NCBI RefSeq assembly: GCF_001870675.1
Contig: NZ_MEHT01000001.1
Coordinates: 248,001-312,000, forward strand
Source of the DNA: Roseinatronobacter thiooxidans
GTDB lineage: Bacteria > Pseudomonadota > Alphaproteobacteria > Rhodobacterales > Rhodobacteraceae
DNA length: 64,000 bases
Direction of reading: 5' to 3'
Part shown: positions 1 through 64,000 of the stretch, piece after piece
Numbering within the stretch: position 1 is the stretch's first letter
Layout of the letters: each line of letters opens with the position of its first letter
Notes under the pieces: model-generated
The model's database searches: none
What the model was told of the DNA's origin: nothing
The model's input: only the letters and a program-made list of their open reading frames with translations
Made by a program: the position numbers and the translations under genes

Positions 1-55
1 CCCTTCGGTGCCAAAGCGTCTTACACATTTTCTTGCGAAAAATACTCGCGGGGGA

Positions 56-90
56 ACCCGGCCACAGGCCGGGTGGGGGCGGCAGCCCCC
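56..90. repeat. Double hairpin upstream of the first gene
   Basis: Two adjacent perfect inverted repeats are visible. ACCCGGCC (56-63) pairs with GGCCGGGT (67-74), and GGGGGC (75-80) pairs with GCCCCC (85-90); a short A-run follows. The preceding motif (TTGCGAAAAATACTC) followed by G/C-rich hairpins resembles intergenic palindromic elements I know from Rhodobacteraceae genomes. It could also be the terminator of a gene left of the window. The pairing is seen directly; the assignment is inferred. Confidence 0.5.
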
Positions 91-163
91 TGAAGAAAAA
101 ACTTGCGCAGCTCAATTGAATTCACTGCTCGACATTGCGCGGCGACACGCCATTTCTACACGC

Positions 164-1480
164 ATGGAAAAAGACCAAAATTTTCGCGCGCGGTCCGTCC
201 CTCAACATGCATTCGCGCGTAATCTGCGGATGGGCGGGGTTGCGGGGGGTATTCTTGGGGCCACGCTGGGGGGTGTGGCCTCGGAGTTGATGCGCGGGCG
301 CAGGCCCGATCTTGCGCATGCGGCCCTGACGCCTGCCAATGCCGTGCGGTTGGCGGGCGGGCTTGCGCATCTGCGCGGGGCGGCGATGAAGCTGGGGCAA
401 ATGCTGTCCATGGAAAACGGCTTTGCCCTGCCGCCCGAATTGACGGCCATTCTGGGCCAGTTGCAGGCAAATGCGCCTGCCATGCCGCCAAAGCAGTTGA
501 AAACTGTGCTGAATGCCGAATGGGGGCCGGATTGGCACAAGGAATTCGCCCGTTTTGACGTGCAGCCGCTTGCTGCTGCCTCCATCGGGCAGGTGCATCG
601 GGCGCGGTTGCGCGATGGCACTGATCTGGCGATCAAGGTGCAGTTTCCGGGTGTGGCGGGCAGTATTGACAGCGATATTGCAACGCTGGGCAGGCTGATG
701 CGCATGCCCGGCGTGCTGCCCAAAGGTCTGGACATTGCCCCCCTTCTGGCCGAGGCCCGCGCCCAGCTGCATGAAGAGGCCGATTATACCCGCGAAGCGG
801 CGGCGCTGGTGGATTTTGGAACAGCCTTGCATGGGGATGCGGTGTTTGCTGTTCCGCGTTTTCATGCGCCGCATAGCACAGCGCGCATTCTGGCGATGGA
901 TTTCATCGACAGCGCCCCGATCGAGGCTTTGGCCAATGCCCCCCAAGACACCCGCGATGCCCGCGTTGTGCAGCTTATAACGCTGGTCCTGCGCGAGATT
1001 TTTGATCTGGGGTTCATGCAGACGGACCCGAATTTTGCCAATTACCGGCTGGCCCCTGATGGCCGGATCGTCCTGCTGGATTTTGGCGCGACGCGCGCCA
1101 TTGCGCCGGATATCGCAGCGCGCTACCGCGCCTTGCTACGCGCCCTTCTGGCGCAGGATCGCGCCGCGATGTGGCAGCATATGCTGGATCTGGGGTATTT
1201 TGCCGCTGGCCAGCCAGAGGTGCGCCAAGCGTTGATTCTCGATCTGGCCATTCAGGCCAGCGCGCCCTTGCGCCAAGATGCGCCCTATGATTTCGCGCGC
1301 GCGACCCTGATCGAGGATTTGGCCCTTGCAGGCCGTGACTTGGGCGGCGCGAGAGAGTTCTGGCATGTGCCGCCTGCCGATCTGTTGTTCATGCATCGCA
1401 AGATCGGGGGCATGTTTTTGCTGGCCCAACGCTTGCGGGCACATGTGCATTTGCGCCCCTTGCTGGAGCGGTGGGTCTGA
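164..1480 (+). CDS. ABC1/AarF/UbiB family kinase-like protein
   Basis: A 438-aa member of the ABC1 (UbiB/COQ8/ADCK) atypical kinase family, which usually supports ubiquinone biosynthesis or lipid homeostasis through ATP hydrolysis. Visible family marks are the KxGQ motif (AMKLGQM), the Ala-rich nucleotide loop (AAASIGQVHRA), the VAIK-like lysine (LAIKVQFPG), the ExD region (EEADYTREA) and a DFG triplet (LLDFGATR). The usual HADPHPGN segment reads QTDPNFANY here, keeping D, P and the last N but losing the His. I chose the ATG at 164; the frame is open to position 8 but that part encodes repeat-like sequence. It stands alone and ends at a terminator shared with the RND operon. The ubiquinone role is a family inference. 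Confidence 0.85.
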   Translation: MEKDQNFRARSVPQHAFARNLRMGGVAGGILGATLGGVASELMRGRRPDLAHAALTPANAVRLAGGLAHLRGAAMKLGQMLSMENGFALPPELTAILGQLQANAPAMPPKQLKTVLNAEWGPDWHKEFARFDVQPLAAASIGQVHRARLRDGTDLAIKVQFPGVAGSIDSDIATLGRLMRMPGVLPKGLDIAPLLAEARAQLHEEADYTREAAALVDFGTALHGDAVFAVPRFHAPHSTARILAMDFIDSAPIEALANAPQDTRDARVVQLITLVLREIFDLGFMQTDPNFANYRLAPDGRIVLLDFGATRAIAPDIAARYRALLRALLAQDRAAMWQHMLDLGYFAAGQPEVRQALILDLAIQASAPLRQDAPYDFARATLIEDLALAGRDLGGAREFWHVPPADLLFMHRKIGGMFLLAQRLRAHVHLRPLLERWV

Positions 1481-1486
1481 CAGGAA

Positions 1487-1512
1487 ACCCCCCCGAACAG
1501 GGTTCGGGGGGT
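1487..1512. terminator. Bidirectional terminator between convergent genes
   Basis: CCCCCCGAAC (1489-1498) pairs with GTTCGGGGGG (1502-1511) around a three-base loop. It lies in the 47-bp gap between the convergent ABC1 gene and the RND pump gene. No long U-tract follows on either side, so efficiency is uncertain. Confidence 0.65.
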
Positions 1513-1527
1513 GTGGTGCAAGATGCG

Positions 1528-4500
1528 TTATTCCGCTGCGCGCAAAGGGGCTTCGGGTGGTAGCGGCTCGCCCAGTTGCAGGGGCAGTTGCACTTCTGCG
1601 GGTTCTGGTGGTGTGTCCCAGATCAGTTCTGTTCCGCGTAGGCCGCGCAGTTTCTTTTCCAGCGCATGGTCGCGGCGCGCCGCTGAATCGCGTGGCGAGA
1701 GGACCCGCACCAGCCCGAACACCCCGCGATAGGCCCCTTTTTCCACCCAGACCCGCAATGCCAGCAGCGCGGGCGTCAGCATAAGCGTCAGGACAGTTGC
1801 AACCCCCAGCCCGAACACCACCGCCGTGGCCAGTTGTTTCCACCACAGCGCTGTGGGGTTGTCGATGGAATAGCCGCCATTGGCAAAGTCGATGGACAGG
1901 CCCAGCATCATCGGGGTCAGGCCCGCCATTGTGGTGATGGTTGTCATCAGCACAGGGCGGATGCGCGCCTCGACCGTGCGGATGATCGCCTCGATCCTTG
2001 GCATGATGCGGGCATAGTTTTGATAGGTGTCAATCAGCACGATGTTGTTGTTCACCACGATGCCCGCCAACGCCACAATGCCTGTGCCGGTCATGATGAT
2101 GGAAAAGGTCTGATCCATGACGATCATCCCGATCAAAACCCCTGCCGAGGACAGCACAACCGCCAGCAGCACCAGCACCGAATTATAGAAGCTGTTGAAC
2201 TGCGTCAGCAGGATGACGAACATCAGCCCCAGCGCCGCGCTGAAGGCGACGGTCAGGAATTGCGTGCTTTCTTCCTGATCCTGCTGCTCGCCCGTCCATT
2301 GCCACCCGATAGAGGCGGGCAGCGGGTTTTCGCTTTCCAGCCAGCTGGTCAGCGCCTCGATCCGTTCGGTTGCTGTGATGGGCACCTGCCGCCAGCCGTT
2401 GCGTTCAATCTCGGCCAGTGTTTCGCGCACGCGCTGGTATTCGGGCGACCCTGTCGCGTGTTCGCGCGCCACCACGTCAGAGCGGGTCACGACGCGCATG
2501 GTTTCGCCCTCGCGGTTGACGATACGCACCATATCTGCCCGGACATCGGCCAGCACGTCATAATAGCGTTGCTGGTTCACACGGTCGATCTGGCCGCGCG
2601 CGGCGACTGTGGTGCTGGTGATGAAATTCGACAAGGGCACCAGCCCGAAATTGGTTTGCACCCGCAAGGTTTCCAGCGTGGATAGCAACCTGTCGCCTTC
2701 GGGCAGGCGGACGCGAATGTCGATTTCTTCTTCCGAGGTGTCGACCCGCATTGTGTCCAGCAGCAGCCCGCGCGTGACAAGCTGCACCATGCCGCCAATC
2801 GTGGCCACATCGGCGCCAAAGCGGCCTGCCATTTCGGTATCGACATTGATCTGCCAGTCGATGCCGGGAACGGGGCGGGTATCTTCCAGATCGAACAGGC
2901 CAGGAGTGTCTGAAAAGCGTGCGCGCACAGTCTCAACAGCCGCTTCAAGCTCGGCAAAGTCTTCGCCCGTCAGGCGCAAGTGCACAGGTTTCGCCCCCGC
3001 TGGCCCGCCAGAGGCGATCAGGAATTCGGCATAGATGCCCGGAAGCTGCGCAAACTCGGCCTCCAGCCGGTCAAGAATGGCTTGTCCGGTCAGATGCGGT
3101 TTGCCTTGTCGGTCGCGCCAATGTGCCAGCTCGAATTGGATCTGGCCAATCGCGTCGCGGGGCGGCCCTTGCCCTGCGGTGTTGGTGTTCAGCCCGCCAT
3201 CGCCCGCGAAAGCAAAGACCGAAGAAAGCCCTTCTTCTGCCAGTGCGATTTCTTCGACCTGCCGAACCAATTCGTCCTTTTGCGCCAGCGACAGGTTGCC
3301 GCGTGCGCGGACATAGATGATGCCCTGCTCTGGTTCGGTTTCGACAAAAAATTCAACGCCGCGATTGTTTTCGCCGTAATACTGGAACACGCCCATAACA
3401 AAGGCCACAACCGCCACAACCAGCACCACAGGCATGACTGGATTGCCGACGAACAGCTTGGCAATATAGCCTGCGGGGGAATACTGCCGCTCTGCCCGTA
3501 TGCGTTTGGGTTTGCGGGGGGGTGTGATGGCGGCGAAGCTGGTGGAAATGCCCATCGCGGCCAGCGCCATCAGCACAGCCCCCGGCAGCATTTGTGCCAG
3601 CGATTGCGCCGCTTGTGTGCCGCCTGTCAGCAGACCGGGGTTGAGCAGCATCAACCCGCCCAAGGCGAGCGCTGTAACAGATGCGCCCGCAACTGTCAGG
3701 CGCAAGATCAGGGGCAGGGGGCGCAGGGCATCGGTAAGATAGCCCAGTTTGCGCGCGATGCGCCCTGTGATCCCGCCCAGCACGGGCAGAAAGATCAGCG
3801 CGACCACAAGCGAGGCTGTCAGAACGAAAATCAGCGTGACAGGCAAAAGCCCCATGAATTCACCCGCGACACCGGGCCAGAACAGCATGGGCAGAAAGGC
3901 GCAAAGCGTGGTCGCGGTAGAAGCGATGACAGGCCAGAACATGCGCTTGGCGGCCTTGACATAGGCGTCCATCGGGCCGTCACCTTCGGCAAGGCGTTTG
4001 TCGGCATATTCCGTCACCACCACCGCGCCATCGACCAGCACGCCCACTGCCAGAATTAGCCCGAACATGACGATATTGGACACCGCCACATCCATCAGCC
4101 CCAGCAGGATGAAGCACAGCAGGAAGGATGTCGGAATGGCCAGCCCCACCAGCAGCGCCGAGCGCGCGCCAAGGGCGGCCAGCACCACGATCATAACCAG
4201 CGCGATGGCTGTCAGGACGGACCCTTCCAGCTGGGTGACCATCTCGCCCGTCTGGATGGAACTGTCGAGTGCGGGGGTAATGCGGATGGCGGCTTGTAAA
4301 TCTTCCGGCCAGGTGGCGCGCTCTGCCTCGATGGCTTCGCGCACCTGGGCGGTGGAATCGATGGCGTTGAAGCCTTTGCGCTTGACCACCTGAATGGCAA
4401 GGTTGGTTTCACCATTGAAGCGCGCGGTGCCTTCGCGGTCTGCAAATGTCAGCCGGATTTCTGCCAGATCGCCCAAAGTGACGATGGAATCGCCATTCAC

Positions 4501-5235
4501 CTTGACCGGCAGGCGATAAATATCTTCGGGCGTGTTGAAACTGGAAGGGACAGTGACCGCGAAGGCGCCAAGGTTGGTTTCAACCTCGCCCGCGGCAACA
4601 AGCTGGTTGTTTTGGGTGACAACGCGGATCAACTCGCCCGCTGTGACGTTATAGGCCTCCAGCCGCAACGGATCGATCAGCACCTCGACCATTTCATCGC
4701 GCGCGCCTGCGATTTCGGCTTCAAGGACAGAATCCAGCCCCTCGATCCGCGATTGCAGATCGCGGGTGGCGCGCAAAAGCGTGCGTTCCGATACATCGCC
4801 CGACACGGCCACGATGATGATGGGGAATTGCGAGAAGTTGATCTCGGAAATCGAGTAATTCTGTGCGCCTTCGGGAAAATTCCCTTCGGCGCGGCCCATC
4901 GCATCGCGGATGTCGGCCATTGTGGCGGTTTTATCCCAGCCGAATTCGAATTCCAGCACAGCGGCGGCAAACCCGTCGGCGGAAAAGGCGCTGATTGTTT
5001 TCAGCCCGTCCAGATCCGAAAGTTCGGCCTCGATAGGTTTGACCAGCATCGATTCGCCATCGACCGCCGAAATGCCGGGGAAAGGGACAGTGATGATGAC
5101 GGCGGGCACTTCGATATCCGGCTCGCCCTCTTTCGGGAGTGAGAAATAGGCCGCGGTGCCAGCACCCAGCACCATGACCAAAAGGGCCATGACCATGCGC
5201 GCATGGTTGGCCGCCCATGTGACGATGCCAATCAT
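1528..5235 (-). CDS. RND family efflux permease
   Basis: A 1235-aa inner-membrane proton-driven pump of the RND (AcrB/CzcA-like) superfamily, working with the adaptor encoded just upstream. It has the N-terminal TM1 segment, two large periplasmic loops, and the TM4 signature GVLVDGAVVV with one Asp where the hydrophobe pumps have two. The second repeat carries VNNNIVLIDTYQ. It is about 200 residues longer than typical AcrB. Much of the excess is an insertion at roughly residues 490-590 that contains extra hydrophobic stretches and a basic cytoplasmic segment (PPRKPKRIR). The start ATG overlaps the adaptor stop (ATGA), so the two are translationally coupled. The substrate is not deducible; the single TM4 Asp is also found in heavy-metal-type pumps. 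Confidence 0.9.
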   Translation of the reverse strand: MIGIVTWAANHARMVMALLVMVLGAGTAAYFSLPKEGEPDIEVPAVIITVPFPGISAVDGESMLVKPIEAELSDLDGLKTISAFSADGFAAAVLEFEFGWDKTATMADIRDAMGRAEGNFPEGAQNYSISEINFSQFPIIIVAVSGDVSERTLLRATRDLQSRIEGLDSVLEAEIAGARDEMVEVLIDPLRLEAYNVTAGELIRVVTQNNQLVAAGEVETNLGAFAVTVPSSFNTPEDIYRLPVKVNGDSIVTLGDLAEIRLTFADREGTARFNGETNLAIQVVKRKGFNAIDSTAQVREAIEAERATWPEDLQAAIRITPALDSSIQTGEMVTQLEGSVLTAIALVMIVVLAALGARSALLVGLAIPTSFLLCFILLGLMDVAVSNIVMFGLILAVGVLVDGAVVVTEYADKRLAEGDGPMDAYVKAAKRMFWPVIASTATTLCAFLPMLFWPGVAGEFMGLLPVTLIFVLTASLVVALIFLPVLGGITGRIARKLGYLTDALRPLPLILRLTVAGASVTALALGGLMLLNPGLLTGGTQAAQSLAQMLPGAVLMALAAMGISTSFAAITPPRKPKRIRAERQYSPAGYIAKLFVGNPVMPVVLVVAVVAFVMGVFQYYGENNRGVEFFVETEPEQGIIYVRARGNLSLAQKDELVRQVEEIALAEEGLSSVFAFAGDGGLNTNTAGQGPPRDAIGQIQFELAHWRDRQGKPHLTGQAILDRLEAEFAQLPGIYAEFLIASGGPAGAKPVHLRLTGEDFAELEAAVETVRARFSDTPGLFDLEDTRPVPGIDWQINVDTEMAGRFGADVATIGGMVQLVTRGLLLDTMRVDTSEEEIDIRVRLPEGDRLLSTLETLRVQTNFGLVPLSNFITSTTVAARGQIDRVNQQRYYDVLADVRADMVRIVNREGETMRVVTRSDVVAREHATGSPEYQRVRETLAEIERNGWRQVPITATERIEALTSWLESENPLPASIGWQWTGEQQDQEESTQFLTVAFSAALGLMFVILLTQFNSFYNSVLVLLAVVLSSAGVLIGMIVMDQTFSIIMTGTGIVALAGIVVNNNIVLIDTYQNYARIMPRIEAIIRTVEARIRPVLMTTITTMAGLTPMMLGLSIDFANGGYSIDNPTALWWKQLATAVVFGLGVATVLTLMLTPALLALRVWVEKGAYRGVFGLVRVLSPRDSAARRDHALEKKLRGLRGTELIWDTPPEPAEVQLPLQLGEPLPPEAPLRAAE

Positions 5236-6326
5236 TGTGCGGCCTGTGTGTTATCGGCCCAGGTGACCTGCACGCGCGCACCTTCGCGGGTGAATTCCTG
5301 CCCGACAATGATGGCGGCAATTTCGTCCGGCAGGCCCGCAAGCCAGATACCCTCGGCGCTGTCGCGCAGAATTTGGGCGGGGGCAAAGCTGACATGGCCT
5401 TCGTCATCGACCAGACGCAGGCCCAACTCGCCTGCGTCATTCAGGGTCAGGGCCGACCCCGGCAACAGATGGCCGCTTTGGTCTTGTGCCTGAATGATGA
5501 TGTCGGCGCTTTGCCCGTCACGAATGCGGCCATCGGGGTTCGGGATTGTCACCTCTATGCGGAAAGTGCGGGTTTGCGCATCGGCAGATCGGGCGATGAA
5601 GCTGACGCTGCCCAGCACCTCGCGCCCAGAGGCCAGTTGCGCCCCTGCCGGTGCGTTTTGTTCCAGACGGTCGATCTGCGCTTCGGTGGCGAAGCCCACC
5701 AGCTTGATGGGGTCCAGCTGGATTAGCGTGGCACATAGCGCGCCGGGTTGCAGCAAGCTGCCCAGTTCTGCCGTGTCGGTTTCAAGAATGCCATCGAAAG
5801 GGGCATGCATGACCAGCCGCGCCATTTCTTCTACGGCGCGGTCTACACCGGCCTGTGCGGCTTGCAGCGCGGCGCGGGCATTGGCCAGCCGCACTTCGGT
5901 GGAAAACCCGCTATCTGACAGGCCCGAGGCGGCGCGGAAACTGATTTCCGCCTCGCTTAGCCGCGCCTGCGCTTCGTCAAGGGCGGCTTTGCGCACGCCG
6001 GGGGCCACTTCGCACAGCCTGTCACCTGCCTGAACACTTGCGCCACGGCGCAAGGGGTCAGACACAACCAGACCGGCAGTTTCCGAGCGGATCTCGACCT
6101 GTCGCATGGCCTCTGTCCGGCCCCGCAAAACGACCGTGCTTGCCACTGGCTGCGCAACAGAGCGTTGCGCCAGCACACGCACGCGCGCAGGCTCTGGCGT
6201 GTCAGATTGCTCTTGAACCTCGTCCGCCATGACGCCTGCAAAACCAAGCAGGGCATCACGTTCCATAATGGTCAGGTACAAAACAACGGTCACGACAAGT
6301 GCTGTGACCAGTGGAAAAACGCGCAT
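5232..6326 (-). CDS. RND efflux periplasmic adaptor (HlyD/MFP family)
   Basis: A 364-aa membrane-fusion protein linking the RND pump to an outer-membrane channel; no TolC-type gene is in the window. An N-terminal anchor (residues 4-22, VFPLVTALVVTVVLYLTIM) is followed by a biotinyl-lipoyl-like half domain (SETAGLVVSDPLRRGASVQAGD), an alpha-helical hairpin rich in Ala, Glu and Arg, the second lipoyl half (VMHAPFDGILE) and beta-barrel segments. I chose the ATG at 6326 because GGAG lies 8 bases upstream; a GTG at 6335 is also in frame. It is first in a two-gene operon and lies downstream of a perfect palindrome. Confidence 0.9.
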   Translation of the reverse strand: MRVFPLVTALVVTVVLYLTIMERDALLGFAGVMADEVQEQSDTPEPARVRVLAQRSVAQPVASTVVLRGRTEAMRQVEIRSETAGLVVSDPLRRGASVQAGDRLCEVAPGVRKAALDEAQARLSEAEISFRAASGLSDSGFSTEVRLANARAALQAAQAGVDRAVEEMARLVMHAPFDGILETDTAELGSLLQPGALCATLIQLDPIKLVGFATEAQIDRLEQNAPAGAQLASGREVLGSVSFIARSADAQTRTFRIEVTIPNPDGRIRDGQSADIIIQAQDQSGHLLPGSALTLNDAGELGLRLVDDEGHVSFAPAQILRDSAEGIWLAGLPDEIAAIIVGQEFTREGARVQVTWADNTQAAQ

Positions 6327-6372
6327 ACGCAACACTCCGATCGATTATAAGGCGAAATCTAGCTTAAATACG

Positions 6373-6390
6373 CTGAACTGACCAGTTCAG
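6373..6390. promoter_or_regulatory. Palindromic operator upstream of the RND operon
   Basis: CTGAACTG-AC-CAGTTCAG is a perfect 8+8 inverted repeat, centred about 55 bp upstream of the adaptor start. Its length, spacing and place before an efflux operon fit a TetR/AcrR-type repressor site. No such regulator is encoded in the window. A TATAAT hexamer on the minus strand (within 6345-6354) lies between the palindrome and the start codon. Confidence 0.6.
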
Positions 6391-6544
6391 ATTGGTTTGC
6401 ACATGCAGAAAAACAAGTCTCTGCCTTGTGTTCACGACAAGGTTTTTGCAGACGCCCGCTTGTGCGGGGTGATTCTGTGCAGGCAGGGCTTGGCAATATG
6501 CGGTGCTTCGCGGTAAGAGGGGCAGAGTTTTACAGAGGTGGCGT

Positions 6545-7195
6545 GTGAGCAATCCTGACAGTTTTTTCAACGAGGTGACAGAAGAACTGCGCCGCGACCG
6601 CATGATCGGCTATCTGCGCAAGTATGGCTGGATTGCGGTTCTGGCGGTGTTGCTGATCGTTGGCGGCACCGGCTGGAACGAATGGCGCAAGGCCACAGAC
6701 CGCGCCAATGCCGAAGCCTTTGGCGATGCGGTTCTGGCGGCGCTGGAAAATAACGAGCCTTCGGAACGGGTTAGCGCCCTTGCCCAGATTGACACAACAG
6801 GCGCGCAAGCGGGGCTGATTCAACTGCTGAGCGCGGGCGAATTGATGGAAACCGACCGCGCTGCCGCGCTGGCGGCACTGGCGGCCGCGTCGGAGGATAC
6901 AGCGCTTCCGGACGCTTACCGGCAGCTTGCCGCGTTGAAGCGGGTGATCGCGGGGGGCAGTGACATACCGCTGGCAGAGCGCGAGGCGCTGCTTGCGGGC
7001 CTGTCGCAACCGGGCCAGCCGCTGCGCCCGATGGCGCTGGAACAAACGGCGCTTTTGCAACTGGAACAGGGAAATCCTGAAACAGCCATTGAAATAATGA
7101 CGGACTTGTTGTCTCAATCAGATGTGACGGACACATTGCGCCGTAGGGTCACGCAGCTTGTTGTCGCCTTGGGTGGTGACGTCGCGTCACGCTAA
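6545..7195 (+). CDS. YfgM-like TPR ancillary protein of the SecYEG/BAM region
   Basis: A 216-aa bitopic membrane protein of the YfgM/TPR_21 type. A short cytoplasmic N-terminus (SNPDSFFNEVTEELRRDR) precedes one TM helix at about residues 25-43 (YGWIAVLAVLLIVGGTGW). A periplasmic alpha-helical repeat region follows. E. coli YfgM sits at the SecYEG translocon and helps periplasmic chaperone handover. The family call is supported by gene order: yfgM-bamB-der is conserved in many proteobacteria and is seen here. I chose the GTG at 6545 because the conserved SNPDSFFxEV start follows it directly; upstream codons encode an Arg-rich stretch unlike the family. Confidence 0.75.
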   Translation: MSNPDSFFNEVTEELRRDRMIGYLRKYGWIAVLAVLLIVGGTGWNEWRKATDRANAEAFGDAVLAALENNEPSERVSALAQIDTTGAQAGLIQLLSAGELMETDRAAALAALAAASEDTALPDAYRQLAALKRVIAGGSDIPLAEREALLAGLSQPGQPLRPMALEQTALLQLEQGNPETAIEIMTDLLSQSDVTDTLRRRVTQLVVALGGDVASR

Positions 7196-7261
7196 GGTGC
7201 CGCCTGTGTGGCGGATAGTTTTGCAAACCCCGACCGTGCCGGGCTGGAGCGATAGGAGCAT

Positions 7262-8578
7262 ATGGTGAAACTCTGGACCTGCGCGAGCCTGCTTGCATTG
7301 ACAGCATTTATTGCCGCCTGTGACCGTGGATTTGTTCTGGAGGGCGAGCGTTTTGCCCTGCGTGCCCCGTTTTCCGAAAATGCGGGCGAAGCACCTGACA
7401 ACCGCGCATTGCCCATATCGCTGCCCGCAAGTGCTGCGAATGCGGAATGGACGCATCGTCTCGGCTCTCCCTCAACGCGGATCACGCATCCCGCACTTGG
7501 GGGGGCATTGCAACAGGCGTGGTCGGTGCCGATCGGGCAGGGCGATGGCCGCCGCCACCGCATTACCGCCGAACCTGTGGCAAGTGGCGGGCTGGTCTAT
7601 ACGCTGGACAGCCGCGCGCAGGTCACGGCTGTGACCAGCGCGGGCGCGGTTGCATGGACGCGCGATCTGACACCTGATTTCACACGCAGCGCCGATTCCG
7701 CCTCGGGCGGTGGGTTGGCGATTGCGGATGGCAAACTGTTCGTAACCTCTGCCTTTGGCATGCTGTGGGCGCTGGATCTGGCAACCGGCGCAGAGGTTTG
7801 GTCCAAACGCTTTGATGCGCCGCTGACAGCGGCCCCGACCATTGCGGGCGGTGCCTTGTATGTGGTGGCCAGTGACAGCACCGCCTGGGCGCTGGATGCG
7901 GCAACCGGCCAGACCGACTGGCAGCTTGCGGGCGCGCCGTCGCCTTCGTCCATGGTGGGGGGGGCGGCCCCTGCGGTAACGGGTGAATTGGTGTTGTTCC
8001 CCACATCGGCGGGCGAATTGATCGCCGCGCGCCGCGATACCGGCCAGATTGTGTGGCGCCGTGCTGTGGCGGGCACGCGCATTGGTGTGGCCTATGCCTC
8101 GGTCACGGATGTGACGGGTGATCCTGTGGTACAGGGTGATGTTGTTTATGTCGGCAACCAGTCTGGCCGCGTCATGGCGTTGAATCGCAGTGACGGGCGC
8201 ATTATCTGGACAGCAGATGAAGCAGCTTATGGCCCTGTCTGGCCTGTTGGCGGGTCGGTTTTCCTGATGTCGGATCGCAACCGCCTTGTGCGGCTGGATG
8301 CGGGCACGGGTGAATTTATCTGGGCCGAGTCGCTGCCGTTGTTTACGGAAACACGCGAACGCAGGCGGGCGGGGATTTTCCCGCATTATGGCCCCGTTCT
8401 GGCGGGTGGCCGGTTGATTGTCGGGTCGGGGGATGGTGCGTTGCGCAGTTTTGACCCTGCCTCGGGCGCGCTTGTCGCGGAAACAGAGCTGCGTTCCGGC
8501 GCAGCTATCGCGCCGATTGTTGTGGGGGGCACGCTGTATGTTGTGTCACGCGATGGTCGGCTGACGGCCTATCGTTAA
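7262..8578 (+). CDS. bamB: Outer membrane protein assembly factor BamB
   Basis: A 438-aa lipoprotein subunit of the BAM complex that inserts beta-barrel proteins into the outer membrane. A signal peptide ends in a lipobox (FIAAC; lipidated Cys at residue 20). The rest is a beta-propeller of PQQ-like repeats, recognisable by recurring AxDxxTGxxxW motifs such as LWALDLATGAEVW, AWALDAATGQTDW and VRLDAGTGEFIW. It lies between the YfgM-like gene and der, the usual proteobacterial order. A strong hairpin lies after the stop codon. Confidence 0.93.
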   Translation: MVKLWTCASLLALTAFIAACDRGFVLEGERFALRAPFSENAGEAPDNRALPISLPASAANAEWTHRLGSPSTRITHPALGGALQQAWSVPIGQGDGRRHRITAEPVASGGLVYTLDSRAQVTAVTSAGAVAWTRDLTPDFTRSADSASGGGLAIADGKLFVTSAFGMLWALDLATGAEVWSKRFDAPLTAAPTIAGGALYVVASDSTAWALDAATGQTDWQLAGAPSPSSMVGGAAPAVTGELVLFPTSAGELIAARRDTGQIVWRRAVAGTRIGVAYASVTDVTGDPVVQGDVVYVGNQSGRVMALNRSDGRIIWTADEAAYGPVWPVGGSVFLMSDRNRLVRLDAGTGEFIWAESLPLFTETRERRRAGIFPHYGPVLAGGRLIVGSGDGALRSFDPASGALVAETELRSGAAIAPIVVGGTLYVVSRDGRLTAYR

Positions 8579-8603
8579 GGGCCAAAAACAGGTATTGGAA
8601 CTG

Positions 8604-8629
8604 CATGGCCCCTGCGTGGGGCCATGTTT
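8604..8629 (+). terminator. Hairpin between bamB and der
   Basis: CATGGCCCC (8604-8612) pairs perfectly with GGGGCCATG (8618-8626) around TGCGT, followed by TTT. It lies in the 73-bp bamB-der gap. The short U-tract suggests a weak terminator or attenuator, so der may still be partly co-transcribed. Confidence 0.55.
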
Positions 8630-8651
8630 GCGTTCAGGAGCATGAAGAGAC

Positions 8652-10103
8652 ATGAGTTTCACTCTGGCCATCGTAGGCCGCCCCAATGTCGGAAAATCGA
8701 CGCTGTTCAACCGTCTGGTGGGCAAGCGTCTGGCGCTGGTCGATGACCAGCCCGGCGTCACGCGCGATTTGCGCGAAGGTGATGCACGGTTGGGCGATCT
8801 GCGCTTTACTGTCATCGACACTGCCGGTCTGGAAGAGGTGACAGATGAAAGCCTGCAGGGGCGCATGCGGCGGTTGACCGAACGCGCGGTCGATATGGCC
8901 GATATCTGCCTGTTTCTGGTTGATGCGCGCACGGGCATTACCCCCACGGACGAGATGTTCGCCGAAATCCTGCGCAAGCGCGCGGATCATGTGATCCTTG
9001 GTGCCAACAAGGCCGAAGGCCGCGCGGGCGAATCCGGTGTGCTGGACGCTTATGCCTTGGGTCTGGGAGAGCCGTTGCGCCTGTCGGCCGAACATGGCGA
9101 GGGGATGGACGAGCTGTATCACATCCTGCGCCCTGTGGCCGATGAATTCTCTGAACGCGCCGAGGCGGATGCCCCCGAAACCGATCTGGATGTCAGCGAC
9201 GACGCACCAGAGGATTTCACCCCCAGCGCCAAGCGCCCGTTGCAAGTGGCTGTCATCGGGCGGCCCAATGCAGGCAAATCCACGCTGATCAACACGATTC
9301 TGGGCGAAGATCGTCTTCTGACAGGGCCAGAGGCGGGGATCACGCGCGATGCGATTTCTGTCTCTCTGAACTGGTTGGGCACACCCACGCGGATATTCGA
9401 CACGGCGGGTATGCGCAAGAAAGCGCGCGTCACGGATAAGCTGGAAAAGCTTTCAGTCTCGGACGGGTTGCGCGCTGTGCGCTTTGCCGAAGTTGTGGTG
9501 GTTCTGCTGGATGCTGCCATTCCGTTTGAACAACAAGACCTGCGCATTGCCGATTTCGCCGAGACGGAAGGGCGCGCGGTGGTGGTTGCGGTGAATAAAT
9601 GGGATCTGGAAGAAGACAAGCAGGACAAGCTTAAAGCCCTGCGGACCGGATTTGAAAAACTGTTGCCGCAGCTTCGTGGCGCGCCGCTGGTGACAGTGTC
9701 TGCCATCACCGGCAAGGGGCTGGACCGTTTGCACGATGCTGTGTTGCGCGCGCATGAAGTCTGGAACCGGCGCATTTCCACCGCGCGACTGAACCAATGG
9801 CTGGGCGCGATGGTCGAGGCGCACCCGCCCCCCGCACCGGGCGGCAAGCGCATCAAGCTGCGTTATGCCACACAGGCCAAAACCCGCCCGCCGGGCTTTG
9901 TATTCATGTGCTCGCACCCTGAAGACCTGCCGGCCAGCTATACGCGGTATCTGGTGAATGGGTTGCGTGACCATTTCGACATGCCGGGCACGCCTATTCG
10001 TGTGTTCATGCGGTCGCAAAACGACAAAAACCCGTTCAAGGGCCGCAAGAAAGCGCCACCGTCGAAACTGCGCAAGCATTTGCAGGGGCGCAAGGCGGAT
10101 TAA
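8652..10103 (+). CDS. der: Ribosome-biogenesis GTPase Der (EngA)
   Basis: A 483-aa essential double-GTPase that assists maturation of the 50S ribosomal subunit. Two tandem G domains are visible. G1 motifs are GRPNVGKST (residues 8-16) and GRPNAGKST in the second domain. DTAGLE and DTAGMR are the two G3 motifs, and NKWD the second G4. The first G4 reads NKAE rather than NKxD. A C-terminal KH-like domain with a basic tail ([14 protein letters not shown]) completes the family plan, and the length is normal. Confidence 0.96.
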
Positions 10104-10147
10104 GGGGTGTGATGGGGTGGTTTGTGGCCGTCGTCTGAATCACCCCT

Positions 10148-10317
10148 GCGCGGAACAAAGGCGCGAAGCGCCGCCGCGCATCGCCGGGCCGCACCCACGG
10201 CACGGCGATTTGGCTGGGCTACGCGCAAAGCCTTGATCTTACGCGGATTTGGCCAGCATAAAGCGCAATAGCAGCGGGCGAGGATCGCCGCACCGCGGCC
10301 CGACGCTGCGCGGCTTG
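10148..10317 (+). repeat. Dispersed intergenic repeat, copy A (full length)
   Basis: A 170-bp element running from GCGCGGA to GCGCGGCTTG. It aligns without gaps to copy B at 14977-15146, with about 12 differences counted by eye. It contains a head hairpin GGCGC-GAA-GCGCC (10160-10172), a second hairpin built on GCCG/CGGC inside ATCGCC/GGCGAT, and a third near the tail (GGCGA-GGA-TCGCC). It fills the gap between the convergent der and aroC genes. An open frame crosses it on the minus strand, but nothing supports translation. Confidence 0.9.
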
Positions 10318-10329
10318 TCGCGCACAGCC

Positions 10330-11451
10330 TCATTCTGGCGCGCAGGCCCCGATTTCGGCCACCGGCCCTGTGGCCCCTGTCTGGGCGCGGTGCAGCAACA
10401 GCTGGTCCAGCAGAATACAGGCCATCATCGCCTCGCCCACCGGCACGGCGCGGATGCCCACGCAAGGGTCGTGGCGGCCTTTGGTGACAACCTCTGTCGG
10501 CGCACCTGACCGCGTGACCGAGGCGCGCGGCGTGTGGATCGAGGAGGTGGGCTTGATCGCAAAGCGCACCACCACATCCTGCCCTGTGGAAATGCCCCCC
10601 AATATGCCACCCGCCTTGTTAGAGCGGTAGCGCGGGCCATCTGTGCCCATCTCGATCTCATCGGCGTTTTCCACGCCTGTCAGGCTGGCGGCGGCCATGC
10701 CTGCGCCGATTTCCACGCCTTTGACCGCGTTGATTGACATCATCGCAGCGGCCAGTTCGGTGTCGAGCTTGGCATAGATCGGCGCGCCAAGGCCCGCTGG
10801 CACGCCAGAGGCCACCACCTCGATCATGGCACCCACGGAATTGCCATCCTTGCGGATCTGGTCAAGTGCGCGCGCCCAGTCTTCGGCGGCCTGCGCATCG
10901 GGCACCCAGAACGGGTTGCGGTCAATCTCGGCTGCATCAAAGCGGGTGCGGTCTATGTGGTGTGGCCCCATCTGCACCATATAGCCGGTGATCTTCACCT
11001 GTGGCGCAAGGGTTTTCAGCACTTCGCGCGCCACAGCGCCCGCGGCCACGCGCGCCGCCGTTTCGCGCGCGGAACTGCGCCCGCCGCCGCGCGGGTCGCG
11101 CAGGCCATATTTCTGGAAATAGGTGATGTCTGCATGGCCGGGGCGGAATGTGTCGAGGATATTGCCGTAATCCTTGGACCGCTGGTCTACATTGCGGATC
11201 ATCAGCTGAATTGGTGTGCCGGTCGTGCGCCCCTCATAGACGCCCGACAGAATTTCCACCGCGTCTGGTTCGCGCCGCTGGGTTGTGTGCCGGTTCTGGC
11301 CGGGTTTGCGCCGGTCCAGCCATGTCTGGATCATCGCCTCATCCAGCGCCACGCCGGGGGGGCAGCCATCGACCGTGGCCCCAAGGGCAGGTCCGTGGCT
11401 TTCGCCCCATGTGGTGACACGGAACAGATGGCCGAATGTGTTGAAGCTCAT
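10330..11451 (-). CDS. aroC: Chorismate synthase
   Basis: A 373-aa cytoplasmic enzyme that converts 5-enolpyruvylshikimate-3-phosphate to chorismate with reduced FMN, the last shared step of aromatic amino-acid synthesis. Family motifs include the N-terminal [19 protein letters not shown], the segment [18 protein letters not shown] and the [15 protein letters not shown] region near the FMN site. I chose the ATG at 11451 because the conserved MSFNTFG start follows it; upstream in-frame codons are not family-like. It is divergent from the thiamine operon and convergent with der. Confidence 0.95.
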
Positions 11452-11547
11452 GCGCATGCACTCCTTGTATGCGAAACACTTAGCGGCAAGGCGCCACAGG
11501 CTCAAGCACTGCTCTTGCTCGGGCGGGCGAAAGCGATTAACTCTTGC

Positions 11548-11640
11548 GTCACCTCGGGGTGCCCAAACGGGCTGAGATGCGCCTTGCGCGAACCCGTTGA
11601 ACCTGACCCGGTTCGGACCGGCGGAGGGAAGGGTTCGGGC
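11548..11640 (+). promoter_or_regulatory. TPP riboswitch (THI element)
   Basis: The conserved thiamine-pyrophosphate aptamer landmarks appear in order: CGGGGTGCC, GGCTGAGATG (11570-11579), ACCCGTTGAACCTGACC (11592-11608) and CGGAGGGAAGG near 11630. It lies directly upstream of thiB. Binding of TPP is expected to lower expression of the transporter genes, either by termination or by hiding the ribosome-binding site (GGAGAGA just before the ATG at 11691). Confidence 0.95.
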
Positions 11641-11690
11641 GGTCTGCCCGCGTCAGTCTTCGCCTGTCGCAAGAGAGATGGAGAGAGAAT

Positions 11691-12668
11691 ATGACACGTC
11701 CCCTATATGCGACCATTGCGGCGCTGGCCCTTGCGGGGGCGGCGCAGGCCGACACCCTGACAGTGGTGGCCCCTGATTATTTCGGGTCCAGCTGGGGGCC
11801 AGGCCCCGCCATTAAGGAAGGGTTCGAGGCGCGCTGCGATTGCACGCTGGAATTTCGCACAGGCGATGTTCTGCCCCGCCTGATGCTGGATGGCGCGCGG
11901 CTGGAAGGGGATGTGATCATTGGTTTGGGGACCGATGAATTGCTGCGCGCGCGTCAGACAGGGTTATTTGCAGGGCATGGGCAGAATCTGGCCCCGTTGA
12001 GCGTGCCGGTGGACTGGGTGGATGATGTGTTCATCCCCTTTAACTGGTCTTATGTCGCCTTTGTCTATGACCGCACGCGGATGGATAACCCGCCCACCAG
12101 CTTTGCCGAACTGATAGAGCGCAATGATATTTCGCTGATCTGGCAAGACCCGCGTTCTTCCGGGGCGGGGCTGGCGCTGATGCTGTGGGTGGACCAGCTT
12201 TATGGCGATGATGCGCTGCGCATCTGGGAAAACCTTGCCGCCAAGACTGTGACAGTCACTGCGGGATGGTCCGAAGCTTACGGGATGTTCACCAATGGCG
12301 AGGCTGACATGGTGCTGAGCTACACCACATCGCCTGCCTATCACATTGTGGCCGAAGAGGATGACAGCAAGGCCGCCGCGATATTCGACGAGGGGCATTA
12401 TTTCATTGCCGAAGCCGCAGGGGTGCTGGCGGGGGCCGTGCAGCCTGATCTGGCGCGCGATTTCATGGCCTATATCCTGTCGGAGGATTTCCAGCAGATG
12501 ATCGCAACGGCAAACTGGTCCTACCCGTCTGCCCTGCCGCATGACGACTGGCCAGAGGTGTTCCGCAACCTGCCCCTGCCCGAAACCGCGATTTTCCTGA
12601 CCGAGGATGCAGCGGATATGCGCCGCTCGCCTGCCTTGGCGCATTGGCTGGATGGCATGACACGGTGA
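11691..12668 (+). CDS. thiB: Thiamine ABC transporter substrate-binding protein
   Basis: A 325-aa periplasmic binding protein for thiamine and its phosphates. A cleavable signal peptide (about residues 1-20, ending GAAQA) leads into the family start DTLTVVAPDYF. Later segments (TVTAGWSEAYGMFTNGEADMVLSY) match the ThiB/TbpA family. A TPP riboswitch precedes it, and the stop codon overlaps the GTG start of thiP by four bases, so thiBPQ is one operon. Length is typical. Confidence 0.95.
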   Translation: MTRPLYATIAALALAGAAQADTLTVVAPDYFGSSWGPGPAIKEGFEARCDCTLEFRTGDVLPRLMLDGARLEGDVIIGLGTDELLRARQTGLFAGHGQNLAPLSVPVDWVDDVFIPFNWSYVAFVYDRTRMDNPPTSFAELIERNDISLIWQDPRSSGAGLALMLWVDQLYGDDALRIWENLAAKTVTVTAGWSEAYGMFTNGEADMVLSYTTSPAYHIVAEEDDSKAAAIFDEGHYFIAEAAGVLAGAVQPDLARDFMAYILSEDFQQMIATANWSYPSALPHDDWPEVFRNLPLPETAIFLTEDAADMRRSPALAHWLDGMTR

Positions 12669-14242
12669 CGCGCGACCCTGCCCGCACAGCGCGCGCGCTG
12701 GTTTTACTGGCGGGCGGGGGTGTTGCGGCGTGGCTGCTGGTGTTGAATTTCGGCGCGCTGTTGGCTGTGGCATGGCGGGCCGAAGGGTTCACTGCGTTGC
12801 GCGGTGCCGATTGGGCGGCGGTGCGCTTTACGTTGGTGCAGGCGCTGTGGTCGGCGGCGCTGTCGGTGCTGCTGGCCGTGCCTATTGCGCGGGCCTTGGC
12901 GCGGCGGCGGTTTGTGGGGCGCGATGCGCTGATCATGCTGATGGGCGCGCCGTTTATTCTGCCAACCTTGGTGGCCGTGCTGGGCCTGTTGGCGGTGTTT
13001 GGCCGCGCGGGGCTGGTCAACCAAGGGCTGGAGGGGCTTGGCCTTGCGCGGCTGAACATCTTTGGCCTGCATGGGGTGGTGCTGGCGCATGTATTCTATA
13101 ACCTGCCCTTGGCCACGCGCATTTTGCTGCAAGGCTGGGCTGCGATCCCTGCCGAACGGTTCCGCCTTGGGGCCAGCCTTGGGTTTGGCCCGCGCGATAC
13201 ATTCCGCCAGTTGGAATGGCCCATGCTGCGCGACTTGGTTCCGGGCGCGTTTTTGGTGATTTTCCTGATCTGCCTGACCAGTTTTTCCGTGGCGCTGACG
13301 ATGGGCGGCGGGCCACGCGCCACGACGGTGGAGCTGGCGATTTATCAGGCGTTCCGGTTCGATTTCGACATGGGCCGCGCGGCCATGCTGGCGCTGGTGC
13401 AGTTCGGGTTATGCGCGGGCGCGGGGGTGCTGGCGTGGCGTGTGGCGCTGCCTTCCGGGCTTGGCGGGGGGATGGACCGGCCCGTGTTGCGGTTTGACAC
13501 AGGCGCTGTGTGCCTGCGGGTCTGGGATGGCACGCTGATTGTGGCGGGGGCGCTGTTCCTGCTGGTGCCGCTGGCGCTGGTGGTGCTGCGCGGCGCGCCG
13601 CATGTGACGGGCCTGCCGCCAGAGGTGTGGCAGGCCGCTGCGCGCTCGCTTCTGGTGGCGCTGGGCGCGACGGGTGTGACCCTGGCCATGACGCTGGCGC
13701 TGGCGCATGCGGTGTTGGCTGTCGGGCCGGTACGCGGGGCGGTGCTGGAATGGCTGGGGCTGGCGGCCTTGGCGGCCTCTCCCCTTGTGATTGGCACGGG
13801 CCTGTATCTGCTGATCCGCCCGCTTGCCAACCCGCGCGATTTTGCGCTGCTGGTGACAATGCTGGTGAATGCAGGCATGGCGCTGCCCTTTGCCCTGCGG
13901 CTGATCCTGCCGGGGTTGCGCGATGTGATGGCCAGTCAGGGGCGGCTGGCCGATAGTCTGGGCCTGCATGGCTGGGCGCGGCTGCGGATTGTGACCCTGC
14001 CGCGCCTGCGCCGCCCTTTGGGCTTTGCCGCCGGATTGACGGCAGCCTTGTCGATGGGCGATCTGGGGGTGATCATGCTGTTTGCCGAGCGCGAGGGGGC
14101 AACCCTGCCGATGCAGCTTTACCGCCTGATGACCGCCTACCGGCTGGATGATGCGGCGGGGGCAGCACTTGTGCTGCTGGGGGCCAGCCTTGCGCTGTTT
14201 TGGCTGTTTGACAGATGGGGGCGCGGGCGTGCTGAGGCTTGA
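12665..14242 (+). CDS. thiP: Thiamine ABC transporter permease
   Basis: A 525-aa inner-membrane permease with about 12 hydrophobic segments, a duplicated fusion of two MetI-like halves as in E. coli ThiP. Two EAA-type loops are visible: the first around RFRLGASLGFGPRDTFRQLEW and the second around GRLADSLGLHGWARLRIV. I chose the GTG at 12665, which gives the GTGA overlap with thiB; a TTG at 12644 is also in frame but would overlap thiB more. It works with ThiB and ThiQ. Confidence 0.94.
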   Translation: MTRDPARTARALVLLAGGGVAAWLLVLNFGALLAVAWRAEGFTALRGADWAAVRFTLVQALWSAALSVLLAVPIARALARRRFVGRDALIMLMGAPFILPTLVAVLGLLAVFGRAGLVNQGLEGLGLARLNIFGLHGVVLAHVFYNLPLATRILLQGWAAIPAERFRLGASLGFGPRDTFRQLEWPMLRDLVPGAFLVIFLICLTSFSVALTMGGGPRATTVELAIYQAFRFDFDMGRAAMLALVQFGLCAGAGVLAWRVALPSGLGGGMDRPVLRFDTGAVCLRVWDGTLIVAGALFLLVPLALVVLRGAPHVTGLPPEVWQAAARSLLVALGATGVTLAMTLALAHAVLAVGPVRGAVLEWLGLAALAASPLVIGTGLYLLIRPLANPRDFALLVTMLVNAGMALPFALRLILPGLRDVMASQGRLADSLGLHGWARLRIVTLPRLRRPLGFAAGLTAALSMGDLGVIMLFAEREGATLPMQLYRLMTAYRLDDAAGAALVLLGASLALFWLFDRWGRGRAEA

Positions 14243-14921
14243 AGATGTGACCATCCTGCAGGATGATTTTTCCCTGCGTGCCGGTCTGGAGGTGGCGCGG
14301 GGTGCGCGTGTGGCGGTTATTGGCCCGTCCGGGGCGGGCAAGTCCACGCTGCTGGGCGCTGTGGCGGGGTTTGTGCCCGTGGCGCAGGGGCGCATTCTGT
14401 GGGCGGGCGCGGAGATGACAGGCCAAAGCCCTGCTATGCGCCCGATTTCTGTGTTGTTTCAGGATAATAACCTGTTTCCGCATCTGTCGGCCTTTGACAA
14501 TGTGGCGCTGGGCCTGCGCCCGTCTTTGCGGCTGGGTGTGGCAGAACGCGCGCAGGTTGCAGCGGCGCTGGCGCGGGTGGGGCTGGAGGGGCTTGGCACA
14601 CGCCGCCCTGCGCAACTGTCCGGCGGGCAGCAAAGCCGCGTGGCGCTGGCGCGGGTGGTGTTGCAGGGCAAGCCGCTGGTGCTGCTGGACGAGCCGTTCT
14701 CGGCGCTTGGCCCCGCGCTGAAGGTCGAAATGCTGCATCTGGTGGCCGAGATTTGCCGCGAGACAGGCGCGACATTGCTGATGGTGACGCATGACATCGC
14801 TGACGCGCGCGCGATTGCGGACCAGACGATATTGGTGGCCGATGGCGTGGCCGAAGGCCCGTTTGAAACGGCGCAACTGTTGGCGAACCCGCCAGAGGCA
14901 CTGCGGGCGTATTTGGGCTAG
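14229..14921 (+). CDS. thiQ: Thiamine ABC transporter ATP-binding protein
   Basis: A 230-aa ABC ATPase that powers ThiP. Visible motifs are Walker A (GPSGAGKST), the Q-loop (SVLFQDNNLFPHL), the signature (LSGGQQSRVALAR), Walker B (LVLLDEPFSALGP) and the switch His (VTHDIADA). The GTG at 14229 gives the normal ThiQ start (LRLEDVTI) and overlaps thiP by 14 bases. A longer in-frame extension to 14148 would lie wholly inside thiP and is not family-like. Confidence 0.95.
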   Translation: MLRLEDVTILQDDFSLRAGLEVARGARVAVIGPSGAGKSTLLGAVAGFVPVAQGRILWAGAEMTGQSPAMRPISVLFQDNNLFPHLSAFDNVALGLRPSLRLGVAERAQVAAALARVGLEGLGTRRPAQLSGGQQSRVALARVVLQGKPLVLLDEPFSALGPALKVEMLHLVAEICRETGATLLMVTHDIADARAIADQTILVADGVAEGPFETAQLLANPPEALRAYLG

Positions 14922-14976
14922 GGTTCGGCTGTATGGAGTAAATCAGGTGTTGTCGCGCCCGTTTCCGCAAGGAGTT

Positions 14977-15146
14977 GCGCGGAGTCAAGGCGCGAAGCGC
15001 CGCCGCGCATCGCCGGGCCGCACCCACGGCACGGCGATTTGGCTTGGCTACGCACAAAGCCTTGATATTACGCGAATTTGGCCTGCATAAAGTGCTGTAG
15101 CAGGGGGCGAGGATCGCCGCACCGCGGCCCGACGCTGCGCGGCTTG
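14977..15146 (+). repeat. Dispersed intergenic repeat, copy B (full length)
   Basis: A 170-bp element, colinear and gap-free with copy A. It has the same head hairpin (GGCGC-GAA-GCGCC) and ends in GCGCGGCTTG. It sits between the convergent thiQ and fur-family genes. Differences from copy A cluster just after the head, in the loop around AAAGTGCTGTAGC, and at a few single positions in the middle; the hairpin arms are unchanged. Confidence 0.9.
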
Positions 15147-15171
15147 CCACCTGCAAGAGTGCCTGCGCGCT

Positions 15172-15579
15172 TTACTTCACCTTGCGACCCAGCAATTCCA
15201 GCCGGTGCCCTTCCAGCCGGTAGCCCAACCGCCGCGCGATTTTTTCCTGCAACGCTTCGATCTCGGGGTCGCAGAATTCGATCACCTCGCCGGTATCCAT
15301 GTCGATCAGGTGGTCGTGATGCGCGCGTTCGCTGTCTTCAAACCGTGCGCGGCCATCGCCAAATTCCAGCCGGTCCAGAATGCCGGTTTCTTCCAGCAAT
15401 TTCACAGTGCGGTAGACTGTGGCCAGCGAGATGCGCGAATCCAGCGCATTGGCGCGGGCGTGCAATTCTTCGACATCGGGGTGTCCGTCCGCATCCTCGA
15501 TCACGCGCGCGATGGTGCGGCGCTGGTCTGTCATCCGCAGACCCTGTGCTTCCAGACGGTCAAGAATGGATTTGTTCAC
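15172..15579 (-). CDS. Fur-family metalloregulator (Fur/Mur type)
   Basis: A 135-aa transcriptional repressor of the ferric-uptake-regulator family. The N-terminal winged helix carries LRMTDQRRTIARVIEDA and the recognition segment SLATVYRTVKLLEE. The dimerisation/metal domain has AHHDHLIDMDTGEVIEF. It lacks the C-terminal CxxC zinc pairs of enterobacterial Fur, as is common in alphaproteobacterial Fur/Mur, which often senses manganese. The start is a GTG. It is divergent from the ChrA-type transporter across 140 bp, which may contain promoters for both; no clear Fur or Mur box was recognised there. Confidence 0.88.
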   Translation of the reverse strand: MNKSILDRLEAQGLRMTDQRRTIARVIEDADGHPDVEELHARANALDSRISLATVYRTVKLLEETGILDRLEFGDGRARFEDSERAHHDHLIDMDTGEVIEFCDPEIEALQEKIARRLGYRLEGHRLELLGRKVK

Positions 15580-15719
15580 GCTGGTTTCCTTGGCACTGCC
15601 TTGGAGGGCAGTTTAAACCCTCTCGTCCGGCCTGAAAACCGTTAATCGTGGCCCAAGGACTGGACGTCATGCCAGTGCTGCCCCATGAAGGGGTACCCGA
15701 ACATGGCATAGGGGGCGAC

Positions 15720-16925
15720 ATGACCGATGTGACGCAAACGCCGCAACAGGGCAGCGCGCGAGAGGTGTTCTGGGCCTTCCTGAAACTTGGGCTGACCAGT
15801 TTTGGCGGGCCGATTGCGCATCTGGGCTATTTCCGCGACGAATTGGTAACACGCAGGGGGTGGGTGTCAGAAGCCGCCTATGCCGATCTTGTCGCGCTGT
15901 GCCAGTTCCTGCCCGGTCCTGCCTCCAGCCAGGTGGGGTTTGCGCTGGGGCTGATGCGCGCGGGCTGGCTGGGCGCGCTTGCGGCTTTCACCGCGTTTAC
16001 GCTGCCCTCGGCACTGGTGCTGCTGGGTTTTGCGATGACTGCGGCCAATCTGGCGGGGCCGGTGGGAACGGGCGCGCTGAACGGGTTGAAGATTGTGGCG
16101 GTGGCGATTGTGGCGCAGGCCGTGCTTGGCATGGCGCGCGCGCTATGCCCTGATGCAGCGCGCGCCGCGATTGCGGCGGCGGCGGTGGTGGTGCTGGCCT
16201 TTGTGCCGGGGCCGCTGGGCATGGTGGGCGCGATCACGCTGGGCGGGGTGGCTGGGCTGATGCTGGGGCGCGGGGCCACTGCGCCTGCCGGCAGGTCTGC
16301 GCCAGTGCCAGTGTCGCGCGGTGTGGCGCTGGGGGCGTTGGCCGCGTTTTTTGCCTTGCTTGCGCTGTTGCCGCTGGTGGCGGGGCAGGCGCAGGCGCTG
16401 GCCGTGATTGACAGTTTCTACCGCGCGGGGGCGCTGGTCTTCGGGGGCGGGCATGTGGTTCTGCCGCTGTTGCAGGCCGAGGTTGTGGCACCGGGTTGGG
16501 TCAGCCCTGACGCGTTTCTGGCAGGATATGGCGCGGCGCAGGCCGTGCCGGGGCCGCTATTCACCTTCGCGGCGTATCTGGGCGCTGTTCTGGGGCCAGA
16601 GCCGCACGGGCTGGCAGGGGCTGCGCTGGCACTGGCGGCGGTGTTCCTGCCGGGATTCTTGCTGTTGGTGGGGGTTTTGCCGTTCTGGGACCAGTTCCGC
16701 CGCATGGCGCGTGCGCAATCGCTGATGCAGGGCGCGAATGCAGCGGTGGTGGGCATATTGGGCGCGGCGCTGTATGCGCCTGTCTTTACCAGCGCGATCG
16801 GAGATATGCGCGATTTCGCGCTGGCGCTGGCCTGTTTCGTGCTGCTGGTCGCGTGGAAAGCGCCGCCTTGGGCGGTGGTTGTGGTTGCGGCTTTGGGCGG
16901 GGTTGGGTTGGCCTTGGCGGGGTAG
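15720..16925 (+). CDS. chrA: Chromate-transporter (CHR) family protein
   Basis: A 401-aa integral membrane protein with two homologous CHR domains, the long-chain ChrA architecture. Each half starts with a signature: FLKLGLTSFGGPIAHLGYF plus QFLPGPASSQ in the first, and FYRAGALVFGGGHVVLPLL plus GAAQAVPGPLFTFAAYLG in the second. About ten hydrophobic helices are visible. Characterised members export chromate, but many paralogues have unknown substrates. I chose the ATG at 15720 as the last in-frame start before the family-like region; an upstream ATG at 15669 is less likely. Confidence 0.85.
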   Translation: MTDVTQTPQQGSAREVFWAFLKLGLTSFGGPIAHLGYFRDELVTRRGWVSEAAYADLVALCQFLPGPASSQVGFALGLMRAGWLGALAAFTAFTLPSALVLLGFAMTAANLAGPVGTGALNGLKIVAVAIVAQAVLGMARALCPDAARAAIAAAAVVVLAFVPGPLGMVGAITLGGVAGLMLGRGATAPAGRSAPVPVSRGVALGALAAFFALLALLPLVAGQAQALAVIDSFYRAGALVFGGGHVVLPLLQAEVVAPGWVSPDAFLAGYGAAQAVPGPLFTFAAYLGAVLGPEPHGLAGAALALAAVFLPGFLLLVGVLPFWDQFRRMARAQSLMQGANAAVVGILGAALYAPVFTSAIGDMRDFALALACFVLLVAWKAPPWAVVVVAALGGVGLALAG

Positions 16926-16964
16926 AACGCGCCGCCTGCGGGGTTGGGATGCACCTGCCCTTGC

Positions 16965-17035
16965 GCGCGGAATCAAGGGCCGCAGGCCCGCCGCGCATCG
17001 GCGGGCCGCACCACCGGCACGGCGATGCGCGGCTT
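16965..17035 (+). repeat. Dispersed intergenic repeat, copy D (internally deleted)
   Basis: A 71-bp form that keeps the head (GCGCGGA, then hairpin GGGCC-GCA-GGCCC), the second GCCG/CGGC hairpin and GGCACGGCGAT, then jumps straight to the tail GCGCGGCTT. About 100 bp of the full element is missing. Its head stem differs from copies A and B at two paired positions, both compensated. It lies between convergent chrA and dgoK-like genes. Confidence 0.75.
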
Positions 17036-17108
17036 TTGTCCGTTTTTCAGCGCCCCCGAAGCCATCATTGCGTTTCTACCCGCATAGGGTAAACCCCAAA
17101 GCGCGGGG

Positions 17109-18020
17109 TCAATGCGCTTGCGGGCGGTGTTGCTGTGGCAGATAGGCGCGCGCAGCACCTAGCCCTGCAAGGGTCATGTCGGCCATGTCATGCAGTGTCA
17201 CAGGCACGGACAGGCGCGCGCATGCTGTGGCATAAGCCTGCGCGACATCCTTGGCCCCGATGACTGCCACGCGCTGGCCCAGCCAATAGGGTTTGGTGGC
17301 CGCCAGTTCCGCCCCGACCAAAAGCCCCGACAGCCGCGCGCGGGCATAGCCGGTGTCTTGGCCGTGCAACAGGGTTTGTGCGCGGATCGAGAACAGCCGC
17401 GCCATCAGCCGCTCTGGCCGTTCCATGCTTTCGTCGAACCCTTGGGCAAAGCCCGCCTCATCCCAGCCGCCAAGCGAATGGCGCAGGGTCGAATGCTCTG
17501 ACAGCAGCGCAAACATTTCGCCTGTCAGGAAGGTTTGAAAACTGACCACCTCGCCCGCGCTGATATGCGCCCATTTGCTATGGGTTCCGGGCAGGCAGAT
17601 CACCCCGTCCCAGTCGGGGTTCAGCGCCATGAACCCCGCGATCTGGGTTTCTTCGCCGCGCATCACATCGGGCGGTGTGGTCTGTTTCAGCCCCGGCACC
17701 ACATGCAGCGACACGCGCAAATCGCGGCTTTCGGCCTGCACCAATGCCTTGCCCAGCGGTGCGCAGGGAACGGGCCTGTAGCTGGCCTCGATCCAGTCTT
17801 TCGCGCCGCCCAGCATGCCGCACAGGATAACGGGTGTTACTTGCCCCTCTGGCAGCCAGTCTTCGATCAATTCCAGCAATGCGGGTTCCATTTCTGCGCG
17901 CGAAAGCTGCGCCATGCCGTGGCCGGATTGTGCAGATTGCACCACAGAATGCCCCGCCAAACCCCAGACGCGCAAATGCGACTGGCCCCAATCTGCTGCA
18001 ATCCAGTCGAGTTTTGTCAT
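17109..18020 (-). CDS. dgoK: 2-dehydro-3-deoxygalactonokinase family protein
   Basis: A 303-aa sugar kinase of the DgoK family, which phosphorylates 2-keto-3-deoxygalactonate in the De Ley-Doudoroff galactonate route. It starts with the family motif WIAADWGQSHLRVW and contains VILCGMLGGAKDW, MRGEETQIAGF and LPGTHSKWAH. Its partner aldolase (DgoA) is not in the window. It lies downstream of murQ on the same strand, opposite nagK/nagA. The true substrate here could therefore be an amino-sugar-related compound; that is inference from context only. Confidence 0.82.
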   Translation of the reverse strand: MTKLDWIAADWGQSHLRVWGLAGHSVVQSAQSGHGMAQLSRAEMEPALLELIEDWLPEGQVTPVILCGMLGGAKDWIEASYRPVPCAPLGKALVQAESRDLRVSLHVVPGLKQTTPPDVMRGEETQIAGFMALNPDWDGVICLPGTHSKWAHISAGEVVSFQTFLTGEMFALLSEHSTLRHSLGGWDEAGFAQGFDESMERPERLMARLFSIRAQTLLHGQDTGYARARLSGLLVGAELAATKPYWLGQRVAVIGAKDVAQAYATACARLSVPVTLHDMADMTLAGLGAARAYLPQQHRPQAH

Positions 18021-18096
18021 TCGGTGGCTACCTTGGCGCGTGCAATCAGGGGGTGGTGATAGGGGGGTTCCGGGCGGTTGGTCAAGGGTGGCGGGA

Positions 18097-18984
18097 TCAG
18101 GGTTTCGTCATCACAAGGGCCAGTGCGCGGCGCAGCACCCCTTCGGCCTGTTCCAGCGCGGCAGCGGCCTGCGCCGCAGTGGCCCCGCGCGCGACCAGAA
18201 CCGCAGGTTTGATGCGCCATTCGGTCTGCTCTAGCGCTGTGTGTGCGGCATCATCTGGCACTTGTGCGATACGGGCAACCATGTCGCGCGCGCGGATGCG
18301 CAGTTTCTGGTTCTGGGGGCGCATATCGACCATCAGCCCGTCATGCACATGGCCCAGCCGCACCATGATCTGCGTGGACAGCATGTTCAGCACCACTTTT
18401 TGCGCGGTTCCTGCCTTCATGCGGGTAGAGCCTGCCACCACCTCGGCCCCTGTTTCCAGCAAGATGCCATAGCGTGCGACCCGCAAAAGCGCTGTGTCGG
18501 GGTTGCAGGCAATGCCCACAGTCAGCGCGCCTGCGGCCTGTGCCGCCTCTAGCGCGGCGATGGTGAAGGGTGTGCGCCCGCTGGCCGCAAGGCCGATGAC
18601 GGTATCTTGCGCGTTTAGCGCGGCTTGCGCCACTTGTGTGCGCGCGGCATCCGTGTCGTCTTCGGCGCCTTCAACGCTGTGCATCAGCGCGCCCGGCCCG
18701 CCTGCGATCAGGTATAGCGTGCGCGTGTCGGGCCAGTTGAAAGTGGGGCCAAGTTCGGTTCCGTCCTGCACCGCGATCCGGATCGAGGTGCCCGCGCCCG
18801 CATAGACCAGCCGCCCGCCCGCGCGCAGGCCGGGCAGGGCCGCTTCGACAACCTGCGCAAGCGCGGGCAGCGCGGGGCGAATGCTGGCCAGCGCGCCAAG
18901 CTGGCTTTCCCAGATGGCCGCAAGGGCGGTCTGGCTGTCCCAACTGTCCAGCATGCGGTATCGCGGGTCGGCAAATTCTGTCAT
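18097..18984 (-). CDS. murQ: N-acetylmuramic acid 6-phosphate etherase
   Basis: A 295-aa SIS-domain lyase that removes D-lactate from MurNAc-6-phosphate to give GlcNAc-6-phosphate in cell-wall recycling. Visible motifs are GGRLVYAGAGTSIRIAVQDG, the ELGPTF segment with the likely catalytic Glu, LAASGRTPF and the GSTRMKAGTAQKVVLNMLST signature. I chose the ATG at 18984 (MTEFADPRYR); in-frame codons upstream look like non-coding sequence. Its product would be used by the NagA encoded just across the divergent promoter region. Confidence 0.93.
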   Translation of the reverse strand: MTEFADPRYRMLDSWDSQTALAAIWESQLGALASIRPALPALAQVVEAALPGLRAGGRLVYAGAGTSIRIAVQDGTELGPTFNWPDTRTLYLIAGGPGALMHSVEGAEDDTDAARTQVAQAALNAQDTVIGLAASGRTPFTIAALEAAQAAGALTVGIACNPDTALLRVARYGILLETGAEVVAGSTRMKAGTAQKVVLNMLSTQIMVRLGHVHDGLMVDMRPQNQKLRIRARDMVARIAQVPDDAAHTALEQTEWRIKPAVLVARGATAAQAAAALEQAEGVLRRALALVMTKP

Positions 18985-19128
18985 CGGGGCGTGCCTTTGG
19001 TCTGGTGTCAGAACGGGTATGAGATGGCTGTGCGCGCATGGCAAGCCCTGCCTGTATGGGCACTAGGCCGAAAAAGCGCTTTTCATTCGCGCCGTTTTCA
19101 GCATGTGTTTTGGGAAAAAGGGGGTGCG

Positions 19129-19998
19129 ATGCAAATCTTCATCGGGCTGGATGGTGGCGGGACAGGGTGCCGCGCGCAGGCAGAGTTTGGCGACGGGCGG
19201 CGCGGTGCGGTGCTGACAGGCGGGCCCGCCAATGTGTTTTCCGATTTTGACGCCGCGATGCATGCGATTTCAGACCTTTTGGCGCGCTGCATTGCGCAGG
19301 CGGGCGGCGCATCGGTTGTTCAGCCTGTTATTGTGCTGGGGCTGGCAGGGGCCACGGAATCCGGCGCGGCAGAGCAGGTGAAAGCCCGCTTGCCCTACCA
19401 GAATGTCACGGTGCTGGGGGATATCGACATTGCCCTGATGGGCGCGTTTCCCGAGGGCGAGGGGATTGTTATGGCGGTTGGAACCGGCTCTGTTGTGGCG
19501 CGGTGCTATGGGGGGCGGGTGCAGCGTTTGGGCGGGCATGGGCTGGTGCTGGGCGATGAGGGCAGCGGCGCATGGATGGGCAGAGAGGCGTTGCGGCGCT
19601 GCCTGTTGGCGCAAGATGGTCTGGCCGAGGAGGGGGCGCTGACGCGCCATATCCGGGCGCAGTTTGGATCGGTGCGCGCGATTATCAGCTTTGCCGCACA
19701 GGCGCGGCCCGCCGATTTTGCCACCCTTGCGCCCTTGGTGCTGGCGCAGGCGCATTGCCCTGTGGCAGGTGCGATTCTGGACGCGGCTTGTGCCTATCTG
19801 CGGCGTGCAATCCGGCAGCTTCAGGCAGGCCAGCCCCATGTGCCGGTCGCCGCAACAGGCGGGCTTGGCCCTGCATTGCTGGCGCGCATGGTGCAGTGTG
19901 ACAGCGCGGGCCTGCGCAACGTGGCCGCCTCTGGCACTGGTTTGGACGGGGCGTTGTGGTATGCCCGCAATCGCGCCGCACAGGAGAAGATGGCATGA
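19129..19998 (+). CDS. N-acetylglucosamine kinase-like BadF/BadG ATPase
   Basis: A 289-aa ASKHA-fold kinase of the BadF/BadG/BcrA/BcrD family, which includes N-acetylglucosamine kinases. The phosphate-1 loop is FIGLDGGGTGCRA, a second phosphate motif is AVGTGSVVARC, and the adenosine motif is AATGGLGPALLA. The conserved HGLVLGDEGSGAWMG is typical of GlcNAc kinases. It overlaps nagA by four bases (ATGA), which supports a GlcNAc-6-P-producing role. I chose the ATG at 19129; upstream codons lie in the promoter region shared with murQ. Confidence 0.85.
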   Translation: MQIFIGLDGGGTGCRAQAEFGDGRRGAVLTGGPANVFSDFDAAMHAISDLLARCIAQAGGASVVQPVIVLGLAGATESGAAEQVKARLPYQNVTVLGDIDIALMGAFPEGEGIVMAVGTGSVVARCYGGRVQRLGGHGLVLGDEGSGAWMGREALRRCLLAQDGLAEEGALTRHIRAQFGSVRAIISFAAQARPADFATLAPLVLAQAHCPVAGAILDAACAYLRRAIRQLQAGQPHVPVAATGGLGPALLARMVQCDSAGLRNVAASGTGLDGALWYARNRAAQEKMA

Positions 19999-21167
19999 CA
20001 GACCCCCACACCACGCCCACTAAGCCGGTGGTTCTGAAGGCCGCGCAAGTGTTTGACGGCACGCAGATGCATGCGCAGGCGTTTGTCGGGCTGGACGGGG
20101 CAGGGCGGGTGACCGCGCTTTGGCCGGATGCTGGGGGGGTGCCGCCAGATGCAGATTTGCGCGATCTGGGAAATGTGATCCTGTCGCCGGGGATGGTGGA
20201 TGTGCAGGTCAATGGCGGCGCGGGCGAGATGGTGGGCGCGGCCACCGATTTGGACCAATTGCGCCGCATCTGTGCCGCGCATGCCGCACTTGGGGCCAGT
20301 GCCATTTTGCCCACGCTGATTACCAATACGCCAGAGGTGACACAGCAGGTGCTGGCCGCCGGTCGCGCGGCAGCGCGCGAGGGAGTGCAGGGCTTTGCGG
20401 GGCTGCATCTGGAAGGGCCGCATCTGGACCCCGCGCGCAAGGGTGCCCATGATGCGCGACTGATCCGCCCTATGGGGCAGGATGATCTGGCCGCGTTGCT
20501 GGATGCGGCACAAGACCTGCCTGCGCTGATGGTCACGCTTGCGCCAGAAGCCGCAACACTGGACCAGATCAGCCAGTTGGCGCGCGCGGGGGTGATTGTC
20601 AGCCTTGGGCATACGGGGTGCAGCGCGGATATGGCGCGGCGCGCCCATGATGCAGGCGCGCGCTGCGTCACGCATCTGTTCAACGCCATGAGCGGGATGC
20701 AGGCGCGTGCGCCGGGGTTGGTTGGTGCCGCCCTCTCGACAGGGGTGCAGGCGGGCATCATTGCAGATGGCGTGCATGTCGCGCCGGAATGCCTGCATGT
20801 GGCGCTGGGCATGAAAGCGCCGGACGGGCTGTTTCTGGTCAGCGATGCGATGGCCGTTGCGGGCACGGATGACCGCGCGTTCCTGCTGGACGGGCGGCGG
20901 GTTTTGCGCGCCTCTGGCCGGTTGACGCTGGAAGATGGCACGCTTGCGGGTGCAGATGTGACATTGCCGCAATCCGTGGCGCATCTGGCAGGGTTGGGGG
21001 TGCCCTTGGCGCGCGCGCTTGCCATGGCCACGCGCATTCCCGCCGATGTGATTGGCGCTGTGGATCGCGGGCGCATCGGTGCGGGCGCGCGCGCGGATTT
21101 CACAGTGCTGAACCCTGATTTGTCGCTGCATTCCGTCTGGTGCGCAGGGCAAAGGCCGGGGGCATGA
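19995..21167 (+). CDS. nagA: N-acetylglucosamine-6-phosphate deacetylase
   Basis: A 390-aa amidohydrolase that converts GlcNAc-6-phosphate to GlcN-6-phosphate and acetate. Motifs are SPGMVDVQVNGGAG near the N-terminus, the metal-binding HLEGPHLDPARKGAHDA, SLGHTGCSADMARRAHDAGA, THLFNAMSGM and FLVSDAMAVAGTDD with the catalytic Asp. It is translationally coupled to the kinase gene. No nagB is in the window. Together with murQ it forms a murein-recycling locus. Confidence 0.94.
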   Translation: MTDPHTTPTKPVVLKAAQVFDGTQMHAQAFVGLDGAGRVTALWPDAGGVPPDADLRDLGNVILSPGMVDVQVNGGAGEMVGAATDLDQLRRICAAHAALGASAILPTLITNTPEVTQQVLAAGRAAAREGVQGFAGLHLEGPHLDPARKGAHDARLIRPMGQDDLAALLDAAQDLPALMVTLAPEAATLDQISQLARAGVIVSLGHTGCSADMARRAHDAGARCVTHLFNAMSGMQARAPGLVGAALSTGVQAGIIADGVHVAPECLHVALGMKAPDGLFLVSDAMAVAGTDDRAFLLDGRRVLRASGRLTLEDGTLAGADVTLPQSVAHLAGLGVPLARALAMATRIPADVIGAVDRGRIGAGARADFTVLNPDLSLHSVWCAGQRPGA

Positions 21168-21215
21168 GCGGATCATTCGCGCCACGGCAAGAGGCGCGCT
21201 TTTGTGGCGGGGCGT

Positions 21216-22142
21216 TTATGCCGGACGGGCGGTTTCCGCGCCGGTCCGGGCTGTTTGCCGCACGCCCTGCGGCCAGCATCCCTCTAGCCAATCGGGGTCG
21301 TCGCCGCGTAGAATCCGGTCGAACAGCGCAAGGGCTTCTTTCTTTGTAAGCAGTTGATCTTTCACGTTGCTCCAGGCCGCGACATCCAGACGATTGACGG
21401 TTCGTTCGGTTTTTATAAGGATGGGTAGGGTGGTGTGCCCAAGGGCATACAGGCATGCGGCGCGGTGGGTGCCGCTGTCCAGCATGACCGCCCAATTCTG
21501 CCCGTCTTCCATCAGGTAGCCGTTCATGTGGTGGTGTATATCTGCCGGACAATAGCCTTTTTCGATGACCGAGCGCAGCACTTGCCGCACGCGGGCGAAT
21601 TCCAGCTCTCCTTTCGCGGTCGAGACTGGCCCCATGGCATAGTCGCCATCTTCAAATGACAGCACGACATTGTTTTCCCGTGCCTGCCGCACGGACCTTT
21701 CATGCTTCAGGCGCAGCGCGGGTGCACCAAAGGGTTTCCATGGCAGATCGGCTTCGATGCCTTTCATTGCTTTCAACCGTGGGGCGCTGCCGCCCGCGAC
21801 GATAGCCGCGTTTTGCGGGGCAACATGCGTGAAATAGCTGCACAAGGCCGAGTCGCGATAGGTCAGACTGTCGTTTTCAAGCAGGGCTTGTGCTGTCAGC
21901 ACGAACGGGTTGGACGGCCAGTCAGGGACAATCGGATGCATGTCGCGCAATCGGGTGAAAGGCAGGTCCAGCAGATGGCGCAGTTTGGGCGCGCGTTGGC
22001 GGGCCTCGAACGGGTCATCACTGATTCCGCGAAAATCGACATGCAGCGAGAGAAGATCGACACCCTGATGGGTGACCGCTGGCCAGTTTCTGCGGCCCAG
22101 GCGCAACAATCCACGGGCAAGGCGCGCGGGTGTCAGTGGCAT
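21216..22142 (-). CDS. Unrecognised 308-aa protein with a ParB-like GTHRAA motif
   Basis: I do not recognise this family. Visible features are a basic N-terminus (TPARLARGLLRLGRRNW), a central mixed region and a late segment VMLDSGTHRAACLYALGHTTLPI. The last resembles the G-x-H-R motif of ParB/sulfiredoxin-like nucleotide-binding folds. The sequence is soluble, with no signal peptide. I chose the ATG at 22142 because AAAGG lies nine bases upstream; an ATG at 22151 is too close to it, and the frame is open to 22382 through lower-GC sequence. It is convergent with nagA. Proteins of this look occur near surface-polysaccharide genes, and such genes follow at 25-28 kb. Confidence 0.6.
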   Translation of the reverse strand: MPLTPARLARGLLRLGRRNWPAVTHQGVDLLSLHVDFRGISDDPFEARQRAPKLRHLLDLPFTRLRDMHPIVPDWPSNPFVLTAQALLENDSLTYRDSALCSYFTHVAPQNAAIVAGGSAPRLKAMKGIEADLPWKPFGAPALRLKHERSVRQARENNVVLSFEDGDYAMGPVSTAKGELEFARVRQVLRSVIEKGYCPADIHHHMNGYLMEDGQNWAVMLDSGTHRAACLYALGHTTLPILIKTERTVNRLDVAAWSNVKDQLLTKKEALALFDRILRGDDPDWLEGCWPQGVRQTARTGAETARPA

Positions 22143-22613
22143 GGCGCGCATCCTTTCGGGGCGAAGGCGCGGCGCCTGATTGTGAAAGCGCTGATCGGTT
22201 TCAAAATACTGCTCCTGACAATACGGGATAGGTCTGGGCGTATAATTCGGGGAGATGCTGGACAAAACACGCAGGGAACGCAGGCGGGGAAATGGGATCG
22301 TCCTGCCAGTGTCGACTGGCAGCGTCACTGAACATTCACAAAGTTTACTGTCGATTTCGTGTTTTTCAAAGAAAATTCTCATGAATATTGGCGAAAGATG
22401 GGAAATGCATGCTGCTTTTCCCCGCCAGACTGGCGGGAATGCGACGCTTTTGTGACGGGGGGTTCGCCAGCACGCGGTTTTACGCAGAAAACAGCACCCA
22501 GAGTTTTGAGGCGCTTGGACCTTTCACGCCAGACATGATACCTGTTGCGTGTTTCGTATTGTCGGGTGTGTCGTTATCTGTGGCGTCCAATGAAAATAAC
22601 ATGTGAGCCGCGA
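22143..22613. other. Intergenic region with lower GC
   Basis: This 471-bp gap separates the divergent 308-aa gene and the small membrane-protein gene. It is visibly more AT-rich than its surroundings, with runs such as AAAGAAAATTCTCATGAATATT near 22370, and probably holds both promoters. I saw no RNA gene or strong palindrome. Confidence 0.5.
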
Positions 22614-22814
22614 ATGCACATAGTTCTGTTCATCCTTGTTATGCTGGCCAGCGCGCTTGCGATCGGCGTTTTTACGCGGGTTGCGGGCGGGTCTTGGGGG
22701 CAGGCTGTGGCGCTGGGGGTGGGCACATTGGTTGTGCTACAGATCCTGTATCTTGCGCTGATATTCGGGCGCGATTGGCTGAAATCCCGCCAGAATTCTG
22801 GCAGGGGGCAGTAA
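22614..22814 (+). CDS. Small two-helix membrane protein, possibly ExoX/SyrA-like
   Basis: A 66-aa protein that is almost entirely two transmembrane helices (about residues 3-21 and 30-50), with a basic C-terminal tail (RDWLKSRQ). Size and layout resemble the small inner-membrane exopolysaccharide-production repressors (ExoX/SyrA family) of alphaproteobacteria. Polysaccharide genes lie within 6 kb. The homology is a guess from architecture and not from a recognised motif. It is convergent with the molybdopterin-subunit gene, with 18 bp between stops. Confidence 0.5.
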   Translation: MHIVLFILVMLASALAIGVFTRVAGGSWGQAVALGVGTLVVLQILYLALIFGRDWLKSRQNSGRGQ

Positions 22815-22832
22815 ACCACGCTGCGGCAGCCT

Positions 22833-25121
22833 TCAGGCACCCGCCCCGCCGGTGTTCAGCCATGACCAGATGCGCTGGGGGGTCAGCGGCATATCGACAT
22901 GGCGCACGCCTTGGTCCCACAGGGCATCCAGCGCGGCATTCGACAATGCCGCCAAGGCGCCCACGGTGCCTGCCTCGCCGCAGCCTTTCATGCCGATGGG
23001 GTTATTTGCCGAAGGCACGGGCACGCTTTCAAAGCGGATAAAGGGGAAATCTGTGGCGCGGGGCATGGCGTAATCCATGAAGCTGCCGGTTTGAAGCTGG
23101 CCTTGGGCATCGAACACAACTTCTTCCATCACGGCTTGGCCGTAGCCTTGGGCCACGCCGCCATGTACCTGCCCCTGCGCCAGCGCGGGGTTCATCAGGG
23201 TGCCGAAATCATCGACCGCCAGAAACCGGTCCAGCCGCAATGCGCCGGTTTCGGGGTCGATCTCGACCTCGCACAGATGCGCGCCGTTGGGAAAGGACCG
23301 CCCCGCCAGTTTGACCCGCCGTTCATGGCGCAAAAGCCCCTCGGCGCCATGTTTGCGCGCCAGATCAGCGGCTTCCATCAGGGTCAGGCGCTGGTTCGAT
23401 CCGGCAGCAGAGAAGATGCCATCTTCAAAGGTCACCGGCGCTGTGCCAAGCGCGCCTTCCAGAAACGTGCTGAATGCTTCGGTCATTTGCGCGACCATGC
23501 CATGGGTGGCGGTTGTCTGCACTGTGACAGAGCGCGACCCGCCTGTGCCGCCGCCTTTGGCAATCAGGTCGCTGTCGCCTTGCACAATATCAATCAGCGA
23601 CTCGTCCAGCCCAGTCAGCCCTGCCAGATAGCGCGCATACACGGTTTCATGCCCCTGCCCGTTCGACTGGGTGCCGACATATAGTGTGACCCGCCCTTCA
23701 GGCGTGAATTCCACCGCAGCCCCTTCGGTGTCATCGCCCAAGATCGCCTCAATATAGTAGCTTAGCCCCAGCCCGCGCAACAGGCCGCGCGCGGCACTGT
23801 CGGCTTTGCGCGCGGCAAAGCCTGCGACATCGCCCAAGTCTTGCGCGCGGGCCAGAAGGCGCGCGAAATCGCCCACATCATAGGTTTCGCCCGCCGGTGT
23901 CTGGTAGGGGAAGGCGTCGGTGGCAATGAAATTGCGCGCGCGTATCTCAAAGGGTGACAGGCCCAATTCGCGCGCGGCCATGTCCATGGTGCGTTCGATC
24001 AGGGTTATCGCCTCTGGCCGGCCCGCGCCGCGATAGGCGTCAACAGGTGTGGTGTTGGTATAGATGCCCTGCACCTGCAAATGCGCAACCGGAATGTCAT
24101 AAACGCCGGTGAACACTTTGGAAAACAGCGCGGTCTGGATGTTCTGGCCGAATTGCGAGTTATACGCCCCCAAGTTGAACCGGGAACGGACACGGTAGCC
24201 GATGATGCGGTGGTCGGCGTCAAAGGCCAGTTCGGCGGTGCTGGCCAGATCGCGCGCGCCATTGTCCGAGGCGATGGACTCGCCCCGTTCCGCCACCCAG
24301 CCCACAGCGCCGCCCAAAGCGCGCGCAGCGGAAGCAAGCGCCAGATGTTCAGGGTAGACCATGACCTTCATGCCAAAGCCGCCCCCCACATCCGGCGTGG
24401 TGACATGCACCTGTTCGGGGTCCAGCGCCAGCAGCTTGGCCAATTCGCGTTTCATCGTCCACACGCCCTGCCCGTTGAAGGCGAAATGCAGGCGGGTGCC
24501 GTCCCATTCGGCCAAAGCTGCGCGCGGTTCCAGACTGGCGGCGGTGACGCGGTTCTGGCGCACGGTCAGCGTGGTAACATGGGCGGCGCGCTGGAATGCG
24601 GCGCTGGTTGCGGCCTCATTGCCCAATTCCCAGTCGAGGGCGATGTTATCGGGGGCCTCTGGGTGCAGGGCGGGGCCATTCGGGGCCAGCGACAAGGCAA
24701 CGGGCAGTTCGTCAAATTCCAGCGCGATGGCATCGGCGGCGTCGAGGGCTTGGGCAAGGGTGTCGGCCACCACCAGCGCCACAGGTTCGCCCACATGGCG
24801 GATTATGCCATCGGCAAGGATCGGGCGCTTTGGCGCGGCCCCTTTGCCCCCGCGCCGGTCTGGCAAGCTTACCCCCAGAACAGAGCCGTTGACCCCTGCT
24901 GCATCCAGATCGCGGGCTGTCCAGACCCCGCGCACACCGGGCATGTTGCGCGCGGTGGTGGTGTCGAGCGTGGTGATGCGGGCATGGGCCACAGGGGCGC
25001 GCAGGAAAACGGCATGCAAGGCACCCGCTGGCAGGGTGTCGGCCAGATATTGGCCCTTGCCTGTCAGAAAGCGGATATCCTCGCGGCGCGTGCCCCCCTG
25101 CGATGTGCCGAATGCGTGCAA
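22833..25121 (-). CDS. Xanthine dehydrogenase/CoxL-type molybdopterin-binding subunit
   Basis: A 762-aa large subunit of the xanthine oxidase family, which binds molybdenum cofactor and hydroxylates a substrate. The N-terminus (FGTSQGGTRREDIRFLTGKGQY) is the CoxL start. VDAYRGAGRPEA is the form II (AYRGAGR) active-site loop, not the AYxCSFR loop of true CO dehydrogenase. MKGCGEAGTVGAL carries the catalytic Glu. The FAD (CoxM) and 2Fe-2S (CoxS) partners are absent on both sides. The start is probably the TTG at 25121, with GGGGG eight bases upstream; a GTG at 25154 is an alternative. The substrate is unknown. Confidence 0.85.
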   Translation of the reverse strand: MHAFGTSQGGTRREDIRFLTGKGQYLADTLPAGALHAVFLRAPVAHARITTLDTTTARNMPGVRGVWTARDLDAAGVNGSVLGVSLPDRRGGKGAAPKRPILADGIIRHVGEPVALVVADTLAQALDAADAIALEFDELPVALSLAPNGPALHPEAPDNIALDWELGNEAATSAAFQRAAHVTTLTVRQNRVTAASLEPRAALAEWDGTRLHFAFNGQGVWTMKRELAKLLALDPEQVHVTTPDVGGGFGMKVMVYPEHLALASAARALGGAVGWVAERGESIASDNGARDLASTAELAFDADHRIIGYRVRSRFNLGAYNSQFGQNIQTALFSKVFTGVYDIPVAHLQVQGIYTNTTPVDAYRGAGRPEAITLIERTMDMAARELGLSPFEIRARNFIATDAFPYQTPAGETYDVGDFARLLARAQDLGDVAGFAARKADSAARGLLRGLGLSYYIEAILGDDTEGAAVEFTPEGRVTLYVGTQSNGQGHETVYARYLAGLTGLDESLIDIVQGDSDLIAKGGGTGGSRSVTVQTTATHGMVAQMTEAFSTFLEGALGTAPVTFEDGIFSAAGSNQRLTLMEAADLARKHGAEGLLRHERRVKLAGRSFPNGAHLCEVEIDPETGALRLDRFLAVDDFGTLMNPALAQGQVHGGVAQGYGQAVMEEVVFDAQGQLQTGSFMDYAMPRATDFPFIRFESVPVPSANNPIGMKGCGEAGTVGALAALSNAALDALWDQGVRHVDMPLTPQRIWSWLNTGGAGA

Positions 25122-25203
25122 AGCCTGTTCCCCCGAATATGTTGCCCTGCACACGATAGCGGCAGAGCGGGCAGGGACAAGGGCAAGCCCTTGTCCTTTG
25201 GCA

Positions 25204-26268
25204 TTATTTCCCGGCTGATGACGTTTGCACGCGCTGCAATGCGGCCTGCATGATGCGCGCGGCGTCGTGCCACTGTGGCAATCTTGCAGCCAGTTCCGTG
25301 CTTTTGGCGGCATAGGCATGGCGCAAGCTGTCATCTTGCAAAAGCTGCGCCAGCCCATTGGCAAATGCGGTTGCGTCATTGGGTGGCACCAAGATGCCGC
25401 TGCCCTGCGGCACGGTCTGCGGTACGGCCCCCACGGCGCAGGACAGGATCGGCAGGCCGTATAACTGCGCCTCGCTCAGGACCATGCCATACCCCTCATA
25501 CCGCGTGGCAAGTGCAAAGAGGCTGGCGTCGTGGTAAAGCTGGTCCAGCGCATCGGGGGGGATTTCGCCTGTGAAGCGCACGCGCCCTTCCAGCCCAAGC
25601 CGCGCGCGTTGGTGCAAAAGCCTGTCATGCACATCGGCTTCGTGTACCATGCCGACGATTGCGGCCTGCCAGTCCAGATGCGCCACTTGCGCCAGTGCAT
25701 CCAGCAGCACATCATGGCCTTTGCGTTCGCAGATAATCCCGACGGACAGGATCAGTGGCGGGCGGGGCTTGGATAGGGTGCGCAACCTGGGGCGGTCGAA
25801 CCCCGGCAGCGCAATCGAGATATTGGCCTGCGCCACGCCGAAATCCTGCACCAGAATATCGCGCGTGTGGGGCGAGGGGACGACAACATGCGCGGCATGG
25901 CGCAAATTGGCCTTTTCGCGGGCCAGCAATGCGGCGGCGCGCTCGGGGGCCAGCCCCGCTTCCAGCCCCAAAGGGTGGTGCAGCATGGCAATGACAGGCC
26001 GGTTCAAACCCGCCAGAATTTGAGTGTCCATTGCGCCAAATACCAGCCCGTCCAGAACCAGCGGCATGCCTTGGGGCAGGGCGGCAAGCTGGTCTGCCAG
26101 ATCGCGCGCGGCCTGTGGTGTTGGATCAGGCCAGGAGGGCACAACTTCCACATGGCGGGTGGGCTGGCCGATTGCGCGCAGGCTTTCCAGCATCCGCCGG
26201 TCATAGATATACCCGCCTGTTCGTGTGTTGATGTCACCGGGAATGGCGAAGGCGGCCTCTGGCTGCAT
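25204..26268 (-). CDS. Glycosyltransferase, GT4 family
   Basis: A 354-aa GT-B-fold glycosyltransferase. The N-terminal domain starts with FAIPGDINTRTGGYIYDRRML, with a Gly-rich acceptor-side loop. The C-terminal donor-binding domain has LILSVGIICERKGHDVLLDAL and YEGYGMVLSEAQLYGLPIL, the E-x7-E motif of GT4 retaining enzymes. The donor and acceptor cannot be read from sequence. It shares its strand with the molybdopterin gene downstream (82-bp gap) and the NDP-sugar dehydratase upstream, and plausibly serves surface-glycan synthesis with the latter. Confidence 0.85.
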   Translation of the reverse strand: MQPEAAFAIPGDINTRTGGYIYDRRMLESLRAIGQPTRHVEVVPSWPDPTPQAARDLADQLAALPQGMPLVLDGLVFGAMDTQILAGLNRPVIAMLHHPLGLEAGLAPERAAALLAREKANLRHAAHVVVPSPHTRDILVQDFGVAQANISIALPGFDRPRLRTLSKPRPPLILSVGIICERKGHDVLLDALAQVAHLDWQAAIVGMVHEADVHDRLLHQRARLGLEGRVRFTGEIPPDALDQLYHDASLFALATRYEGYGMVLSEAQLYGLPILSCAVGAVPQTVPQGSGILVPPNDATAFANGLAQLLQDDSLRHAYAAKSTELAARLPQWHDAARIMQAALQRVQTSSAGK

Positions 26269-26470
26269 GGGTTTGTTCCTTTAGCTGCGCAAGCGTTCAC
26301 CGGCCATGCAGGCCAGCATGGCAGGACATAGCACATTGACAAGCCCCAAGCCCATCATGCTGCCCGCGCTTTTGGGGGTGCGATACCCATTCAGTTGAAA
26401 CGGTATGGGGCGCTGTGGGGTTTGGGCCGTGCAGGGTCGCGTGCTGCCTTGCCGCTAAAGCTGTAGCATT

Positions 26471-28498
26471 TCACCTGTTCGTGCCCACCAGACGCAAGCG
26501 CGACTTCGCCGTGTTTTCAGACTTTGCCTGCCACATCATATCGTGAATTTCGCCGTTTTCAGGGCGATATTGCAAGGGCGCGCGCAACAGCACCGCTTGC
26601 ACAGAGCGCAGGTCGAAGGTTTTGCACGCGGCCCACAAGTCTTCCAGCAGCTTTTCCAGCGCTGCGGGGGGCATGGAAATTTCCGAGGCAGTCAGGATGC
26701 GCGGGTGTTCGGTTCCTTGGGGGTTGCCTGCGATCAACAGTTCTTCGTGCAACTTCTCTCCGTGCCCAAGGCCCGTAATCAGGATGGCGATGTCACCACC
26801 CTCGCCCTCTGGTTCATGGGTGTCATCGACCATATAGGGGGTCAGCCCGTGCAACCTGATCATGGATTTCGCAAGGTCCAGAATTTTCACAGGCTGTCCC
26901 ATATCCAGAACGAATACATCCCCGCCGCGCGCCATCGCGCCCGCCTGAATGACAAGCTGCGCTGCTTCTGAAATAGTCATGAAGTAGCGGGTCACCTGGG
27001 GGTCGGTGACGGTGACTGGCCCGCCCTGTTCGATCTGGTCGCGGAACCTTGGAATGACCGACCCCGACGAGCCCAGAACATTGCCAAAGCGCACCATGGA
27101 AAAGGTGCAGCCGCTTTGCTTTTGCGCTTGTGCCTGACAGATGAGTTCTGCCATCCGTTTGGTTGCGCCCATGATGTTTGTGGGGCGTACTGTCTTGTCG
27201 GTTGAAACAAGTGTGAAGCTTTGCACCCCGCATTCTGCGGCAGCTTCGGCAATGACCCTGGTGCCAAAGACATTGTTGTAAATGCCCTCGATCAGGTTTT
27301 CTTCGACCAGTTGCACATGTTTATAGGCGGCGGCGTGAAATACCGTCTGCACTTTGAAATGGCGTAAAATCGCCCGCATCCGGCCCGGATTCTGGACAGA
27401 CCCCATGACCGGCAGAATGCGCGTGGCGTTGTCGCGCATGGTGTCGCGCAATTCGGTGGTGATGGTGTAAAGCGCGTATTCGGACACGTCGAGCATGACC
27501 AGCGCAGTTGGCTTTTGGGCAATGATCATGCGGCACAGTTCCGACCCGATTGTCCCGCCTGCGCCGGTGACCATGACAACTTTGCCGGTGATGTTCTGCG
27601 TCATCAATTCGGGCTTTGGTGGCACCGGATCGCGGCCAAGCAGGTCTTCGGGTGTGATAGCCCGCAAATCGGTGAAACGCGCGCGCCCCGAGACCAGATC
27701 ACCCATGGAGGGGATGGTCTTCACCTCGACCCCAAGTGTTTCAAGGCGCGAGACGATCCGCCTGCGCCGCTGCCGGTTCAGGCTTGGCATGGCCAGCAGA
27801 ATTTCCCGAATGTTCCACCGCGCGGTCAGGGCGCGCAAATCTGCCGCCGGATGCACAGGCACCCCGTTAATGGTTGTCCCATGCAGGCGTATATCATCGT
27901 CGACAAAGGCAACGGGGCGGTATTCCATGCCCAAATTCAGCGCTGCCACCAGCTGCTGTCCGGCATGGCCCGCGCCATAGATCACAACCGGCGTCAGATC
28001 GCGCAGCGATGGTTTGCGGATCAGCGAGCGTATCCAGAAGCGCACCCCGCCGACGCTTAGCAAAACCAGCATGGCATGGATCAGCACCAGACCGACAGGC
28101 ATGGGCACTGAAAACGCGGCACTGAGCACCAGAATAACTGCGGCCCCGACGGCCGCACCCAGCACGATCACGCGCATGACGGTGCCGGTAATGTAGCGCA
28201 GCACGGCCCTGTACAGGCCCGCCCTGTCGAGGGCGAGCAAAGTGGCGGGAATCGCGGGCAGGGTGACGGCCAGAACCCAAGGGTCTGCCAGCATCGCCAC
28301 ATCTTCGCCACGAATAAAGATGGCCAGGACAAAACACGCCGCGATCAGCACCGCATCGCCGACCAGCTGCAAGGCGCGCTTGTTAGAGCGGTTCAAGTTG
28401 CCGGAATCGAACACAGATTTTTTCAGCCGCGTCTTTCGCGCAAAGGAGGTGGCGCGCCGTTTAGCGGTTTTCAGAACGCGACGTGTTCGGCGTGCCAT
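26471..28498 (-). CDS. FlaA1/CapD-type membrane NDP-sugar 4,6-dehydratase or epimerase
   Basis: A 675-aa polysaccharide biosynthesis protein of the WbpM/CapD/PglF type. Four transmembrane helices (about residues 45-165) are followed by a CoA-binding-like Rossmann domain (VVIYGAGHAGQQLV). The catalytic SDR domain has VTGAGGTIGSELCR and STDKTVRPTNIMGATKR, where Met replaces Tyr of the usual YxxxK as in this family. Related enzymes start synthesis of bacillosamine or other deoxy-amino sugars for O-antigen, capsule or glycoprotein. The N-terminus is very basic. I chose the ATG at 28498; a TTG at 28513 is also in frame. Confidence 0.9.
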   Translation of the reverse strand: MARRTRRVLKTAKRRATSFARKTRLKKSVFDSGNLNRSNKRALQLVGDAVLIAACFVLAIFIRGEDVAMLADPWVLAVTLPAIPATLLALDRAGLYRAVLRYITGTVMRVIVLGAAVGAAVILVLSAAFSVPMPVGLVLIHAMLVLLSVGGVRFWIRSLIRKPSLRDLTPVVIYGAGHAGQQLVAALNLGMEYRPVAFVDDDIRLHGTTINGVPVHPAADLRALTARWNIREILLAMPSLNRQRRRRIVSRLETLGVEVKTIPSMGDLVSGRARFTDLRAITPEDLLGRDPVPPKPELMTQNITGKVVMVTGAGGTIGSELCRMIIAQKPTALVMLDVSEYALYTITTELRDTMRDNATRILPVMGSVQNPGRMRAILRHFKVQTVFHAAAYKHVQLVEENLIEGIYNNVFGTRVIAEAAAECGVQSFTLVSTDKTVRPTNIMGATKRMAELICQAQAQKQSGCTFSMVRFGNVLGSSGSVIPRFRDQIEQGGPVTVTDPQVTRYFMTISEAAQLVIQAGAMARGGDVFVLDMGQPVKILDLAKSMIRLHGLTPYMVDDTHEPEGEGGDIAILITGLGHGEKLHEELLIAGNPQGTEHPRILTASEISMPPAALEKLLEDLWAACKTFDLRSVQAVLLRAPLQYRPENGEIHDMMWQAKSENTAKSRLRLVGTNR

Positions 28499-29164
28499 TG
28501 CATTTATTTCCAAGGATCTTCTGATGCGCTGATTTAGCAGTTATAAAATGCGAATATTCTCAGCCTATAAAATAAACTAATCTTTTCTAAATACAACTTT
28601 TAGTTCGCAAGGATGTGGGCAGTTTTTATGCGTTATATGTAGTTTTTTGCAGCGTGCAACGAAGCTGTGCAAAAGAATCTCTTAATAAATAGGGGCTAAA
28701 CGGGCAGTGCCTGCAGGGGCGGTTCAAAACAGACATGGCGGCTGTGCCTGAATTTTGATCACACTGCAGGCAGGCTGCACACCGACTGCCCATGTCAGGG
28801 CCGCGCTGGCGCATGTTGGGGGCGGATGCGTTGGCGCGTGTGACGCAGGCGTGGCCTTGTGTTCGAAGGCAAGGCCTGGATTGCGATCTTCGGGCTTTCG
28901 GCTGGGTTCTATATTGGACGTTTGGTCAAGGATGGAATTTGGATGGCGGTTAATGTGATTTCTCGCGTTTCGTTATGTCGCGGCTTGTGCGGCCGAATAC
29001 CGAAACCAAGGGCCAGCCGGTGACGCCTTTTGCCGATTTGATCCGCCCGTTTCTGGCGGCTTGACCCCTTTGGCCCCCGTGCAAAAGGCGTGATCTGTGC
29101 GCGCTTGACATTGGGCGAGATGGGCGGGCAAGTTGCTGCGCTGATCTGTGCGAAAAGGGGTGTT
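28499..29164. other. Gene-free region between divergent genes
   Basis: About 670 bp without a convincing gene. The left third (28500-28690) is AT-rich and probably holds the promoter of the dehydratase gene. The middle contains a nested inverted repeat (28702-28791, listed separately). I saw no tRNA, riboswitch or coding sequence with good codon use. Confidence 0.55.
28702..28791. repeat. Nested inverted repeat in a gene-free region
   Basis: GGGCAGT (28702-28708) pairs with ACTGCCC (28785-28791), and the contiguous TGCCTGCAG (28708-28716) pairs with CTGCAGGCA (28764-28772). Together they could form a 15-bp interrupted stem around a loop of about 47 bases. No gene covers it. It may be a structured RNA or a decayed mobile-element end. 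Confidence 0.5.
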
Positions 29165-30079
29165 ATGGTCAACATTTTCCGGCGGCCTGCGGGGCAACCG
29201 CTTGTTTATGGGCATCGGGGTGCGCGCGGTGTGCTGCCTGAAAACACGCAGGCGGGGTTTGACTATCTGCGCGCGATTGGCGCGCATGGGGTCGAGATTG
29301 ATGTACAGGTAACCGCCGACGGGGTGCCTGTGGTCATCCATGACCCGCTGATCCCCATGCAACTGGCGCGCACTGTCGCAGGCGCGTGGCTGGACGCGCC
29401 GGGGCCGAAGATAAGCGATCTGACCGTGGCAGAGCTGCGCGCCTATGATGTGGGGCGGTTGAACCCCGCCCACCCTTATGGCGCGCGGTATCCACAGCAG
29501 CGCCCTGCCGATGGTGCGCGCGTGCCGGTATTGGCAGAGTTTCTGGACTGGGCCGCACAAGACAGCGCGCTTTATATAAACATTGAAATCAAATCCTTCG
29601 CGGATCGTGACGATCTGGGCGCGGCACCAGATGTGCTGGTGCGCGCGGTTCTGGATGCGCTGGGGCATCACGGGGTTGCGAAAACTTGCCTGATTTCGTC
29701 TTTCGACTGGCGGGTATTGTCGGCGCTGCGCAAGATCGCCCCTGATATTGCGCGCGGGTATCTGAGTTATGAGCAAGCGGGCGAGGATTGCACCATTTTC
29801 GACGGCGCGCCGTGGATGGATGGTTTGCGGCTTGCCGATTATGCAGGCAGCCTGCCGCGCCTGATTGCAGCGCAAGGTGCGCATTGCTGGTGCCCCTATT
29901 TCCAAGACCTGACCCCCCAGCGGCTGGCAGAAGCGCATGATCTGGGGTTGGCGGTGAATGTCTGGACTGTGAATGCGCAGCCCGACATGGTGGCCCTGAT
30001 CAAGATGGGGGTGGATGGTGTGATTACCGACTATCCCGCAGCCATGTTGCAAGAATTGGGCGGACGCGGCGGAAGGTAA
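29165..30079 (+). CDS. Glycerophosphodiester phosphodiesterase
   Basis: A 304-aa GDPD-family enzyme that hydrolyses glycerophosphodiesters to glycerol-3-phosphate and an alcohol. The catalytic start YGHRGARGVLPENTQAGF carries the His and the HRGxxxxxPENT signature. GVEIDVQVTADGVPVVIHD holds the metal-binding Glu/Asp and the second His. No signal peptide is seen, so it is probably cytoplasmic. I chose the ATG at 29165, with AAAAGGGG upstream; the in-frame ATG at 29090 lies in unlikely sequence. A terminator-like hairpin follows. Confidence 0.92.
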   Translation: MVNIFRRPAGQPLVYGHRGARGVLPENTQAGFDYLRAIGAHGVEIDVQVTADGVPVVIHDPLIPMQLARTVAGAWLDAPGPKISDLTVAELRAYDVGRLNPAHPYGARYPQQRPADGARVPVLAEFLDWAAQDSALYINIEIKSFADRDDLGAAPDVLVRAVLDALGHHGVAKTCLISSFDWRVLSALRKIAPDIARGYLSYEQAGEDCTIFDGAPWMDGLRLADYAGSLPRLIAAQGAHCWCPYFQDLTPQRLAEAHDLGLAVNVWTVNAQPDMVALIKMGVDGVITDYPAAMLQELGGRGGR

Positions 30080-30103
30080 GGCGGGGCAAATTTTGCCCCC
30101 GCC
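30080..30103. terminator. Terminator between GDPD and pseudoazurin genes
   Basis: GGCGGGGCAAA (30080-30090) pairs with TTTGCCCCCGCC (30092-30103) with a single bulged C, followed by TGTTGTTTT. It lies between convergent genes and has a fair U-tract on the plus strand. Confidence 0.7.
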
Positions 30104-30125
30104 TGTTGTTTTCGTGGCGCCCTGT

Positions 30126-30632
30126 TCAGGCAAGCCCCTCTTCAGTGGCGATGGCGTCGATCTCGGCCAGATACTCTTCAACGCGGCGGGTTGTGTCGCG
30201 CCCGCGCAACGCACCTGCCGCTGTGCGCACATCTTCCAGATTGGTGGTGAAATCACCCACCAAGATGAAGCCGATCATGCCCATTGTCTGATGCGGCTGG
30301 CAGATATAGCCATAGGTGCCTTCAACATCGAGCGTGATTTCGATTTCTTCATTGATGCGGCCGGAAAACGCCTCTGCGCCTTCGGGTGTCATGCCGTCAA
30401 TGGACTGGGCGTTATGCCCGCGATCGGTGGCAAGGAATTTGATGCTATCCCCCGGCTGCACCCGCACAATGGCCGGTTTGAACAGCATGCGCTGCTGTCT
30501 GTCGTCCGGGTCTACATTCAGCATGTCGATCTCGTGCATCTCGCCCGATGCCAGCGCGGCATGTGACGATGCAACTGTGGCGGCCATCGCACCACCGATC
30601 ATGACCAGATGTTGGCGACGTGTCTGTTTCAT
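30126..30632 (-). CDS. Pseudoazurin (type I blue copper protein)
   Basis: A 168-aa periplasmic cupredoxin that carries electrons, classically to nitrite or nitrous oxide reductase. The copper ligands are visible: His in DRGHNAQS, then Cys and His in YGYICQPHQT, then Met in the following TMGMIGF. The N-terminus (TRRQHLVMIGGAMAATVA, ending HAALA) looks like a Tat-type signal. A helical C-terminal extension (EEYLAEIDAIA) is typical of pseudoazurin. I chose the ATG at 30632 with AGGTGG upstream. No denitrification genes are nearby. Confidence 0.9.
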   Translation of the reverse strand: MKQTRRQHLVMIGGAMAATVASSHAALASGEMHEIDMLNVDPDDRQQRMLFKPAIVRVQPGDSIKFLATDRGHNAQSIDGMTPEGAEAFSGRINEEIEITLDVEGTYGYICQPHQTMGMIGFILVGDFTTNLEDVRTAAGALRGRDTTRRVEEYLAEIDAIATEEGLA

Positions 30633-30717
30633 TCTGAATTCCACCTTTTATTCATCTACACCTTATGTCACAGGCGTGTGGACCCGACAGTCGGGGTGCG
30701 CGCCACGCATGTGTGTG

Positions 30718-30737
30718 TTGCAGTTTGCAACATTGCA
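30718..30737. promoter_or_regulatory. Overlapping TTGCA/TGCAA palindromes upstream of pseudoazurin
   Basis: TTGCA-GTT-TGCAA-CA-TTGCA contains three alternating half-sites that make two overlapping inverted repeats. It lies about 90 bp upstream of the pseudoazurin start and 125 bp upstream of the divergent methyltransferase gene. It could be an operator; it is not a standard FNR box (TTGAT-N4-ATCAA). Confidence 0.35.
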
Positions 30738-30861
30738 TAACCTAGCGGGTTTCCTGAATTCGGAATGTGGCGAAACATCGCGGCGGGTTGGCGGCAGGGC
30801 CATCGCTTGACGCTCAGGGGCGGTCTGCTACCTCCGCCCCACGACAACAGGAGTTGAGTTT

Positions 30862-31755
30862 ATGGCGCTGACAATCCTTGATGGCGGCATGGGGCAAGAG
30901 CTGGTGCACCGTGCCGGGCGTGCGACCCCGCTATGGTCTACGCAGGCGCTTGTCGATGCGCCCGAACTTGTGCGCGCCGTGCATCAGGAGTTTTTCGCCG
31001 CCGGGGCCGAGGTGGCAACGACCAACACATATGCTGTGTTGCCAGACCGGCTGGCCCCTTATGGCCTAGCGGACAGGCTGGAAGAGTTGACCGAAATCGC
31101 CTGCCGGATTGCCGCCGATGCGCGCGATGCCGCTGGCCATGGGCTGGTTGCAGGCTCGCTTGGCCCGTTGGGGTTTTCCTACCGGCCCGATCTTGCGCCG
31201 CCGCCCGAACAGGCCGCCGAGATTTACGCCAGCATTGCCGCCCTGCAAGCGCGCGTGGTGGATGTGCTGTTGCTGGAAACGATGTCTTCGCTTGATCAGG
31301 CGCGGGGCGGGCTGATGGGCGCGCAAATAGCGGGCAAGCCTGTCTGGCTGGCGCTAAGTGTCGATGATGCGGATGGCACGCGCCTGCGCTCTGGCGAAAG
31401 CCTGTCAGAGATTGCACCCTTGCTGGCAGAGTTCCGCCCACAGCGCGTCTTGCTGAACTGCGCCCGCCCCGAGGCCGTGTCACAAGGCCTGCCGCTGCTG
31501 GCGGGGCTTGGTGTGCCTTTCGGGGCTTATGCCAATGGCTTTACCAAGATCGACCCGCGATTCAACACAATTGGCGCGACAACCGATTTGCTAAGTGCGC
31601 GCAAGGATATCGGCCCCGACGCCTATGCCGATTTCGCCGCAGGCTGGGTGGGGGACGGGGCGTCTATTGTGGGGGGGTGTTGCGAAATCGGGCCTGCGCA
31701 TATTGCCACCCTGACCCGCCGCCTGAAACCCCGTGCCGCGCCGCCAAGCCTGTAA
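30862..31755 (+). CDS. Homocysteine S-methyltransferase family protein
   Basis: A 297-aa TIM-barrel methyltransferase of the MmuM/BHMT type. It starts LTILDGGMGQEL, with TTNTYAVLP next, VLLNCARPEAV supplying the first zinc Cys, and IVGGCCEIGPAHI supplying the CC pair. The family moves a methyl group from S-methylmethionine or betaine to homocysteine to make methionine. The donor is not deducible. The following NAD(P)-binding gene starts 32 bp later on the same strand. Confidence 0.88.
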   Translation: MALTILDGGMGQELVHRAGRATPLWSTQALVDAPELVRAVHQEFFAAGAEVATTNTYAVLPDRLAPYGLADRLEELTEIACRIAADARDAAGHGLVAGSLGPLGFSYRPDLAPPPEQAAEIYASIAALQARVVDVLLLETMSSLDQARGGLMGAQIAGKPVWLALSVDDADGTRLRSGESLSEIAPLLAEFRPQRVLLNCARPEAVSQGLPLLAGLGVPFGAYANGFTKIDPRFNTIGATTDLLSARKDIGPDAYADFAAGWVGDGASIVGGCCEIGPAHIATLTRRLKPRAAPPSL

Positions 31756-31787
31756 GCGGGCCGTTATACCCCTCTGGAGTGTTCGAG

Positions 31788-32429
31788 ATGACCCAACCAA
31801 TTCTAATTCTTGGCGCAACTTCAGGGATTGGCAAGCTTGCGATGCAGGACGCCTTGCGCCGTGGGCATACCGTGCGTGCATTCGCGCGCAGCGCAGACAA
31901 GTTGGACGCCATGCCCAATCTGGAACGGTGGCAGGGCGATGCGGTGAATGCCGACGATCTTGCCGCCGCGCTTGAGGGTGTGGGGGCTGTGATCTATGCG
32001 CTGGGCATTACCGAACGGCTGTCGATGCTGTGGGAGGAAGAGACGCTGTTTTCCCGATCCACAGCGGTGTTGTTGGAGCAGATGACAGTTGCCGGGGTCA
32101 GGCGGCTGGTGTGCGTCACGGGCTTTGGCGCGGGCCGCAGCCGTTCGGCCATGAGCAGCCTTGAACGCTTGGGGCATGGCGCGGTTTTGGGCAGGGTCTA
32201 TGCCGACAAGTCCCGACAGGAAGCCTTGATCGTGCAAAGCGATCTGGACTGGACGATTGCGCGCCCTGTGATTTTGACGAACCGTCCCGCCTCTGGTGCG
32301 GCGCGGGTGCTGGCCGACCCTGCAAGCTGGCGCAACGGGATCATTTCGCGCGCGGATGTGGCGGCCTATTTGGTGGATGCGGTCGAAGGCGGGCTGAATA
32401 TGCGTCAAGATGTTGTGCTGGCCCGCTAG
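31788..32429 (+). CDS. NAD(P)-binding SDR-like (NmrA/SDR a5) protein
   Basis: A 213-aa Rossmann protein of the atypical short-chain dehydrogenase group. The N-terminal LILGATSGIGKLAMQDALRRG is the nucleotide-binding loop, and LVCVTGFGAGRSRS occupies the position of the catalytic segment without a clear YxxxK. Related proteins act as NAD(P) sensors, flavin reductases or epimerases. The ATG at 31788 follows TCTGGAGTGTTCGAG. Probably co-transcribed with the methyltransferase; no functional link is evident. Confidence 0.82.
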   Translation: MTQPILILGATSGIGKLAMQDALRRGHTVRAFARSADKLDAMPNLERWQGDAVNADDLAAALEGVGAVIYALGITERLSMLWEEETLFSRSTAVLLEQMTVAGVRRLVCVTGFGAGRSRSAMSSLERLGHGAVLGRVYADKSRQEALIVQSDLDWTIARPVILTNRPASGAARVLADPASWRNGIISRADVAAYLVDAVEGGLNMRQDVVLAR

Positions 32430-32492
32430 GCGCTAGGGTGCGCCACCAGACAAGAGAGAGGCAATGACAGCTTTGAGGGCTGGGGGACAAGA

Positions 32493-32659
32493 CAAGCCGC
32501 GCATTGTCGGGCCGTGGTGCGGCGATCCGCGCCCCCTGCTACAGCACTTTATGCTGGAAAAATCCGCGTAAGATCAAGGCTTTGCGCGTAGCCAAGCCAA
32601 ATCGCCGTGCCGGGGGACGGCCCTTTGAGGCGCGGCGGCCTACGGCCTTTACTCCGCGC
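32493..32659 (-). repeat. Dispersed intergenic repeat, copy C (inverted)
   Basis: A 167-bp copy on the minus strand, running from GCGCGGA (32659 leftward) to CGGCTTG. It is close to copies A and B across the middle and tail. The head is diverged and three bases shorter; its hairpin reads GGCC-GTA-GGCC. It fills the gap between the convergent SDR-like gene and the 660-aa gene. The rest of the 313-bp gap shows nothing else. Confidence 0.88.
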
Positions 32660-32742
32660 AGGCGAATGGCAGATTAGTCCCGCACCTGACCTTTGTCACA
32701 CATGGCGGCGTCTTGTGTCAGCTGCCGAACAGCAGGGGCCAG

Positions 32743-34725
32743 CTACACCCTGTCGCGCGCCCAGCTGTGCTGCGCCATGTCGCGGATTGCGGTGATCTTC
32801 TCATCTTCGACAGGCACAGAAACAGGCGTATGCAGCCCGTCATTGTGGAAAATATACAGCCGCGACGCGAATTGCCCGAAGGGCAGTGACGCTTCGCCCA
32901 ACCGCTCGCCATTGCCGTGGGTGGATACGACAATGCCCAAGCCCCAATCCTGCCCGCTGTCATTGTTGGGGTTGAAGAAATACACCCGCATGTCGCCGGA
33001 CTGGTCCAGTGCGACACGAATAATGGTGATGGCATGCCAGCCCACGAAGGTGCCCTGACTGTCTGTCACCGCAATGCCTGCGGGTTGGGGGTGGATGACG
33101 GGTTCATTGCCATTGTGCAGCGGGTGATAGGCCAGATGAAAATCGCGGATGAACTGGTCATAGTCCTGCAACTTGCCTGTCATTATATCGACCGCGATGT
33201 GAAATTCGCGCCCGACCCACCAGCCATGAAGTTCGGGGTTGATCCAGCGGTGGGGGTCTTCGCCCCTGTCGGCCACGCGCCGCCCCATTTCGGCATAGAT
33301 GCGGTCCAGATGCGGGACAAGCAACACCGATACGGCATCGGCATCCAGCGGGGTATGCAGGGCCAGACCGGCAGGCAGCAGCGCCGAGTCGAGCGCGGCC
33401 CCCTCGAAATACATAACGATGCGGTCATTCGCGGTGACTTGTGCCAACAGCCATAGCAGGTAGTCGGGGTCATTCAGCGCCCAGATCGATAAGGCGCGCG
33501 CGGCCTGACAGGTGGGGTTGTTGCCCTGCCCTATGCCCAGCGGTTGGCCCAGCAATGTCAGCAGCCCCGCAACAAGGCGCTGGTGGGGTGTCACATCGGA
33601 CCCGAAAGCGGCGGCCAGCCCCTCTTCGCAGGCGGGGGAAAGCGGGGTTCCCAACAGCCGCCACAGCGAGGGGGCAATGGGCGGGGAATACAGAATGCCC
33701 CGTTCCAGCATCAGGGAAATGCCCAAGACGGCCTGCGCTGTACCGGGGTGGACGGCCACATCTATCAGTTGTTGCACAAGCGGCTGGTAGCAGCGCAGGC
33801 AATCCAGCCCTGTGCTGCTGAGGCCAAGGGCATCGGGCAGAAAATGGCCCTGCCCGCTGTCCAGAATGTAGCGCAGATACGCGGCGTGATATTCCGAGAC
33901 CAGCCCTGTGTCATGCATGGCGCGCGCCATGCCCGAGGCTTCGGCCTGCAAGCTGCCTGTATCGGCATGGGCAAGACGGGCCACATAGGCATCGAGGCCG
34001 GGGTCTTCGCGGCACAGGTCTGTCGGGCCGAACAGCGCACTGATAAGCCGGTCTGCGCCCAGACGGTTGGCGCTGGCGCTGAAACTCTGGCCTTGCTGCC
34101 CCAGCGCGATTGCGATTTGCAGGATCATGGATTTCACATGCCCCACCTGAATTGGCCTTTGGCGCAAGATGCGCCAGACTTCCTCGACCAGCCGCCCCAG
34201 AATCCCTTCGGTGCCGACCCCGTCCAGCAAGCGCTGCAACAGCGCATCAACCGCCGGTGTCAATTCATGCGCGGACAGGCGCGCGGCTTCGTGATGCGCG
34301 CCCAAGATGCGGTCAAGGTTCAGCGCCAGAACCTGTGTCAGGAAATGATGCGCATGTTCAACCGGCAAACCGGGCTGCGCATGCGCCCCGCGCACCACAG
34401 CCAGAAACCGCAACAGGTTCAGGGTTTCCAACACCACGATGCGCGGTTCTGGCGATTTCAGCGCATTGGCCACCATGCCGGGCACAAGGCCCGATGGCTT
34501 TGCCCAGTCGGTGCCGTCAAATATGCCCGCGCGGTCCAGTGCGGCGGCGCGGTCTTCCAGCGCGGCCAGCCCGCCTTGCTGTTTCAGCACGCGCTTGGCG
34601 GCATCCAGCACGCGGCCCTGATAGCTGAATTTGGCCGCAGAGGACGCGCCCGCAAGCTGGCCCAACACATGGTCAAAGCTGCGCAAAATGGGCTGGATCG
34701 AACTGCTGTCAGAGGTCATGGTCAT
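32743..34725 (-). CDS. 660-aa protein with a putative Cys-His-Asn hydrolase domain
   Basis: I do not recognise a named family. The first 390 residues or so look all-helical and soluble. The C-terminal part has the order expected of a papain-like/C39 or transglutaminase-like cysteine hydrolase. GIGQGNNPTCQAARALSIW puts Cys406 at the start of a helix; FVGWHAITIIRV puts His564 on a beta-strand; VYFFNPNND puts Asn585 (or Asn587) next. A Trp-rich segment (HGWWVGREF, 500-508) lies between. There is no signal peptide or TM helix. It lies 134 bp downstream of an ATP-grasp gene on the same strand. A peptide-bond or amide-handling role is inferred from motif order and neighbour only. Confidence 0.65.
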   Translation of the reverse strand: MTMTSDSSSIQPILRSFDHVLGQLAGASSAAKFSYQGRVLDAAKRVLKQQGGLAALEDRAAALDRAGIFDGTDWAKPSGLVPGMVANALKSPEPRIVVLETLNLLRFLAVVRGAHAQPGLPVEHAHHFLTQVLALNLDRILGAHHEAARLSAHELTPAVDALLQRLLDGVGTEGILGRLVEEVWRILRQRPIQVGHVKSMILQIAIALGQQGQSFSASANRLGADRLISALFGPTDLCREDPGLDAYVARLAHADTGSLQAEASGMARAMHDTGLVSEYHAAYLRYILDSGQGHFLPDALGLSSTGLDCLRCYQPLVQQLIDVAVHPGTAQAVLGISLMLERGILYSPPIAPSLWRLLGTPLSPACEEGLAAAFGSDVTPHQRLVAGLLTLLGQPLGIGQGNNPTCQAARALSIWALNDPDYLLWLLAQVTANDRIVMYFEGAALDSALLPAGLALHTPLDADAVSVLLVPHLDRIYAEMGRRVADRGEDPHRWINPELHGWWVGREFHIAVDIMTGKLQDYDQFIRDFHLAYHPLHNGNEPVIHPQPAGIAVTDSQGTFVGWHAITIIRVALDQSGDMRVYFFNPNNDSGQDWGLGIVVSTHGNGERLGEASLPFGQFASRLYIFHNDGLHTPVSVPVEDEKITAIRDMAQHSWARDRV

Positions 34726-34859
34726 TGCCGGTTATCCTGTGACGCGCGATTTTACGCCGGTTTATGTGTCCAAATTGCGCCGCTTTGCGGCCGGATTGCA
34801 AGGCGGCGCGGTGCGGTCGTGGGAAAACTGCCACATCCGCCCGCCGCGCCGCTGCATGC

Positions 34860-36086
34860 TCAGAGGTAGAAATCCAACTCTTCCTGCGCCTTGAGCAGGT
34901 CGCGCAAGCGGTGCGGGTCTTCGCCAAAGAAATAGACCAAGCCCCAATGCGTGCCAAAAGCTGTGCGTTTGGTCACTTTGGATTCCATTGGCGCGGCCAG
35001 TTCGTGGAATTCAAAATAGGGGTCATTTTCCGTTTCTTCGGGAATGCGCAATTCGCTGACCACGCGGCGGCGGGGGTAGACCCCGAAACAGCCCGCATGA
35101 CCCAGCGCATCCTTGACAGGGGTTGGAAAAAACGCGTCCAGTTCTTCCTGCGTTGCTTTCGGGTCGAAGGACAGCACCAGCGCCTGATAGGCATTAAAGC
35201 CGTACGCGCGTTCCATCAACTCGAACGCGTTGAAGCCGGGCGGGCGATAGGCCACTTCACCGAAATACATTGTGCCGTCATTGGTCACGAAATATTCGGG
35301 GTGGATGAAGCCGAAATCAATATCGAACACCTCGATCAGTTTCTCGATCTGTTCGGTGATCTTGCCGCGCCATTTTTCCAGCTCTGGCGTGGCGGGCACA
35401 AAGACGGAATAGCCCAGCGTGACATATTCCGAGATGTTCAGGAACTGGATCTTGCGGTCCTTGATCCATGCCTCGACCGCGAATTCCCAGCCATCCAGAT
35501 GCGATTCCAGCAGCGCGGGAAATTCGTCATCGGCAATCGCGGCCACATCATCGGGCGAACGGATGACGCGGTGGCCAAGGCAACCGGCCTTGTCGAACGC
35601 CTTGAAATGAATCGGGTCATTGGGGTCGCCATCCAGTTTCAGAAGTGTCTGGTTCACGCGCTTCAAAAAGCGGATCACATCGGATTGATCCATCGCTTCC
35701 TCGAAAATGCCCACGCGAATCCCGCCAAGCTGCGCGCGCCGTTTCATCAGCGACTTGTCGCGGAACAACATGGCCTGACCCAGCAGGCGGGGGTTGTCCA
35801 TCAGAACGGAATTCACCGCCCCGGCCCATTCGACAGTTTCCTCGAATAACGGGATCGAGACATCTACGCCCATATCCTTGAGCGTGGTCGCAAGCTCGTG
35901 CGAGCGGTCGTTCAAGCGCTCGAAATCCCAGCTGACAAAGGGAATATTGTGCTGCGTGGCATAGTCTTCTGCCCATTTCGGGGCCACGATGACATAGCGG
36001 CGATCAAACTTTTCCAACGCATCTATGCAACGCAGACTCCAGCCAAGGATTGCAATGTAACTCTTGTTCGGGTCTTTCGTCGGCAT
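34860..36086 (-). CDS. ATP-grasp domain ligase-like protein
   Basis: A 408-aa cytoplasmic protein with an ATP-grasp fold. The N-terminal pre-ATP-grasp domain begins SYIAILGWSLRCIDALEKF. The central domain has FRDKSLMKRRAQLGGI, where ATP-grasp enzymes hold the first lysine, VNQTLLKLDGDPND, and ESHLDGWEFAVEAWIKD. The metal-binding end is FGFIHPEYFVTNDGTMYFGEVAYRPPG. Such enzymes join a carboxylate to an amine or thiol. The ATG at 36086 has a clean GGAGA six bases upstream. It is the first gene of an apparent pair with the 660-aa protein. Confidence 0.85.
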   Translation of the reverse strand: MPTKDPNKSYIAILGWSLRCIDALEKFDRRYVIVAPKWAEDYATQHNIPFVSWDFERLNDRSHELATTLKDMGVDVSIPLFEETVEWAGAVNSVLMDNPRLLGQAMLFRDKSLMKRRAQLGGIRVGIFEEAMDQSDVIRFLKRVNQTLLKLDGDPNDPIHFKAFDKAGCLGHRVIRSPDDVAAIADDEFPALLESHLDGWEFAVEAWIKDRKIQFLNISEYVTLGYSVFVPATPELEKWRGKITEQIEKLIEVFDIDFGFIHPEYFVTNDGTMYFGEVAYRPPGFNAFELMERAYGFNAYQALVLSFDPKATQEELDAFFPTPVKDALGHAGCFGVYPRRRVVSELRIPEETENDPYFEFHELAAPMESKVTKRTAFGTHWGLVYFFGEDPHRLRDLLKAQEELDFYL

Positions 36087-36342
36087 GATCTCTCCTTCAT
36101 TACGGATCAACATATTGCAGCCCTGCCCCTGTGGCGGACAGGCCAATATGCTTCGCAGAAAGAAGTAACATGAATGCGGTCTGAATGACACAGCGCAGCG
36201 AAAATAAGTGAAAACTACAAGAAAATGTCCGATTCTTGCGAAGTTCTGAAACAAAGTGCGCCGCAATTATTTATTTTGGCAACAAAAATATTTTAGGCTG
36301 AAATCAGCGCAAGGTGCTGCATAGGCGTGGCACTATGCGGGC

Positions 36343-37170
36343 TTAGCCGGTGGATTTATCCAGCAGGCCGATATGTTGGGGTTGCTCTGCCTCTGCGGCG
36401 GCGGGGGTAAAGCCGCAATCGAACAGCACATCGGACCCTAAAGAGAAGGCGCGCATCTGCGGGCGCAGTGCATTGGCCAGCTCTGCGCTGGGGCTTGGCA
36501 GGGTCAGCCCTTGTGGGCCGCCGCCGATCAGCAGCGGCGCAATCGCCACTTGCAGGCGCGTCAGCAAGCCCGCTTCCAGAAACCGCGCGATGGTAATGCC
36601 GCCCCCTTCTATCAGCAGGGAATGCAGCCCTTCGGCGCGAAGCCGTGCGGAAATTTCGGCTGGGTCCAGTTGGTTCTTGTGCCGGTCCAGCCGGATAACC
36701 TGCACCCCGTTCGGGCGGGTGCGGTCTACGGCCTGAATGACAAAGCGGCGCGCGCCGTCATCGCGCAGGGCGGGCGCGTCATCGGGCAGGCGGCCTTGCG
36801 GGTCGATCACGATGCGGTCTGGGTTTGGGCCATCGCAAAGCCGCACTGTCAGGCGCGAGGAATCGTGCAGTGCTGTGCGCACCCCGATCACGACACCATC
36901 GACAAGCGCGCGCATCCGGTGCAGATGGGCCAGCCCGTCCGGCCCTGACACATCGCGCGCGTCGCCCGTGACTGTTGCTACGCGGCCATCCAGCGACTGG
37001 CCGATCTGCCCGACTGTCACTGGTCCCAGATCGCGCCGTGCCAATGGGCCATACAGGTCAAGCGCGGCACGCTCGCCCGCGCTCCATCTGCCGCAACAGG
37101 CGCATGCGCGCCCGCGTCTGATGTCCAGAATACGCGCCCAAGCTTTCGGGGTGACATCAACGAACAGCAT
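36343..37170 (-). CDS. RibD C-terminal (DHFR-like) reductase domain protein
   Basis: A 275-aa protein with the RibD_C/dihydrofolate-reductase-like fold that reduces the ribose ring of pyrimidine intermediates in riboflavin synthesis. TVGQIGQSLDGRVAT, DGVVIGVRTALHDSSRLTVR and SLLIEGGGITIARFLEAGL are the family landmarks. It lacks the N-terminal deaminase domain; instead a short Cys-containing segment (GRACACCGRW) precedes the reductase. It is last in a tight operon, overlapping the methyltransferase by 14 bp. With a PTPS-fold protein upstream, a pterin- or pyrimidine-derived product is plausible. Confidence 0.85.
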   Translation of the reverse strand: MLFVDVTPKAWARILDIRRGRACACCGRWSAGERAALDLYGPLARRDLGPVTVGQIGQSLDGRVATVTGDARDVSGPDGLAHLHRMRALVDGVVIGVRTALHDSSRLTVRLCDGPNPDRIVIDPQGRLPDDAPALRDDGARRFVIQAVDRTRPNGVQVIRLDRHKNQLDPAEISARLRAEGLHSLLIEGGGITIARFLEAGLLTRLQVAIAPLLIGGGPQGLTLPSPSAELANALRPQMRAFSLGSDVLFDCGFTPAAAEAEQPQHIGLLDKSTG

Positions 37171-37945
37171 GGCGTGCCTCGATCTGTGCGCGTCCGGGGA
37201 TGGCCAGAATATCCAGATGTCCGATGGTGCAGCGGGTGTTTTGCGCGGCCATCTGCCGCCTTTGCCCCCAGTCGCGGGCATTTTGCGCGCCCGCATCGGC
37301 GGCGGCCTGCGCAATGCCGCTGGTCAGGGCGATCTGCAATTCGGCCATATCGGGGCCAATGTGCCACGGGCTTTCGGCCTGTGCCACGTCAAACCCCTTT
37401 GCGCCCAAATGCTGCGCCGCGCGCCCTGCTGCATCTGGCCCAAGCGCTGGCCCAAGGCCCTTGTCGCTGCGCTGGTGGTGGTTGAAGGCGTGGGTTATCG
37501 CGGCATCTTCCGGGTCTTGTGGCGACCAGTGCATGATACCGTCATAGGACAGCGCAGCATAAAGCGGCGCATTCAGCCGTTCGGCAAGGGCCTGAACCCA
37601 AGCATCTGACACAAGGTCCAGCAGCGCCGAGGCCGTGACCAGCGTGGCCCCTTGCAGTGGTAAGGCGTCTATGTCTGCGATGTCTGCCTCCACCAGTTCT
37701 GCCCCGCCGCCGGCGACAGCGGCCGCAAGGGCCAGCAGGGCGGGGTCATTGTCTACAAACCGCCAACGCGCACCTTTGGGGAAGTGTTGCGCCATGGCCC
37801 GCCATGTGGCCCCTGTGCCGCAGCCCAGATCAACGATCAGCGGTTCTGGCCCCGCCGCCTGCACCGCGCGGCGCAACAGCGCCCCATCGCGCGCCGCCAG
37901 ATCGGCAGGCTCTCGCAAGGCAAGCCAGTCGGCGGAAAACCCCAT
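37157..37945 (-). CDS. Class I SAM-dependent methyltransferase
   Basis: A 262-aa methyltransferase. Motif I is LIVDLGCGTGATWRAMA, motif II is WRFVDNDPALLALA, and the acidic adenine segment is LVEADIADID. The later segment ALSYDGIMHWSPQDPEDA is unusual and may shape the substrate pocket. It lies between the PTPS-fold gene (2-bp gap) and the RibD_C gene (14-bp overlap), so the three are surely co-translated. The substrate is unknown. Confidence 0.87.
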   Translation of the reverse strand: MGFSADWLALREPADLAARDGALLRRAVQAAGPEPLIVDLGCGTGATWRAMAQHFPKGARWRFVDNDPALLALAAAVAGGGAELVEADIADIDALPLQGATLVTASALLDLVSDAWVQALAERLNAPLYAALSYDGIMHWSPQDPEDAAITHAFNHHQRSDKGLGPALGPDAAGRAAQHLGAKGFDVAQAESPWHIGPDMAELQIALTSGIAQAAADAGAQNARDWGQRRQMAAQNTRCTIGHLDILAIPGRAQIEARHAVR

Positions 37946-37947
37946 GG

Positions 37948-38343
37948 TTAGATGCTCCCCTCATACCAAGCGCGGGCAAGATGGCTTTCATGCAGCATGA
38001 TGCGCAGCCGCAGCACGCGCCCTGCATCAGACAACTGCCCCGCGCGCACGCGCATGGCCATCTGGTCAAAGATATGGCGGCACAGAAATTCGGTGGTGGT
38101 GAACTTGCCCTCGAATTCGGGCACTTCGTCCAGATTCTTGTAGCGCAGCGGTGCCAGCACTTGGGCCAGCGCATCGGTTGCAAGGCCAATATCGACAACA
38201 AGGCCATGCTGGTCGATGTCTTCGGTCATGAAGGCGGCATCGACTGTGAAGGTTGCGCCATGCATTCCCTGTGCAGGGCCAAACACGGGCGAGGGCAGGG
38301 AATGGCCGATCATGATATGATCACGGACTTCGACAGCGAACAT
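37948..38343 (-). CDS. Divergent 6-pyruvoyl-tetrahydropterin synthase/QueD-fold protein
   Basis: A 131-aa tunnelling-fold protein. The N-terminal IGHSL and MHGATF align with the H...HGH zinc site, but the third His is Ala. The Cys four residues before HGH is also Ala, and the catalytic Asp-His pair (usual LDHxxLN) reads LRYKNLD. The late pterin-anchoring Glu is kept (IMLHES). So the fold and substrate anchor appear present while the standard catalytic residues are not. The operon is dehydrogenase, this gene, methyltransferase, RibD_C. It probably performs a different reaction from QueD/PTPS, or binds a pterin without turning it over. Confidence 0.8.
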   Translation of the reverse strand: MFAVEVRDHIMIGHSLPSPVFGPAQGMHGATFTVDAAFMTEDIDQHGLVVDIGLATDALAQVLAPLRYKNLDEVPEFEGKFTTTEFLCRHIFDQMAMRVRAGQLSDAGRVLRLRIMLHESHLARAWYEGSI

Positions 38344-38352
38344 GGGGTTCTC

Positions 38353-39306
38353 CTATTCGGGGGTGTAGCGGATGCGGTGGCACAAGGTGCCGGTGTCAGA
38401 CAGGATCGCGCCATAGCGCGCGGGCAGATCGTTGAACAGCGTCTCTCCTGAAACAAGCGCGTCCAGCGCGGGGTCGGCCAGCAATTCCAGCGCTTTCGCC
38501 ATGCGGCGTGCATAATTCCAGCGCGGCGCGCGTGCAGTTGGCAGGGTGCCCACTTGCGAGCTGACAAGCCGCAAGCGGCGGCTGTGGAACGCGCCGCCAA
38601 GGGGCAGGGGTGTTGCGCCCGCGCCGTGCCAGCTGCCCTCGACGATCGTGGCCTCTTGGCCTGCGCACTCCAGTGCCAGCGCCAGCCCCTGGGGTGTTGC
38701 CGACAGATGCACGACCACATCGCAGTCTTTGGGCGCATCAAGGGGTTGGGCAAAGCGGCACCCGAGTGCTTGCGCGATTTCTTCGCGTTGCGGGTTCACA
38801 TCGACCAGCGTGACATCTGCGCCCGGCAGGCGCGCTGCCAGATAGCCTGTCAGCGCCCCCACAACGCCTGCGCCGATCACGGCAATCCGGTCGCCCGCGC
38901 CTGCGCCGCTGTCCCACAGAATGTTCAGCGCCGTTTCCATATTGGCCGCCAGCACTGCGCGCGCGGGGGGCAGACCATCGGGCAAAGGGGTCAGGGCTGC
39001 ATCAGGCAGGCGAAACCGCGACTGGTGCGGGTGCAGTGCAAACACAATGCGGCCCGCAAGCGGGCCTTCCAGCACGCGCCCCACAGCGCAATAGCCGTAT
39101 TTCACCGGAAACGGGAAATCCCCTTCTTGCGCAGGGCCGCGCATGCGGGTGTGCTCGCTTTCCGGCACGCGCCCTTCAAATACCAGCCGTTCCGTGCCGC
39201 GGCTGATGCCGGAATACAGCATTTCCACCAGATCGCCCTTGCCCATGGCACAAGGGCGCAATTCGGCCTGTTCCGGGCCGATACACCATAGCGCGTATTC
39301 CGTCAT
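38353..39306 (-). CDS. Medium-chain (zinc-type) alcohol dehydrogenase-like protein
   Basis: A 317-aa MDR-superfamily oxidoreductase. The Rossmann loop is IAVIGAGVVGALTGYLAARL, followed by VTLVDVNPQRE. The N-terminal catalytic domain is short and lacks the usual GHE zinc motif and structural Cys cluster, so it may be zinc-independent. I chose the ATG at 39306; in-frame sequence upstream to 39513 lies in the promoter region. It is first in the four-gene operon and nine bp from the PTPS-fold gene. Confidence 0.84.
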   Translation of the reverse strand: MTEYALWCIGPEQAELRPCAMGKGDLVEMLYSGISRGTERLVFEGRVPESEHTRMRGPAQEGDFPFPVKYGYCAVGRVLEGPLAGRIVFALHPHQSRFRLPDAALTPLPDGLPPARAVLAANMETALNILWDSGAGAGDRIAVIGAGVVGALTGYLAARLPGADVTLVDVNPQREEIAQALGCRFAQPLDAPKDCDVVVHLSATPQGLALALECAGQEATIVEGSWHGAGATPLPLGGAFHSRRLRLVSSQVGTLPTARAPRWNYARRMAKALELLADPALDALVSGETLFNDLPARYGAILSDTGTLCHRIRYTPE

Positions 39307-39575
39307 GGCAGCACCCGCCTTTGGTGGGGTACCATAGCCTGCAGCCCCGCGCCGCAGAACGCCCGCGCGCTGTCGCCTGAAAGCCCGCCCCACCCGTAGG
39401 TGTATGAAACAAAAGGCACTGGATGCATGGTAGTCCTGTTTATTGCCAAGCGTGTTGAGATGTAGCCCTGTATGGGCCAAGGCAAGCATGCCGCGCGGCA
39501 AAGTGTCGCCCAAGCCCCATTGGACCGGCGCGATACCGCGCTAGTTTACGCCAGAATGCAAGAAAGGTTGACCAG

Positions 39576-40307
39576 ATGGACCGTTGGCTGGGCCTCGCCA
39601 GATCGTTGATTATTTATCACAATCCCGCGATGATGCGCGGGTGGCGCAGGTTTTACAGTGAAATCCTGCGGCCCGGTGATGTGGTTTTCGATGTGGGCGC
39701 GCATGTCGGCACCCGCGCGCGGGCCATGCGCCGCGCGGGCGCAAAGGTTGTCGCGCTAGAGCCGCAATCGCTGTTTGCCAGCTATCTGCGCTTTACCCTG
39801 CCGCGCGATATTGTGCTGCTGGAAGCCGCCGTTGGCGCGACCGAGACGGTTGCCGAAATGGCCGTGTCATCGCGCCACCCCACTGTGTCATCCCTGCAAT
39901 CGAGCTTTGTGGCAGGTGCTGCGAAAGCGCCGGGGTTTGACCATGTGCGCTGGGATCGGGTGCAAAAGGTGCAGATGGTCACGCTGGACGGGCTGATCGC
40001 GCGGCACGGTTTGCCAAGCTATATCAAGATCGATGTCGAGGGGTTCGAGCTGGATGTATTGTCCGGCCTGTCGCGCGCGGTGCCGATGCTGTCGGTCGAG
40101 TATCTGCCGGGCTTTCCAGACCTGACCCATGCGGTGCTGGACCGCATAGAGGAATTGGGCAAATACCGCTTCAACCCTGTTGTCGGGGAAAACGCGGCGT
40201 TTCTGTGGCCGGACTGGCGCAGCGGGGCTGAAATGCGTGAATGGCTGGCGGGGTTGCCCACTGACGCCCCCTCGGGCGATGTGTTTGCACAGGTTGTGCT
40301 GGAATAA
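39576..40307 (+). CDS. FkbM family methyltransferase
   Basis: A 243-aa SAM-dependent methyltransferase of the FkbM type. Motif I is DVVFDVGAHVGTRARAMRRAG, followed by VVALEPQSLFASYL. The family hallmark IKIDVEGFELDVLSGL is present, as is the usual VQMVTLDGLIARHGLP. FkbM enzymes O-methylate sugars, lipids or natural products. It is divergent from the pteridine-like operon, and its stop lies six bp from the convergent phosphatase gene. Confidence 0.88.
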   Translation: MDRWLGLARSLIIYHNPAMMRGWRRFYSEILRPGDVVFDVGAHVGTRARAMRRAGAKVVALEPQSLFASYLRFTLPRDIVLLEAAVGATETVAEMAVSSRHPTVSSLQSSFVAGAAKAPGFDHVRWDRVQKVQMVTLDGLIARHGLPSYIKIDVEGFELDVLSGLSRAVPMLSVEYLPGFPDLTHAVLDRIEELGKYRFNPVVGENAAFLWPDWRSGAEMREWLAGLPTDAPSGDVFAQVVLE

Positions 40308-40313
40308 CGCGCA

Positions 40314-41096
40314 TCATTGGCCCCGAAGGCAGGCGGCGAAGGCCGGAAACAGGGCAGGGGTGGCGGTGATGACGGTGCCTGTGGCCTCTGGCCGCTCGGC
40401 CATATGCCAGCCTTCGACCTGCGCGCCCGCCTCGCGCAGCAGGACAAGCCCTGCGGCAATGTCCCAAGGCTGCAAGCGCCGTTCCCAGAACCCGTCCAGC
40501 CGCCCTGACGCGACATAGGCCAGATCGAGCGCCGCCGCCCCCATGCGCCGCACGCCTGCACATTGGGGCATAAGCCGCGCAATGTCGGCGGCGTGCGCGT
40601 CTATATGCGCCATGCCGCCGAAGGGGATGCCGGTGCCGAACAGGGCATCGCCAAGCCGGGCCGTTTCGGCCACCTGTATGGGCTGGCCGTTCAGCGTTGC
40701 GCCTGCGCCGCGCGTGGCGGCGAATGTCTCGCGCCGCACGGGGTCATGCACCACGCCAAGGGTCAGTTCGCCCGCATCTTCCAGCGCGATGGACACGGCC
40801 CAATGGCCGATGCCGCGCAGGAAATTGGTGGTGCCGTCCAGCGGGTCCACGATCCAGCGCCGCGCGGTTGTGCCTGCGGCGCCGGTTTCCTCGCCCAGCC
40901 AGCTGTCGGTGGGGCGTGCAAGGACAAGGGCCGCGCGCAAGTGGTCTTCGGCGGCGCGGTCGGCCTGAGAGACGAAATCGCCCGCGCGCTTGGTCGTCAC
41001 GCGCAGTTGCGCGCGCGTGGCCCAATGGGCGCGCAATATCTCGCCTGCCTCTTGCGCCACGCGCAGCGCCAGTGAAAGGTCATTTTCCTGTGTCAC
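40314..41096 (-). CDS. Inositol monophosphatase family protein
   Basis: A 260-aa lithium-sensitive-type phosphatase (IMPase/SuhB/CysQ superfamily). Metal-binding motifs are GEETGAAG, WIVDPLDGTTNFLRG and GAAALDLAYVASGRLDGFWE. Members act on inositol phosphates, 3'-phosphoadenosine nucleotides or histidinol phosphate; the sequence alone does not say which, but DPLDGTTNF is typical of SuhB-like enzymes. The start is a GTG. It is convergent with the FkbM gene. Confidence 0.88.
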   Translation of the reverse strand: MTQENDLSLALRVAQEAGEILRAHWATRAQLRVTTKRAGDFVSQADRAAEDHLRAALVLARPTDSWLGEETGAAGTTARRWIVDPLDGTTNFLRGIGHWAVSIALEDAGELTLGVVHDPVRRETFAATRGAGATLNGQPIQVAETARLGDALFGTGIPFGGMAHIDAHAADIARLMPQCAGVRRMGAAALDLAYVASGRLDGFWERRLQPWDIAAGLVLLREAGAQVEGWHMAERPEATGTVITATPALFPAFAACLRGQ

Positions 41097-41135
41097 GGTA
41101 TGGTTTGCCTGTGGGTAGTGGGGGCTGCGTAAAAC

Positions 41136-41774
41136 CTAGGGCACATCACGGCCACAGCCAGCCTTGCGGGCCACGATATAGGGGTTTTGGGCATAGGCCC
41201 CGAAAATGCGCTGCTCGACAATCTCGAACCCTGCATCTTCCAGTGCCTGGCGTAACTGCGCGACACTTAGCATCGTGGCGACCGGAAACACCCCAAACAC
41301 CCGCAGCACCGCAAACAGCGCGCGCAGCCACAGTTTTACATCTGCAAAACACCATGTCTTGCAGATCAGCAGGCCATGCGGTTGCAGGCTGGCATGGATG
41401 CGGGCCAGCAGTTCGGGCATATCGTCCACCAGATGCAGCAGGTTGAAGGCGCAGATTGCATCGAACGGGCCATCTTCCAGCGCGTGCCGGGCGTCGGCAA
41501 TTTTAAAGCTCACCCCCTCGGCCCCCGGTTTGGATTGCGCAATGCGCACCATTTCGCCCGAAAAGTCGGTGGCAACCCATTGCGCGACCTTCGGCGCAAG
41601 ATGAATGGCCGTGCCACCTGTGCCACAGCCAAGTTCCAACACGCGGTCGGTGGTGCGCAGATGGGCCGCAGTGGCCGCCAGCATCGCATCATAGGCAGGC
41701 ACGTCTTTCAGCGGGCGCGCGGCATAGCGCTGCGCGATCCTGTCCCAGAAGCGGCGGTTTTTGTGGCGCGTCAT
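41136..41774 (-). CDS. Class I SAM-dependent methyltransferase
   Basis: A 212-aa methyltransferase of the UbiE/Methyltransf_11 type. Motif I is RVLELGCGTGGTAIHLAP, then WVATDFSGEMVRIAQSK, then DAICAFNLLHLVDD. The C-terminal half has a hydrophobic segment (LWLRALFAVLRVFGVF) that may touch the membrane, as in lipid or quinone methyltransferases. I chose the ATG at 41774; the frame is open further upstream but that would overlap the CIA30 gene. It shares its strand with the CIA30 and stress-protein genes. Confidence 0.86.
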   Translation of the reverse strand: MTRHKNRRFWDRIAQRYAARPLKDVPAYDAMLAATAAHLRTTDRVLELGCGTGGTAIHLAPKVAQWVATDFSGEMVRIAQSKPGAEGVSFKIADARHALEDGPFDAICAFNLLHLVDDMPELLARIHASLQPHGLLICKTWCFADVKLWLRALFAVLRVFGVFPVATMLSVAQLRQALEDAGFEIVEQRIFGAYAQNPYIVARKAGCGRDVP

Positions 41775-41796
41775 GGGGGCGGTCCTTCGCTTTGGG

Positions 41797-42354
41797 TCAG
41801 TAAAAGCCGATTTCGCGCAGCTCGATTTCCGCGTCATGGTCGCGCCCGAAGGCCACAATGGCAACAGAGCGCAGACTGCCCACACGCGGCACGGCCCGCA
41901 GCAACGCGCCAGAGGGGGAAAACGCATCCAGCGGAATGCGGATTTCTGCCCATGTGCCTGTCACGTCAAACCCTGCCTGATAATATTGCCACGGCAAAAC
42001 TGTGCCGCTGGTGCGCAAATGCACAAAGTAGCGCTGGTCATTGCCGCGCACGACCAGCCGCAGGCCTTGGGTGCCATCTGGTGGCGGGGCTTGCAGGTCC
42101 AGCCGCATCTGGATGAAGCCGCCATTATTCGCCGTGCTGACACGTCCTGTCATGCGCGCAAAGGCGACACTGCCCTCTTGTCGCATTTCGACCTGCCCGG
42201 TCGAGATGCCGCCCATCACGCCATCCGAGAAGAACCGCCAGCGCGTTTCAGGCTGCATGGTGAAATCTTCGATCAGGGTCTGGCTGGCCAGCATACCGGG
42301 GGCAGTGGTGCAGGCCAAAAGCGTGGCGATGAGGACTGGTCTGAAAATGTGCAT
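41797..42354 (-). CDS. CIA30-domain secreted protein
   Basis: A 185-aa protein with a signal peptide (residues 1-23, ending GMLAS) and a complex-I intermediate-associated protein 30 (CIA30/NDUFAF1-like) beta-sandwich. The family landmarks are WRFFSDGVMGGISTGQVE and NNGGFIQMRLDL. In bacteria this domain is galactose-binding-like and of unclear role. Export to the periplasm is predicted from the signal peptide. It sits 22 bp upstream of the methyltransferase gene, so the two may be co-transcribed. Confidence 0.85.
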   Translation of the reverse strand: MHIFRPVLIATLLACTTAPGMLASQTLIEDFTMQPETRWRFFSDGVMGGISTGQVEMRQEGSVAFARMTGRVSTANNGGFIQMRLDLQAPPPDGTQGLRLVVRGNDQRYFVHLRTSGTVLPWQYYQAGFDVTGTWAEIRIPLDAFSPSGALLRAVPRVGSLRSVAIVAFGRDHDAEIELREIGFY

Positions 42355-42426
42355 CTGGTCCTTGGGAGAGAGCGAGGGGCGCGCGGGCGGGTATATCCGG
42401 GGTGATATGACCCGCCGCGCCTGTGA

Positions 42427-43290
42427 TCATCTGGTCAGAACAACCGGCACCTTGCAAGAGCGGATCATGGCCGTGGTGGTGGACCCGATGATCAGGGTGC
42501 GGATGCGCGAATGCCCGTATGCGCCCATCACCAGCAGGTCAATCTGTGCCTCATCGATCAGCTTGCCAAGCGCGGTTTCCGGCTGGCCCGCAATGACAGA
42601 GGTTTCAGCGTCCAGCCCTGCCGCTTTCAGCAGCGCTTTTGCGTCTTCCAGCCCCTTTTTCACCTCTGCCGTGGGGGTGCCCACTGTCACGACATGCACC
42701 TGCAAGCCCTGAAACAGCGGGCTGCGGGCAATGTGGTCGATGGCTTTCATTGCCGATACGCCGCCGTCATAGGCGACCAGCACTTTCGAGATGGGTTTGA
42801 ACGCGCGCGAGGCTACGAAAACAGGTTTCGTGCTGGCGCGGATGATTCGCTCTAAGTTCGATCCAAGATGGCCCTTGGCGAAATCCGCCGCCTCGCCGCG
42901 CTTGCCGATCATGATAACGCGGGCGTCTTTTTCGATCTCGCCCACGGCCTCGACAATGTCGCCCTGCCGCAGGCGGGTGGTGATTTCATTGACGCCGGCC
43001 TTGTCCAGAATGGCGCGGGCATCTTCCAGAATGGCGCGGCCCCGATGGCTGGTCAGCTTGGCGCGCTGTGCGTCCAGTTCGGCCAGTTCCTGCAACAGGG
43101 CGGTGCGCGCGCCCAGTTTGATTGTGCCAGAGAAATCTGCCGCTTCGGGTGCGTCGCGCCGCCCAAGGACATGGATCAACTCTACCGGCGCGTCGGTGCG
43201 CTGGGAAATCCATGCAGCATGGTCGCAAACGCTGGCGGAATAAACAGACCCGTCAACAAGGGCCACGATTTTTTGTGGGTGTTCAGTCAT
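42427..43290 (-). CDS. Universal stress protein, tandem UspA domains
   Basis: A 287-aa cytoplasmic protein with two Usp domains. The first starts KIVALVDGSVYSASVCDHA; the second starts KVLVAYDGGVSAMKAIDH and ends with the ATP-binding signature VMGAYGHSRIRTLIIGSTT. The first domain has MIGKRG where the full G-2x-G-9x-G(S/T) signature would be, so it is probably degenerate. It lies 13 bp downstream of a SulP transporter, a frequent pairing in bacteria in which the Usp protein may modulate transport. Confidence 0.9.
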   Translation of the reverse strand: MTEHPQKIVALVDGSVYSASVCDHAAWISQRTDAPVELIHVLGRRDAPEAADFSGTIKLGARTALLQELAELDAQRAKLTSHRGRAILEDARAILDKAGVNEITTRLRQGDIVEAVGEIEKDARVIMIGKRGEAADFAKGHLGSNLERIIRASTKPVFVASRAFKPISKVLVAYDGGVSAMKAIDHIARSPLFQGLQVHVVTVGTPTAEVKKGLEDAKALLKAAGLDAETSVIAGQPETALGKLIDEAQIDLLVMGAYGHSRIRTLIIGSTTTAMIRSCKVPVVLTR

Positions 43291-43303
43291 GGTCTATCCC
43301 TTT

Positions 43304-44794
43304 TCAATGCGACATCAGTTTATCCATCGCGCCCGGCTTGTCATGGATGGCAAGCTTGTCGACGATGGTTTCTGTCGCTTCATTCATGCCGATCACCTCT
43401 ACCTCGGCCCCGTCACGGCGGAATTTCAGAATTGCCATGTCCAGCGCCTGCACCGAAGAGATGTCCCAGATATGCGCGCGGCTGACATCGATGATGACTT
43501 TGTCCAGCGCTTCCTTGAAGTCGAACGCCTCCATGAAATCTTCGACCGAGCCGTAGAACAACTGCCCCTCGACCGTATAGGTGCGCATGCGCCCGTCTTT
43601 GGAAATATCGCTGCGCATGGTGAAGAGTTGCGCGATCTTGCCGGCAAAGAAAATGCCCGACAGCAGCACGCCCACCAGCACCCCAATCGCAAGGTTGTGG
43701 GTGTAGACAACAGTGACAACTGTTGCGACCATCACGATAGAGCTGGAGCGCGGATGCACCCGCAGCGCCTTGATAGACGACCAAGAGAAGGTGCCGATGG
43801 ACACCATGATCATTACCGCGACCAAGGCGGCCATGGGAATTTGTTTCACCAGATCCCCCATCACAAGGATCAGAAACAGCAGATAGACGCCTGCGGCAAA
43901 GCACGACAACCGCCCCCGCCCGCCGGATTTGACGTTGATAATGCTTTGCCCGATCATCGCACAGCCCGCCATGCCGCCGATAAAGCCGGTTGCGGTGTTG
44001 GAAATGCCCTGCCCGATACATTCCTGATTGCGGTCCGAGCGCGTGTCGGTCAGGTCATCGACGATATTCTGTGTCATCAGGCTTTCCAGCAGGCCCACAA
44101 CCGCGATGGCCATGGAATAGGGGAAAATGATCATCAGCGTCTCAAATGTCAGCGGAATGTTCGGGATCAGGAACATGGGCAATGTGTCGGGCAATTCGCC
44201 CATATCGCCTACGGTGCGCACATCCAGCCCCAGCGCCACCGCAACAATCGTCAGCACAACGATTGTCACCAAGGGCGAGGGGATGGCCTTGGTCAGCATG
44301 GGCAGGCCGTAGATGATGGCCAGACCAGCGGCGACCAGAACATAGGTGATTAACGACACCTCGCGCGGGTCCAGTTCGGGCAATTGCGCCAGAAAGATCA
44401 GGATTGCCAGCGCGTTGACAAAGCCGGTCATCACCGATTTCGACACATAGCGCATGACAAAGCCAAGTTTCAGAATGCCTGCGCCGATCTGCAACAGCCC
44501 TGCCAGCACAGTGGCTGCAAGCAGGTATTCCAGCCCGTAATCGCGCACCAGCGTGACCATCAGCACTGCCGTGGCCGCCGTTGCCGCCGAGATCATACCC
44601 GGCCTGCCGCCGGTAAAGGCGATCAGCACAGCAATCGAGAAACTGGCATAGAGGCCCACTTTCGGGTCCACGCCCGCGATAATGGAAAAGGCAATCGCTT
44701 CGGGGATCAGCGCCAGCGCCACAACCAGCCCCGCGATAAGATCGCCGCGCACATTGCCGAACCACTGGTCGCGGTAAGCATTTAGTGAAATCAT
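43304..44794 (-). CDS. SulP family anion transporter with STAS domain
   Basis: A 496-aa inner-membrane transporter of the SulP (SLC26-like) family, moving sulfate, bicarbonate or other anions. The family start is [22 protein letters not shown], about 12-14 hydrophobic segments follow, and residues from about 390 form a cytoplasmic STAS domain ([17 protein letters not shown]). Substrate specificity cannot be read; BicA-type bicarbonate uptake is as likely as sulfate. I chose the ATG at 44794 ([13 protein letters not shown]). The Usp gene follows in the same operon. Confidence 0.9.
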
Positions 44795-45373
44795 GTCATA
44801 GGTTCCTGACCGGCAAAAGCTGCGCAACAGCGCGCCGGTATTTCATGGTGTTTATTCTGGTTATCCGGCGGATCAGCGGCCGGAAGAGCCACCCGGGCTT
44901 GCACCGGGTCCATGCGATTGGCCCGAGCCTTACGCGAAAAGATGCATCCTGAGCAACTTGAAAAGGCATAAATCCCGCCGCAGCGCAGGAAACCCCGCGC
45001 CTATGCGGCTTTTATAATCATCTGTCTGGCAAAAGGCGCATGGGATCGTGCGTGCCTTTCCGTCGGGGCGCAGTGGCGCATTTCAGGTTTTGGCACGCCC
45101 GCCTTGGTGCCCCAAAAGGCAAAATTCGCGCCTGCACAGACCCATGCGAACCCAGCCCATCGGCAGGATTCGGCCTGATGGGGTGCCTTTGTGTTTGTAT
45201 CATGCGGCCTGCGACTATAGCTTCCCACCACTAGGATGCAGCCGGACCTTAGTACCAACGCGTAGCCGATCTGCTTCGTTCCACCATAATCTTCGTTCCG
45301 TGCCGCAAAAATTGCGCGCCACCATACCTGCATCATGTCGCATCAGACCCCTTCAACATACAGAAAGAACACA
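44795..45373. other. Intergenic region upstream of SulP operon and lipoprotein gene
   Basis: A 579-bp gap between divergent genes. It holds a hairpin ACCCGG-N7-CCGGGT (about 44893-44911) 100 bp upstream of sulP. Its right part (45000-45330) has an open minus-strand frame of uneven composition that I cannot match to a protein; it could be a relic. No riboswitch of a known class was recognised. Confidence 0.45.
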
Positions 45374-45592
45374 ATGCAAACTCTTCTTGGCATTTCGGTA
45401 CTGACCTGGGGCTTGGCCCTTTCGGCCTGCGCCCCTGTCCAGCCGGAAGTCTCTCGCTCTGCTGTCGCTCAGGTGCAAAGCAATCCGGCGACAGGTGACA
45501 AAGGCCTGATCACCCCGCCCGCTACGCCAGCCCATAACTGGACCTGCACAGCCTCTGGTGCGGGCATGGCGGGGAAATGTATGAATAACTGA
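45374..45592 (+). CDS. Small predicted lipoprotein
   Basis: A 72-aa protein with a signal peptide and lipobox ending at Cys19 (LALSAC), followed by a Pro/Ala/Gln-rich mature part with two more Cys near the end (WTCTASGAGMAGKCMNN), which could form a disulfide. I do not recognise a family. The ATG at 45374 gives the natural lipoprotein start; an ATG at 45335 would prepend polar residues. Confidence 0.65.
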   Translation: MQTLLGISVLTWGLALSACAPVQPEVSRSAVAQVQSNPATGDKGLITPPATPAHNWTCTASGAGMAGKCMNN

Positions 45593-45632
45593 CATGCTGC
45601 CTGTGGTTGTCACGGGCGATCACAGACCCCCG

Positions 45633-45688
45633 GCCTTGCCCACGGCACACCCTTTCAGGCGCGGCGGCCCGTGGCCTTGTGCCCGCGC
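45633..45688 (-). repeat. Dispersed intergenic repeat, copy E (head only)
   Basis: Read on the minus strand from 45688, it shows the head of the element: GCGCGG, hairpin GGCC-ACG-GGCC, then CGCCGCGCCT and AAAGGG as in copy C. The similarity fades after about 55 bp and no tail was found. It lies between the convergent small-lipoprotein and GH26-like genes. Confidence 0.6.
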
Positions 45689-45751
45689 TTGGGATGGTAC
45701 TGCATTGCCCCCGCCAGCTGCTATCGGGTGCCTTGAATCAGGTGGCGCACC

Positions 45752-46678
45752 CTATTCGGGGCGTTGGGCGCTGTTGCGCCAGTCAGGCAGGCCAAAATCA
45801 TGCGGCCATGGCCAGACTTCCTGACTGTTGAAATAGATCACAGCGGTAAGTTCGGGAAACCTGTCTTCTGTCTGACGCACAGTGTTGAACCATTCGTCCA
45901 TATATGCGCGATCCCCGACAAAGCCCAATTCTGCCACCATTATCGGTTTGCCAAAATCAGAGACACGGTTGTAGCGGGGCGCAAGGACTTCGGTGAAACT
46001 CTGCTCGCCACCAAGATGCAAGCGTTGAAACTCTTGCGCGCCAAAGACAGACAGGCCGATCACATCGACCACATCTTCGCCCGGAAAATAGGGCTCAAGC
46101 CCCTCTTCACCGGCAGGGGACCACATAAAGCTCAAGTCCGGCGCGACAGACCGGCAGACTTCGACCATGCGCCTGTATGCTGCGATATGGTCTTCTGGGT
46201 TCCACATTGACCATGGGAAATGGCCATTGGGATTGTCCATCTCATGCGCCCAACGCACGGTGACGGGGCTTTCCAGCGTGCCAAGAACAGTGCAGACGCG
46301 CCGCATAGTCGCATCGTGACGTCCCGCCAGAACATCGCGGCGCAATGTTTCGGCCTCATAGGGCGCACCCCAGACCCACGGCTCGATCGTGACAAGCATT
46401 GAGCGATTGCGTTGGCGGATATATTCATCGGCGGTGTGCAGCGTGTCCAGATCGACGCCTTCCCAAGGCAGAAAGACATGCTCGATGCTGACTTCGGGGT
46501 CTGCGGCAAAGCTGCCTTCGGGGTCGTAGACGCCGAAAATGGTGGTTCCCGGCGGGGCAGCCAGCGCGCTGCCCGCAGCCAGCAAAAGACCTGCGATTGC
46601 CGCAGATGTAACTTTTGGCGCCATTCCGGTGACAGGGTCACCACGGCACGGATGAATAGTGGATAGCAAGATTTTCAT
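45752..46678 (-). CDS. GH26-like secreted glycoside hydrolase
   Basis: A 308-aa predicted beta-mannanase/endoglucanase-like hydrolase. VRWAHEMDNPNGHFPW carries the presumed acid/base Glu, and PIMVAELGFVGDR the nucleophile Glu, as in clan GH-A/GH26. A hydrophobic signal segment ends GSALAAP. The ATG at 46678 has GGAGAGA six bases upstream and gives a 20-residue leader before the signal core; the ATG at 46624 gives a normal signal peptide but a poor ribosome site. It is last in the polysaccharide operon and may trim or release the polymer made by the GT2 synthase. Confidence 0.82.
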   Translation of the reverse strand: MKILLSTIHPCRGDPVTGMAPKVTSAAIAGLLLAAGSALAAPPGTTIFGVYDPEGSFAADPEVSIEHVFLPWEGVDLDTLHTADEYIRQRNRSMLVTIEPWVWGAPYEAETLRRDVLAGRHDATMRRVCTVLGTLESPVTVRWAHEMDNPNGHFPWSMWNPEDHIAAYRRMVEVCRSVAPDLSFMWSPAGEEGLEPYFPGEDVVDVIGLSVFGAQEFQRLHLGGEQSFTEVLAPRYNRVSDFGKPIMVAELGFVGDRAYMDEWFNTVRQTEDRFPELTAVIYFNSQEVWPWPHDFGLPDWRNSAQRPE

Positions 46679-46719
46679 CATTCTCTCCAAGTGTCATTGG
46701 ACACATTCATAAGGCAGGA

Positions 46720-48525
46720 TCATTCCCACCAGACTTCAAGCCGGATACGTCCTGCGCCATCACTGTGCAGGCCGGCCCCTGAAACCGGATATAGAACCCG
46801 CGTAAGGTGCAAGGGTTCCAAGCCCATTGACAGAACATGCAGACTTTCAACGCCCCGCAGTGACAGCGATGACACAATCAATGCGGCAAGAACGGTGATC
46901 CCCGTGAACTGAACCGCCGCCGGACCCATATTCCGGCGCAGGGAAATTTTGTTCTCGCGGATGTGCCAGATCACCATGACAGCACAGATTGTGGTGTAGA
47001 TGGCCAGATTTATCGCGGCCAGAATGTAGAACCCGCGCGCGTGCTGAAGCTCGCCCGCCAGAAGAATTGGCAAGCCCGACGCAAGAGCCAGCGCGAAATA
47101 GGGGGCAAGCACCCGAAACGGCAGCACGCGCGTTTCCTGTGCGCCCTTCGGGGTGACACGGAAATTCGCGCGGGTGCCGGTCAGGTAATCGAAAATGGCT
47201 GTTCCTGTTCCCCACAACACCCACGGCCACTGGATCGATATGAACAACGCCTTTTCCCAACTCAGGATCGCGCTGGTTTTCGGGCGGAAAAACCCATCGC
47301 GGCGTATGGCAAAGGCAATCCACACAATCACAAGGGTCGAGGGCAGGATATGCGCCACAAATATCGGGAATTTCACATCGACAAAGCGGAAATCAAACAT
47401 CAGCGCCAGAATTGGCAGTGTGAACATCAGCGCCATAAACATGGCTTGTAGCGGATACCACATTTGCATGAAGATGAATTGCGCCCGCATCCGCGGGGGC
47501 AATCGCGCTATGTAGCGTGGCGTGTATACCAGCAAAACTGTCATCAGGCTGCGCGACCACTGGAATTCCTGCGTGACAAGATCGGTTACCGCCACAGGGC
47601 CTGCACCGATTGCGATTGCATCAATCGCATGCACGCCGCGCCAGCCATTGGCGTTGAATATCATCGTGGTCGAATGATCCTCGGCCAGTTCGGGGCCAAG
47701 CCCGCCAATCTGTTGCAATGCTGCCGTGCGCACCGCGTAATGTGACCCGATACAGACCGGCGCCAGCCCATTGGTATAGCCGGACTGCAAAATTCCATGA
47801 AACATGCCTTCAGCAGAAAGCCGCGTGCGCGCGGCCCAATTCTCTGATGCGTTCGACCCGCAGATGCTGGGCGCGGAAACATAGCCCACCCGCGCATCGG
47901 CAAAGGGGGCCAGCAGATTGGTCAGATAGCCGGGCTGCGCCACATGATCGGAATCCAGCTGCGCCACGAAATCATAATTCTGATACCCGTAATGGTCGTA
48001 GAAATAGGCCAGATTGCCTTCCTTGCACTTTGTGCGGCGGGGCCAGTCGGGCTGGTGATACTCTGCCACGCCCTTGCGGGAGGATATTTTCACCCCATGC
48101 GCCGCGCACCATTCCAGTGTTTCGGGGGTGGGGTCTTCGTCGGCCAGCCATGTGTCATGCGGGTAATCCTGCGCCAGCATCGCTTCCAGCGTTATGCGCA
48201 GCACGGCAAAAGGTTCGCTGGGGGTTTTGGTGGTGATCATGGCAACCCGGGGGGTGCCAAGATCCGCGATTCTGGCGCTGGAGACCCGCGCATGCAGGAA
48301 CATTGACAGAAAATAGAGTTGCACAAAAAACAGCCAGCCGATTGCAACGCTAAGCACAACAAAGCTGAGCATGTTGATATTATGCGAGGGCGTGAACCAC
48401 CACACCCAGAAATAGGCCGCCGCCGCCAGCCAGAGCGCGAAAGCAATGTGGTATTTGACACTCTGCGCCCGCGACAGCAGCGGCACCAGATAGCTGGGCG
48501 GTTCTGACGCGGAAGCGTGGGACAT
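46720..48525 (-). CDS. Processive-type GT2 glycosyltransferase (cellulose synthase-like)
   Basis: A 601-aa membrane glycosyltransferase of BcsA/OpgH-like layout. Two N-terminal TM helices (about 26-75) precede a cytoplasmic GT-A domain, then four or more TM helices. Catalytic landmarks are LADEDPTPETL, AQLDSDH (DxD) and LAEDHSTTMIF (base Asp). The usual QxxRW reads EFQWSRS. No PilZ domain is evident. It should polymerise a beta-linked glycan and move it across the inner membrane. The ATG at 48525 lies one base past the galE stop. Neighbours supply UDP-galactose and UDP-xylose and a hydrolase. Confidence 0.85.
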   Translation of the reverse strand: MSHASASEPPSYLVPLLSRAQSVKYHIAFALWLAAAAYFWVWWFTPSHNINMLSFVVLSVAIGWLFFVQLYFLSMFLHARVSSARIADLGTPRVAMITTKTPSEPFAVLRITLEAMLAQDYPHDTWLADEDPTPETLEWCAAHGVKISSRKGVAEYHQPDWPRRTKCKEGNLAYFYDHYGYQNYDFVAQLDSDHVAQPGYLTNLLAPFADARVGYVSAPSICGSNASENWAARTRLSAEGMFHGILQSGYTNGLAPVCIGSHYAVRTAALQQIGGLGPELAEDHSTTMIFNANGWRGVHAIDAIAIGAGPVAVTDLVTQEFQWSRSLMTVLLVYTPRYIARLPPRMRAQFIFMQMWYPLQAMFMALMFTLPILALMFDFRFVDVKFPIFVAHILPSTLVIVWIAFAIRRDGFFRPKTSAILSWEKALFISIQWPWVLWGTGTAIFDYLTGTRANFRVTPKGAQETRVLPFRVLAPYFALALASGLPILLAGELQHARGFYILAAINLAIYTTICAVMVIWHIRENKISLRRNMGPAAVQFTGITVLAALIVSSLSLRGVESLHVLSMGLEPLHLTRVLYPVSGAGLHSDGAGRIRLEVWWE

Positions 48526-48526
48526 G

Positions 48527-49528
48527 TCACGCGTGGCTTGCATGCACGGCCCCTGTCTGGAATTGCCGCGCGGCATGCGCAACGATGGTGGCAATATCCG
48601 AGTGTGTCGTGACAAAGTTCAGCGCGCGCGCAGCATAGCTGGCATCGGCAATCATGACCGGCGGATCGCCTGCGCGCCGTGGCCCGAACCGCAACGGGAT
48701 TTTGCGCGCCGTGGCGCGCTGCACCTCGTTTACGATGTCAAGGATCGAATGCCCCTGCCCGGACCCGATATTTACTGCCAGATCACCGCCCCCGCGCAAC
48801 AGATGGGCAAGGGCCGCAACATGCGCCCGCGCCAGATCGCTGACATGGACATAGTCCCGGATACAAGTGCCATCCGGTGTGGGATAGTTCGTTCCGAACA
48901 CCTGTAACATGCGGGTCTGTCCATAGGCCGCCATCAGCGCAAGCGGGATCAGATGCGTTTCCGGGTCATGCCGCTCTGCCAACTCGCCCGAAGGGTCGGC
49001 CCCTGCGGCGTTGAAATAGCGCAAGATCACATGGCGCATCCCGTAAGCGGCGCTGTGGTCTTGAATCATTTGTTCACAGATGCGTTTCGTCCGGCCATAG
49101 GGGCTAAGGGGGTGCTGCGCGGTGGATTCCGTGATCGGCAGCTTGTCAGGCACGCCATAGGTGGCGCAGCTGGAAGAAAACACAAAATGCCCGATCCCCG
49201 CTTGTCGGCATGCCTCTAGCACCGAGATCGTGCCACAGACATTATTTGCATAATACACCGCAGGGTCGGCAACCGACTCGCCCACATAGGCTTTGGCCGC
49301 AAAATGCATCACGGCTGCAATTCTGTGGCTGGTCAGGATGTTGCGCATCAGCGCGGTGTCACGGATATCGCCATGAATGCGGCGACCCCATTTCACCGCG
49401 TCAGGGTGTCCGGTGCTGAAATTATCGACGGTCACAGGGTTATGTCCGGCTGCGGCAAGGGCCTTGCAGGTATGGCTGCCGATAAACCCTGCGCCCCCGG
49501 TCACCAGAATGTTGACCTTGCCTGTCAT
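48527..49528 (-). CDS. galE: UDP-glucose 4-epimerase
   Basis: A 333-aa SDR epimerase that interconverts UDP-glucose and UDP-galactose. The NAD loop is [22 protein letters not shown], the catalytic Ser lies in [10 protein letters not shown], and YGRTKRICE holds the Tyr/Lys pair. [27 protein letters not shown] is the GalE-specific substrate segment. It overlaps the upstream decarboxylase gene by four bases. In this operon it probably feeds the GT2 synthase. Confidence 0.93.
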
Positions 49529-50517
49529 GCGGCTGACTCGGCTCGGTGGCTATTGGCCTTCAACTGGCTGCGAAACCACGGGATTGTCGCATTCAGCCCC
49601 TCTTCCAGCGTGACTTTCGGCTGCCACCCCAGAACCATTTTTGCCAAGCCCAGATCGGGGCGGCGTTGTTGCGGATCATCCACAGGAATCGGGTTGTAAA
49701 CGATTTTCGAAGTCGATCCGGTTTTGTTCAGGATAAGTCTGGCCAGATCCGCGATGGTGAATTCGCCGTCATTTCCCAGATTGACAGGGTAGTTCACATC
49801 ATCAGGCGTTGCCATCAGCGCGATCAGCCCGTCCAGCAGATCGTCAACATAGCAAAACGACCGCGTCTGCGCCCCGTCACCGTAAATTGTGATCGGCTCT
49901 CCGCGCAATGCCTGAACTGCAAAATTCGAGACGACGCGCCCGTCATTCGGGGACATACCGGGACCATAAGTGTTGAAGATACGCGCGATTTTGACTGTCA
50001 CGCCATGCTGGAGGCTGTAATCGTGAAACAATGTCTCGGCTGCGCGCTTGCCTTCGTCATAGCAGGCGCGGGGGCCGACAGGATTGACATTGCCGTGGTA
50101 GCCTTCGGCCTGCGGGCTGAACAGCGGGTCGCCATAAACCTCGGAGGTGGAGGCCTGTAGAATCGTCGCGCCATTGTCACGCGCAAGGTCCAGCAGGTTC
50201 AATGCGCCCAGAACACAGGTTTTCAAAGTATGTATCGGATCAATCTGGTACATGGGCGGCGATGCCGGACAGGCCAGATTGTAAATCTCGTCAACCTGCT
50301 TGCGCAGGGTTAAAGGGAAGGTGATGTCATGTTTGATAAAGCTGAAGTTGGGTTGGCCGGTCAGCAGGTCGATATTCGACAGATAGCCGGTCTGAAGGTT
50401 GTCGACACAGATCACATCGGCGCCAGACATCAGCAATCTGGTACACAGCCGCGACCCCAGAAACCCTGCCCCGCCTGCCACCAGAACCGTTTTCATGCTG
50501 CGTGCTGAAGTCATCAT
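49525..50517 (-). CDS. UDP-glucuronate decarboxylase (UDP-xylose synthase) family
   Basis: A 330-aa SDR enzyme of the UXS type, which makes UDP-xylose from UDP-glucuronate. Landmarks are [35 protein letters not shown] (highly typical of UXS), [22 protein letters not shown] with the catalytic Tyr/Lys, [18 protein letters not shown] and [14 protein letters not shown]. Start choice: the ATG at 50517 overlaps the stop of a preceding 43-codon frame (ATGA); an internal ATG at 50496 also fits the family. Neither has its own strong ribosome site. Confidence 0.92.
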
Positions 50518-50645
50518 TTTGACACCCCGCGCGCGGGCATAACATTGGCCCCATGCTGTAGGTCAATCGGTGCGGCATTGCTGCCTGTCTTGCGATCCGT
50601 GGGCATAGCTTGCAGGACCAGAGCACTTGTAAGTTTGCGGTTCAT
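50514..50645 (-). CDS. Possible 43-aa leader peptide of the polysaccharide operon
   Basis: A short frame starting [17 protein letters not shown], with AAAGGG nine bases upstream. Its TGA overlaps the ATG of the decarboxylase gene (ATGA), the same coupling as the next gene pair in this operon. No family was recognised; it has no signal peptide or TM helix. Coupling, ribosome site and position are the only evidence; it could be non-coding leader. Confidence 0.35.
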
Positions 50646-50965
50646 CGTTGAAAGCCCTTTGTGATCGTTGAACTGATAATTTTCAGGCCGATGCCAGACC
50701 ACACCAGCAGGTCTAATCAGAATTGGCCGTCCCCGCATAAGTCGCAGGCGTCCAGTTTGTTCCTGCGCAATCGTCAGCGACGGGGATTCTTGCTATTTTG
50801 GCAACATCTGGGCCACAGGTGTGCCATCCTGATGGTGCGTGCCATTGCCTTGGCCGCGCACAGCCAAGGGCAGTTGCGCTTGATTAGCGCGGCAAGCTGG
50901 CTAAGTCTGCGCATGCGTTTATGCTGCTTGCAGCTTGCAGATGCACAACACGAAAGGCGGGCATT
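50646..50965. other. Divergent promoter region of the glycan locus
   Basis: This 320-bp region separates the leftward polysaccharide operon from the rightward opgG-like gene and should hold both promoters. It is slightly AT-richer than the flanks near 50660-50720. No clear operator or RNA gene was seen. Confidence 0.5.
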
Positions 50966-52540
50966 ATGAAACGGCGGGTCATGCTTGGGCATACGGCTTT
51001 GGCGGCGTTCGGGGTCGCGTTCGGGGCATTTCCGCGACAGGCGGCAGGCCAGACCCCTTCAGGCCCAGATGCACTGATCTTGCGCGCTCGTGCGCTGGCC
51101 GAACGGCCCCATGACACCGATGCCGCTTCGCTGCCGCCGCCCTTCGACAGCCTTGATTATGACAGGTATCGCGCGATCACCCCGCGCGCCGGTGCAGCGG
51201 CGGGTTTGGATATTGGCGGCGGGTTCAGGGCGGATCTGCTGCCGCCCGGCTGGCTGTTTTCGACACCTGTACAGATTTCCTTGCCGGGGCGGCGCGCGCA
51301 GACGGATTTCGACCCCGGAAGTTTCGAGTTTGACGCGCGGTATTTTCCGCAGGGCGCACCCGTTGGGCCATTTCCGGGGCTGGGGCATTCCGGCTTGCGC
51401 ATTCGCTATCCGCTGAATGCGCCGGATCGTCTGGATGATTTGATCGTGTTGCAAGGGGCCAGCTATTTTCGCGCCCTTGCCCGCGATGTGGCCTATGGGC
51501 TGTCTGCGCGCGGGCTTGCCTTGGGCACGGGCGGCCCCGCCCCCGAGGAATTTCCCGTCACCCGCGAGATCGAGGTTTTCGACACGCAAGACGGTGTGTT
51601 GCATTTTGGCTGCCTGATCGACAGCCCGCGCGCAGCGGCGGCATTTATCGTGTCCTTGCGGCCCGGCAATGCCGACAGCCCCGCAACAGTGATGCGCTGC
51701 GATTTGCACCTGTTTGTGCGCGAGACGGTTTCGGATATTGGCATCGCGCCCCTGACATCGATGTTTCAGCATAACGATATGGGACCGGCCCGCATTGACG
51801 ATTTCCGCCCAGCCGTTCACGACAGCGCTGTGCTGGTCATGGAGAATGGCGCGGGCGAGGGGCTGTGGCGGCCGCTGGCCAATCCGGACACTGTCCAGAT
51901 GTCGGCCTTTCAGGACGCGGGCCCACGGCGCTTTGGTTTGCTGCAAATCCCTGACAGTTTTGCCGCCTTCCGCGATGCAGAAGGGGCCTATCACCGCCGC
52001 CCTTCGGCCTTTGTGGAACCTTTGGGAGATTGGGGCGCGGGGGCCGTCCAGTTGCTGGAAATCCCTACGCCAAATGAATATGCCGACAATATTGTGGCGT
52101 TCTGGCGGCCTGCCGCCCCTTTGCAGCCGGGTGTCGCGCATCATTTCGCCTATGATCTACGCTGGGCCCCAGCCGGACTGGCGGCCATGCCACCCGCGCA
52201 ATCAACCCCGCTGGTGGCGGTGCACAGCGCATCAGGCGTCAATCCGGAAAACCCTGCAAGCAGGTTATTCGTGATTGATTACGCCGCCGCAGGCGATGGG
52301 GGCTTGCCGGACCCTGCTGATCTGGACCTGTTCATCGCGCAGCCAGAGGGGGCAGAAATTTCGGGCCAAACGCTTTACCGCATCGACGGTGCGCGCCCGA
52401 AACTGCGCGCCAGTTTTGTGCTGATCCCGTCTCGGGCCACCAATCAGGCCGAATTGCGCGTGCAACTGCGCGGCGCAGGCCGCGATGTGGCCCCAGTCTG
52501 GCTATACCGTTGGGGCCGCACTGCAAATGGCGGCCCCTAA
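50966..52540 (+). CDS. Periplasmic glucan biosynthesis protein (OpgG/OpgD, MdoG family)
   Basis: A 524-aa exported protein of the MdoG/MdoD family needed for osmoregulated periplasmic glucans. The N-terminus (MKRRVMLGHTALAAFGVAFGA) is Tat-like, with an Arg pair and Ala-rich core. Family segments are PPPFDSLDYDRYRAI near the start, FRALARDVAYGLSARGLALGTG in the middle and SFVEPLGDWGAGAVQLLEIPT-like sequence later (FVEPLGDWGAGAVQLLEIP). No opgH is in the window; the divergent GT2 gene may take that role. The ATG at 50966 follows AAAGGCGG. Confidence 0.88.
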   Translation: MKRRVMLGHTALAAFGVAFGAFPRQAAGQTPSGPDALILRARALAERPHDTDAASLPPPFDSLDYDRYRAITPRAGAAAGLDIGGGFRADLLPPGWLFSTPVQISLPGRRAQTDFDPGSFEFDARYFPQGAPVGPFPGLGHSGLRIRYPLNAPDRLDDLIVLQGASYFRALARDVAYGLSARGLALGTGGPAPEEFPVTREIEVFDTQDGVLHFGCLIDSPRAAAAFIVSLRPGNADSPATVMRCDLHLFVRETVSDIGIAPLTSMFQHNDMGPARIDDFRPAVHDSAVLVMENGAGEGLWRPLANPDTVQMSAFQDAGPRRFGLLQIPDSFAAFRDAEGAYHRRPSAFVEPLGDWGAGAVQLLEIPTPNEYADNIVAFWRPAAPLQPGVAHHFAYDLRWAPAGLAAMPPAQSTPLVAVHSASGVNPENPASRLFVIDYAAAGDGGLPDPADLDLFIAQPEGAEISGQTLYRIDGARPKLRASFVLIPSRATNQAELRVQLRGAGRDVAPVWLYRWGRTANGGP

Positions 52541-52583
52541 GTAGCCCCGCGCGATGCGGCCATCCTATTTGCAGGGGTAAAAC

Positions 52584-52608
52584 GGAACGCGCGGCGCTGG
52601 GCCACGTT
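52584..52608 (+). promoter_or_regulatory. EcfG-type promoter before the PRC-barrel gene
   Basis: GGAAC (52584-52588), a 16-base spacer, then CGTT (52605-52608) match the alphaproteobacterial EcfG (sigma-EcfG) consensus exactly. The -10 lies 67 bp upstream of the ATG at 52675. An EcfG-like sigma factor is encoded at 61568. Confidence 0.75.
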
Positions 52609-52674
52609 TCTACCTTGTTGGGCGCACAAACGATCGGCTGTCGGTCTGCGTCGCGCCCGTAGGAGGAATTCGAC

Positions 52675-53709
52675 ATGAACAAGCTACTTTCAACCACGGC
52701 CCTTGTGGTCGCACTTGGCTTTCCGGCGGTCACGCTGGCACAGTCAACAGATACCGCCACCCAGTCTGACACCCAGCGCCAGAACGGCATGACATCCGGC
52801 TTCATGGCCGAGCGTCAGCAATCCGATATTTTCGCATCAGAATTGATCGGACATGTGGTTTATGCGCGCCGTGCAGGCGATGGCACTGGCGCTGCCGATG
52901 ATCAGGCCGCGACGGACACTCAGCAAACCGCACAAGACGAGCAGGCCCGCAGCGATGATGACCAGCAGCAGGCGCAAGACGACGCGTCGCGCATGAACGG
53001 CGACGCCAATCGCGGGATGGCCACGATCAACCGCAATGATCTGGAGAATATGGAACAGATCGGCCAGATCAACGAGATCGTGTTGTCCGATAACGGCGAA
53101 GTTCGCGCGCTTGTCATTGGTGTGGGTGGTTTCCTTGGCATGGGCGAGCATGATGTCGCGGTGACACTGGATCAGGTGAGTTTCGCCACTGACGCCGAGG
53201 ACAGCTCGGAGATGTATATCATGCTGCATACTTCAACAGATATGCTGCAAGACGCGCCATCCTATGACCGGACCACCACACGCGGTGGCCAAGCGGGCGA
53301 TACACAAGCCCGCGCGCGGGACCAAAACGGCCAGATGGCGGCCACCCGTGACACACAGGCCAATGCCGAAGGCCGCACCGGCTTTGCTGCGCCCGATATG
53401 CAGCGCGACGGGTATAACCGTGTCGAAATCCGCGATGTCTCAACCGAGATGCTGATGGGGCAGACTGTCTATGATGTGGCCGATAATGATGTGGGCACTG
53501 TCGATGACATGATCCTTGATGAGGACGGAAGCATTACCAATATCATCATCGATTTTGGCGGGTTTCTGGGCATTGGCAGCAGTCAGGCCGCGATTGGCTT
53601 TGACGAGCTGACCATCATGTCTGACGAAGGCTATTCGGATGTGCGCATCTATGTCGATGCGACCCGCGACCAGATTCAGGAATTGCCGCGCTATTCGGCT
53701 TCTAACTGA
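52675..53709 (+). CDS. Exported protein with two PRC-barrel domains
   Basis: A 344-aa protein. A signal peptide (residues 1-22, ending TLAQ) is followed by a Gln/Asp-rich linker with repeated QDEQARSDDDQQQAQDD-type sequence. There are two PRC-barrel domains, each with the GGFLGxG core (VGGFLGMGEHDVAV; DFGGFLGIGSSQAAI). PRC-barrel proteins of this exported type are common stress-induced proteins in alphaproteobacteria. A consensus EcfG promoter precedes it, and a strong terminator follows. It lies 113 bp from a second, cytoplasmic PRC-barrel gene. Confidence 0.88.
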   Translation: MNKLLSTTALVVALGFPAVTLAQSTDTATQSDTQRQNGMTSGFMAERQQSDIFASELIGHVVYARRAGDGTGAADDQAATDTQQTAQDEQARSDDDQQQAQDDASRMNGDANRGMATINRNDLENMEQIGQINEIVLSDNGEVRALVIGVGGFLGMGEHDVAVTLDQVSFATDAEDSSEMYIMLHTSTDMLQDAPSYDRTTTRGGQAGDTQARARDQNGQMAATRDTQANAEGRTGFAAPDMQRDGYNRVEIRDVSTEMLMGQTVYDVADNDVGTVDDMILDEDGSITNIIIDFGGFLGIGSSQAAIGFDELTIMSDEGYSDVRIYVDATRDQIQELPRYSASN

Positions 53710-53771
53710 ATGTAACATGGCTGCGGCCCGTGCCACTTGCGCGGGCCTGCGGTGACCACCTTTGCACAGCA

Positions 53772-53801
53772 AAAGGCCGCACAAGCGATTGTGCGGCCTT
53801 T
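53772..53801. terminator. Strong bidirectional terminator
   Basis: A perfect 13-bp stem AAAGGCCGCACAA/TTGTGCGGCCTTT around the tetraloop GCGA. A and T runs at the ends make it work on both strands. It lies between the two convergent PRC-barrel genes. Confidence 0.92.
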
Positions 53802-53822
53802 CCTGTGGTGCAAAACCTGCGG

Positions 53823-54182
53823 TCAGGCAGCGTGATGCGGCATGGCTTTCAACTTTTCTTTTGTCGTATCCAGATGCACGCGGGTATCCGACCCGTCAGA
53901 GCGGCGCAGAATGGTTAGCTGGCTGAAGGGCAGCAGCACGGAATGTGCGCCCATGCCAAGAAAGCCGCCGACATCGACCACGGCATCTGTGATCTTGTCA
54001 TCTGTGCCGATTTTCAGCGAAGAGATGGTGCCGATGGCTTCATCCTCGCGGCCATAGACGGTTGCGCCTTCAACCTCCGATACAGTCATGTTGTGTATTT
54101 CCGCGCGGTCATATCCGTTGCGAACAAAGCCGAAGGCACCGCCGACTCCGGTTCCGTGCGGTGTATCTGCTGGTTGTGTCAT
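53823..54182 (-). CDS. Cytoplasmic PRC-barrel protein
   Basis: A 119-aa protein with one PRC-barrel domain (VEGATVYGREDEAIGTISSL; VDVGGFLGMGAHSVLLPF) and no signal peptide. Its domain resembles those of the neighbouring exported protein, so the pair may be paralogues. The ATG at 54182 follows AAGGAGATTT. A hairpin CCCCCG/CGGGGG lies just upstream of that ribosome site (54196-54213). A consensus EcfG promoter lies about 150 bp upstream. Confidence 0.85.
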   Translation of the reverse strand: MTQPADTPHGTGVGGAFGFVRNGYDRAEIHNMTVSEVEGATVYGREDEAIGTISSLKIGTDDKITDAVVDVGGFLGMGAHSVLLPFSQLTILRRSDGSDTRVHLDTTKEKLKAMPHHAA

Positions 54183-54330
54183 GGAAATCTCCTTGCCCCC
54201 GAGGTTACGGGGGAATCTGGCAGCAGGCGCCCCCTGCTTGGGGTCTGATGCGGCTTGTTCGGTCAGGACTGTCTGCGCGCGAGCTTGCGCGCGATGGGCA
54301 GTGTCAAACCCCGACCAGCCACATTAGAAG

Positions 54331-54355
54331 AACGCCCGCGCCCCCCTGCCGTTCC
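54331..54355 (-). promoter_or_regulatory. EcfG-type promoter before the second PRC-barrel gene
   Basis: On the minus strand GGAAC (54355-54351), a 16-base spacer and CGTT (54334-54331) give an exact EcfG consensus. The downstream gene starts at 54182, about 150 bp away, which implies a leader of roughly 140 bases. Confidence 0.7.
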
Positions 54356-54379
54356 CCGTTGCAGCCTTGCGCCGCGCAC

Positions 54380-55468
54380 TCACCCCAGAAAGAACCGCAC
54401 CATCTGCGCCGAGGCATTTGGCCCTGTGCTGTCGGTATATGACCCGGCCTTGCGCCCCCCCGACCACGCATGCGCCCCGCCGGTCAGCATCCATAATTCC
54501 AGCGGTCCATGGGTTTCGGTGGCGGCAAAGTTGGTGCGTTCATAATCGCGCCCGCGCACAGAACTGGTGCTGGTTTTTGCGGGCATGGGTGTTGCGCCGA
54601 TTGCCGCCGTGACGATGGTGGCCGCATTGGCGGGGTGAACTGTCCGGTCACTGTCGCCGTGAAAGATAATCCGGCGCACGGGCTTGTGGGCCGGGTTTGC
54701 GCTGGTGCGTGCCGCCGGATCACGCCGGTTGGACTTGCCCCCGCGCCGCATTGCCGACATGGCAGAGATCACATTTCGGGCAGACCCGCGGGCAAGCCCC
54801 GAATGCACCCCTGCGCCGGCGTAAATATCGGGATAGGTGTCTGCCAGAATGGCGGCCATCGCCCCACCCGCTGACAAACCTGCCACGAAGGTATGATCAC
54901 GGTCGAGATTGAACTCTCGCATCAATTTGCGCGTCAGGGCTGCCAGAATGGCAGGCTCGCCCGCGCCGCGTGTCTGGTTGGCCAGTTTAAACCAGTTCCA
55001 GCACTGCGCCGGGTTATAGCGTTTGGTCTGTTCCGGATAGGCAATGACCAGGCCATGTTTTTCGGCCAGTGCGTTCATATTCGTGCCTGCGGCAAAGTCA
55101 TCTGCGGTTTGCTTGCAGCCATGCAGCATGAGAATCAGCCCGTTGAGTTGCCTGGGCTGGTTGGCAGGCAGATACAGCTTGTACCCCCGAGAGCCGGAAA
55201 CACTGCGGTGCCGCCGTGCCAGATACTGGGCGTCTTGCACCAAGGCGGGCGCAGGCATATGCCGTTTCGCACCCGTCAAGGCGCGCGCCGCCCGTTTGGG
55301 TTTGCGCCCCCTTTCGGGTGTTTGTTTGAGTGGGGTGAACGGGGCATAGGCGGCATTGACCATGCTGAGGGCCACCGCCTTTTGCACTTTGCGCAAAGCT
55401 TTGGTTGGTGCGCGGGGGCGCATCATGCGGGTGGTGCGGCGCAATGTGGCCGCGAAACTGCGGGGCAT
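54380..55468 (-). CDS. PHB depolymerase family (LpqC-type) esterase
   Basis: A 362-aa alpha/beta hydrolase of the polyhydroxybutyrate-depolymerase/esterase group. Landmarks are LILMLHGCKQTADDFAAGTNM (oxyanion region), the lipase box VAGLSAGGAMAA with the nucleophile Ser, FHGDSDRTVHPANA with the acid Asp, and GGAHAWSGG with the catalytic His. The first 100 residues are very basic (RRTTRMMRPRAPTKALRK) and may be a cell-surface or nucleic-acid-like tail, not a signal peptide. The ATG at 55468 follows AGGA. Substrate may be polyester or another ester. A probable EcfG promoter lies 73 bp upstream. Confidence 0.87.
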   Translation of the reverse strand: MPRSFAATLRRTTRMMRPRAPTKALRKVQKAVALSMVNAAYAPFTPLKQTPERGRKPKRAARALTGAKRHMPAPALVQDAQYLARRHRSVSGSRGYKLYLPANQPRQLNGLILMLHGCKQTADDFAAGTNMNALAEKHGLVIAYPEQTKRYNPAQCWNWFKLANQTRGAGEPAILAALTRKLMREFNLDRDHTFVAGLSAGGAMAAILADTYPDIYAGAGVHSGLARGSARNVISAMSAMRRGGKSNRRDPAARTSANPAHKPVRRIIFHGDSDRTVHPANAATIVTAAIGATPMPAKTSTSSVRGRDYERTNFAATETHGPLELWMLTGGAHAWSGGRKAGSYTDSTGPNASAQMVRFFLG

Positions 55469-55540
55469 GGGAAAATCCTGTATGAAAAGTGGCCGGCAGC
55501 GGTATGCAGGTGCACAAGGCCACCAGCCGTACTGCACAGT

Positions 55541-55565
55541 AACACGGTTGGCCCTGTTGCGTTCC
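55541..55565 (-). promoter_or_regulatory. Probable EcfG-type promoter before the esterase gene
   Basis: On the minus strand GGAAC (55565-55561), a 16-base spacer and TGTT (55544-55541) differ from the EcfG consensus only at the weakly conserved first -10 base. The distance to the ATG at 55468 (73 bp) is close to that of the site at 52584. Confidence 0.55.
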
Positions 55566-55591
55566 GAAATTTGCTGCAACGCGATTTGGCG

Positions 55592-58500
55592 TTATGCGCC
55601 TTGCGTATCGGCCGCCAGTGCAAGGCGCACAAGGTCGGGCAGCGATGTCGCGCCGGTTTTGCGCATGACCGAGGCGCGGTGGTTCTCGACCGTGCGCTGG
55701 TTGATCCCCAGATCGGCGGCAATGATCTTGTTGGGTGCCCCTTCCAGCACGCGCGCCAGAACATCGCGCTCTCTCGTGGTCAGCTCGGCGAAGCGCTGCT
55801 GCGCAACTTCGCGCGCGCCCGCCAAGGCCCGCCCGCCTTTGGCTGTGACCATCGCCTGCCGCACGCTGCCCAGCAATTCTGCAGCACTTGCGGGTTTTTC
55901 GATCAGGTCCGACGCGCCGGCTTTCAGCGCGGCCACAGCCAATGCGGCATCGCCATGTCCGGTCATCATGACCATAGGCAGGTAGGAGTTGCGCGCGCGC
56001 AGCTGCTCGATCAGGGTGATCCCGTCCATGCCGGGCAAGTGGTTGTCAACCAGCAGGCAGGCGGCCTTTTCCGGTTGGGGTGTTTCCAGAAAATCCTCAG
56101 CCGAAGCATAGGTGACGACCTTCCAGCCCTCGGCCTCGAACAGGCGGCGCATGGTTTCGCGGATCATCGGGTCGTCATCGACCAGATGCACAGTTGTGCC
56201 GCGTACCTCTGGGGTTTGGAGTTCGGTTGCCTTTTCGGAGCGGGTTTTTGTTATGATATCTGAAATCAGCCGTGTCAGTATTTCCGGGGCGACGGGTTTG
56301 ACAAGGTGCCGAAAGCCGGAGTCAGAGATATTTTGCGCCGTAACAGAGGTGATATCCCCTGTCAGAATAAGGGTGGGCACAGAAATACCCCAGATGCGCA
56401 TCAGATCCTGCGCAAGCTCCAACCCGCTTATACTGCTGCGAAAGTCGAAATCCGTCAGCAGAATATCGGGCAGGATGCAGTTCTGGCGGGACCAGGCCAA
56501 GGCCTCTTTCGGGGTCGCTTTGGCAATGACTTTATGCCCTTCTGCCGACAGGACTTCGGACAGCAGGTCGCGCAGGCGCGCTTCATCATCGACCACAAGA
56601 ATGGTGCCGGTCTGTGGTTTGGACTGCGCATCGCTTTGGGCTGATCCGGCATTCAGCGCCGGTTCTGCCTCTGCCCCCTTGGCGGCAAGCGGCACATTTA
56701 TCGTAAACGTTGATCCCTTGCCCAAGGTCGAGCGCACGCTGATCGGGTGGTCCATCAGCCGCGCCAGCCTTTGCACAATCGACAGGCCCAACCCCAGGCC
56801 GCGATCTTCCAGCGCGGTTGTGATTTCGACCTGATGATAGGCGTCAAAAATTGCTTCTGTTTCAGACTTTGCAATGCCTATGCCAGTGTCGCAGACATAA
56901 ATTCGCAGCGCATCGCCGTGACGCTTGCATCCCATCAGGATTTTGCCAGAGGGGGTGTATTTCACAGCATTGGACAGAAGGTTTCGCAAAATCTGTTCCA
57001 GTAACTGCGGGTCAGTCTGCACCAGAGTTTTGCACGGCACCCACCGCAGTTGCAGCCCCTTCAGGCTGCAATAGGGTTCAAATTCTTCGGTCAGGCGCTT
57101 CATCATCGGCGCTGTGGAAACAGGGCGCATCTCTGGCTGGACGATCCCGTTCTGGATGCGGTTCACATCGAGCATGGAATCCAGCATCGCTGTCATGGAA
57201 TTCAGCGTCTGATCCAGCAAAGCGGCCAGTCGCGCGCCTTTGGTCGAGGGTTTGTGCCGCGCTTGCAGCTTGTGCAGCAGCGCCAGAGATTGCAGGGGTT
57301 GGCGCAAGTCATGGCTGGCCGCAGCCAGAAACCTTGATTTCGCCTTGGTTGCGCGGTCTGCCTCGCGCATGATGGTGACCAGCGCCGCATTGGTGCGCTT
57401 GCGTTCGGTGATATCGACATAGGTGATGACAACGCCTTCCACGCGCCCGCCTTCGGCGCGGTAGGGCTGGATGCGGCGCAGAAACCATGTGCTGTCGCTG
57501 CTTTCGATCTCGCGCTCTTTCGGTTCAGAAGAGGCAAGCACATCCATCGCATCCTGCGCCAGATTGTCATCTTTCGAGACAGAGGCAAGGTCCGCCAGCG
57601 GGCGGCCCACATCTGTGGGGATAACGCGAAAGATCGCGCGCGCAGCAGGTGTGAAAAAGCGGATGTTCAGGTCAAGGTCAAGAAACAGCGTGGCAACATC
57701 GGTGCTGTACAGCACATTCTGCAGGTCATCTGCTGTGGTGCGGTGCCGCTCCAGCGTTTCCTGTAGCTGGCTGTTAAGGGCGTTCAGTTCCTCGTTCAGT
57801 GATTGCAGCTCTTCTTTCGAGGCCAGCAATTCTTCGTTGGTGGACTGAAACTCCTCATTCACCGACAGCGATTCGGCGGTATCAACGGCATGCGCTTCAA
57901 CCTCGTGTTCCAGATCGCGCAGCGCATCGGACAGGTCGCGCCGCGTCGCGTCAAGTTCCGCCTCTAGCGTTGCGATGCGGTCTTCAACGGCCTGCGCGGT
58001 GGCATCGGCAGAGGGTGGTTGGCTAGGCGCGGCGGGGGTGTCGATGAAACAGGCCAGCAGCATCGGTTCTGCCTCTGTCGAGATGGCATGCAGGGTTATG
58101 TCAAAGCTGGCCGCACCCGATACGCGCCCGCCCGACACGGTGACACGCGGATTGTCCTTGGTGCAGGTGGCTGCCGCATTGCGCACCCGCGCGCGCAGCA
58201 CTTTGGGCAGCATTCCGATGACACCTGTATCCGGATGGCCTTGGGTAAGTGTCAGGTATTTTTCTGTCGGGCCAAGCACATAGAGGACTTCCAGCTTCTG
58301 GTTCAGCAACACCGCTGCGGGGGCATGATGTTCCAGCACAATGCGGCGGCACAGATCGGCCAGCGCCGTGTTGCGCCCAGAGGCCGATACCGGCGCGGAT
58401 GCGGCTTCTTCGTGCTTGGGTGGGGAGAATTGCAAATCCGCAGGGTGGCTGTGCCCGATCCGGCGCCACAAGCGGGCATCTTTATCTTCGGACGCGAAAC

Positions 58501-59896
58501 ATCCGTCACTTTCACCCGGCATCTCGGCTGTTCCCAACAACAACAACCCGCGCGGGCGCAAGGCAAAGCAGCAGCGCGCAATCACGCGTTTTTGTGCCTC
58601 TGGCCCCAGATAGATCAGCACATTGCGGCACGAGACCAGATCAATCTTGGAAAAGGGCGGGTCCGACAACAGATCGGCCACAGTGAAAACGATCACATCG
58701 CGCAGGGCCAGCGTTACGCGGTAGCCGCCCTTTTCGGGGACAAAAAACCGCTTCAGACGTTCGGGCGAGATGTCGGCCTCGATCTCTTTGGGGTAGAAGC
58801 CCGTGCGTGCCGCTGCAATGGCTTCGGGGTCGATATCCGAGGCAAGAATCTGCAACTGCGCATCGGATTTGGCCGCCTCCATCGCCTCCAGGCACAAGAT
58901 GGCGATGCTATACGCCTCTTCTCCGGTGCTGCATCCGGCAACCCAGACACGCAACGGGCGCCCTTCGGGCAAGTCGCGGACAAGATCGGGAATTGCCTTG
59001 GTGGCAAGATGCGTGAACACGGGTTTGTCGCGGAAAAAGCTGGTGACATGGATCAGCAGATCGGCTGCAAGCTGGGCGCGTTCCTCGGCATCTGCTTGCA
59101 GCATGCCAAGGTAGCGGGCCATTTCCCCCAGACCAAGCCCAACAAGGCCCATCCGGCGCGCGATGCGCCGTTCCAGCGTGCCGCGCTTGTAGAGGGAGAG
59201 ATCTTGCGCGGCGTATTTGCTAAGGTAGGCCAAGATATTGTCATAGCGGTCTGTGCTGGGGGGCAGGGGCTGCGTGGCGGCCTTGTCCGGCACCGGATGC
59301 GCGCCTGTGGCGGTATCGTCCAGAAAGTCCTGTACCGCCGCGCCCATCTGGCCAATCGGCAGGGCATGTGCGACATGGCCCGCCGAAACCGCGCTTTGTG
59401 GCATGCCGGAATAGCTGGCCTCATCAGGGTCTTGCGCAATCACAAGGCCGCCTGCTGCATGTATTTCGGCGCTGCCCTTGGTGCCATCTGTGCCGGTTCC
59501 CGACAACACGATACAGCCTGCGCGCGCGCCCGCATCCTGTGCGAGAGAGCGCAAAAGCACATCAAACGGCATCCGCACGGCCTGTCCATCTTCGGGCGTG
59601 GACAGGTGCAAACAGTTTTGCGCGACAGTCAGGAAAACGCCGGGCGGGATGACATGCAGGTGGCCGGGCCGCAATGCCATGCCATCTTTGGCCTGCACCA
59701 CTTTCAGGCTGGTGTGATCGGCCAGCAGATTAACCATCATGCTGTCATGCGAGGGGTCCAGATGCAGCACAAGGATGAATGCGGCAGTCATGCCTTTAGG
59801 CAGGTCTTTCAATAGCGCACGACATGCTTCCAACCCCCCGGCAGAGGCCCCGATGGCGATGACAGGCACACCAGTTGACCGGCTATTATCCGACAT
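55592..59896 (-). CDS. CheB-CheR-PAS-histidine kinase-REC-REC-HTH fusion protein
   Basis: A 1434-aa multidomain signalling protein. Order: CheB methylesterase (about 10-195; GASAGG Ser18, LHLDPSH His45, TGTDGT Asp137); CheR methyltransferase (about 213-465; AGCSTGEEAYS, SCRNVLIYL); a PAS-like segment; a coiled coil (about 635-728; NEELLASKEELQSLNEEL); PAS (about 730-833); HisKA (ASHDLRQPLQSL, His862) and HATPase (LLSNAVKYT, DTGIGIA, GLGLGLS); REC1 (about 1098-1218; acceptor near Asp1149); REC2 (about 1235-1353; VDNHLPGMDG, Asp1284); and a FixJ/LuxR HTH (LTTRERDVL to VENHRASVM). The ATG at 59896 has GGAG upstream. Because the output HTH is on the same chain, it could sense, relay and regulate transcription alone. 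No chemoreceptor is nearby. Confidence 0.92.
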   Translation of the reverse strand: MSDNSRSTGVPVIAIGASAGGLEACRALLKDLPKGMTAAFILVLHLDPSHDSMMVNLLADHTSLKVVQAKDGMALRPGHLHVIPPGVFLTVAQNCLHLSTPEDGQAVRMPFDVLLRSLAQDAGARAGCIVLSGTGTDGTKGSAEIHAAGGLVIAQDPDEASYSGMPQSAVSAGHVAHALPIGQMGAAVQDFLDDTATGAHPVPDKAATQPLPPSTDRYDNILAYLSKYAAQDLSLYKRGTLERRIARRMGLVGLGLGEMARYLGMLQADAEERAQLAADLLIHVTSFFRDKPVFTHLATKAIPDLVRDLPEGRPLRVWVAGCSTGEEAYSIAILCLEAMEAAKSDAQLQILASDIDPEAIAAARTGFYPKEIEADISPERLKRFFVPEKGGYRVTLALRDVIVFTVADLLSDPPFSKIDLVSCRNVLIYLGPEAQKRVIARCCFALRPRGLLLLGTAEMPGESDGCFASEDKDARLWRRIGHSHPADLQFSPPKHEEAASAPVSASGRNTALADLCRRIVLEHHAPAAVLLNQKLEVLYVLGPTEKYLTLTQGHPDTGVIGMLPKVLRARVRNAAATCTKDNPRVTVSGGRVSGAASFDITLHAISTEAEPMLLACFIDTPAAPSQPPSADATAQAVEDRIATLEAELDATRRDLSDALRDLEHEVEAHAVDTAESLSVNEEFQSTNEELLASKEELQSLNEELNALNSQLQETLERHRTTADDLQNVLYSTDVATLFLDLDLNIRFFTPAARAIFRVIPTDVGRPLADLASVSKDDNLAQDAMDVLASSEPKEREIESSDSTWFLRRIQPYRAEGGRVEGVVITYVDITERKRTNAALVTIMREADRATKAKSRFLAAASHDLRQPLQSLALLHKLQARHKPSTKGARLAALLDQTLNSMTAMLDSMLDVNRIQNGIVQPEMRPVSTAPMMKRLTEEFEPYCSLKGLQLRWVPCKTLVQTDPQLLEQILRNLLSNAVKYTPSGKILMGCKRHGDALRIYVCDTGIGIAKSETEAIFDAYHQVEITTALEDRGLGLGLSIVQRLARLMDHPISVRSTLGKGSTFTINVPLAAKGAEAEPALNAGSAQSDAQSKPQTGTILVVDDEARLRDLLSEVLSAEGHKVIAKATPKEALAWSRQNCILPDILLTDFDFRSSISGLELAQDLMRIWGISVPTLILTGDITSVTAQNISDSGFRHLVKPVAPEILTRLISDIITKTRSEKATELQTPEVRGTTVHLVDDDPMIRETMRRLFEAEGWKVVTYASAEDFLETPQPEKAACLLVDNHLPGMDGITLIEQLRARNSYLPMVMMTGHGDAALAVAALKAGASDLIEKPASAAELLGSVRQAMVTAKGGRALAGAREVAQQRFAELTTRERDVLARVLEGAPNKIIAADLGINQRTVENHRASVMRKTGATSLPDLVRLALAADTQGA

Positions 59897-60368
59897 GGGC
59901 ATCTCCGACGAGGGTTGGGTTGCGCAGCCCGCCTTAAGTGCGGTCACTGCGTTGTGTCAGCGTCCCACGCAATTGTTTTTGCATTCTAACAGAATTTTCG
60001 GATCAAGTATGAATGATTTAACATAAACGATCGCTCTATAGGCGAAATTTCACACATAACTAATTTATGAGTAGATTCCGATTCTATTTCGTCACCCCCC
60101 CAACCCGTAGTGTCGAATCACGATGTGTAATGTGCCCCGTGTGTGTTGAGAAAACTTGGCAGCCGGAACTGGGAAGACGCAGAAGGGGAGCTTCCTCCTC
60201 CAAGAGTATCTGCAGTGTGACCCTGTAAAAACCTGACTGTCCAGAAATCTCTGTGGGCCGCCGAATTGCCTGTGGCTGCGGCGACCCGCGAGCAGATGGC
60301 TGAAACCTGAACTGTCGGGCGCTGTGCAAAAGCGCCTGTATCAGTGCGAACCATGAAGGGAGACTCTT
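59897..60368. other. Divergent intergenic region, AT-rich
   Basis: A 472-bp gap between the signalling fusion and the stress-gene cluster. The part at 59970-60110 is clearly AT-rich and likely holds the promoters. A GGAAC at 60165 has no matching -10. No RNA gene was recognised. Confidence 0.5.
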
Positions 60369-60443
60369 TTGAACCAGATCATCTACATCGTCGGTGCTGT
60401 TGTCATCGTCATCGCATTACTCAGCTTTATCGGTTTGCGCTGA
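60369..60443 (+). CDS. 24-aa single-helix membrane peptide
   Basis: A TTG-initiated frame encoding MNQIIYIVGAVVIVIALL and ending FIGLR. It is a single transmembrane helix with a short basic end. GGGAGA lies six bases before the TTG. I recall very similar short peptides annotated as hypothetical proteins in Rhodobacteraceae, always a hydrophobic helix ending in GLR. Function unknown. It heads the cluster of stress genes on the plus strand. Confidence 0.7.
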   Translation: MNQIIYIVGAVVIVIALLSFIGLR

Positions 60444-60611
60444 CACGGTGCAATGGCGCCAGCACTATTGTGTTTTCTGATCCGCTTTGGCGCAGCGCTT
60501 GGGGGCAAGGGCGCGATCGTGCGTGCTTTTGTGGGGGCCTCAACGCGGCACTGCTTTGCGGTGCGCCGAATGCTCGACCACTGACAGACCCAAAGACGAA
60601 AGGAAGACGAC

Positions 60612-60875
60612 ATGCACTATGAAAACCAATCGACGCTATTTATCCGCATGCTGACCGAGGCATATGAGGCGCATCTGTCCCGGCGCGCAAGTGAACTGTC
60701 GCATCAACACAAAGCCAGTGCAGTGCGGTTTCAGAACCGCCAGATATCGACCCTGAACGAATTCTTGCGCGGAATGGACCTGTTGGACACAGACCACCTG
60801 ACCGCGCCCGACCCCCAGACCAATGGCCCCGATGACCGCGACCAGCAAACGGGCTTGCGCATGCAGCCCGGCTGA
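60612..60875 (+). CDS. Unrecognised 87-aa protein
   Basis: A small soluble, polar protein rich in His, Gln and Arg, with helical N-terminal two-thirds (LFIRMLTEAYEAHLSRRASEL) and a disordered Pro/Asp/Gln-rich tail. AGGAAGACGAC precedes the ATG. No family recognised. It lies between the membrane peptide and the DUF892 gene, so it may belong to the same stress cluster. Confidence 0.6.
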   Translation: MHYENQSTLFIRMLTEAYEAHLSRRASELSHQHKASAVRFQNRQISTLNEFLRGMDLLDTDHLTAPDPQTNGPDDRDQQTGLRMQPG

Positions 60876-60957
60876 CCCGCTCAAGCGGCGTCTATTCCTG
60901 CGCAATCGCCGCGCGCCCCCGTGCAAACACACACCCATAGTTTACAGGAGCGACAAA

Positions 60958-61449
60958 ATGACGATCGAAACGCTGGATGACCTGTTTCTGCACACCCTCA
61001 AGGATGTGCTGTATGCCGAACGCAAAATCCTGAAGGCTTTGCCAAAGATGGAACGCAAGGCGACCGATACCAAGCTGAAAGCAGCCTTGTCGTCGCACCG
61101 CGATGAAACCGAAGACCACATCTTGCGACTGGAAGATGTGTTTGAAGGGCTTGGCAAGCCCGCGCGCGGTGCGAAATGCGACGCAATGGTCGGGCTGCTG
61201 GAAGAGGCAGAGGGGCTGATGGCCGATATCAGCGACCCCGAGGTGATGGATGCTGCGATCATCTCGCTTGCGCAAGCGGTCGAGCACTATGAAATTGCCC
61301 GCTACGGCACATTGGTGGCTTGGGCCAAACAGCTTGGCCAGACCAAGGCGGCAGGGCTTTTGAAAGAAACCCTCGATCAGGAATATGGCGCCGACAAGGC
61401 CCTGTCCAAACTTGCAGAAAAACGCCTGAACGCAGCCGCCGCGGCCTGA
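60958..61449 (+). CDS. DUF892 (YciE/YciF-type) ferritin-like protein
   Basis: A 163-aa four-helix-bundle protein of the YciE/YciF (DUF892) family. Landmarks are LDDLFLHTLKDVLYAERKILKALPKM and the second-half repeat IISLAQAVEHYEIARYGTLVAWA, in which Glu/His residues sit where ferritin-like proteins bind metal. Related proteins are induced by stress and stationary phase. The ATG at 60958 follows CAGGAGCGACAAA. Confidence 0.92.
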   Translation: MTIETLDDLFLHTLKDVLYAERKILKALPKMERKATDTKLKAALSSHRDETEDHILRLEDVFEGLGKPARGAKCDAMVGLLEEAEGLMADISDPEVMDAAIISLAQAVEHYEIARYGTLVAWAKQLGQTKAAGLLKETLDQEYGADKALSKLAEKRLNAAAAA

Positions 61450-61567
61450 CGCGTAGCCTGCGCCTTTCATAGGCGATCACTCACTTAGCGACATGCCAGC
61501 CCCGCCATCGGGATGCACGCCTATGGGCGGTGGGCAGGCATGCCAGCAATTAGCAGGAAGCGAGAAC

Positions 61568-62152
61568 ATGACTGCCATGACGGATAACCACCCTTTTCAT
61601 ACCCTGCTGCCGCAGCAAGCCCATTGCCTGCGCCTTCGCGCGCTGAAACTGACAGGCAACAAACACCGCGCCGAAGATCTGGTGCAGGCCACGTTTCTGA
61701 AAGCCTGGGCCAAGCGTGACAGCTACAGACCCGAAAGCAACCTGCGCGCATGGCTGTTTACCATTCTGCGCAACACATTCCTGTCCGACCTGCGCAAATT
61801 CCGCCGCGAGGTTGAAGATGTCGATGGTGCCTGCGCCCGTGCCCAGTTCGAGGAACCAAGGCAGGATCATGTTCTGGCGTTGAAAGAACTGATTTCGGCT
61901 GTGGCGACCCTGCCAGACACCCAGCGCCGCCCGCTGGTGCTGATGGGCGCTTACGGGTTCTCGCAGCTGGAAGCGGCTGAGGCCTGTGGCTGCACTGTCG
62001 GCACGATCAAAAGCCGTGTCAGCCGTGGCAGGGCCACGCTGTCGCGGATGATCACCGATGATGATGCCCTTCTGCCAGACCATCCCTTGCACACCCTGCG
62101 CACCCCCCGCCACCCTGAAATGGGCGCTGGGCTTGACAGCGCTTCGGGGTGA
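61568..62152 (+). CDS. EcfG-like (ECF15-type) RNA polymerase sigma factor
   Basis: A 194-aa extracytoplasmic-function sigma factor. Region 2 reads LTGNKHRAEDLVQATFLKAW and NLRAWLFTILRNTFLSDLRKFRREVEDVDG, which closely follows the EcfG general-stress group. Region 4 is FSQLEAAEACGCTVGTIKSRVSRGR. EcfG is normally held by anti-sigma NepR and released by PhyR; neither is in the window. Three GGAAC-N16-(C/T)GTT promoters lie within 10 kb. The ATG at 61568 follows AGGAAG; no such promoter was found in front of this gene itself. Confidence 0.88.
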   Translation: MTAMTDNHPFHTLLPQQAHCLRLRALKLTGNKHRAEDLVQATFLKAWAKRDSYRPESNLRAWLFTILRNTFLSDLRKFRREVEDVDGACARAQFEEPRQDHVLALKELISAVATLPDTQRRPLVLMGAYGFSQLEAAEACGCTVGTIKSRVSRGRATLSRMITDDDALLPDHPLHTLRTPRHPEMGAGLDSASG

Positions 62153-62159
62153 CAGCTGA

Positions 62160-62513
62160 ATGGAGGCTCTCTTGGAACATGGTAAAACCAGACCAGCCAA
62201 TCCGGCACCAACTGTGTCAGCGCTGTTGCACGCCGCCCAAGGCGCAAATCTGCGCATTGCCACTTTGGCAGAGCTGCAACAGCTTGCGCAAATGCTGGAA
62301 GTGTCATGCGAAGCGGCAAGAGTGGCCGCGCTGCGCAATGTGATGGGGCTTGGCCCGTGGCGGCAGGGGGCTGGCTCAGCAGATCAGAATTGCGGGTTTG
62401 CACGGCTGTTTTCCGCGCTGCGCCGAACGCGGGCAGAACTGAAGCGGCGCGCGGTGCGTGTATCTGCCGCGCCGGACAGGGGTATGCAGCGCAGCCTGTC
62501 ACAGCGGATCTGA
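62160..62513 (+). CDS. Unrecognised 117-aa protein downstream of the sigma factor
   Basis: A soluble basic protein starting seven bases after the sigma-factor stop. The middle (IATLAELQQLAQMLEVSCEAARVAAL) looks helical, possibly helix-turn-helix, and the tail is Arg-rich (RRTRAELKRRAVRV). It does not resemble NepR. Co-transcription with the sigma gene is likely. Function unknown. Confidence 0.55.
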   Translation: MEALLEHGKTRPANPAPTVSALLHAAQGANLRIATLAELQQLAQMLEVSCEAARVAALRNVMGLGPWRQGAGSADQNCGFARLFSALRRTRAELKRRAVRVSAAPDRGMQRSLSQRI

Positions 62514-62567
62514 CTGCAAAAGCCCCTGTGCCGCCAAAAGCTTGGGGAGAATTGCGCCGGGGCGGGG

Positions 62568-63431
62568 TCAGGCAGGGGTATTGGTCACGCTGACCAGAAC
62601 ATCCATTGCCAGCAGTTTCGCGCCCTCATGCGCGAAGGTGCCCCGCACGGGCAAGGCTTGCGACGGCCTGCGGGTTGTTGCCACGCGGATCAGGTTCCGG
62701 CTGGCAATGATCCGGTTGGTCGGGTCGAACTCGACCCAACCTGCGCCGGGAACAAACACATCTGCCCAAGCATGCGTGGCCCCGCCGCCGGTCATATCCT
62801 CGCCCGAAGCGCTGTCTGCGATTTCGTCATGCAGGTAGCCTGTCACAAACCTTGCGGCAAAGCCAAGCGCGCGCGCGGCATCCATGAACAGCAGGGCAAA
62901 GTCGCGGCATGTGCCGCTGCCCTGCCGGATCGTCTGCGCAGGGGTCTGGACCCCTTCTGCCTCGCGGCGGGCATAGGCAAAGCGGCTGTGGATCGCGCTG
63001 CTTAGCGCGCCCAGAACCTGCATGGTGCCATTGGGAAGCTGCGGGATGGCCTGCGCCACCCACGCGGCCACGGCCTGTTGGTCAAGCGGTTGGTCAGGGG
63101 TCAGATAGGGGCCAAGGTCGATCTGTTCATCGGGGCTGTATTCGACAGGATAAGCCCCTGTGAACCGCGCAATCCGCGCAAGCGGTTCATCCAGCCCGTA
63201 GCGGCGCAGCAAAAGTTCGCTTTCGATCAGCAGTTCATTCGCGGAATCGTGGAACGAAAGCAGCGCGACCGAGTTACCAAACGTATCGAAGGCCCAATGC
63301 ACATCGGCACGCGGTGCAACAGTCAGGCTGGAATCCAGAATGCGCATGTCATGCCCGTCGCGGGGACGGATCATCAGGCGGTGTTCGCCAAAGGTCACCG
63401 GGCGGTCATAGCTGTATCGCGTACGGTGCAA
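62568..63431 (-). CDS. Transglutaminase-like cysteine protein with N-terminal beta domain
   Basis: A 287-aa protein with a bacterial transglutaminase N-domain (HRTRYSYDRPVTFGEHRLMIRPRD) and a transglutaminase-like core. Triad: Cys in GSGTCRDFALLFMDAARALG, His in GATHAWADVFVPG, Asp in WVEFDPTN. Such proteins often neighbour ATP-grasp and alpha-E-type genes in predicted peptide-tag systems. The start is unclear: no ATG or GTG precedes in frame, and the TTG at 63431 lacks a ribosome site. AAAGGA lies further upstream before an in-frame ACG, so the true start may be unusual or altered. Confidence 0.85.
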   Translation of the reverse strand: MHRTRYSYDRPVTFGEHRLMIRPRDGHDMRILDSSLTVAPRADVHWAFDTFGNSVALLSFHDSANELLIESELLLRRYGLDEPLARIARFTGAYPVEYSPDEQIDLGPYLTPDQPLDQQAVAAWVAQAIPQLPNGTMQVLGALSSAIHSRFAYARREAEGVQTPAQTIRQGSGTCRDFALLFMDAARALGFAARFVTGYLHDEIADSASGEDMTGGGATHAWADVFVPGAGWVEFDPTNRIIASRNLIRVATTRRPSQALPVRGTFAHEGAKLLAMDVLVSVTNTPA

Positions 63432-63563
63432 GATGCGCAGGGTTCGGATGGCCGTATCCTTTCACTCGCCTGCATTGGCGGAAGGGTGCACAAGATGACG
63501 GTCGCAAGACCGGCACCGCGCTGGGTCACAGGAAAACACTATGTCACTTCTGGAAAGGCGGCA

Positions 63564-64000
63564 ATGTTCATTCGCATCGGCTACGAAATCGTCATCGAGA
63601 GCAAGGCAGATACAGTTCTGATCCTTGCGCTCTCGCCGCATTCCAGTTTCGAGGGGCGGGTTATCGGGTCTTCGGCTGTGCAGGCAGAGCCTGACCTGCC
63701 GCTGGAGACATTCCTTGACAGTTTCGGCAACCGGCTGACGCGGCTGAAAGCACCAGCAGGGCCGCTGAAGCTGTGGTCTGATTGCATTGTCGAGGTGGAT
63801 GGCAAGCCCGATATCTTCGACTGGAACGCACAGCAGCATGACATTATCGACCTGCCCCCCGAGGCGCTGCAATTCCTGACTGCCAGCCGGTATTGCGATT
63901 CCGACATCCTTGCCCCCGAAGCGTTGGCGCTGTTTGGCCATACCGATCCCGGTTGGGCGCGGGTGCAAGCCATCTGCAACCATGTCCATAACCACCTGAC
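63564..64000 (+). CDS. Second transglutaminase-like protein, N-terminal part
   Basis: A frame open from the ATG at 63564 to the window edge (145 codons, no stop). AAAGGCGG precedes the ATG. The start FIRIGYEIVIESKADTVLIL, then LETFLDSFGNRLTRLKAPAG, FLTASRYCDSDIL and LFGHTDPGWARVQAICNHVH match the N-terminal region of another bacterial transglutaminase-like family. Its catalytic Cys would lie beyond 64000. It is divergent from the first transglutaminase across about 130 bp. Confidence 0.82.
   Translation, partial: MFIRIGYEIVIESKADTVLILALSPHSSFEGRVIGSSAVQAEPDLPLETFLDSFGNRLTRLKAPAGPLKLWSDCIVEVDGKPDIFDWNAQQHDIIDLPPEALQFLTASRYCDSDILAPEALALFGHTDPGWARVQAICNHVHNHL

Follow-up and report, generated by a model that had tools for sequence, protein, structure and literature searches.

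We identified a structured repeat that is widespread in one bacterial family, the Rhodobacteraceae, and of which no description was found in the literature searched. Its copies stand just behind the end of a gene. The repeat probably represents a REP-like, non-autonomous family of 3'-end palindromes of the Rhodobacteraceae in which the fold is under constraint, promoters are avoided and copying renews the elements, the reading that we favour with modest confidence. The finding adds a structured repeat without an Rfam match to a heavily sequenced bacterial group, and provides a natural test of whether REP-type placement behind genes reflects function or merely tolerated insertion. Such a test is possible since the address can persist while its occupant is swapped and reversed, and genomes with and without the repeat, related to each other, allow the comparison.

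Copies in the window and their position relative to genes

The repeat consists of a core of approximately 169-170 bp, usually framed by ragged, poorly conserved inverted arms, and measures about 300 bp as a whole. The window, a stretch of 64,000 nucleotides from Roseinatronobacter thiooxidans, contained three full cores. Copy A (10148..10317, plus strand) separated der (EngA) from aroC (chorismate synthase), and copy B (14977..15146, plus strand) a thiQ-like ABC ATPase gene from the gene of a Fur-family regulator. Copy C (32493..32659, minus strand) had an NAD(P)H-binding protein gene on one side and, on the other, a 660-aa gene that matched neither Pfam nor NCBIfam at E 0.001. Copies A and B showed 93% identity over 171 nt, copy C was inverted relative to them with 90-91% complementarity over 124-126 nt, and the core common to the three was 169 bp. 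The whole element of copy C, core and both arms (32431..32742, minus strand), took up all the space between the two stop codons; the left arm of copy A was only partial, the extended-profile match starting at 10109. Copy D (16965..17035, plus strand), between chromate transporter and 2-keto-3-deoxygalactonokinase genes, had an internal deletion: core positions 1-61 were kept, the middle was gone, and the last few core bases were kept along with the right arm (17036..17100, plus strand), a weak match with E 0.0017 by the extended profile and E 0.26 by the arm profile. The family profile scored copies A, B and C at 144-146 bits and copy D at 44 bits.

The sequence-only reading had counted a fifth copy, E (45633..45688, minus strand), which proved statistically marginal. 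Two profiles gave it scores of 5.4 bits (E 0.48) and 1.8 bits, and of 1884 segments taken at random from the window, 71 matched the core head at least as well. Because an arm-like sequence, CGCCACCTGATTCAAGG (45731..45747, minus strand), stands about 55 nt upstream, at the spacing expected of an arm as judged by eye, E is probably what remains of a degenerate core head rather than a shown copy. The junction at E rests on an 85-aa ORF (45335-45592) missed by the gene caller. The caller gave about 12-13 convergent junctions in the window, and the copies did fill the longest ones, as had been claimed, unless two weak ORFs at 25531-26023, which matched no Pfam family above its cut-off, are real. 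In that case, one convergent gap of 447 bp would hold no copy.

The own genome carried at least 41 copies, per-genome copy numbers all being lower bounds, since no more than 40 candidates were scored in a single-genome search, 21 in the search of the congeners and two in those of other genera and of the class. Among 42 copies classed by gap type in this genome, 25 were in convergent, 16 in tandem and none in divergent gaps, with one unclassified, besides a further tandem copy (L190); two tandem cases turned convergent when tRNA genes were counted. The 123 copies of four congeneric genomes were found in 74 convergent, 46 tandem, one divergent and two unclassified gaps, and the 21 copies of a fifth, fragmented genome in four convergent, nine tandem, no divergent and eight unclassified gaps. 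Tandem copies outnumbered convergent ones in genome G019, and seven copies on publicly annotated plasmids comprised four convergent and three tandem cases. The strictly convergent location proposed from the window was therefore ruled out genome-wide by the tandem copies. Neither did the copies follow total gap length, the distribution that the sequence-only reading had set against its own proposal: the expectation for the own genome was 4.8 convergent, 23.1 tandem and 13.1 divergent copies, compared to 25, 16 and 0 observed. The tabulation by junction type over the genome and its relatives, which had been suggested as a check, gave a divided answer, with convergent gaps approximately 5-fold over-represented and favoured over tandem gaps (P 5e-10) and divergent gaps almost empty, but with more than one third of the copies in tandem gaps.

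In tandem gaps, the core was closer to the stop of the upstream gene in 38 of 44 cases, with 24 copies along the strand of the genes and 20 opposite. In convergent and tandem gaps alike, a stop codon precedes the core by roughly 60-100 nt, whichever way the core is turned. Because of this proximity and of the large share of tandem copies, a position just behind a gene end or stop codon is a better rule than one between convergent genes. A chromosome-only location looked true in genomes G020 and G021, but is not claimed here because a 613-kb plasmid of Roseinatronobacter sp. S2 matched in two places, with 39% of the query covered in the better match.

Placement at gene ends and convergent junctions would also suit a DNA site at which gyrase or a nucleoid protein eases positive supercoiling between converging polymerases, as with BIME-2 in Escherichia coli. 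The palindromic, orientation-indifferent DNA is consistent with such a site; however, tandem copies are common and no match was found in 9 of the 23 congeners sampled, and we regard it as highly unlikely.

Fold of the core and its arms

Comparison of the aligned sequences demonstrated a conserved, covarying fold of the core, which contains several nested helices. In 35 sequences from 15 genomes, 97.3% of 874 cells paired and six pairs were changed on both sides. Five measures were compared with 500 shuffles: on four of them no shuffle equalled the alignment, while the fifth, concerning further pair types, was reached by 444 of the 500. For the head hairpin, own partners outscored swapped partners in all four species compared. 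Long folds were predicted for both strands.

The core was better conserved than the arms within the same copies, and in none of four species did the two arms of a copy co-vary. Both orientations of the core relative to the arms were found, in three species. The appearance of the arms had raised the idea of an IS630-like MITE targeting TA within CTAG stop codons, which was set aside, the ends being too ragged to bear it out and the arms without co-variation. Insertion of the core into the loop of an older palindrome was also considered, and an 88-base arm, searched against the own genome with an E cut-off of 10, gave 18 matches. The idea was rejected because the arm matches with E <1 adjoined cores, the two exceptions being a solo arm at C45:12959 and a match at the end of a contig, and the search thus yielded no empty site.

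A role of the repeat in termination or insulation, one of the two proposals of the earlier reading, is possible. A bidirectional terminator or insulator, in which the palindrome would halt or pause RNA polymerase from both sides and be selected at convergent junctions, would account for the excess of copies in convergent gaps; as polymerase would be stopped from either side, orientation would not matter, and the repeat is indeed orientation-indifferent. The long folds predicted for both strands, the gene ends bearing the repeat in several species, and two overlapping terminator-like sites on the minus strand in the head hairpin of copy A point in the same direction. In contrast, the core had no long T run, the longest being 3 on the plus strand of 106 of the 127 copies and on the minus strand of 118 of them, and a scan of 9500-18500 detected 10 terminator-like sites, compared to 10.0 in shuffled sequence, with none in copies B or D. 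Moreover, only about 25 of an estimated 420 or so convergent junctions in the own genome hold a copy, 46 of 121 classified copies lie in tandem gaps, and some of the sampled congeners (9 of 23) gave no match. We consider this explanation doubtful.

Two helices of the core, one local and one long-range, are mutually exclusive, and both covary. For copy B, the local form had the lowest predicted energy on the plus strand and the long-range form on the minus strand, as would be expected if the repeat were a small RNA or 3'-UTR device, dispersed over the genome, in which each strand folds in its own way. G-U-type departures agreed, with 24 column-by-genome events on the minus strand and 10 on the plus strand for the long helix, and five on the plus strand and two on the minus strand for the local helix. 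However, baseline substitutions at other columns leaned the same way (430 vs 334), so that the strand signal is weak and strand-specific folding from the G-U counts is suggestive only. In addition, the predicted plus-strand centroid of copy B was also the long-range form. No Rfam family corresponded to the repeat: the window gave two matches at gathering score, neither at a copy, and eight core-bearing loci gave none up to E 1. An RNA device of this kind appears hardly credible.

Turnover and distribution among genomes

The cores proved to be homogenised within a species, as judged by a tree on which they grouped by species with four label changes (minimum three); G021 held near-identical, recent cores. 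Some orthologous gene ends nevertheless held an element in different species, with a core that differed and was often reversed, as read from alignments of the junctions. Both flank genes were orthologous in 16 cross-species rows (15 junctions), and in 11 of them the core was reversed. The data did not fix the side of the arms in six of the 11 reversed pairs, and for the pair L026/L280 inversion of the whole element fitted better (arm score 25 on the same side, 39 swapped). The clearest reversal was found between G021 and G019, at a junction where 2 of 13 orthologous loci hold a core: the flanking DNA was identical at 50/56 and 93/100 positions, the core was reversed and the inner flanks were unrelated. 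Since the turned core aligned but the inner flanks aligned in neither direction, a clean in-place inversion was rejected and replacement is likelier.

Certain gene ends might be pictured as lasting addresses of an orientation-indifferent 3'-end device. The element would be kept over speciation while its core would be overwritten by a species-specific master, often in reverse, and the two folds, local in one RNA strand and long-range in the other, would let it act on transcripts from either side. We put this forward tentatively, as a minority possibility.

A match was found in 14 of 23 sampled congeners and in 60 of 294 other sampled genera of the Rhodobacteraceae, the core being kept across genera; outside the family only fragments were detected, in 3 of 288 other genomes of the class. 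At the der-aroC junction in named genomes, 80 aroC loci gave no core at E 0.1 or better. Carriage by phages was rejected: a phage collection gave no match, and a 22-base pattern had no exact counterpart in viral contigs.

This patchy presence, together with the inverted arms, would be expected of a neutral or selfish MITE inserting between genes under selection against promoter damage, without a host role. The recent, near-identical cores of G021 and their local clustering, with 16 of 34 copies within 10 kb of another copy compared to 5.4 expected, are also consistent with it. However, the core was conserved beyond the arms in the same copies and across genera, which uniform decay would not give, some junctions were re-used between species, convergent gaps were preferred over tandem ones, and no transposase was found in the Y1 search described below. 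Such a MITE is therefore unlikely. Insertion tolerated only at these sites, the other proposal of the sequence-only reading, fits better than termination or insulation, yet the re-use of junctions across species exceeds mere tolerance.

For the REP-like family that we favour, core copies would reach sites behind gene ends by insertion or conversion, through recombination or some mobiliser that works on the hairpins. A donor could align either way round thanks to the inverted arms, and insertions parting a promoter from its gene would be removed by selection. By analogy with REPs, the hairpins would be transcribed within the 3' UTR, where they would probably slow 3'-5' decay and dampen read-through of a gene reading in. 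A REP with its RAYT was rejected as the search for a REP-type (Y1) transposase (PF01797) gave no match in the own genome; the same search was positive in 5 of 14 control genomes.

Comparison with known repeat families

REPs are palindromic, extragenic, multicopy sequences behind coding regions (PMC3733652, PMC1525189), located mainly between convergent and unidirectional genes (PMC3733652). REP/BIME sequences are also bound by gyrase, IHF or DNA polymerase I. The present repeat resembles the REP/BIME elements of the GTAG and CGTC super-families so described in being palindromic, extragenic, and convergent or tandem but rarely divergent. It differs in its unit, 169 bp or about 300 bp with arms compared to 20-40 bp for a REP, and in the lack of a Y1 transposase in the own genome. 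By eye, its layout also looks unlike that given for CGTC REPs, which have a CGTC tag, an 8-9 bp stem, a loop of 4-5 bases and a CCA tail (PMC3733652).

The CIR sequence known from Caulobacter and Brucella (Chen and Shapiro 2003; PMC2229807), about 110 bp long, is likewise alphaproteobacterial, intergenic, longer than 100 bp and furnished with inverted-repeat arms. CIR elements carry a GANTC (CcrM) site; here, GANTC was present at the core head in 99 of 127 copies and is thus not invariant. The two also differ in length, and outside its family the present repeat was matched only by the fragments mentioned above. Br-REP1 of Bradyrhizobium (PMC5082802) consists of three palindromes, the central one of 20 bases at about 200 sites, was first found in the overlapping 3' UTRs of a convergent pair, and is suggested by RNA data to give complementary small RNAs. 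Palindromes and a setting at the ends of convergent genes are points of likeness, whereas its printed consensus looks unlike this core by eye. MITEs such as Correia and ERIC (PMC2229807) are similarly non-coding and dispersed, and their inverted ends recall the inverted arms here; in the present repeat, however, the ends are ragged, the arms do not co-vary within copies, it is the core that is better conserved, and the Y1 search of the own genome gave no parent transposase.

Position of the repeat behind gene ends

Copies A (10148-10317), B (14977-15146) and C (32493-32659, inverted) in the window had a 169-bp core in common. Copy D (16965-17035) was this core without its middle owing to an internal deletion, and copy E (45633-45688, inverted) may be counted as a marginal remnant of it. 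The search of the source genome (3.5 Mb, 50 contigs; chorismate synthase 87-90% identical to that of Natronohydrobacter and Roseinatronobacter, the nearest named relatives by this protein) with copy B detected at least 41 matches, of which at least 40 were long, among the best 40 of 100 candidates. A longer query added one copy at position 74454 of contig C34 (best 40 of 71 candidates), which lay between two same-strand genes and was left out of the counts below. As these best candidates were the ones scored, the copy numbers are lower bounds.

The repeat had been proposed to occur solely between convergent genes, and this exclusiveness was lost once the junctions were tabulated genome-wide. 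The source genome, in which every long match of the copy B search was taken in, had 25 convergent, 16 tandem and no divergent copies, with one at a contig edge. The corresponding numbers in the congeneric genomes were 18, 11 and 0 with one unclassified in G021 (20 regions, 30 copies; at least 36 matches in the genome), 14, 7 and 0 with none unclassified in G020 (20 regions, 21 copies; at least 36 matches), and 17, 12 and 1 with none unclassified in G007 (20 regions, 30 copies; at least 55 matches). The 123 copies of the four genomes thus comprised 74 convergent, 46 tandem, one divergent and two unclassified. The fragmented genome G019 gave 4 convergent, 9 tandem, no divergent and 8 unclassified among 21 copies. 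Flanking genes were classified with a purpose-written codon-pair gene caller, ignoring calls shorter than 200 nt and profile hits below 25 bits; it misses some genes, such as one beside L090:3071 in G007, and a called gene overlapped the core in 4 of the 144 copies of the five genomes. Two source-genome copies called tandem (loci L027 and L039) had a tRNA gene as the true neighbour, making them convergent, and a possible small ORF would likewise make the tandem gap at L038 convergent, while tRNA scans at the remaining loci of the four genomes altered no classification. Independent annotation of seven copies on different plasmids, chosen among 96 matching records and taken from a public gene table incomplete by its own description, gave four convergent and three tandem. 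The sole copy called in a divergent gap was L090 5806-5971 of G007; its right gene was 84% identical to a source-genome gene with a copy (L030:6146) behind its 3' end.

The chance expectation was derived from 17 stretches of 20 kb picked away from known copies in the source genome, containing 41 convergent (3,763 bp), 39 divergent (10,234 bp) and 210 tandem gaps (24,230 bp), with one 6,170-bp gap omitted from the expectation by length. As the sequence-only reading had anticipated, the 41 copies did not follow gap length: 4.8 convergent, 13.1 divergent and 23.1 tandem were expected, and 25, 0 and 16 were observed. The convergent excess had P 8e-14, the absence of divergent copies P 1e-7 and the preference of convergent over tandem gaps P 5e-10. 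By gap number, 5.8, 5.5 and 29.7 were expected (convergent excess, P 6e-12; zero divergent copies, P 0.003). Of 44 cores in tandem gaps, 38 were closer to the stop codon of the upstream gene. Median stop-to-core distances were 60-73 nt by genome in tandem gaps and 72-99 nt in convergent gaps, and 24 tandem cores lay on the strand of the genes and 20 on the opposite one. The rule unifying the core positions is a place behind a stop codon, in either orientation, with near-exclusion from divergent gaps. Selection may remove insertions that part a promoter from its gene.

Arms and fold of the core

The flanks were ragged in the alignment of copies, whereas the core was well conserved. Alignment of 20 source-genome copies revealed inverted arms of approximately 60-80 nt on each side, so that the whole element measures approximately 300-330 bp; that of copy C (32431-32742) occupied the whole gap between two stop codons. 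Arm profiles built from source-genome copies also matched flanks in G021 and G007, with the core in either arrangement to the arms: in the source genome 23 were direct, including 20 training copies, 6 reversed and 9 unclear; the corresponding numbers were 4, 10 and 15 in G021, and 6, 7 and 17 in G007, all 20 being unclear in G020. A solo left arm without core was located at a stop codon (L188 3961-4035, minus strand), and G007 contained short direct arrays of cores with a period of approximately 255-265 bp (L096 6682, 6936 and 7201; L098 524 and 784; L107 2993 and 3248). One core began 30 bases from the start of source contig C17 (L017) and one arm terminated at the end of C42 (L189), suggesting that the assembly may lose copies.

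The core holds two mutually exclusive helices, a local hairpin in which ATCGCC pairs with GGCGAT, and a long-range stem from head to tail in which GGCGAT pairs with a second ATCGCC, together with two outer helices. The covariation set comprised 35 cores of 15 genomes, with four congeners contributing six apiece and 11 other genera one apiece. In the long-range structure with the head hairpin, 97.3% of the 874 cells were paired, both sides had changed in 6 pairs and in 30 cells, and the covariation score was 0.102; not one of 500 shuffles attained any of these four values. The 7 further pair types of this structure were equalled by 444 of 500, and shifting the partners lowered pairing to 34-53%. 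For the local structure with the head hairpin, 97.1% of 455 cells were paired, and neither the 17 cells changed on both sides nor the covariation score was reached by shuffles, whereas its 2 doubly changed pairs were equalled by 354 of 500. In G020 all three hexamers changed in concert, and an extra base in the core head was matched by one in the tail. In within-species comparisons, the head hairpin fitted its own partner better than swapped partners in all four species, the long-range stem clearly so solely in the source genome, and the arms in none of the four. For copy B, minimum energy favoured the local fold on the plus strand, where the centroid was long-range, and the long-range fold on the minus strand; the energies of this single copy were unremarkable against shuffles (z -1.3 and -2.1). 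These substitution patterns show a predicted core fold under constraint, and transcribed hairpins might mildly affect the 3' ends of neighbouring messages.

Probable turnover at shared gene ends

The cores clustered by species in a tree of 116 cores from four genomes. Both flanking genes were orthologous between two of the five genomes in 16 cross-species rows (15 junctions), in which the core was reversed in 11 and the same way in 5; a further 27 rows had just one flank gene in common, disregarding its strand. The source genome and G021 had 8 junctions in common, 6 of them convergent, when about one shared convergent junction was estimated by chance (25 and 18 convergent copies over an estimated 422 convergent junctions). 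Among the 11 reversed pairs, 5 had arm scores at least 8 apart; the arms kept their gene side in 4 of these and swapped in 1. In the clearest reversed pair, G021 (L052) against G019 (L263), the outer DNA was identical at 50/56 and 93/100 positions, the core was turned round, and the inner flanks of approximately 35 nt per side were unrelated. Since the core at L052 sits in a young tree cluster, we read this difference as a probable replacement of the resident core by another copy, through re-insertion or conversion; alternatively, the point may have received two insertions independently. Of 13 loci with an orthologue of the downstream gene, 11 had no core at this junction; the contig ends in G016, the upstream gene is lacking in G015 and G003 is possibly rearranged. 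The Fur-family gene beside copy B had a core within 120 nt behind it in 5 of 20 genomes matched (four in one orientation relative to the gene, one in the other; too little DNA to tell at 2 loci), and the gene beside L030:2045 in 4 of 22, one partial, with the DNA ending at the gene in two genomes.

In the source genome a single element (14977-15146) lies between the thiQ-like and Fur-family genes, and in G021 each of the two had an element beside other neighbours (L060:3563 and L058:3537), so synteny breaks at the repeat. In the gene run that the thiQ-like gene closes before copy B, a TPP riboswitch (RF00059, 11545-11646, plus strand, 67.5 bits) directly precedes the gene for a solute-binding protein (11691-12668; Pfam SBP families). 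A sul1 RNA (RF03058, 44859-44914, minus strand, 77.1 bits) lay upstream of a sulfate-permease family gene (43304-44794, PF00916).

The sequence comparisons show homogenisation within species and re-use of some sites between species, and the element may spread behind genes by being copied to existing as well as new sites. A merely neutral element is disfavoured by the preservation of the core across genera with compensatory change, and by the repeated use of some addresses.

Range and comparison with known repeats

Matches were found in 16 of 40 genomes, namely the source genome, 14 of 23 other congeners, some with a single weak match each, and 1 of 16 from other families (E 2e-4). The 9 sampled congeners without a match, three of them under 90% complete, argue against an important role for the host. 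With the best 2 candidates per genome, 62 of 296 genomes of the family matched at E 1e-5 or better (the source genome, one congener and 60 of 294 from other genera), and fragments of 31-49 nt were found in 3 of 288 other genomes of the class. All 96 matching plasmid records belonged to Pseudosulfitobacter, Salipiger or Roseinatronobacter, and the phage collection searched gave no match. On a plasmid of Pseudosulfitobacter sp. DSM 107133 (L315), an IS110 family transposase gene was annotated approximately 200 bp away from a copy, and an IS30 family gene followed farther out.

No published description of this Rhodobacteraceae repeat was recognised in the literature searched, most subscription papers lying outside its scope. 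CIR repeats are described as containing GANTC (PMC2229807), a three-palindrome repeat of Bradyrhizobium lies inside a convergent 3'-UTR overlap (PMC5082802), and REPs are reported to be frequent between convergent genes (PMC1525189) and to lie for the most part between ORFs that are unidirectional or convergent (PMC3733652).
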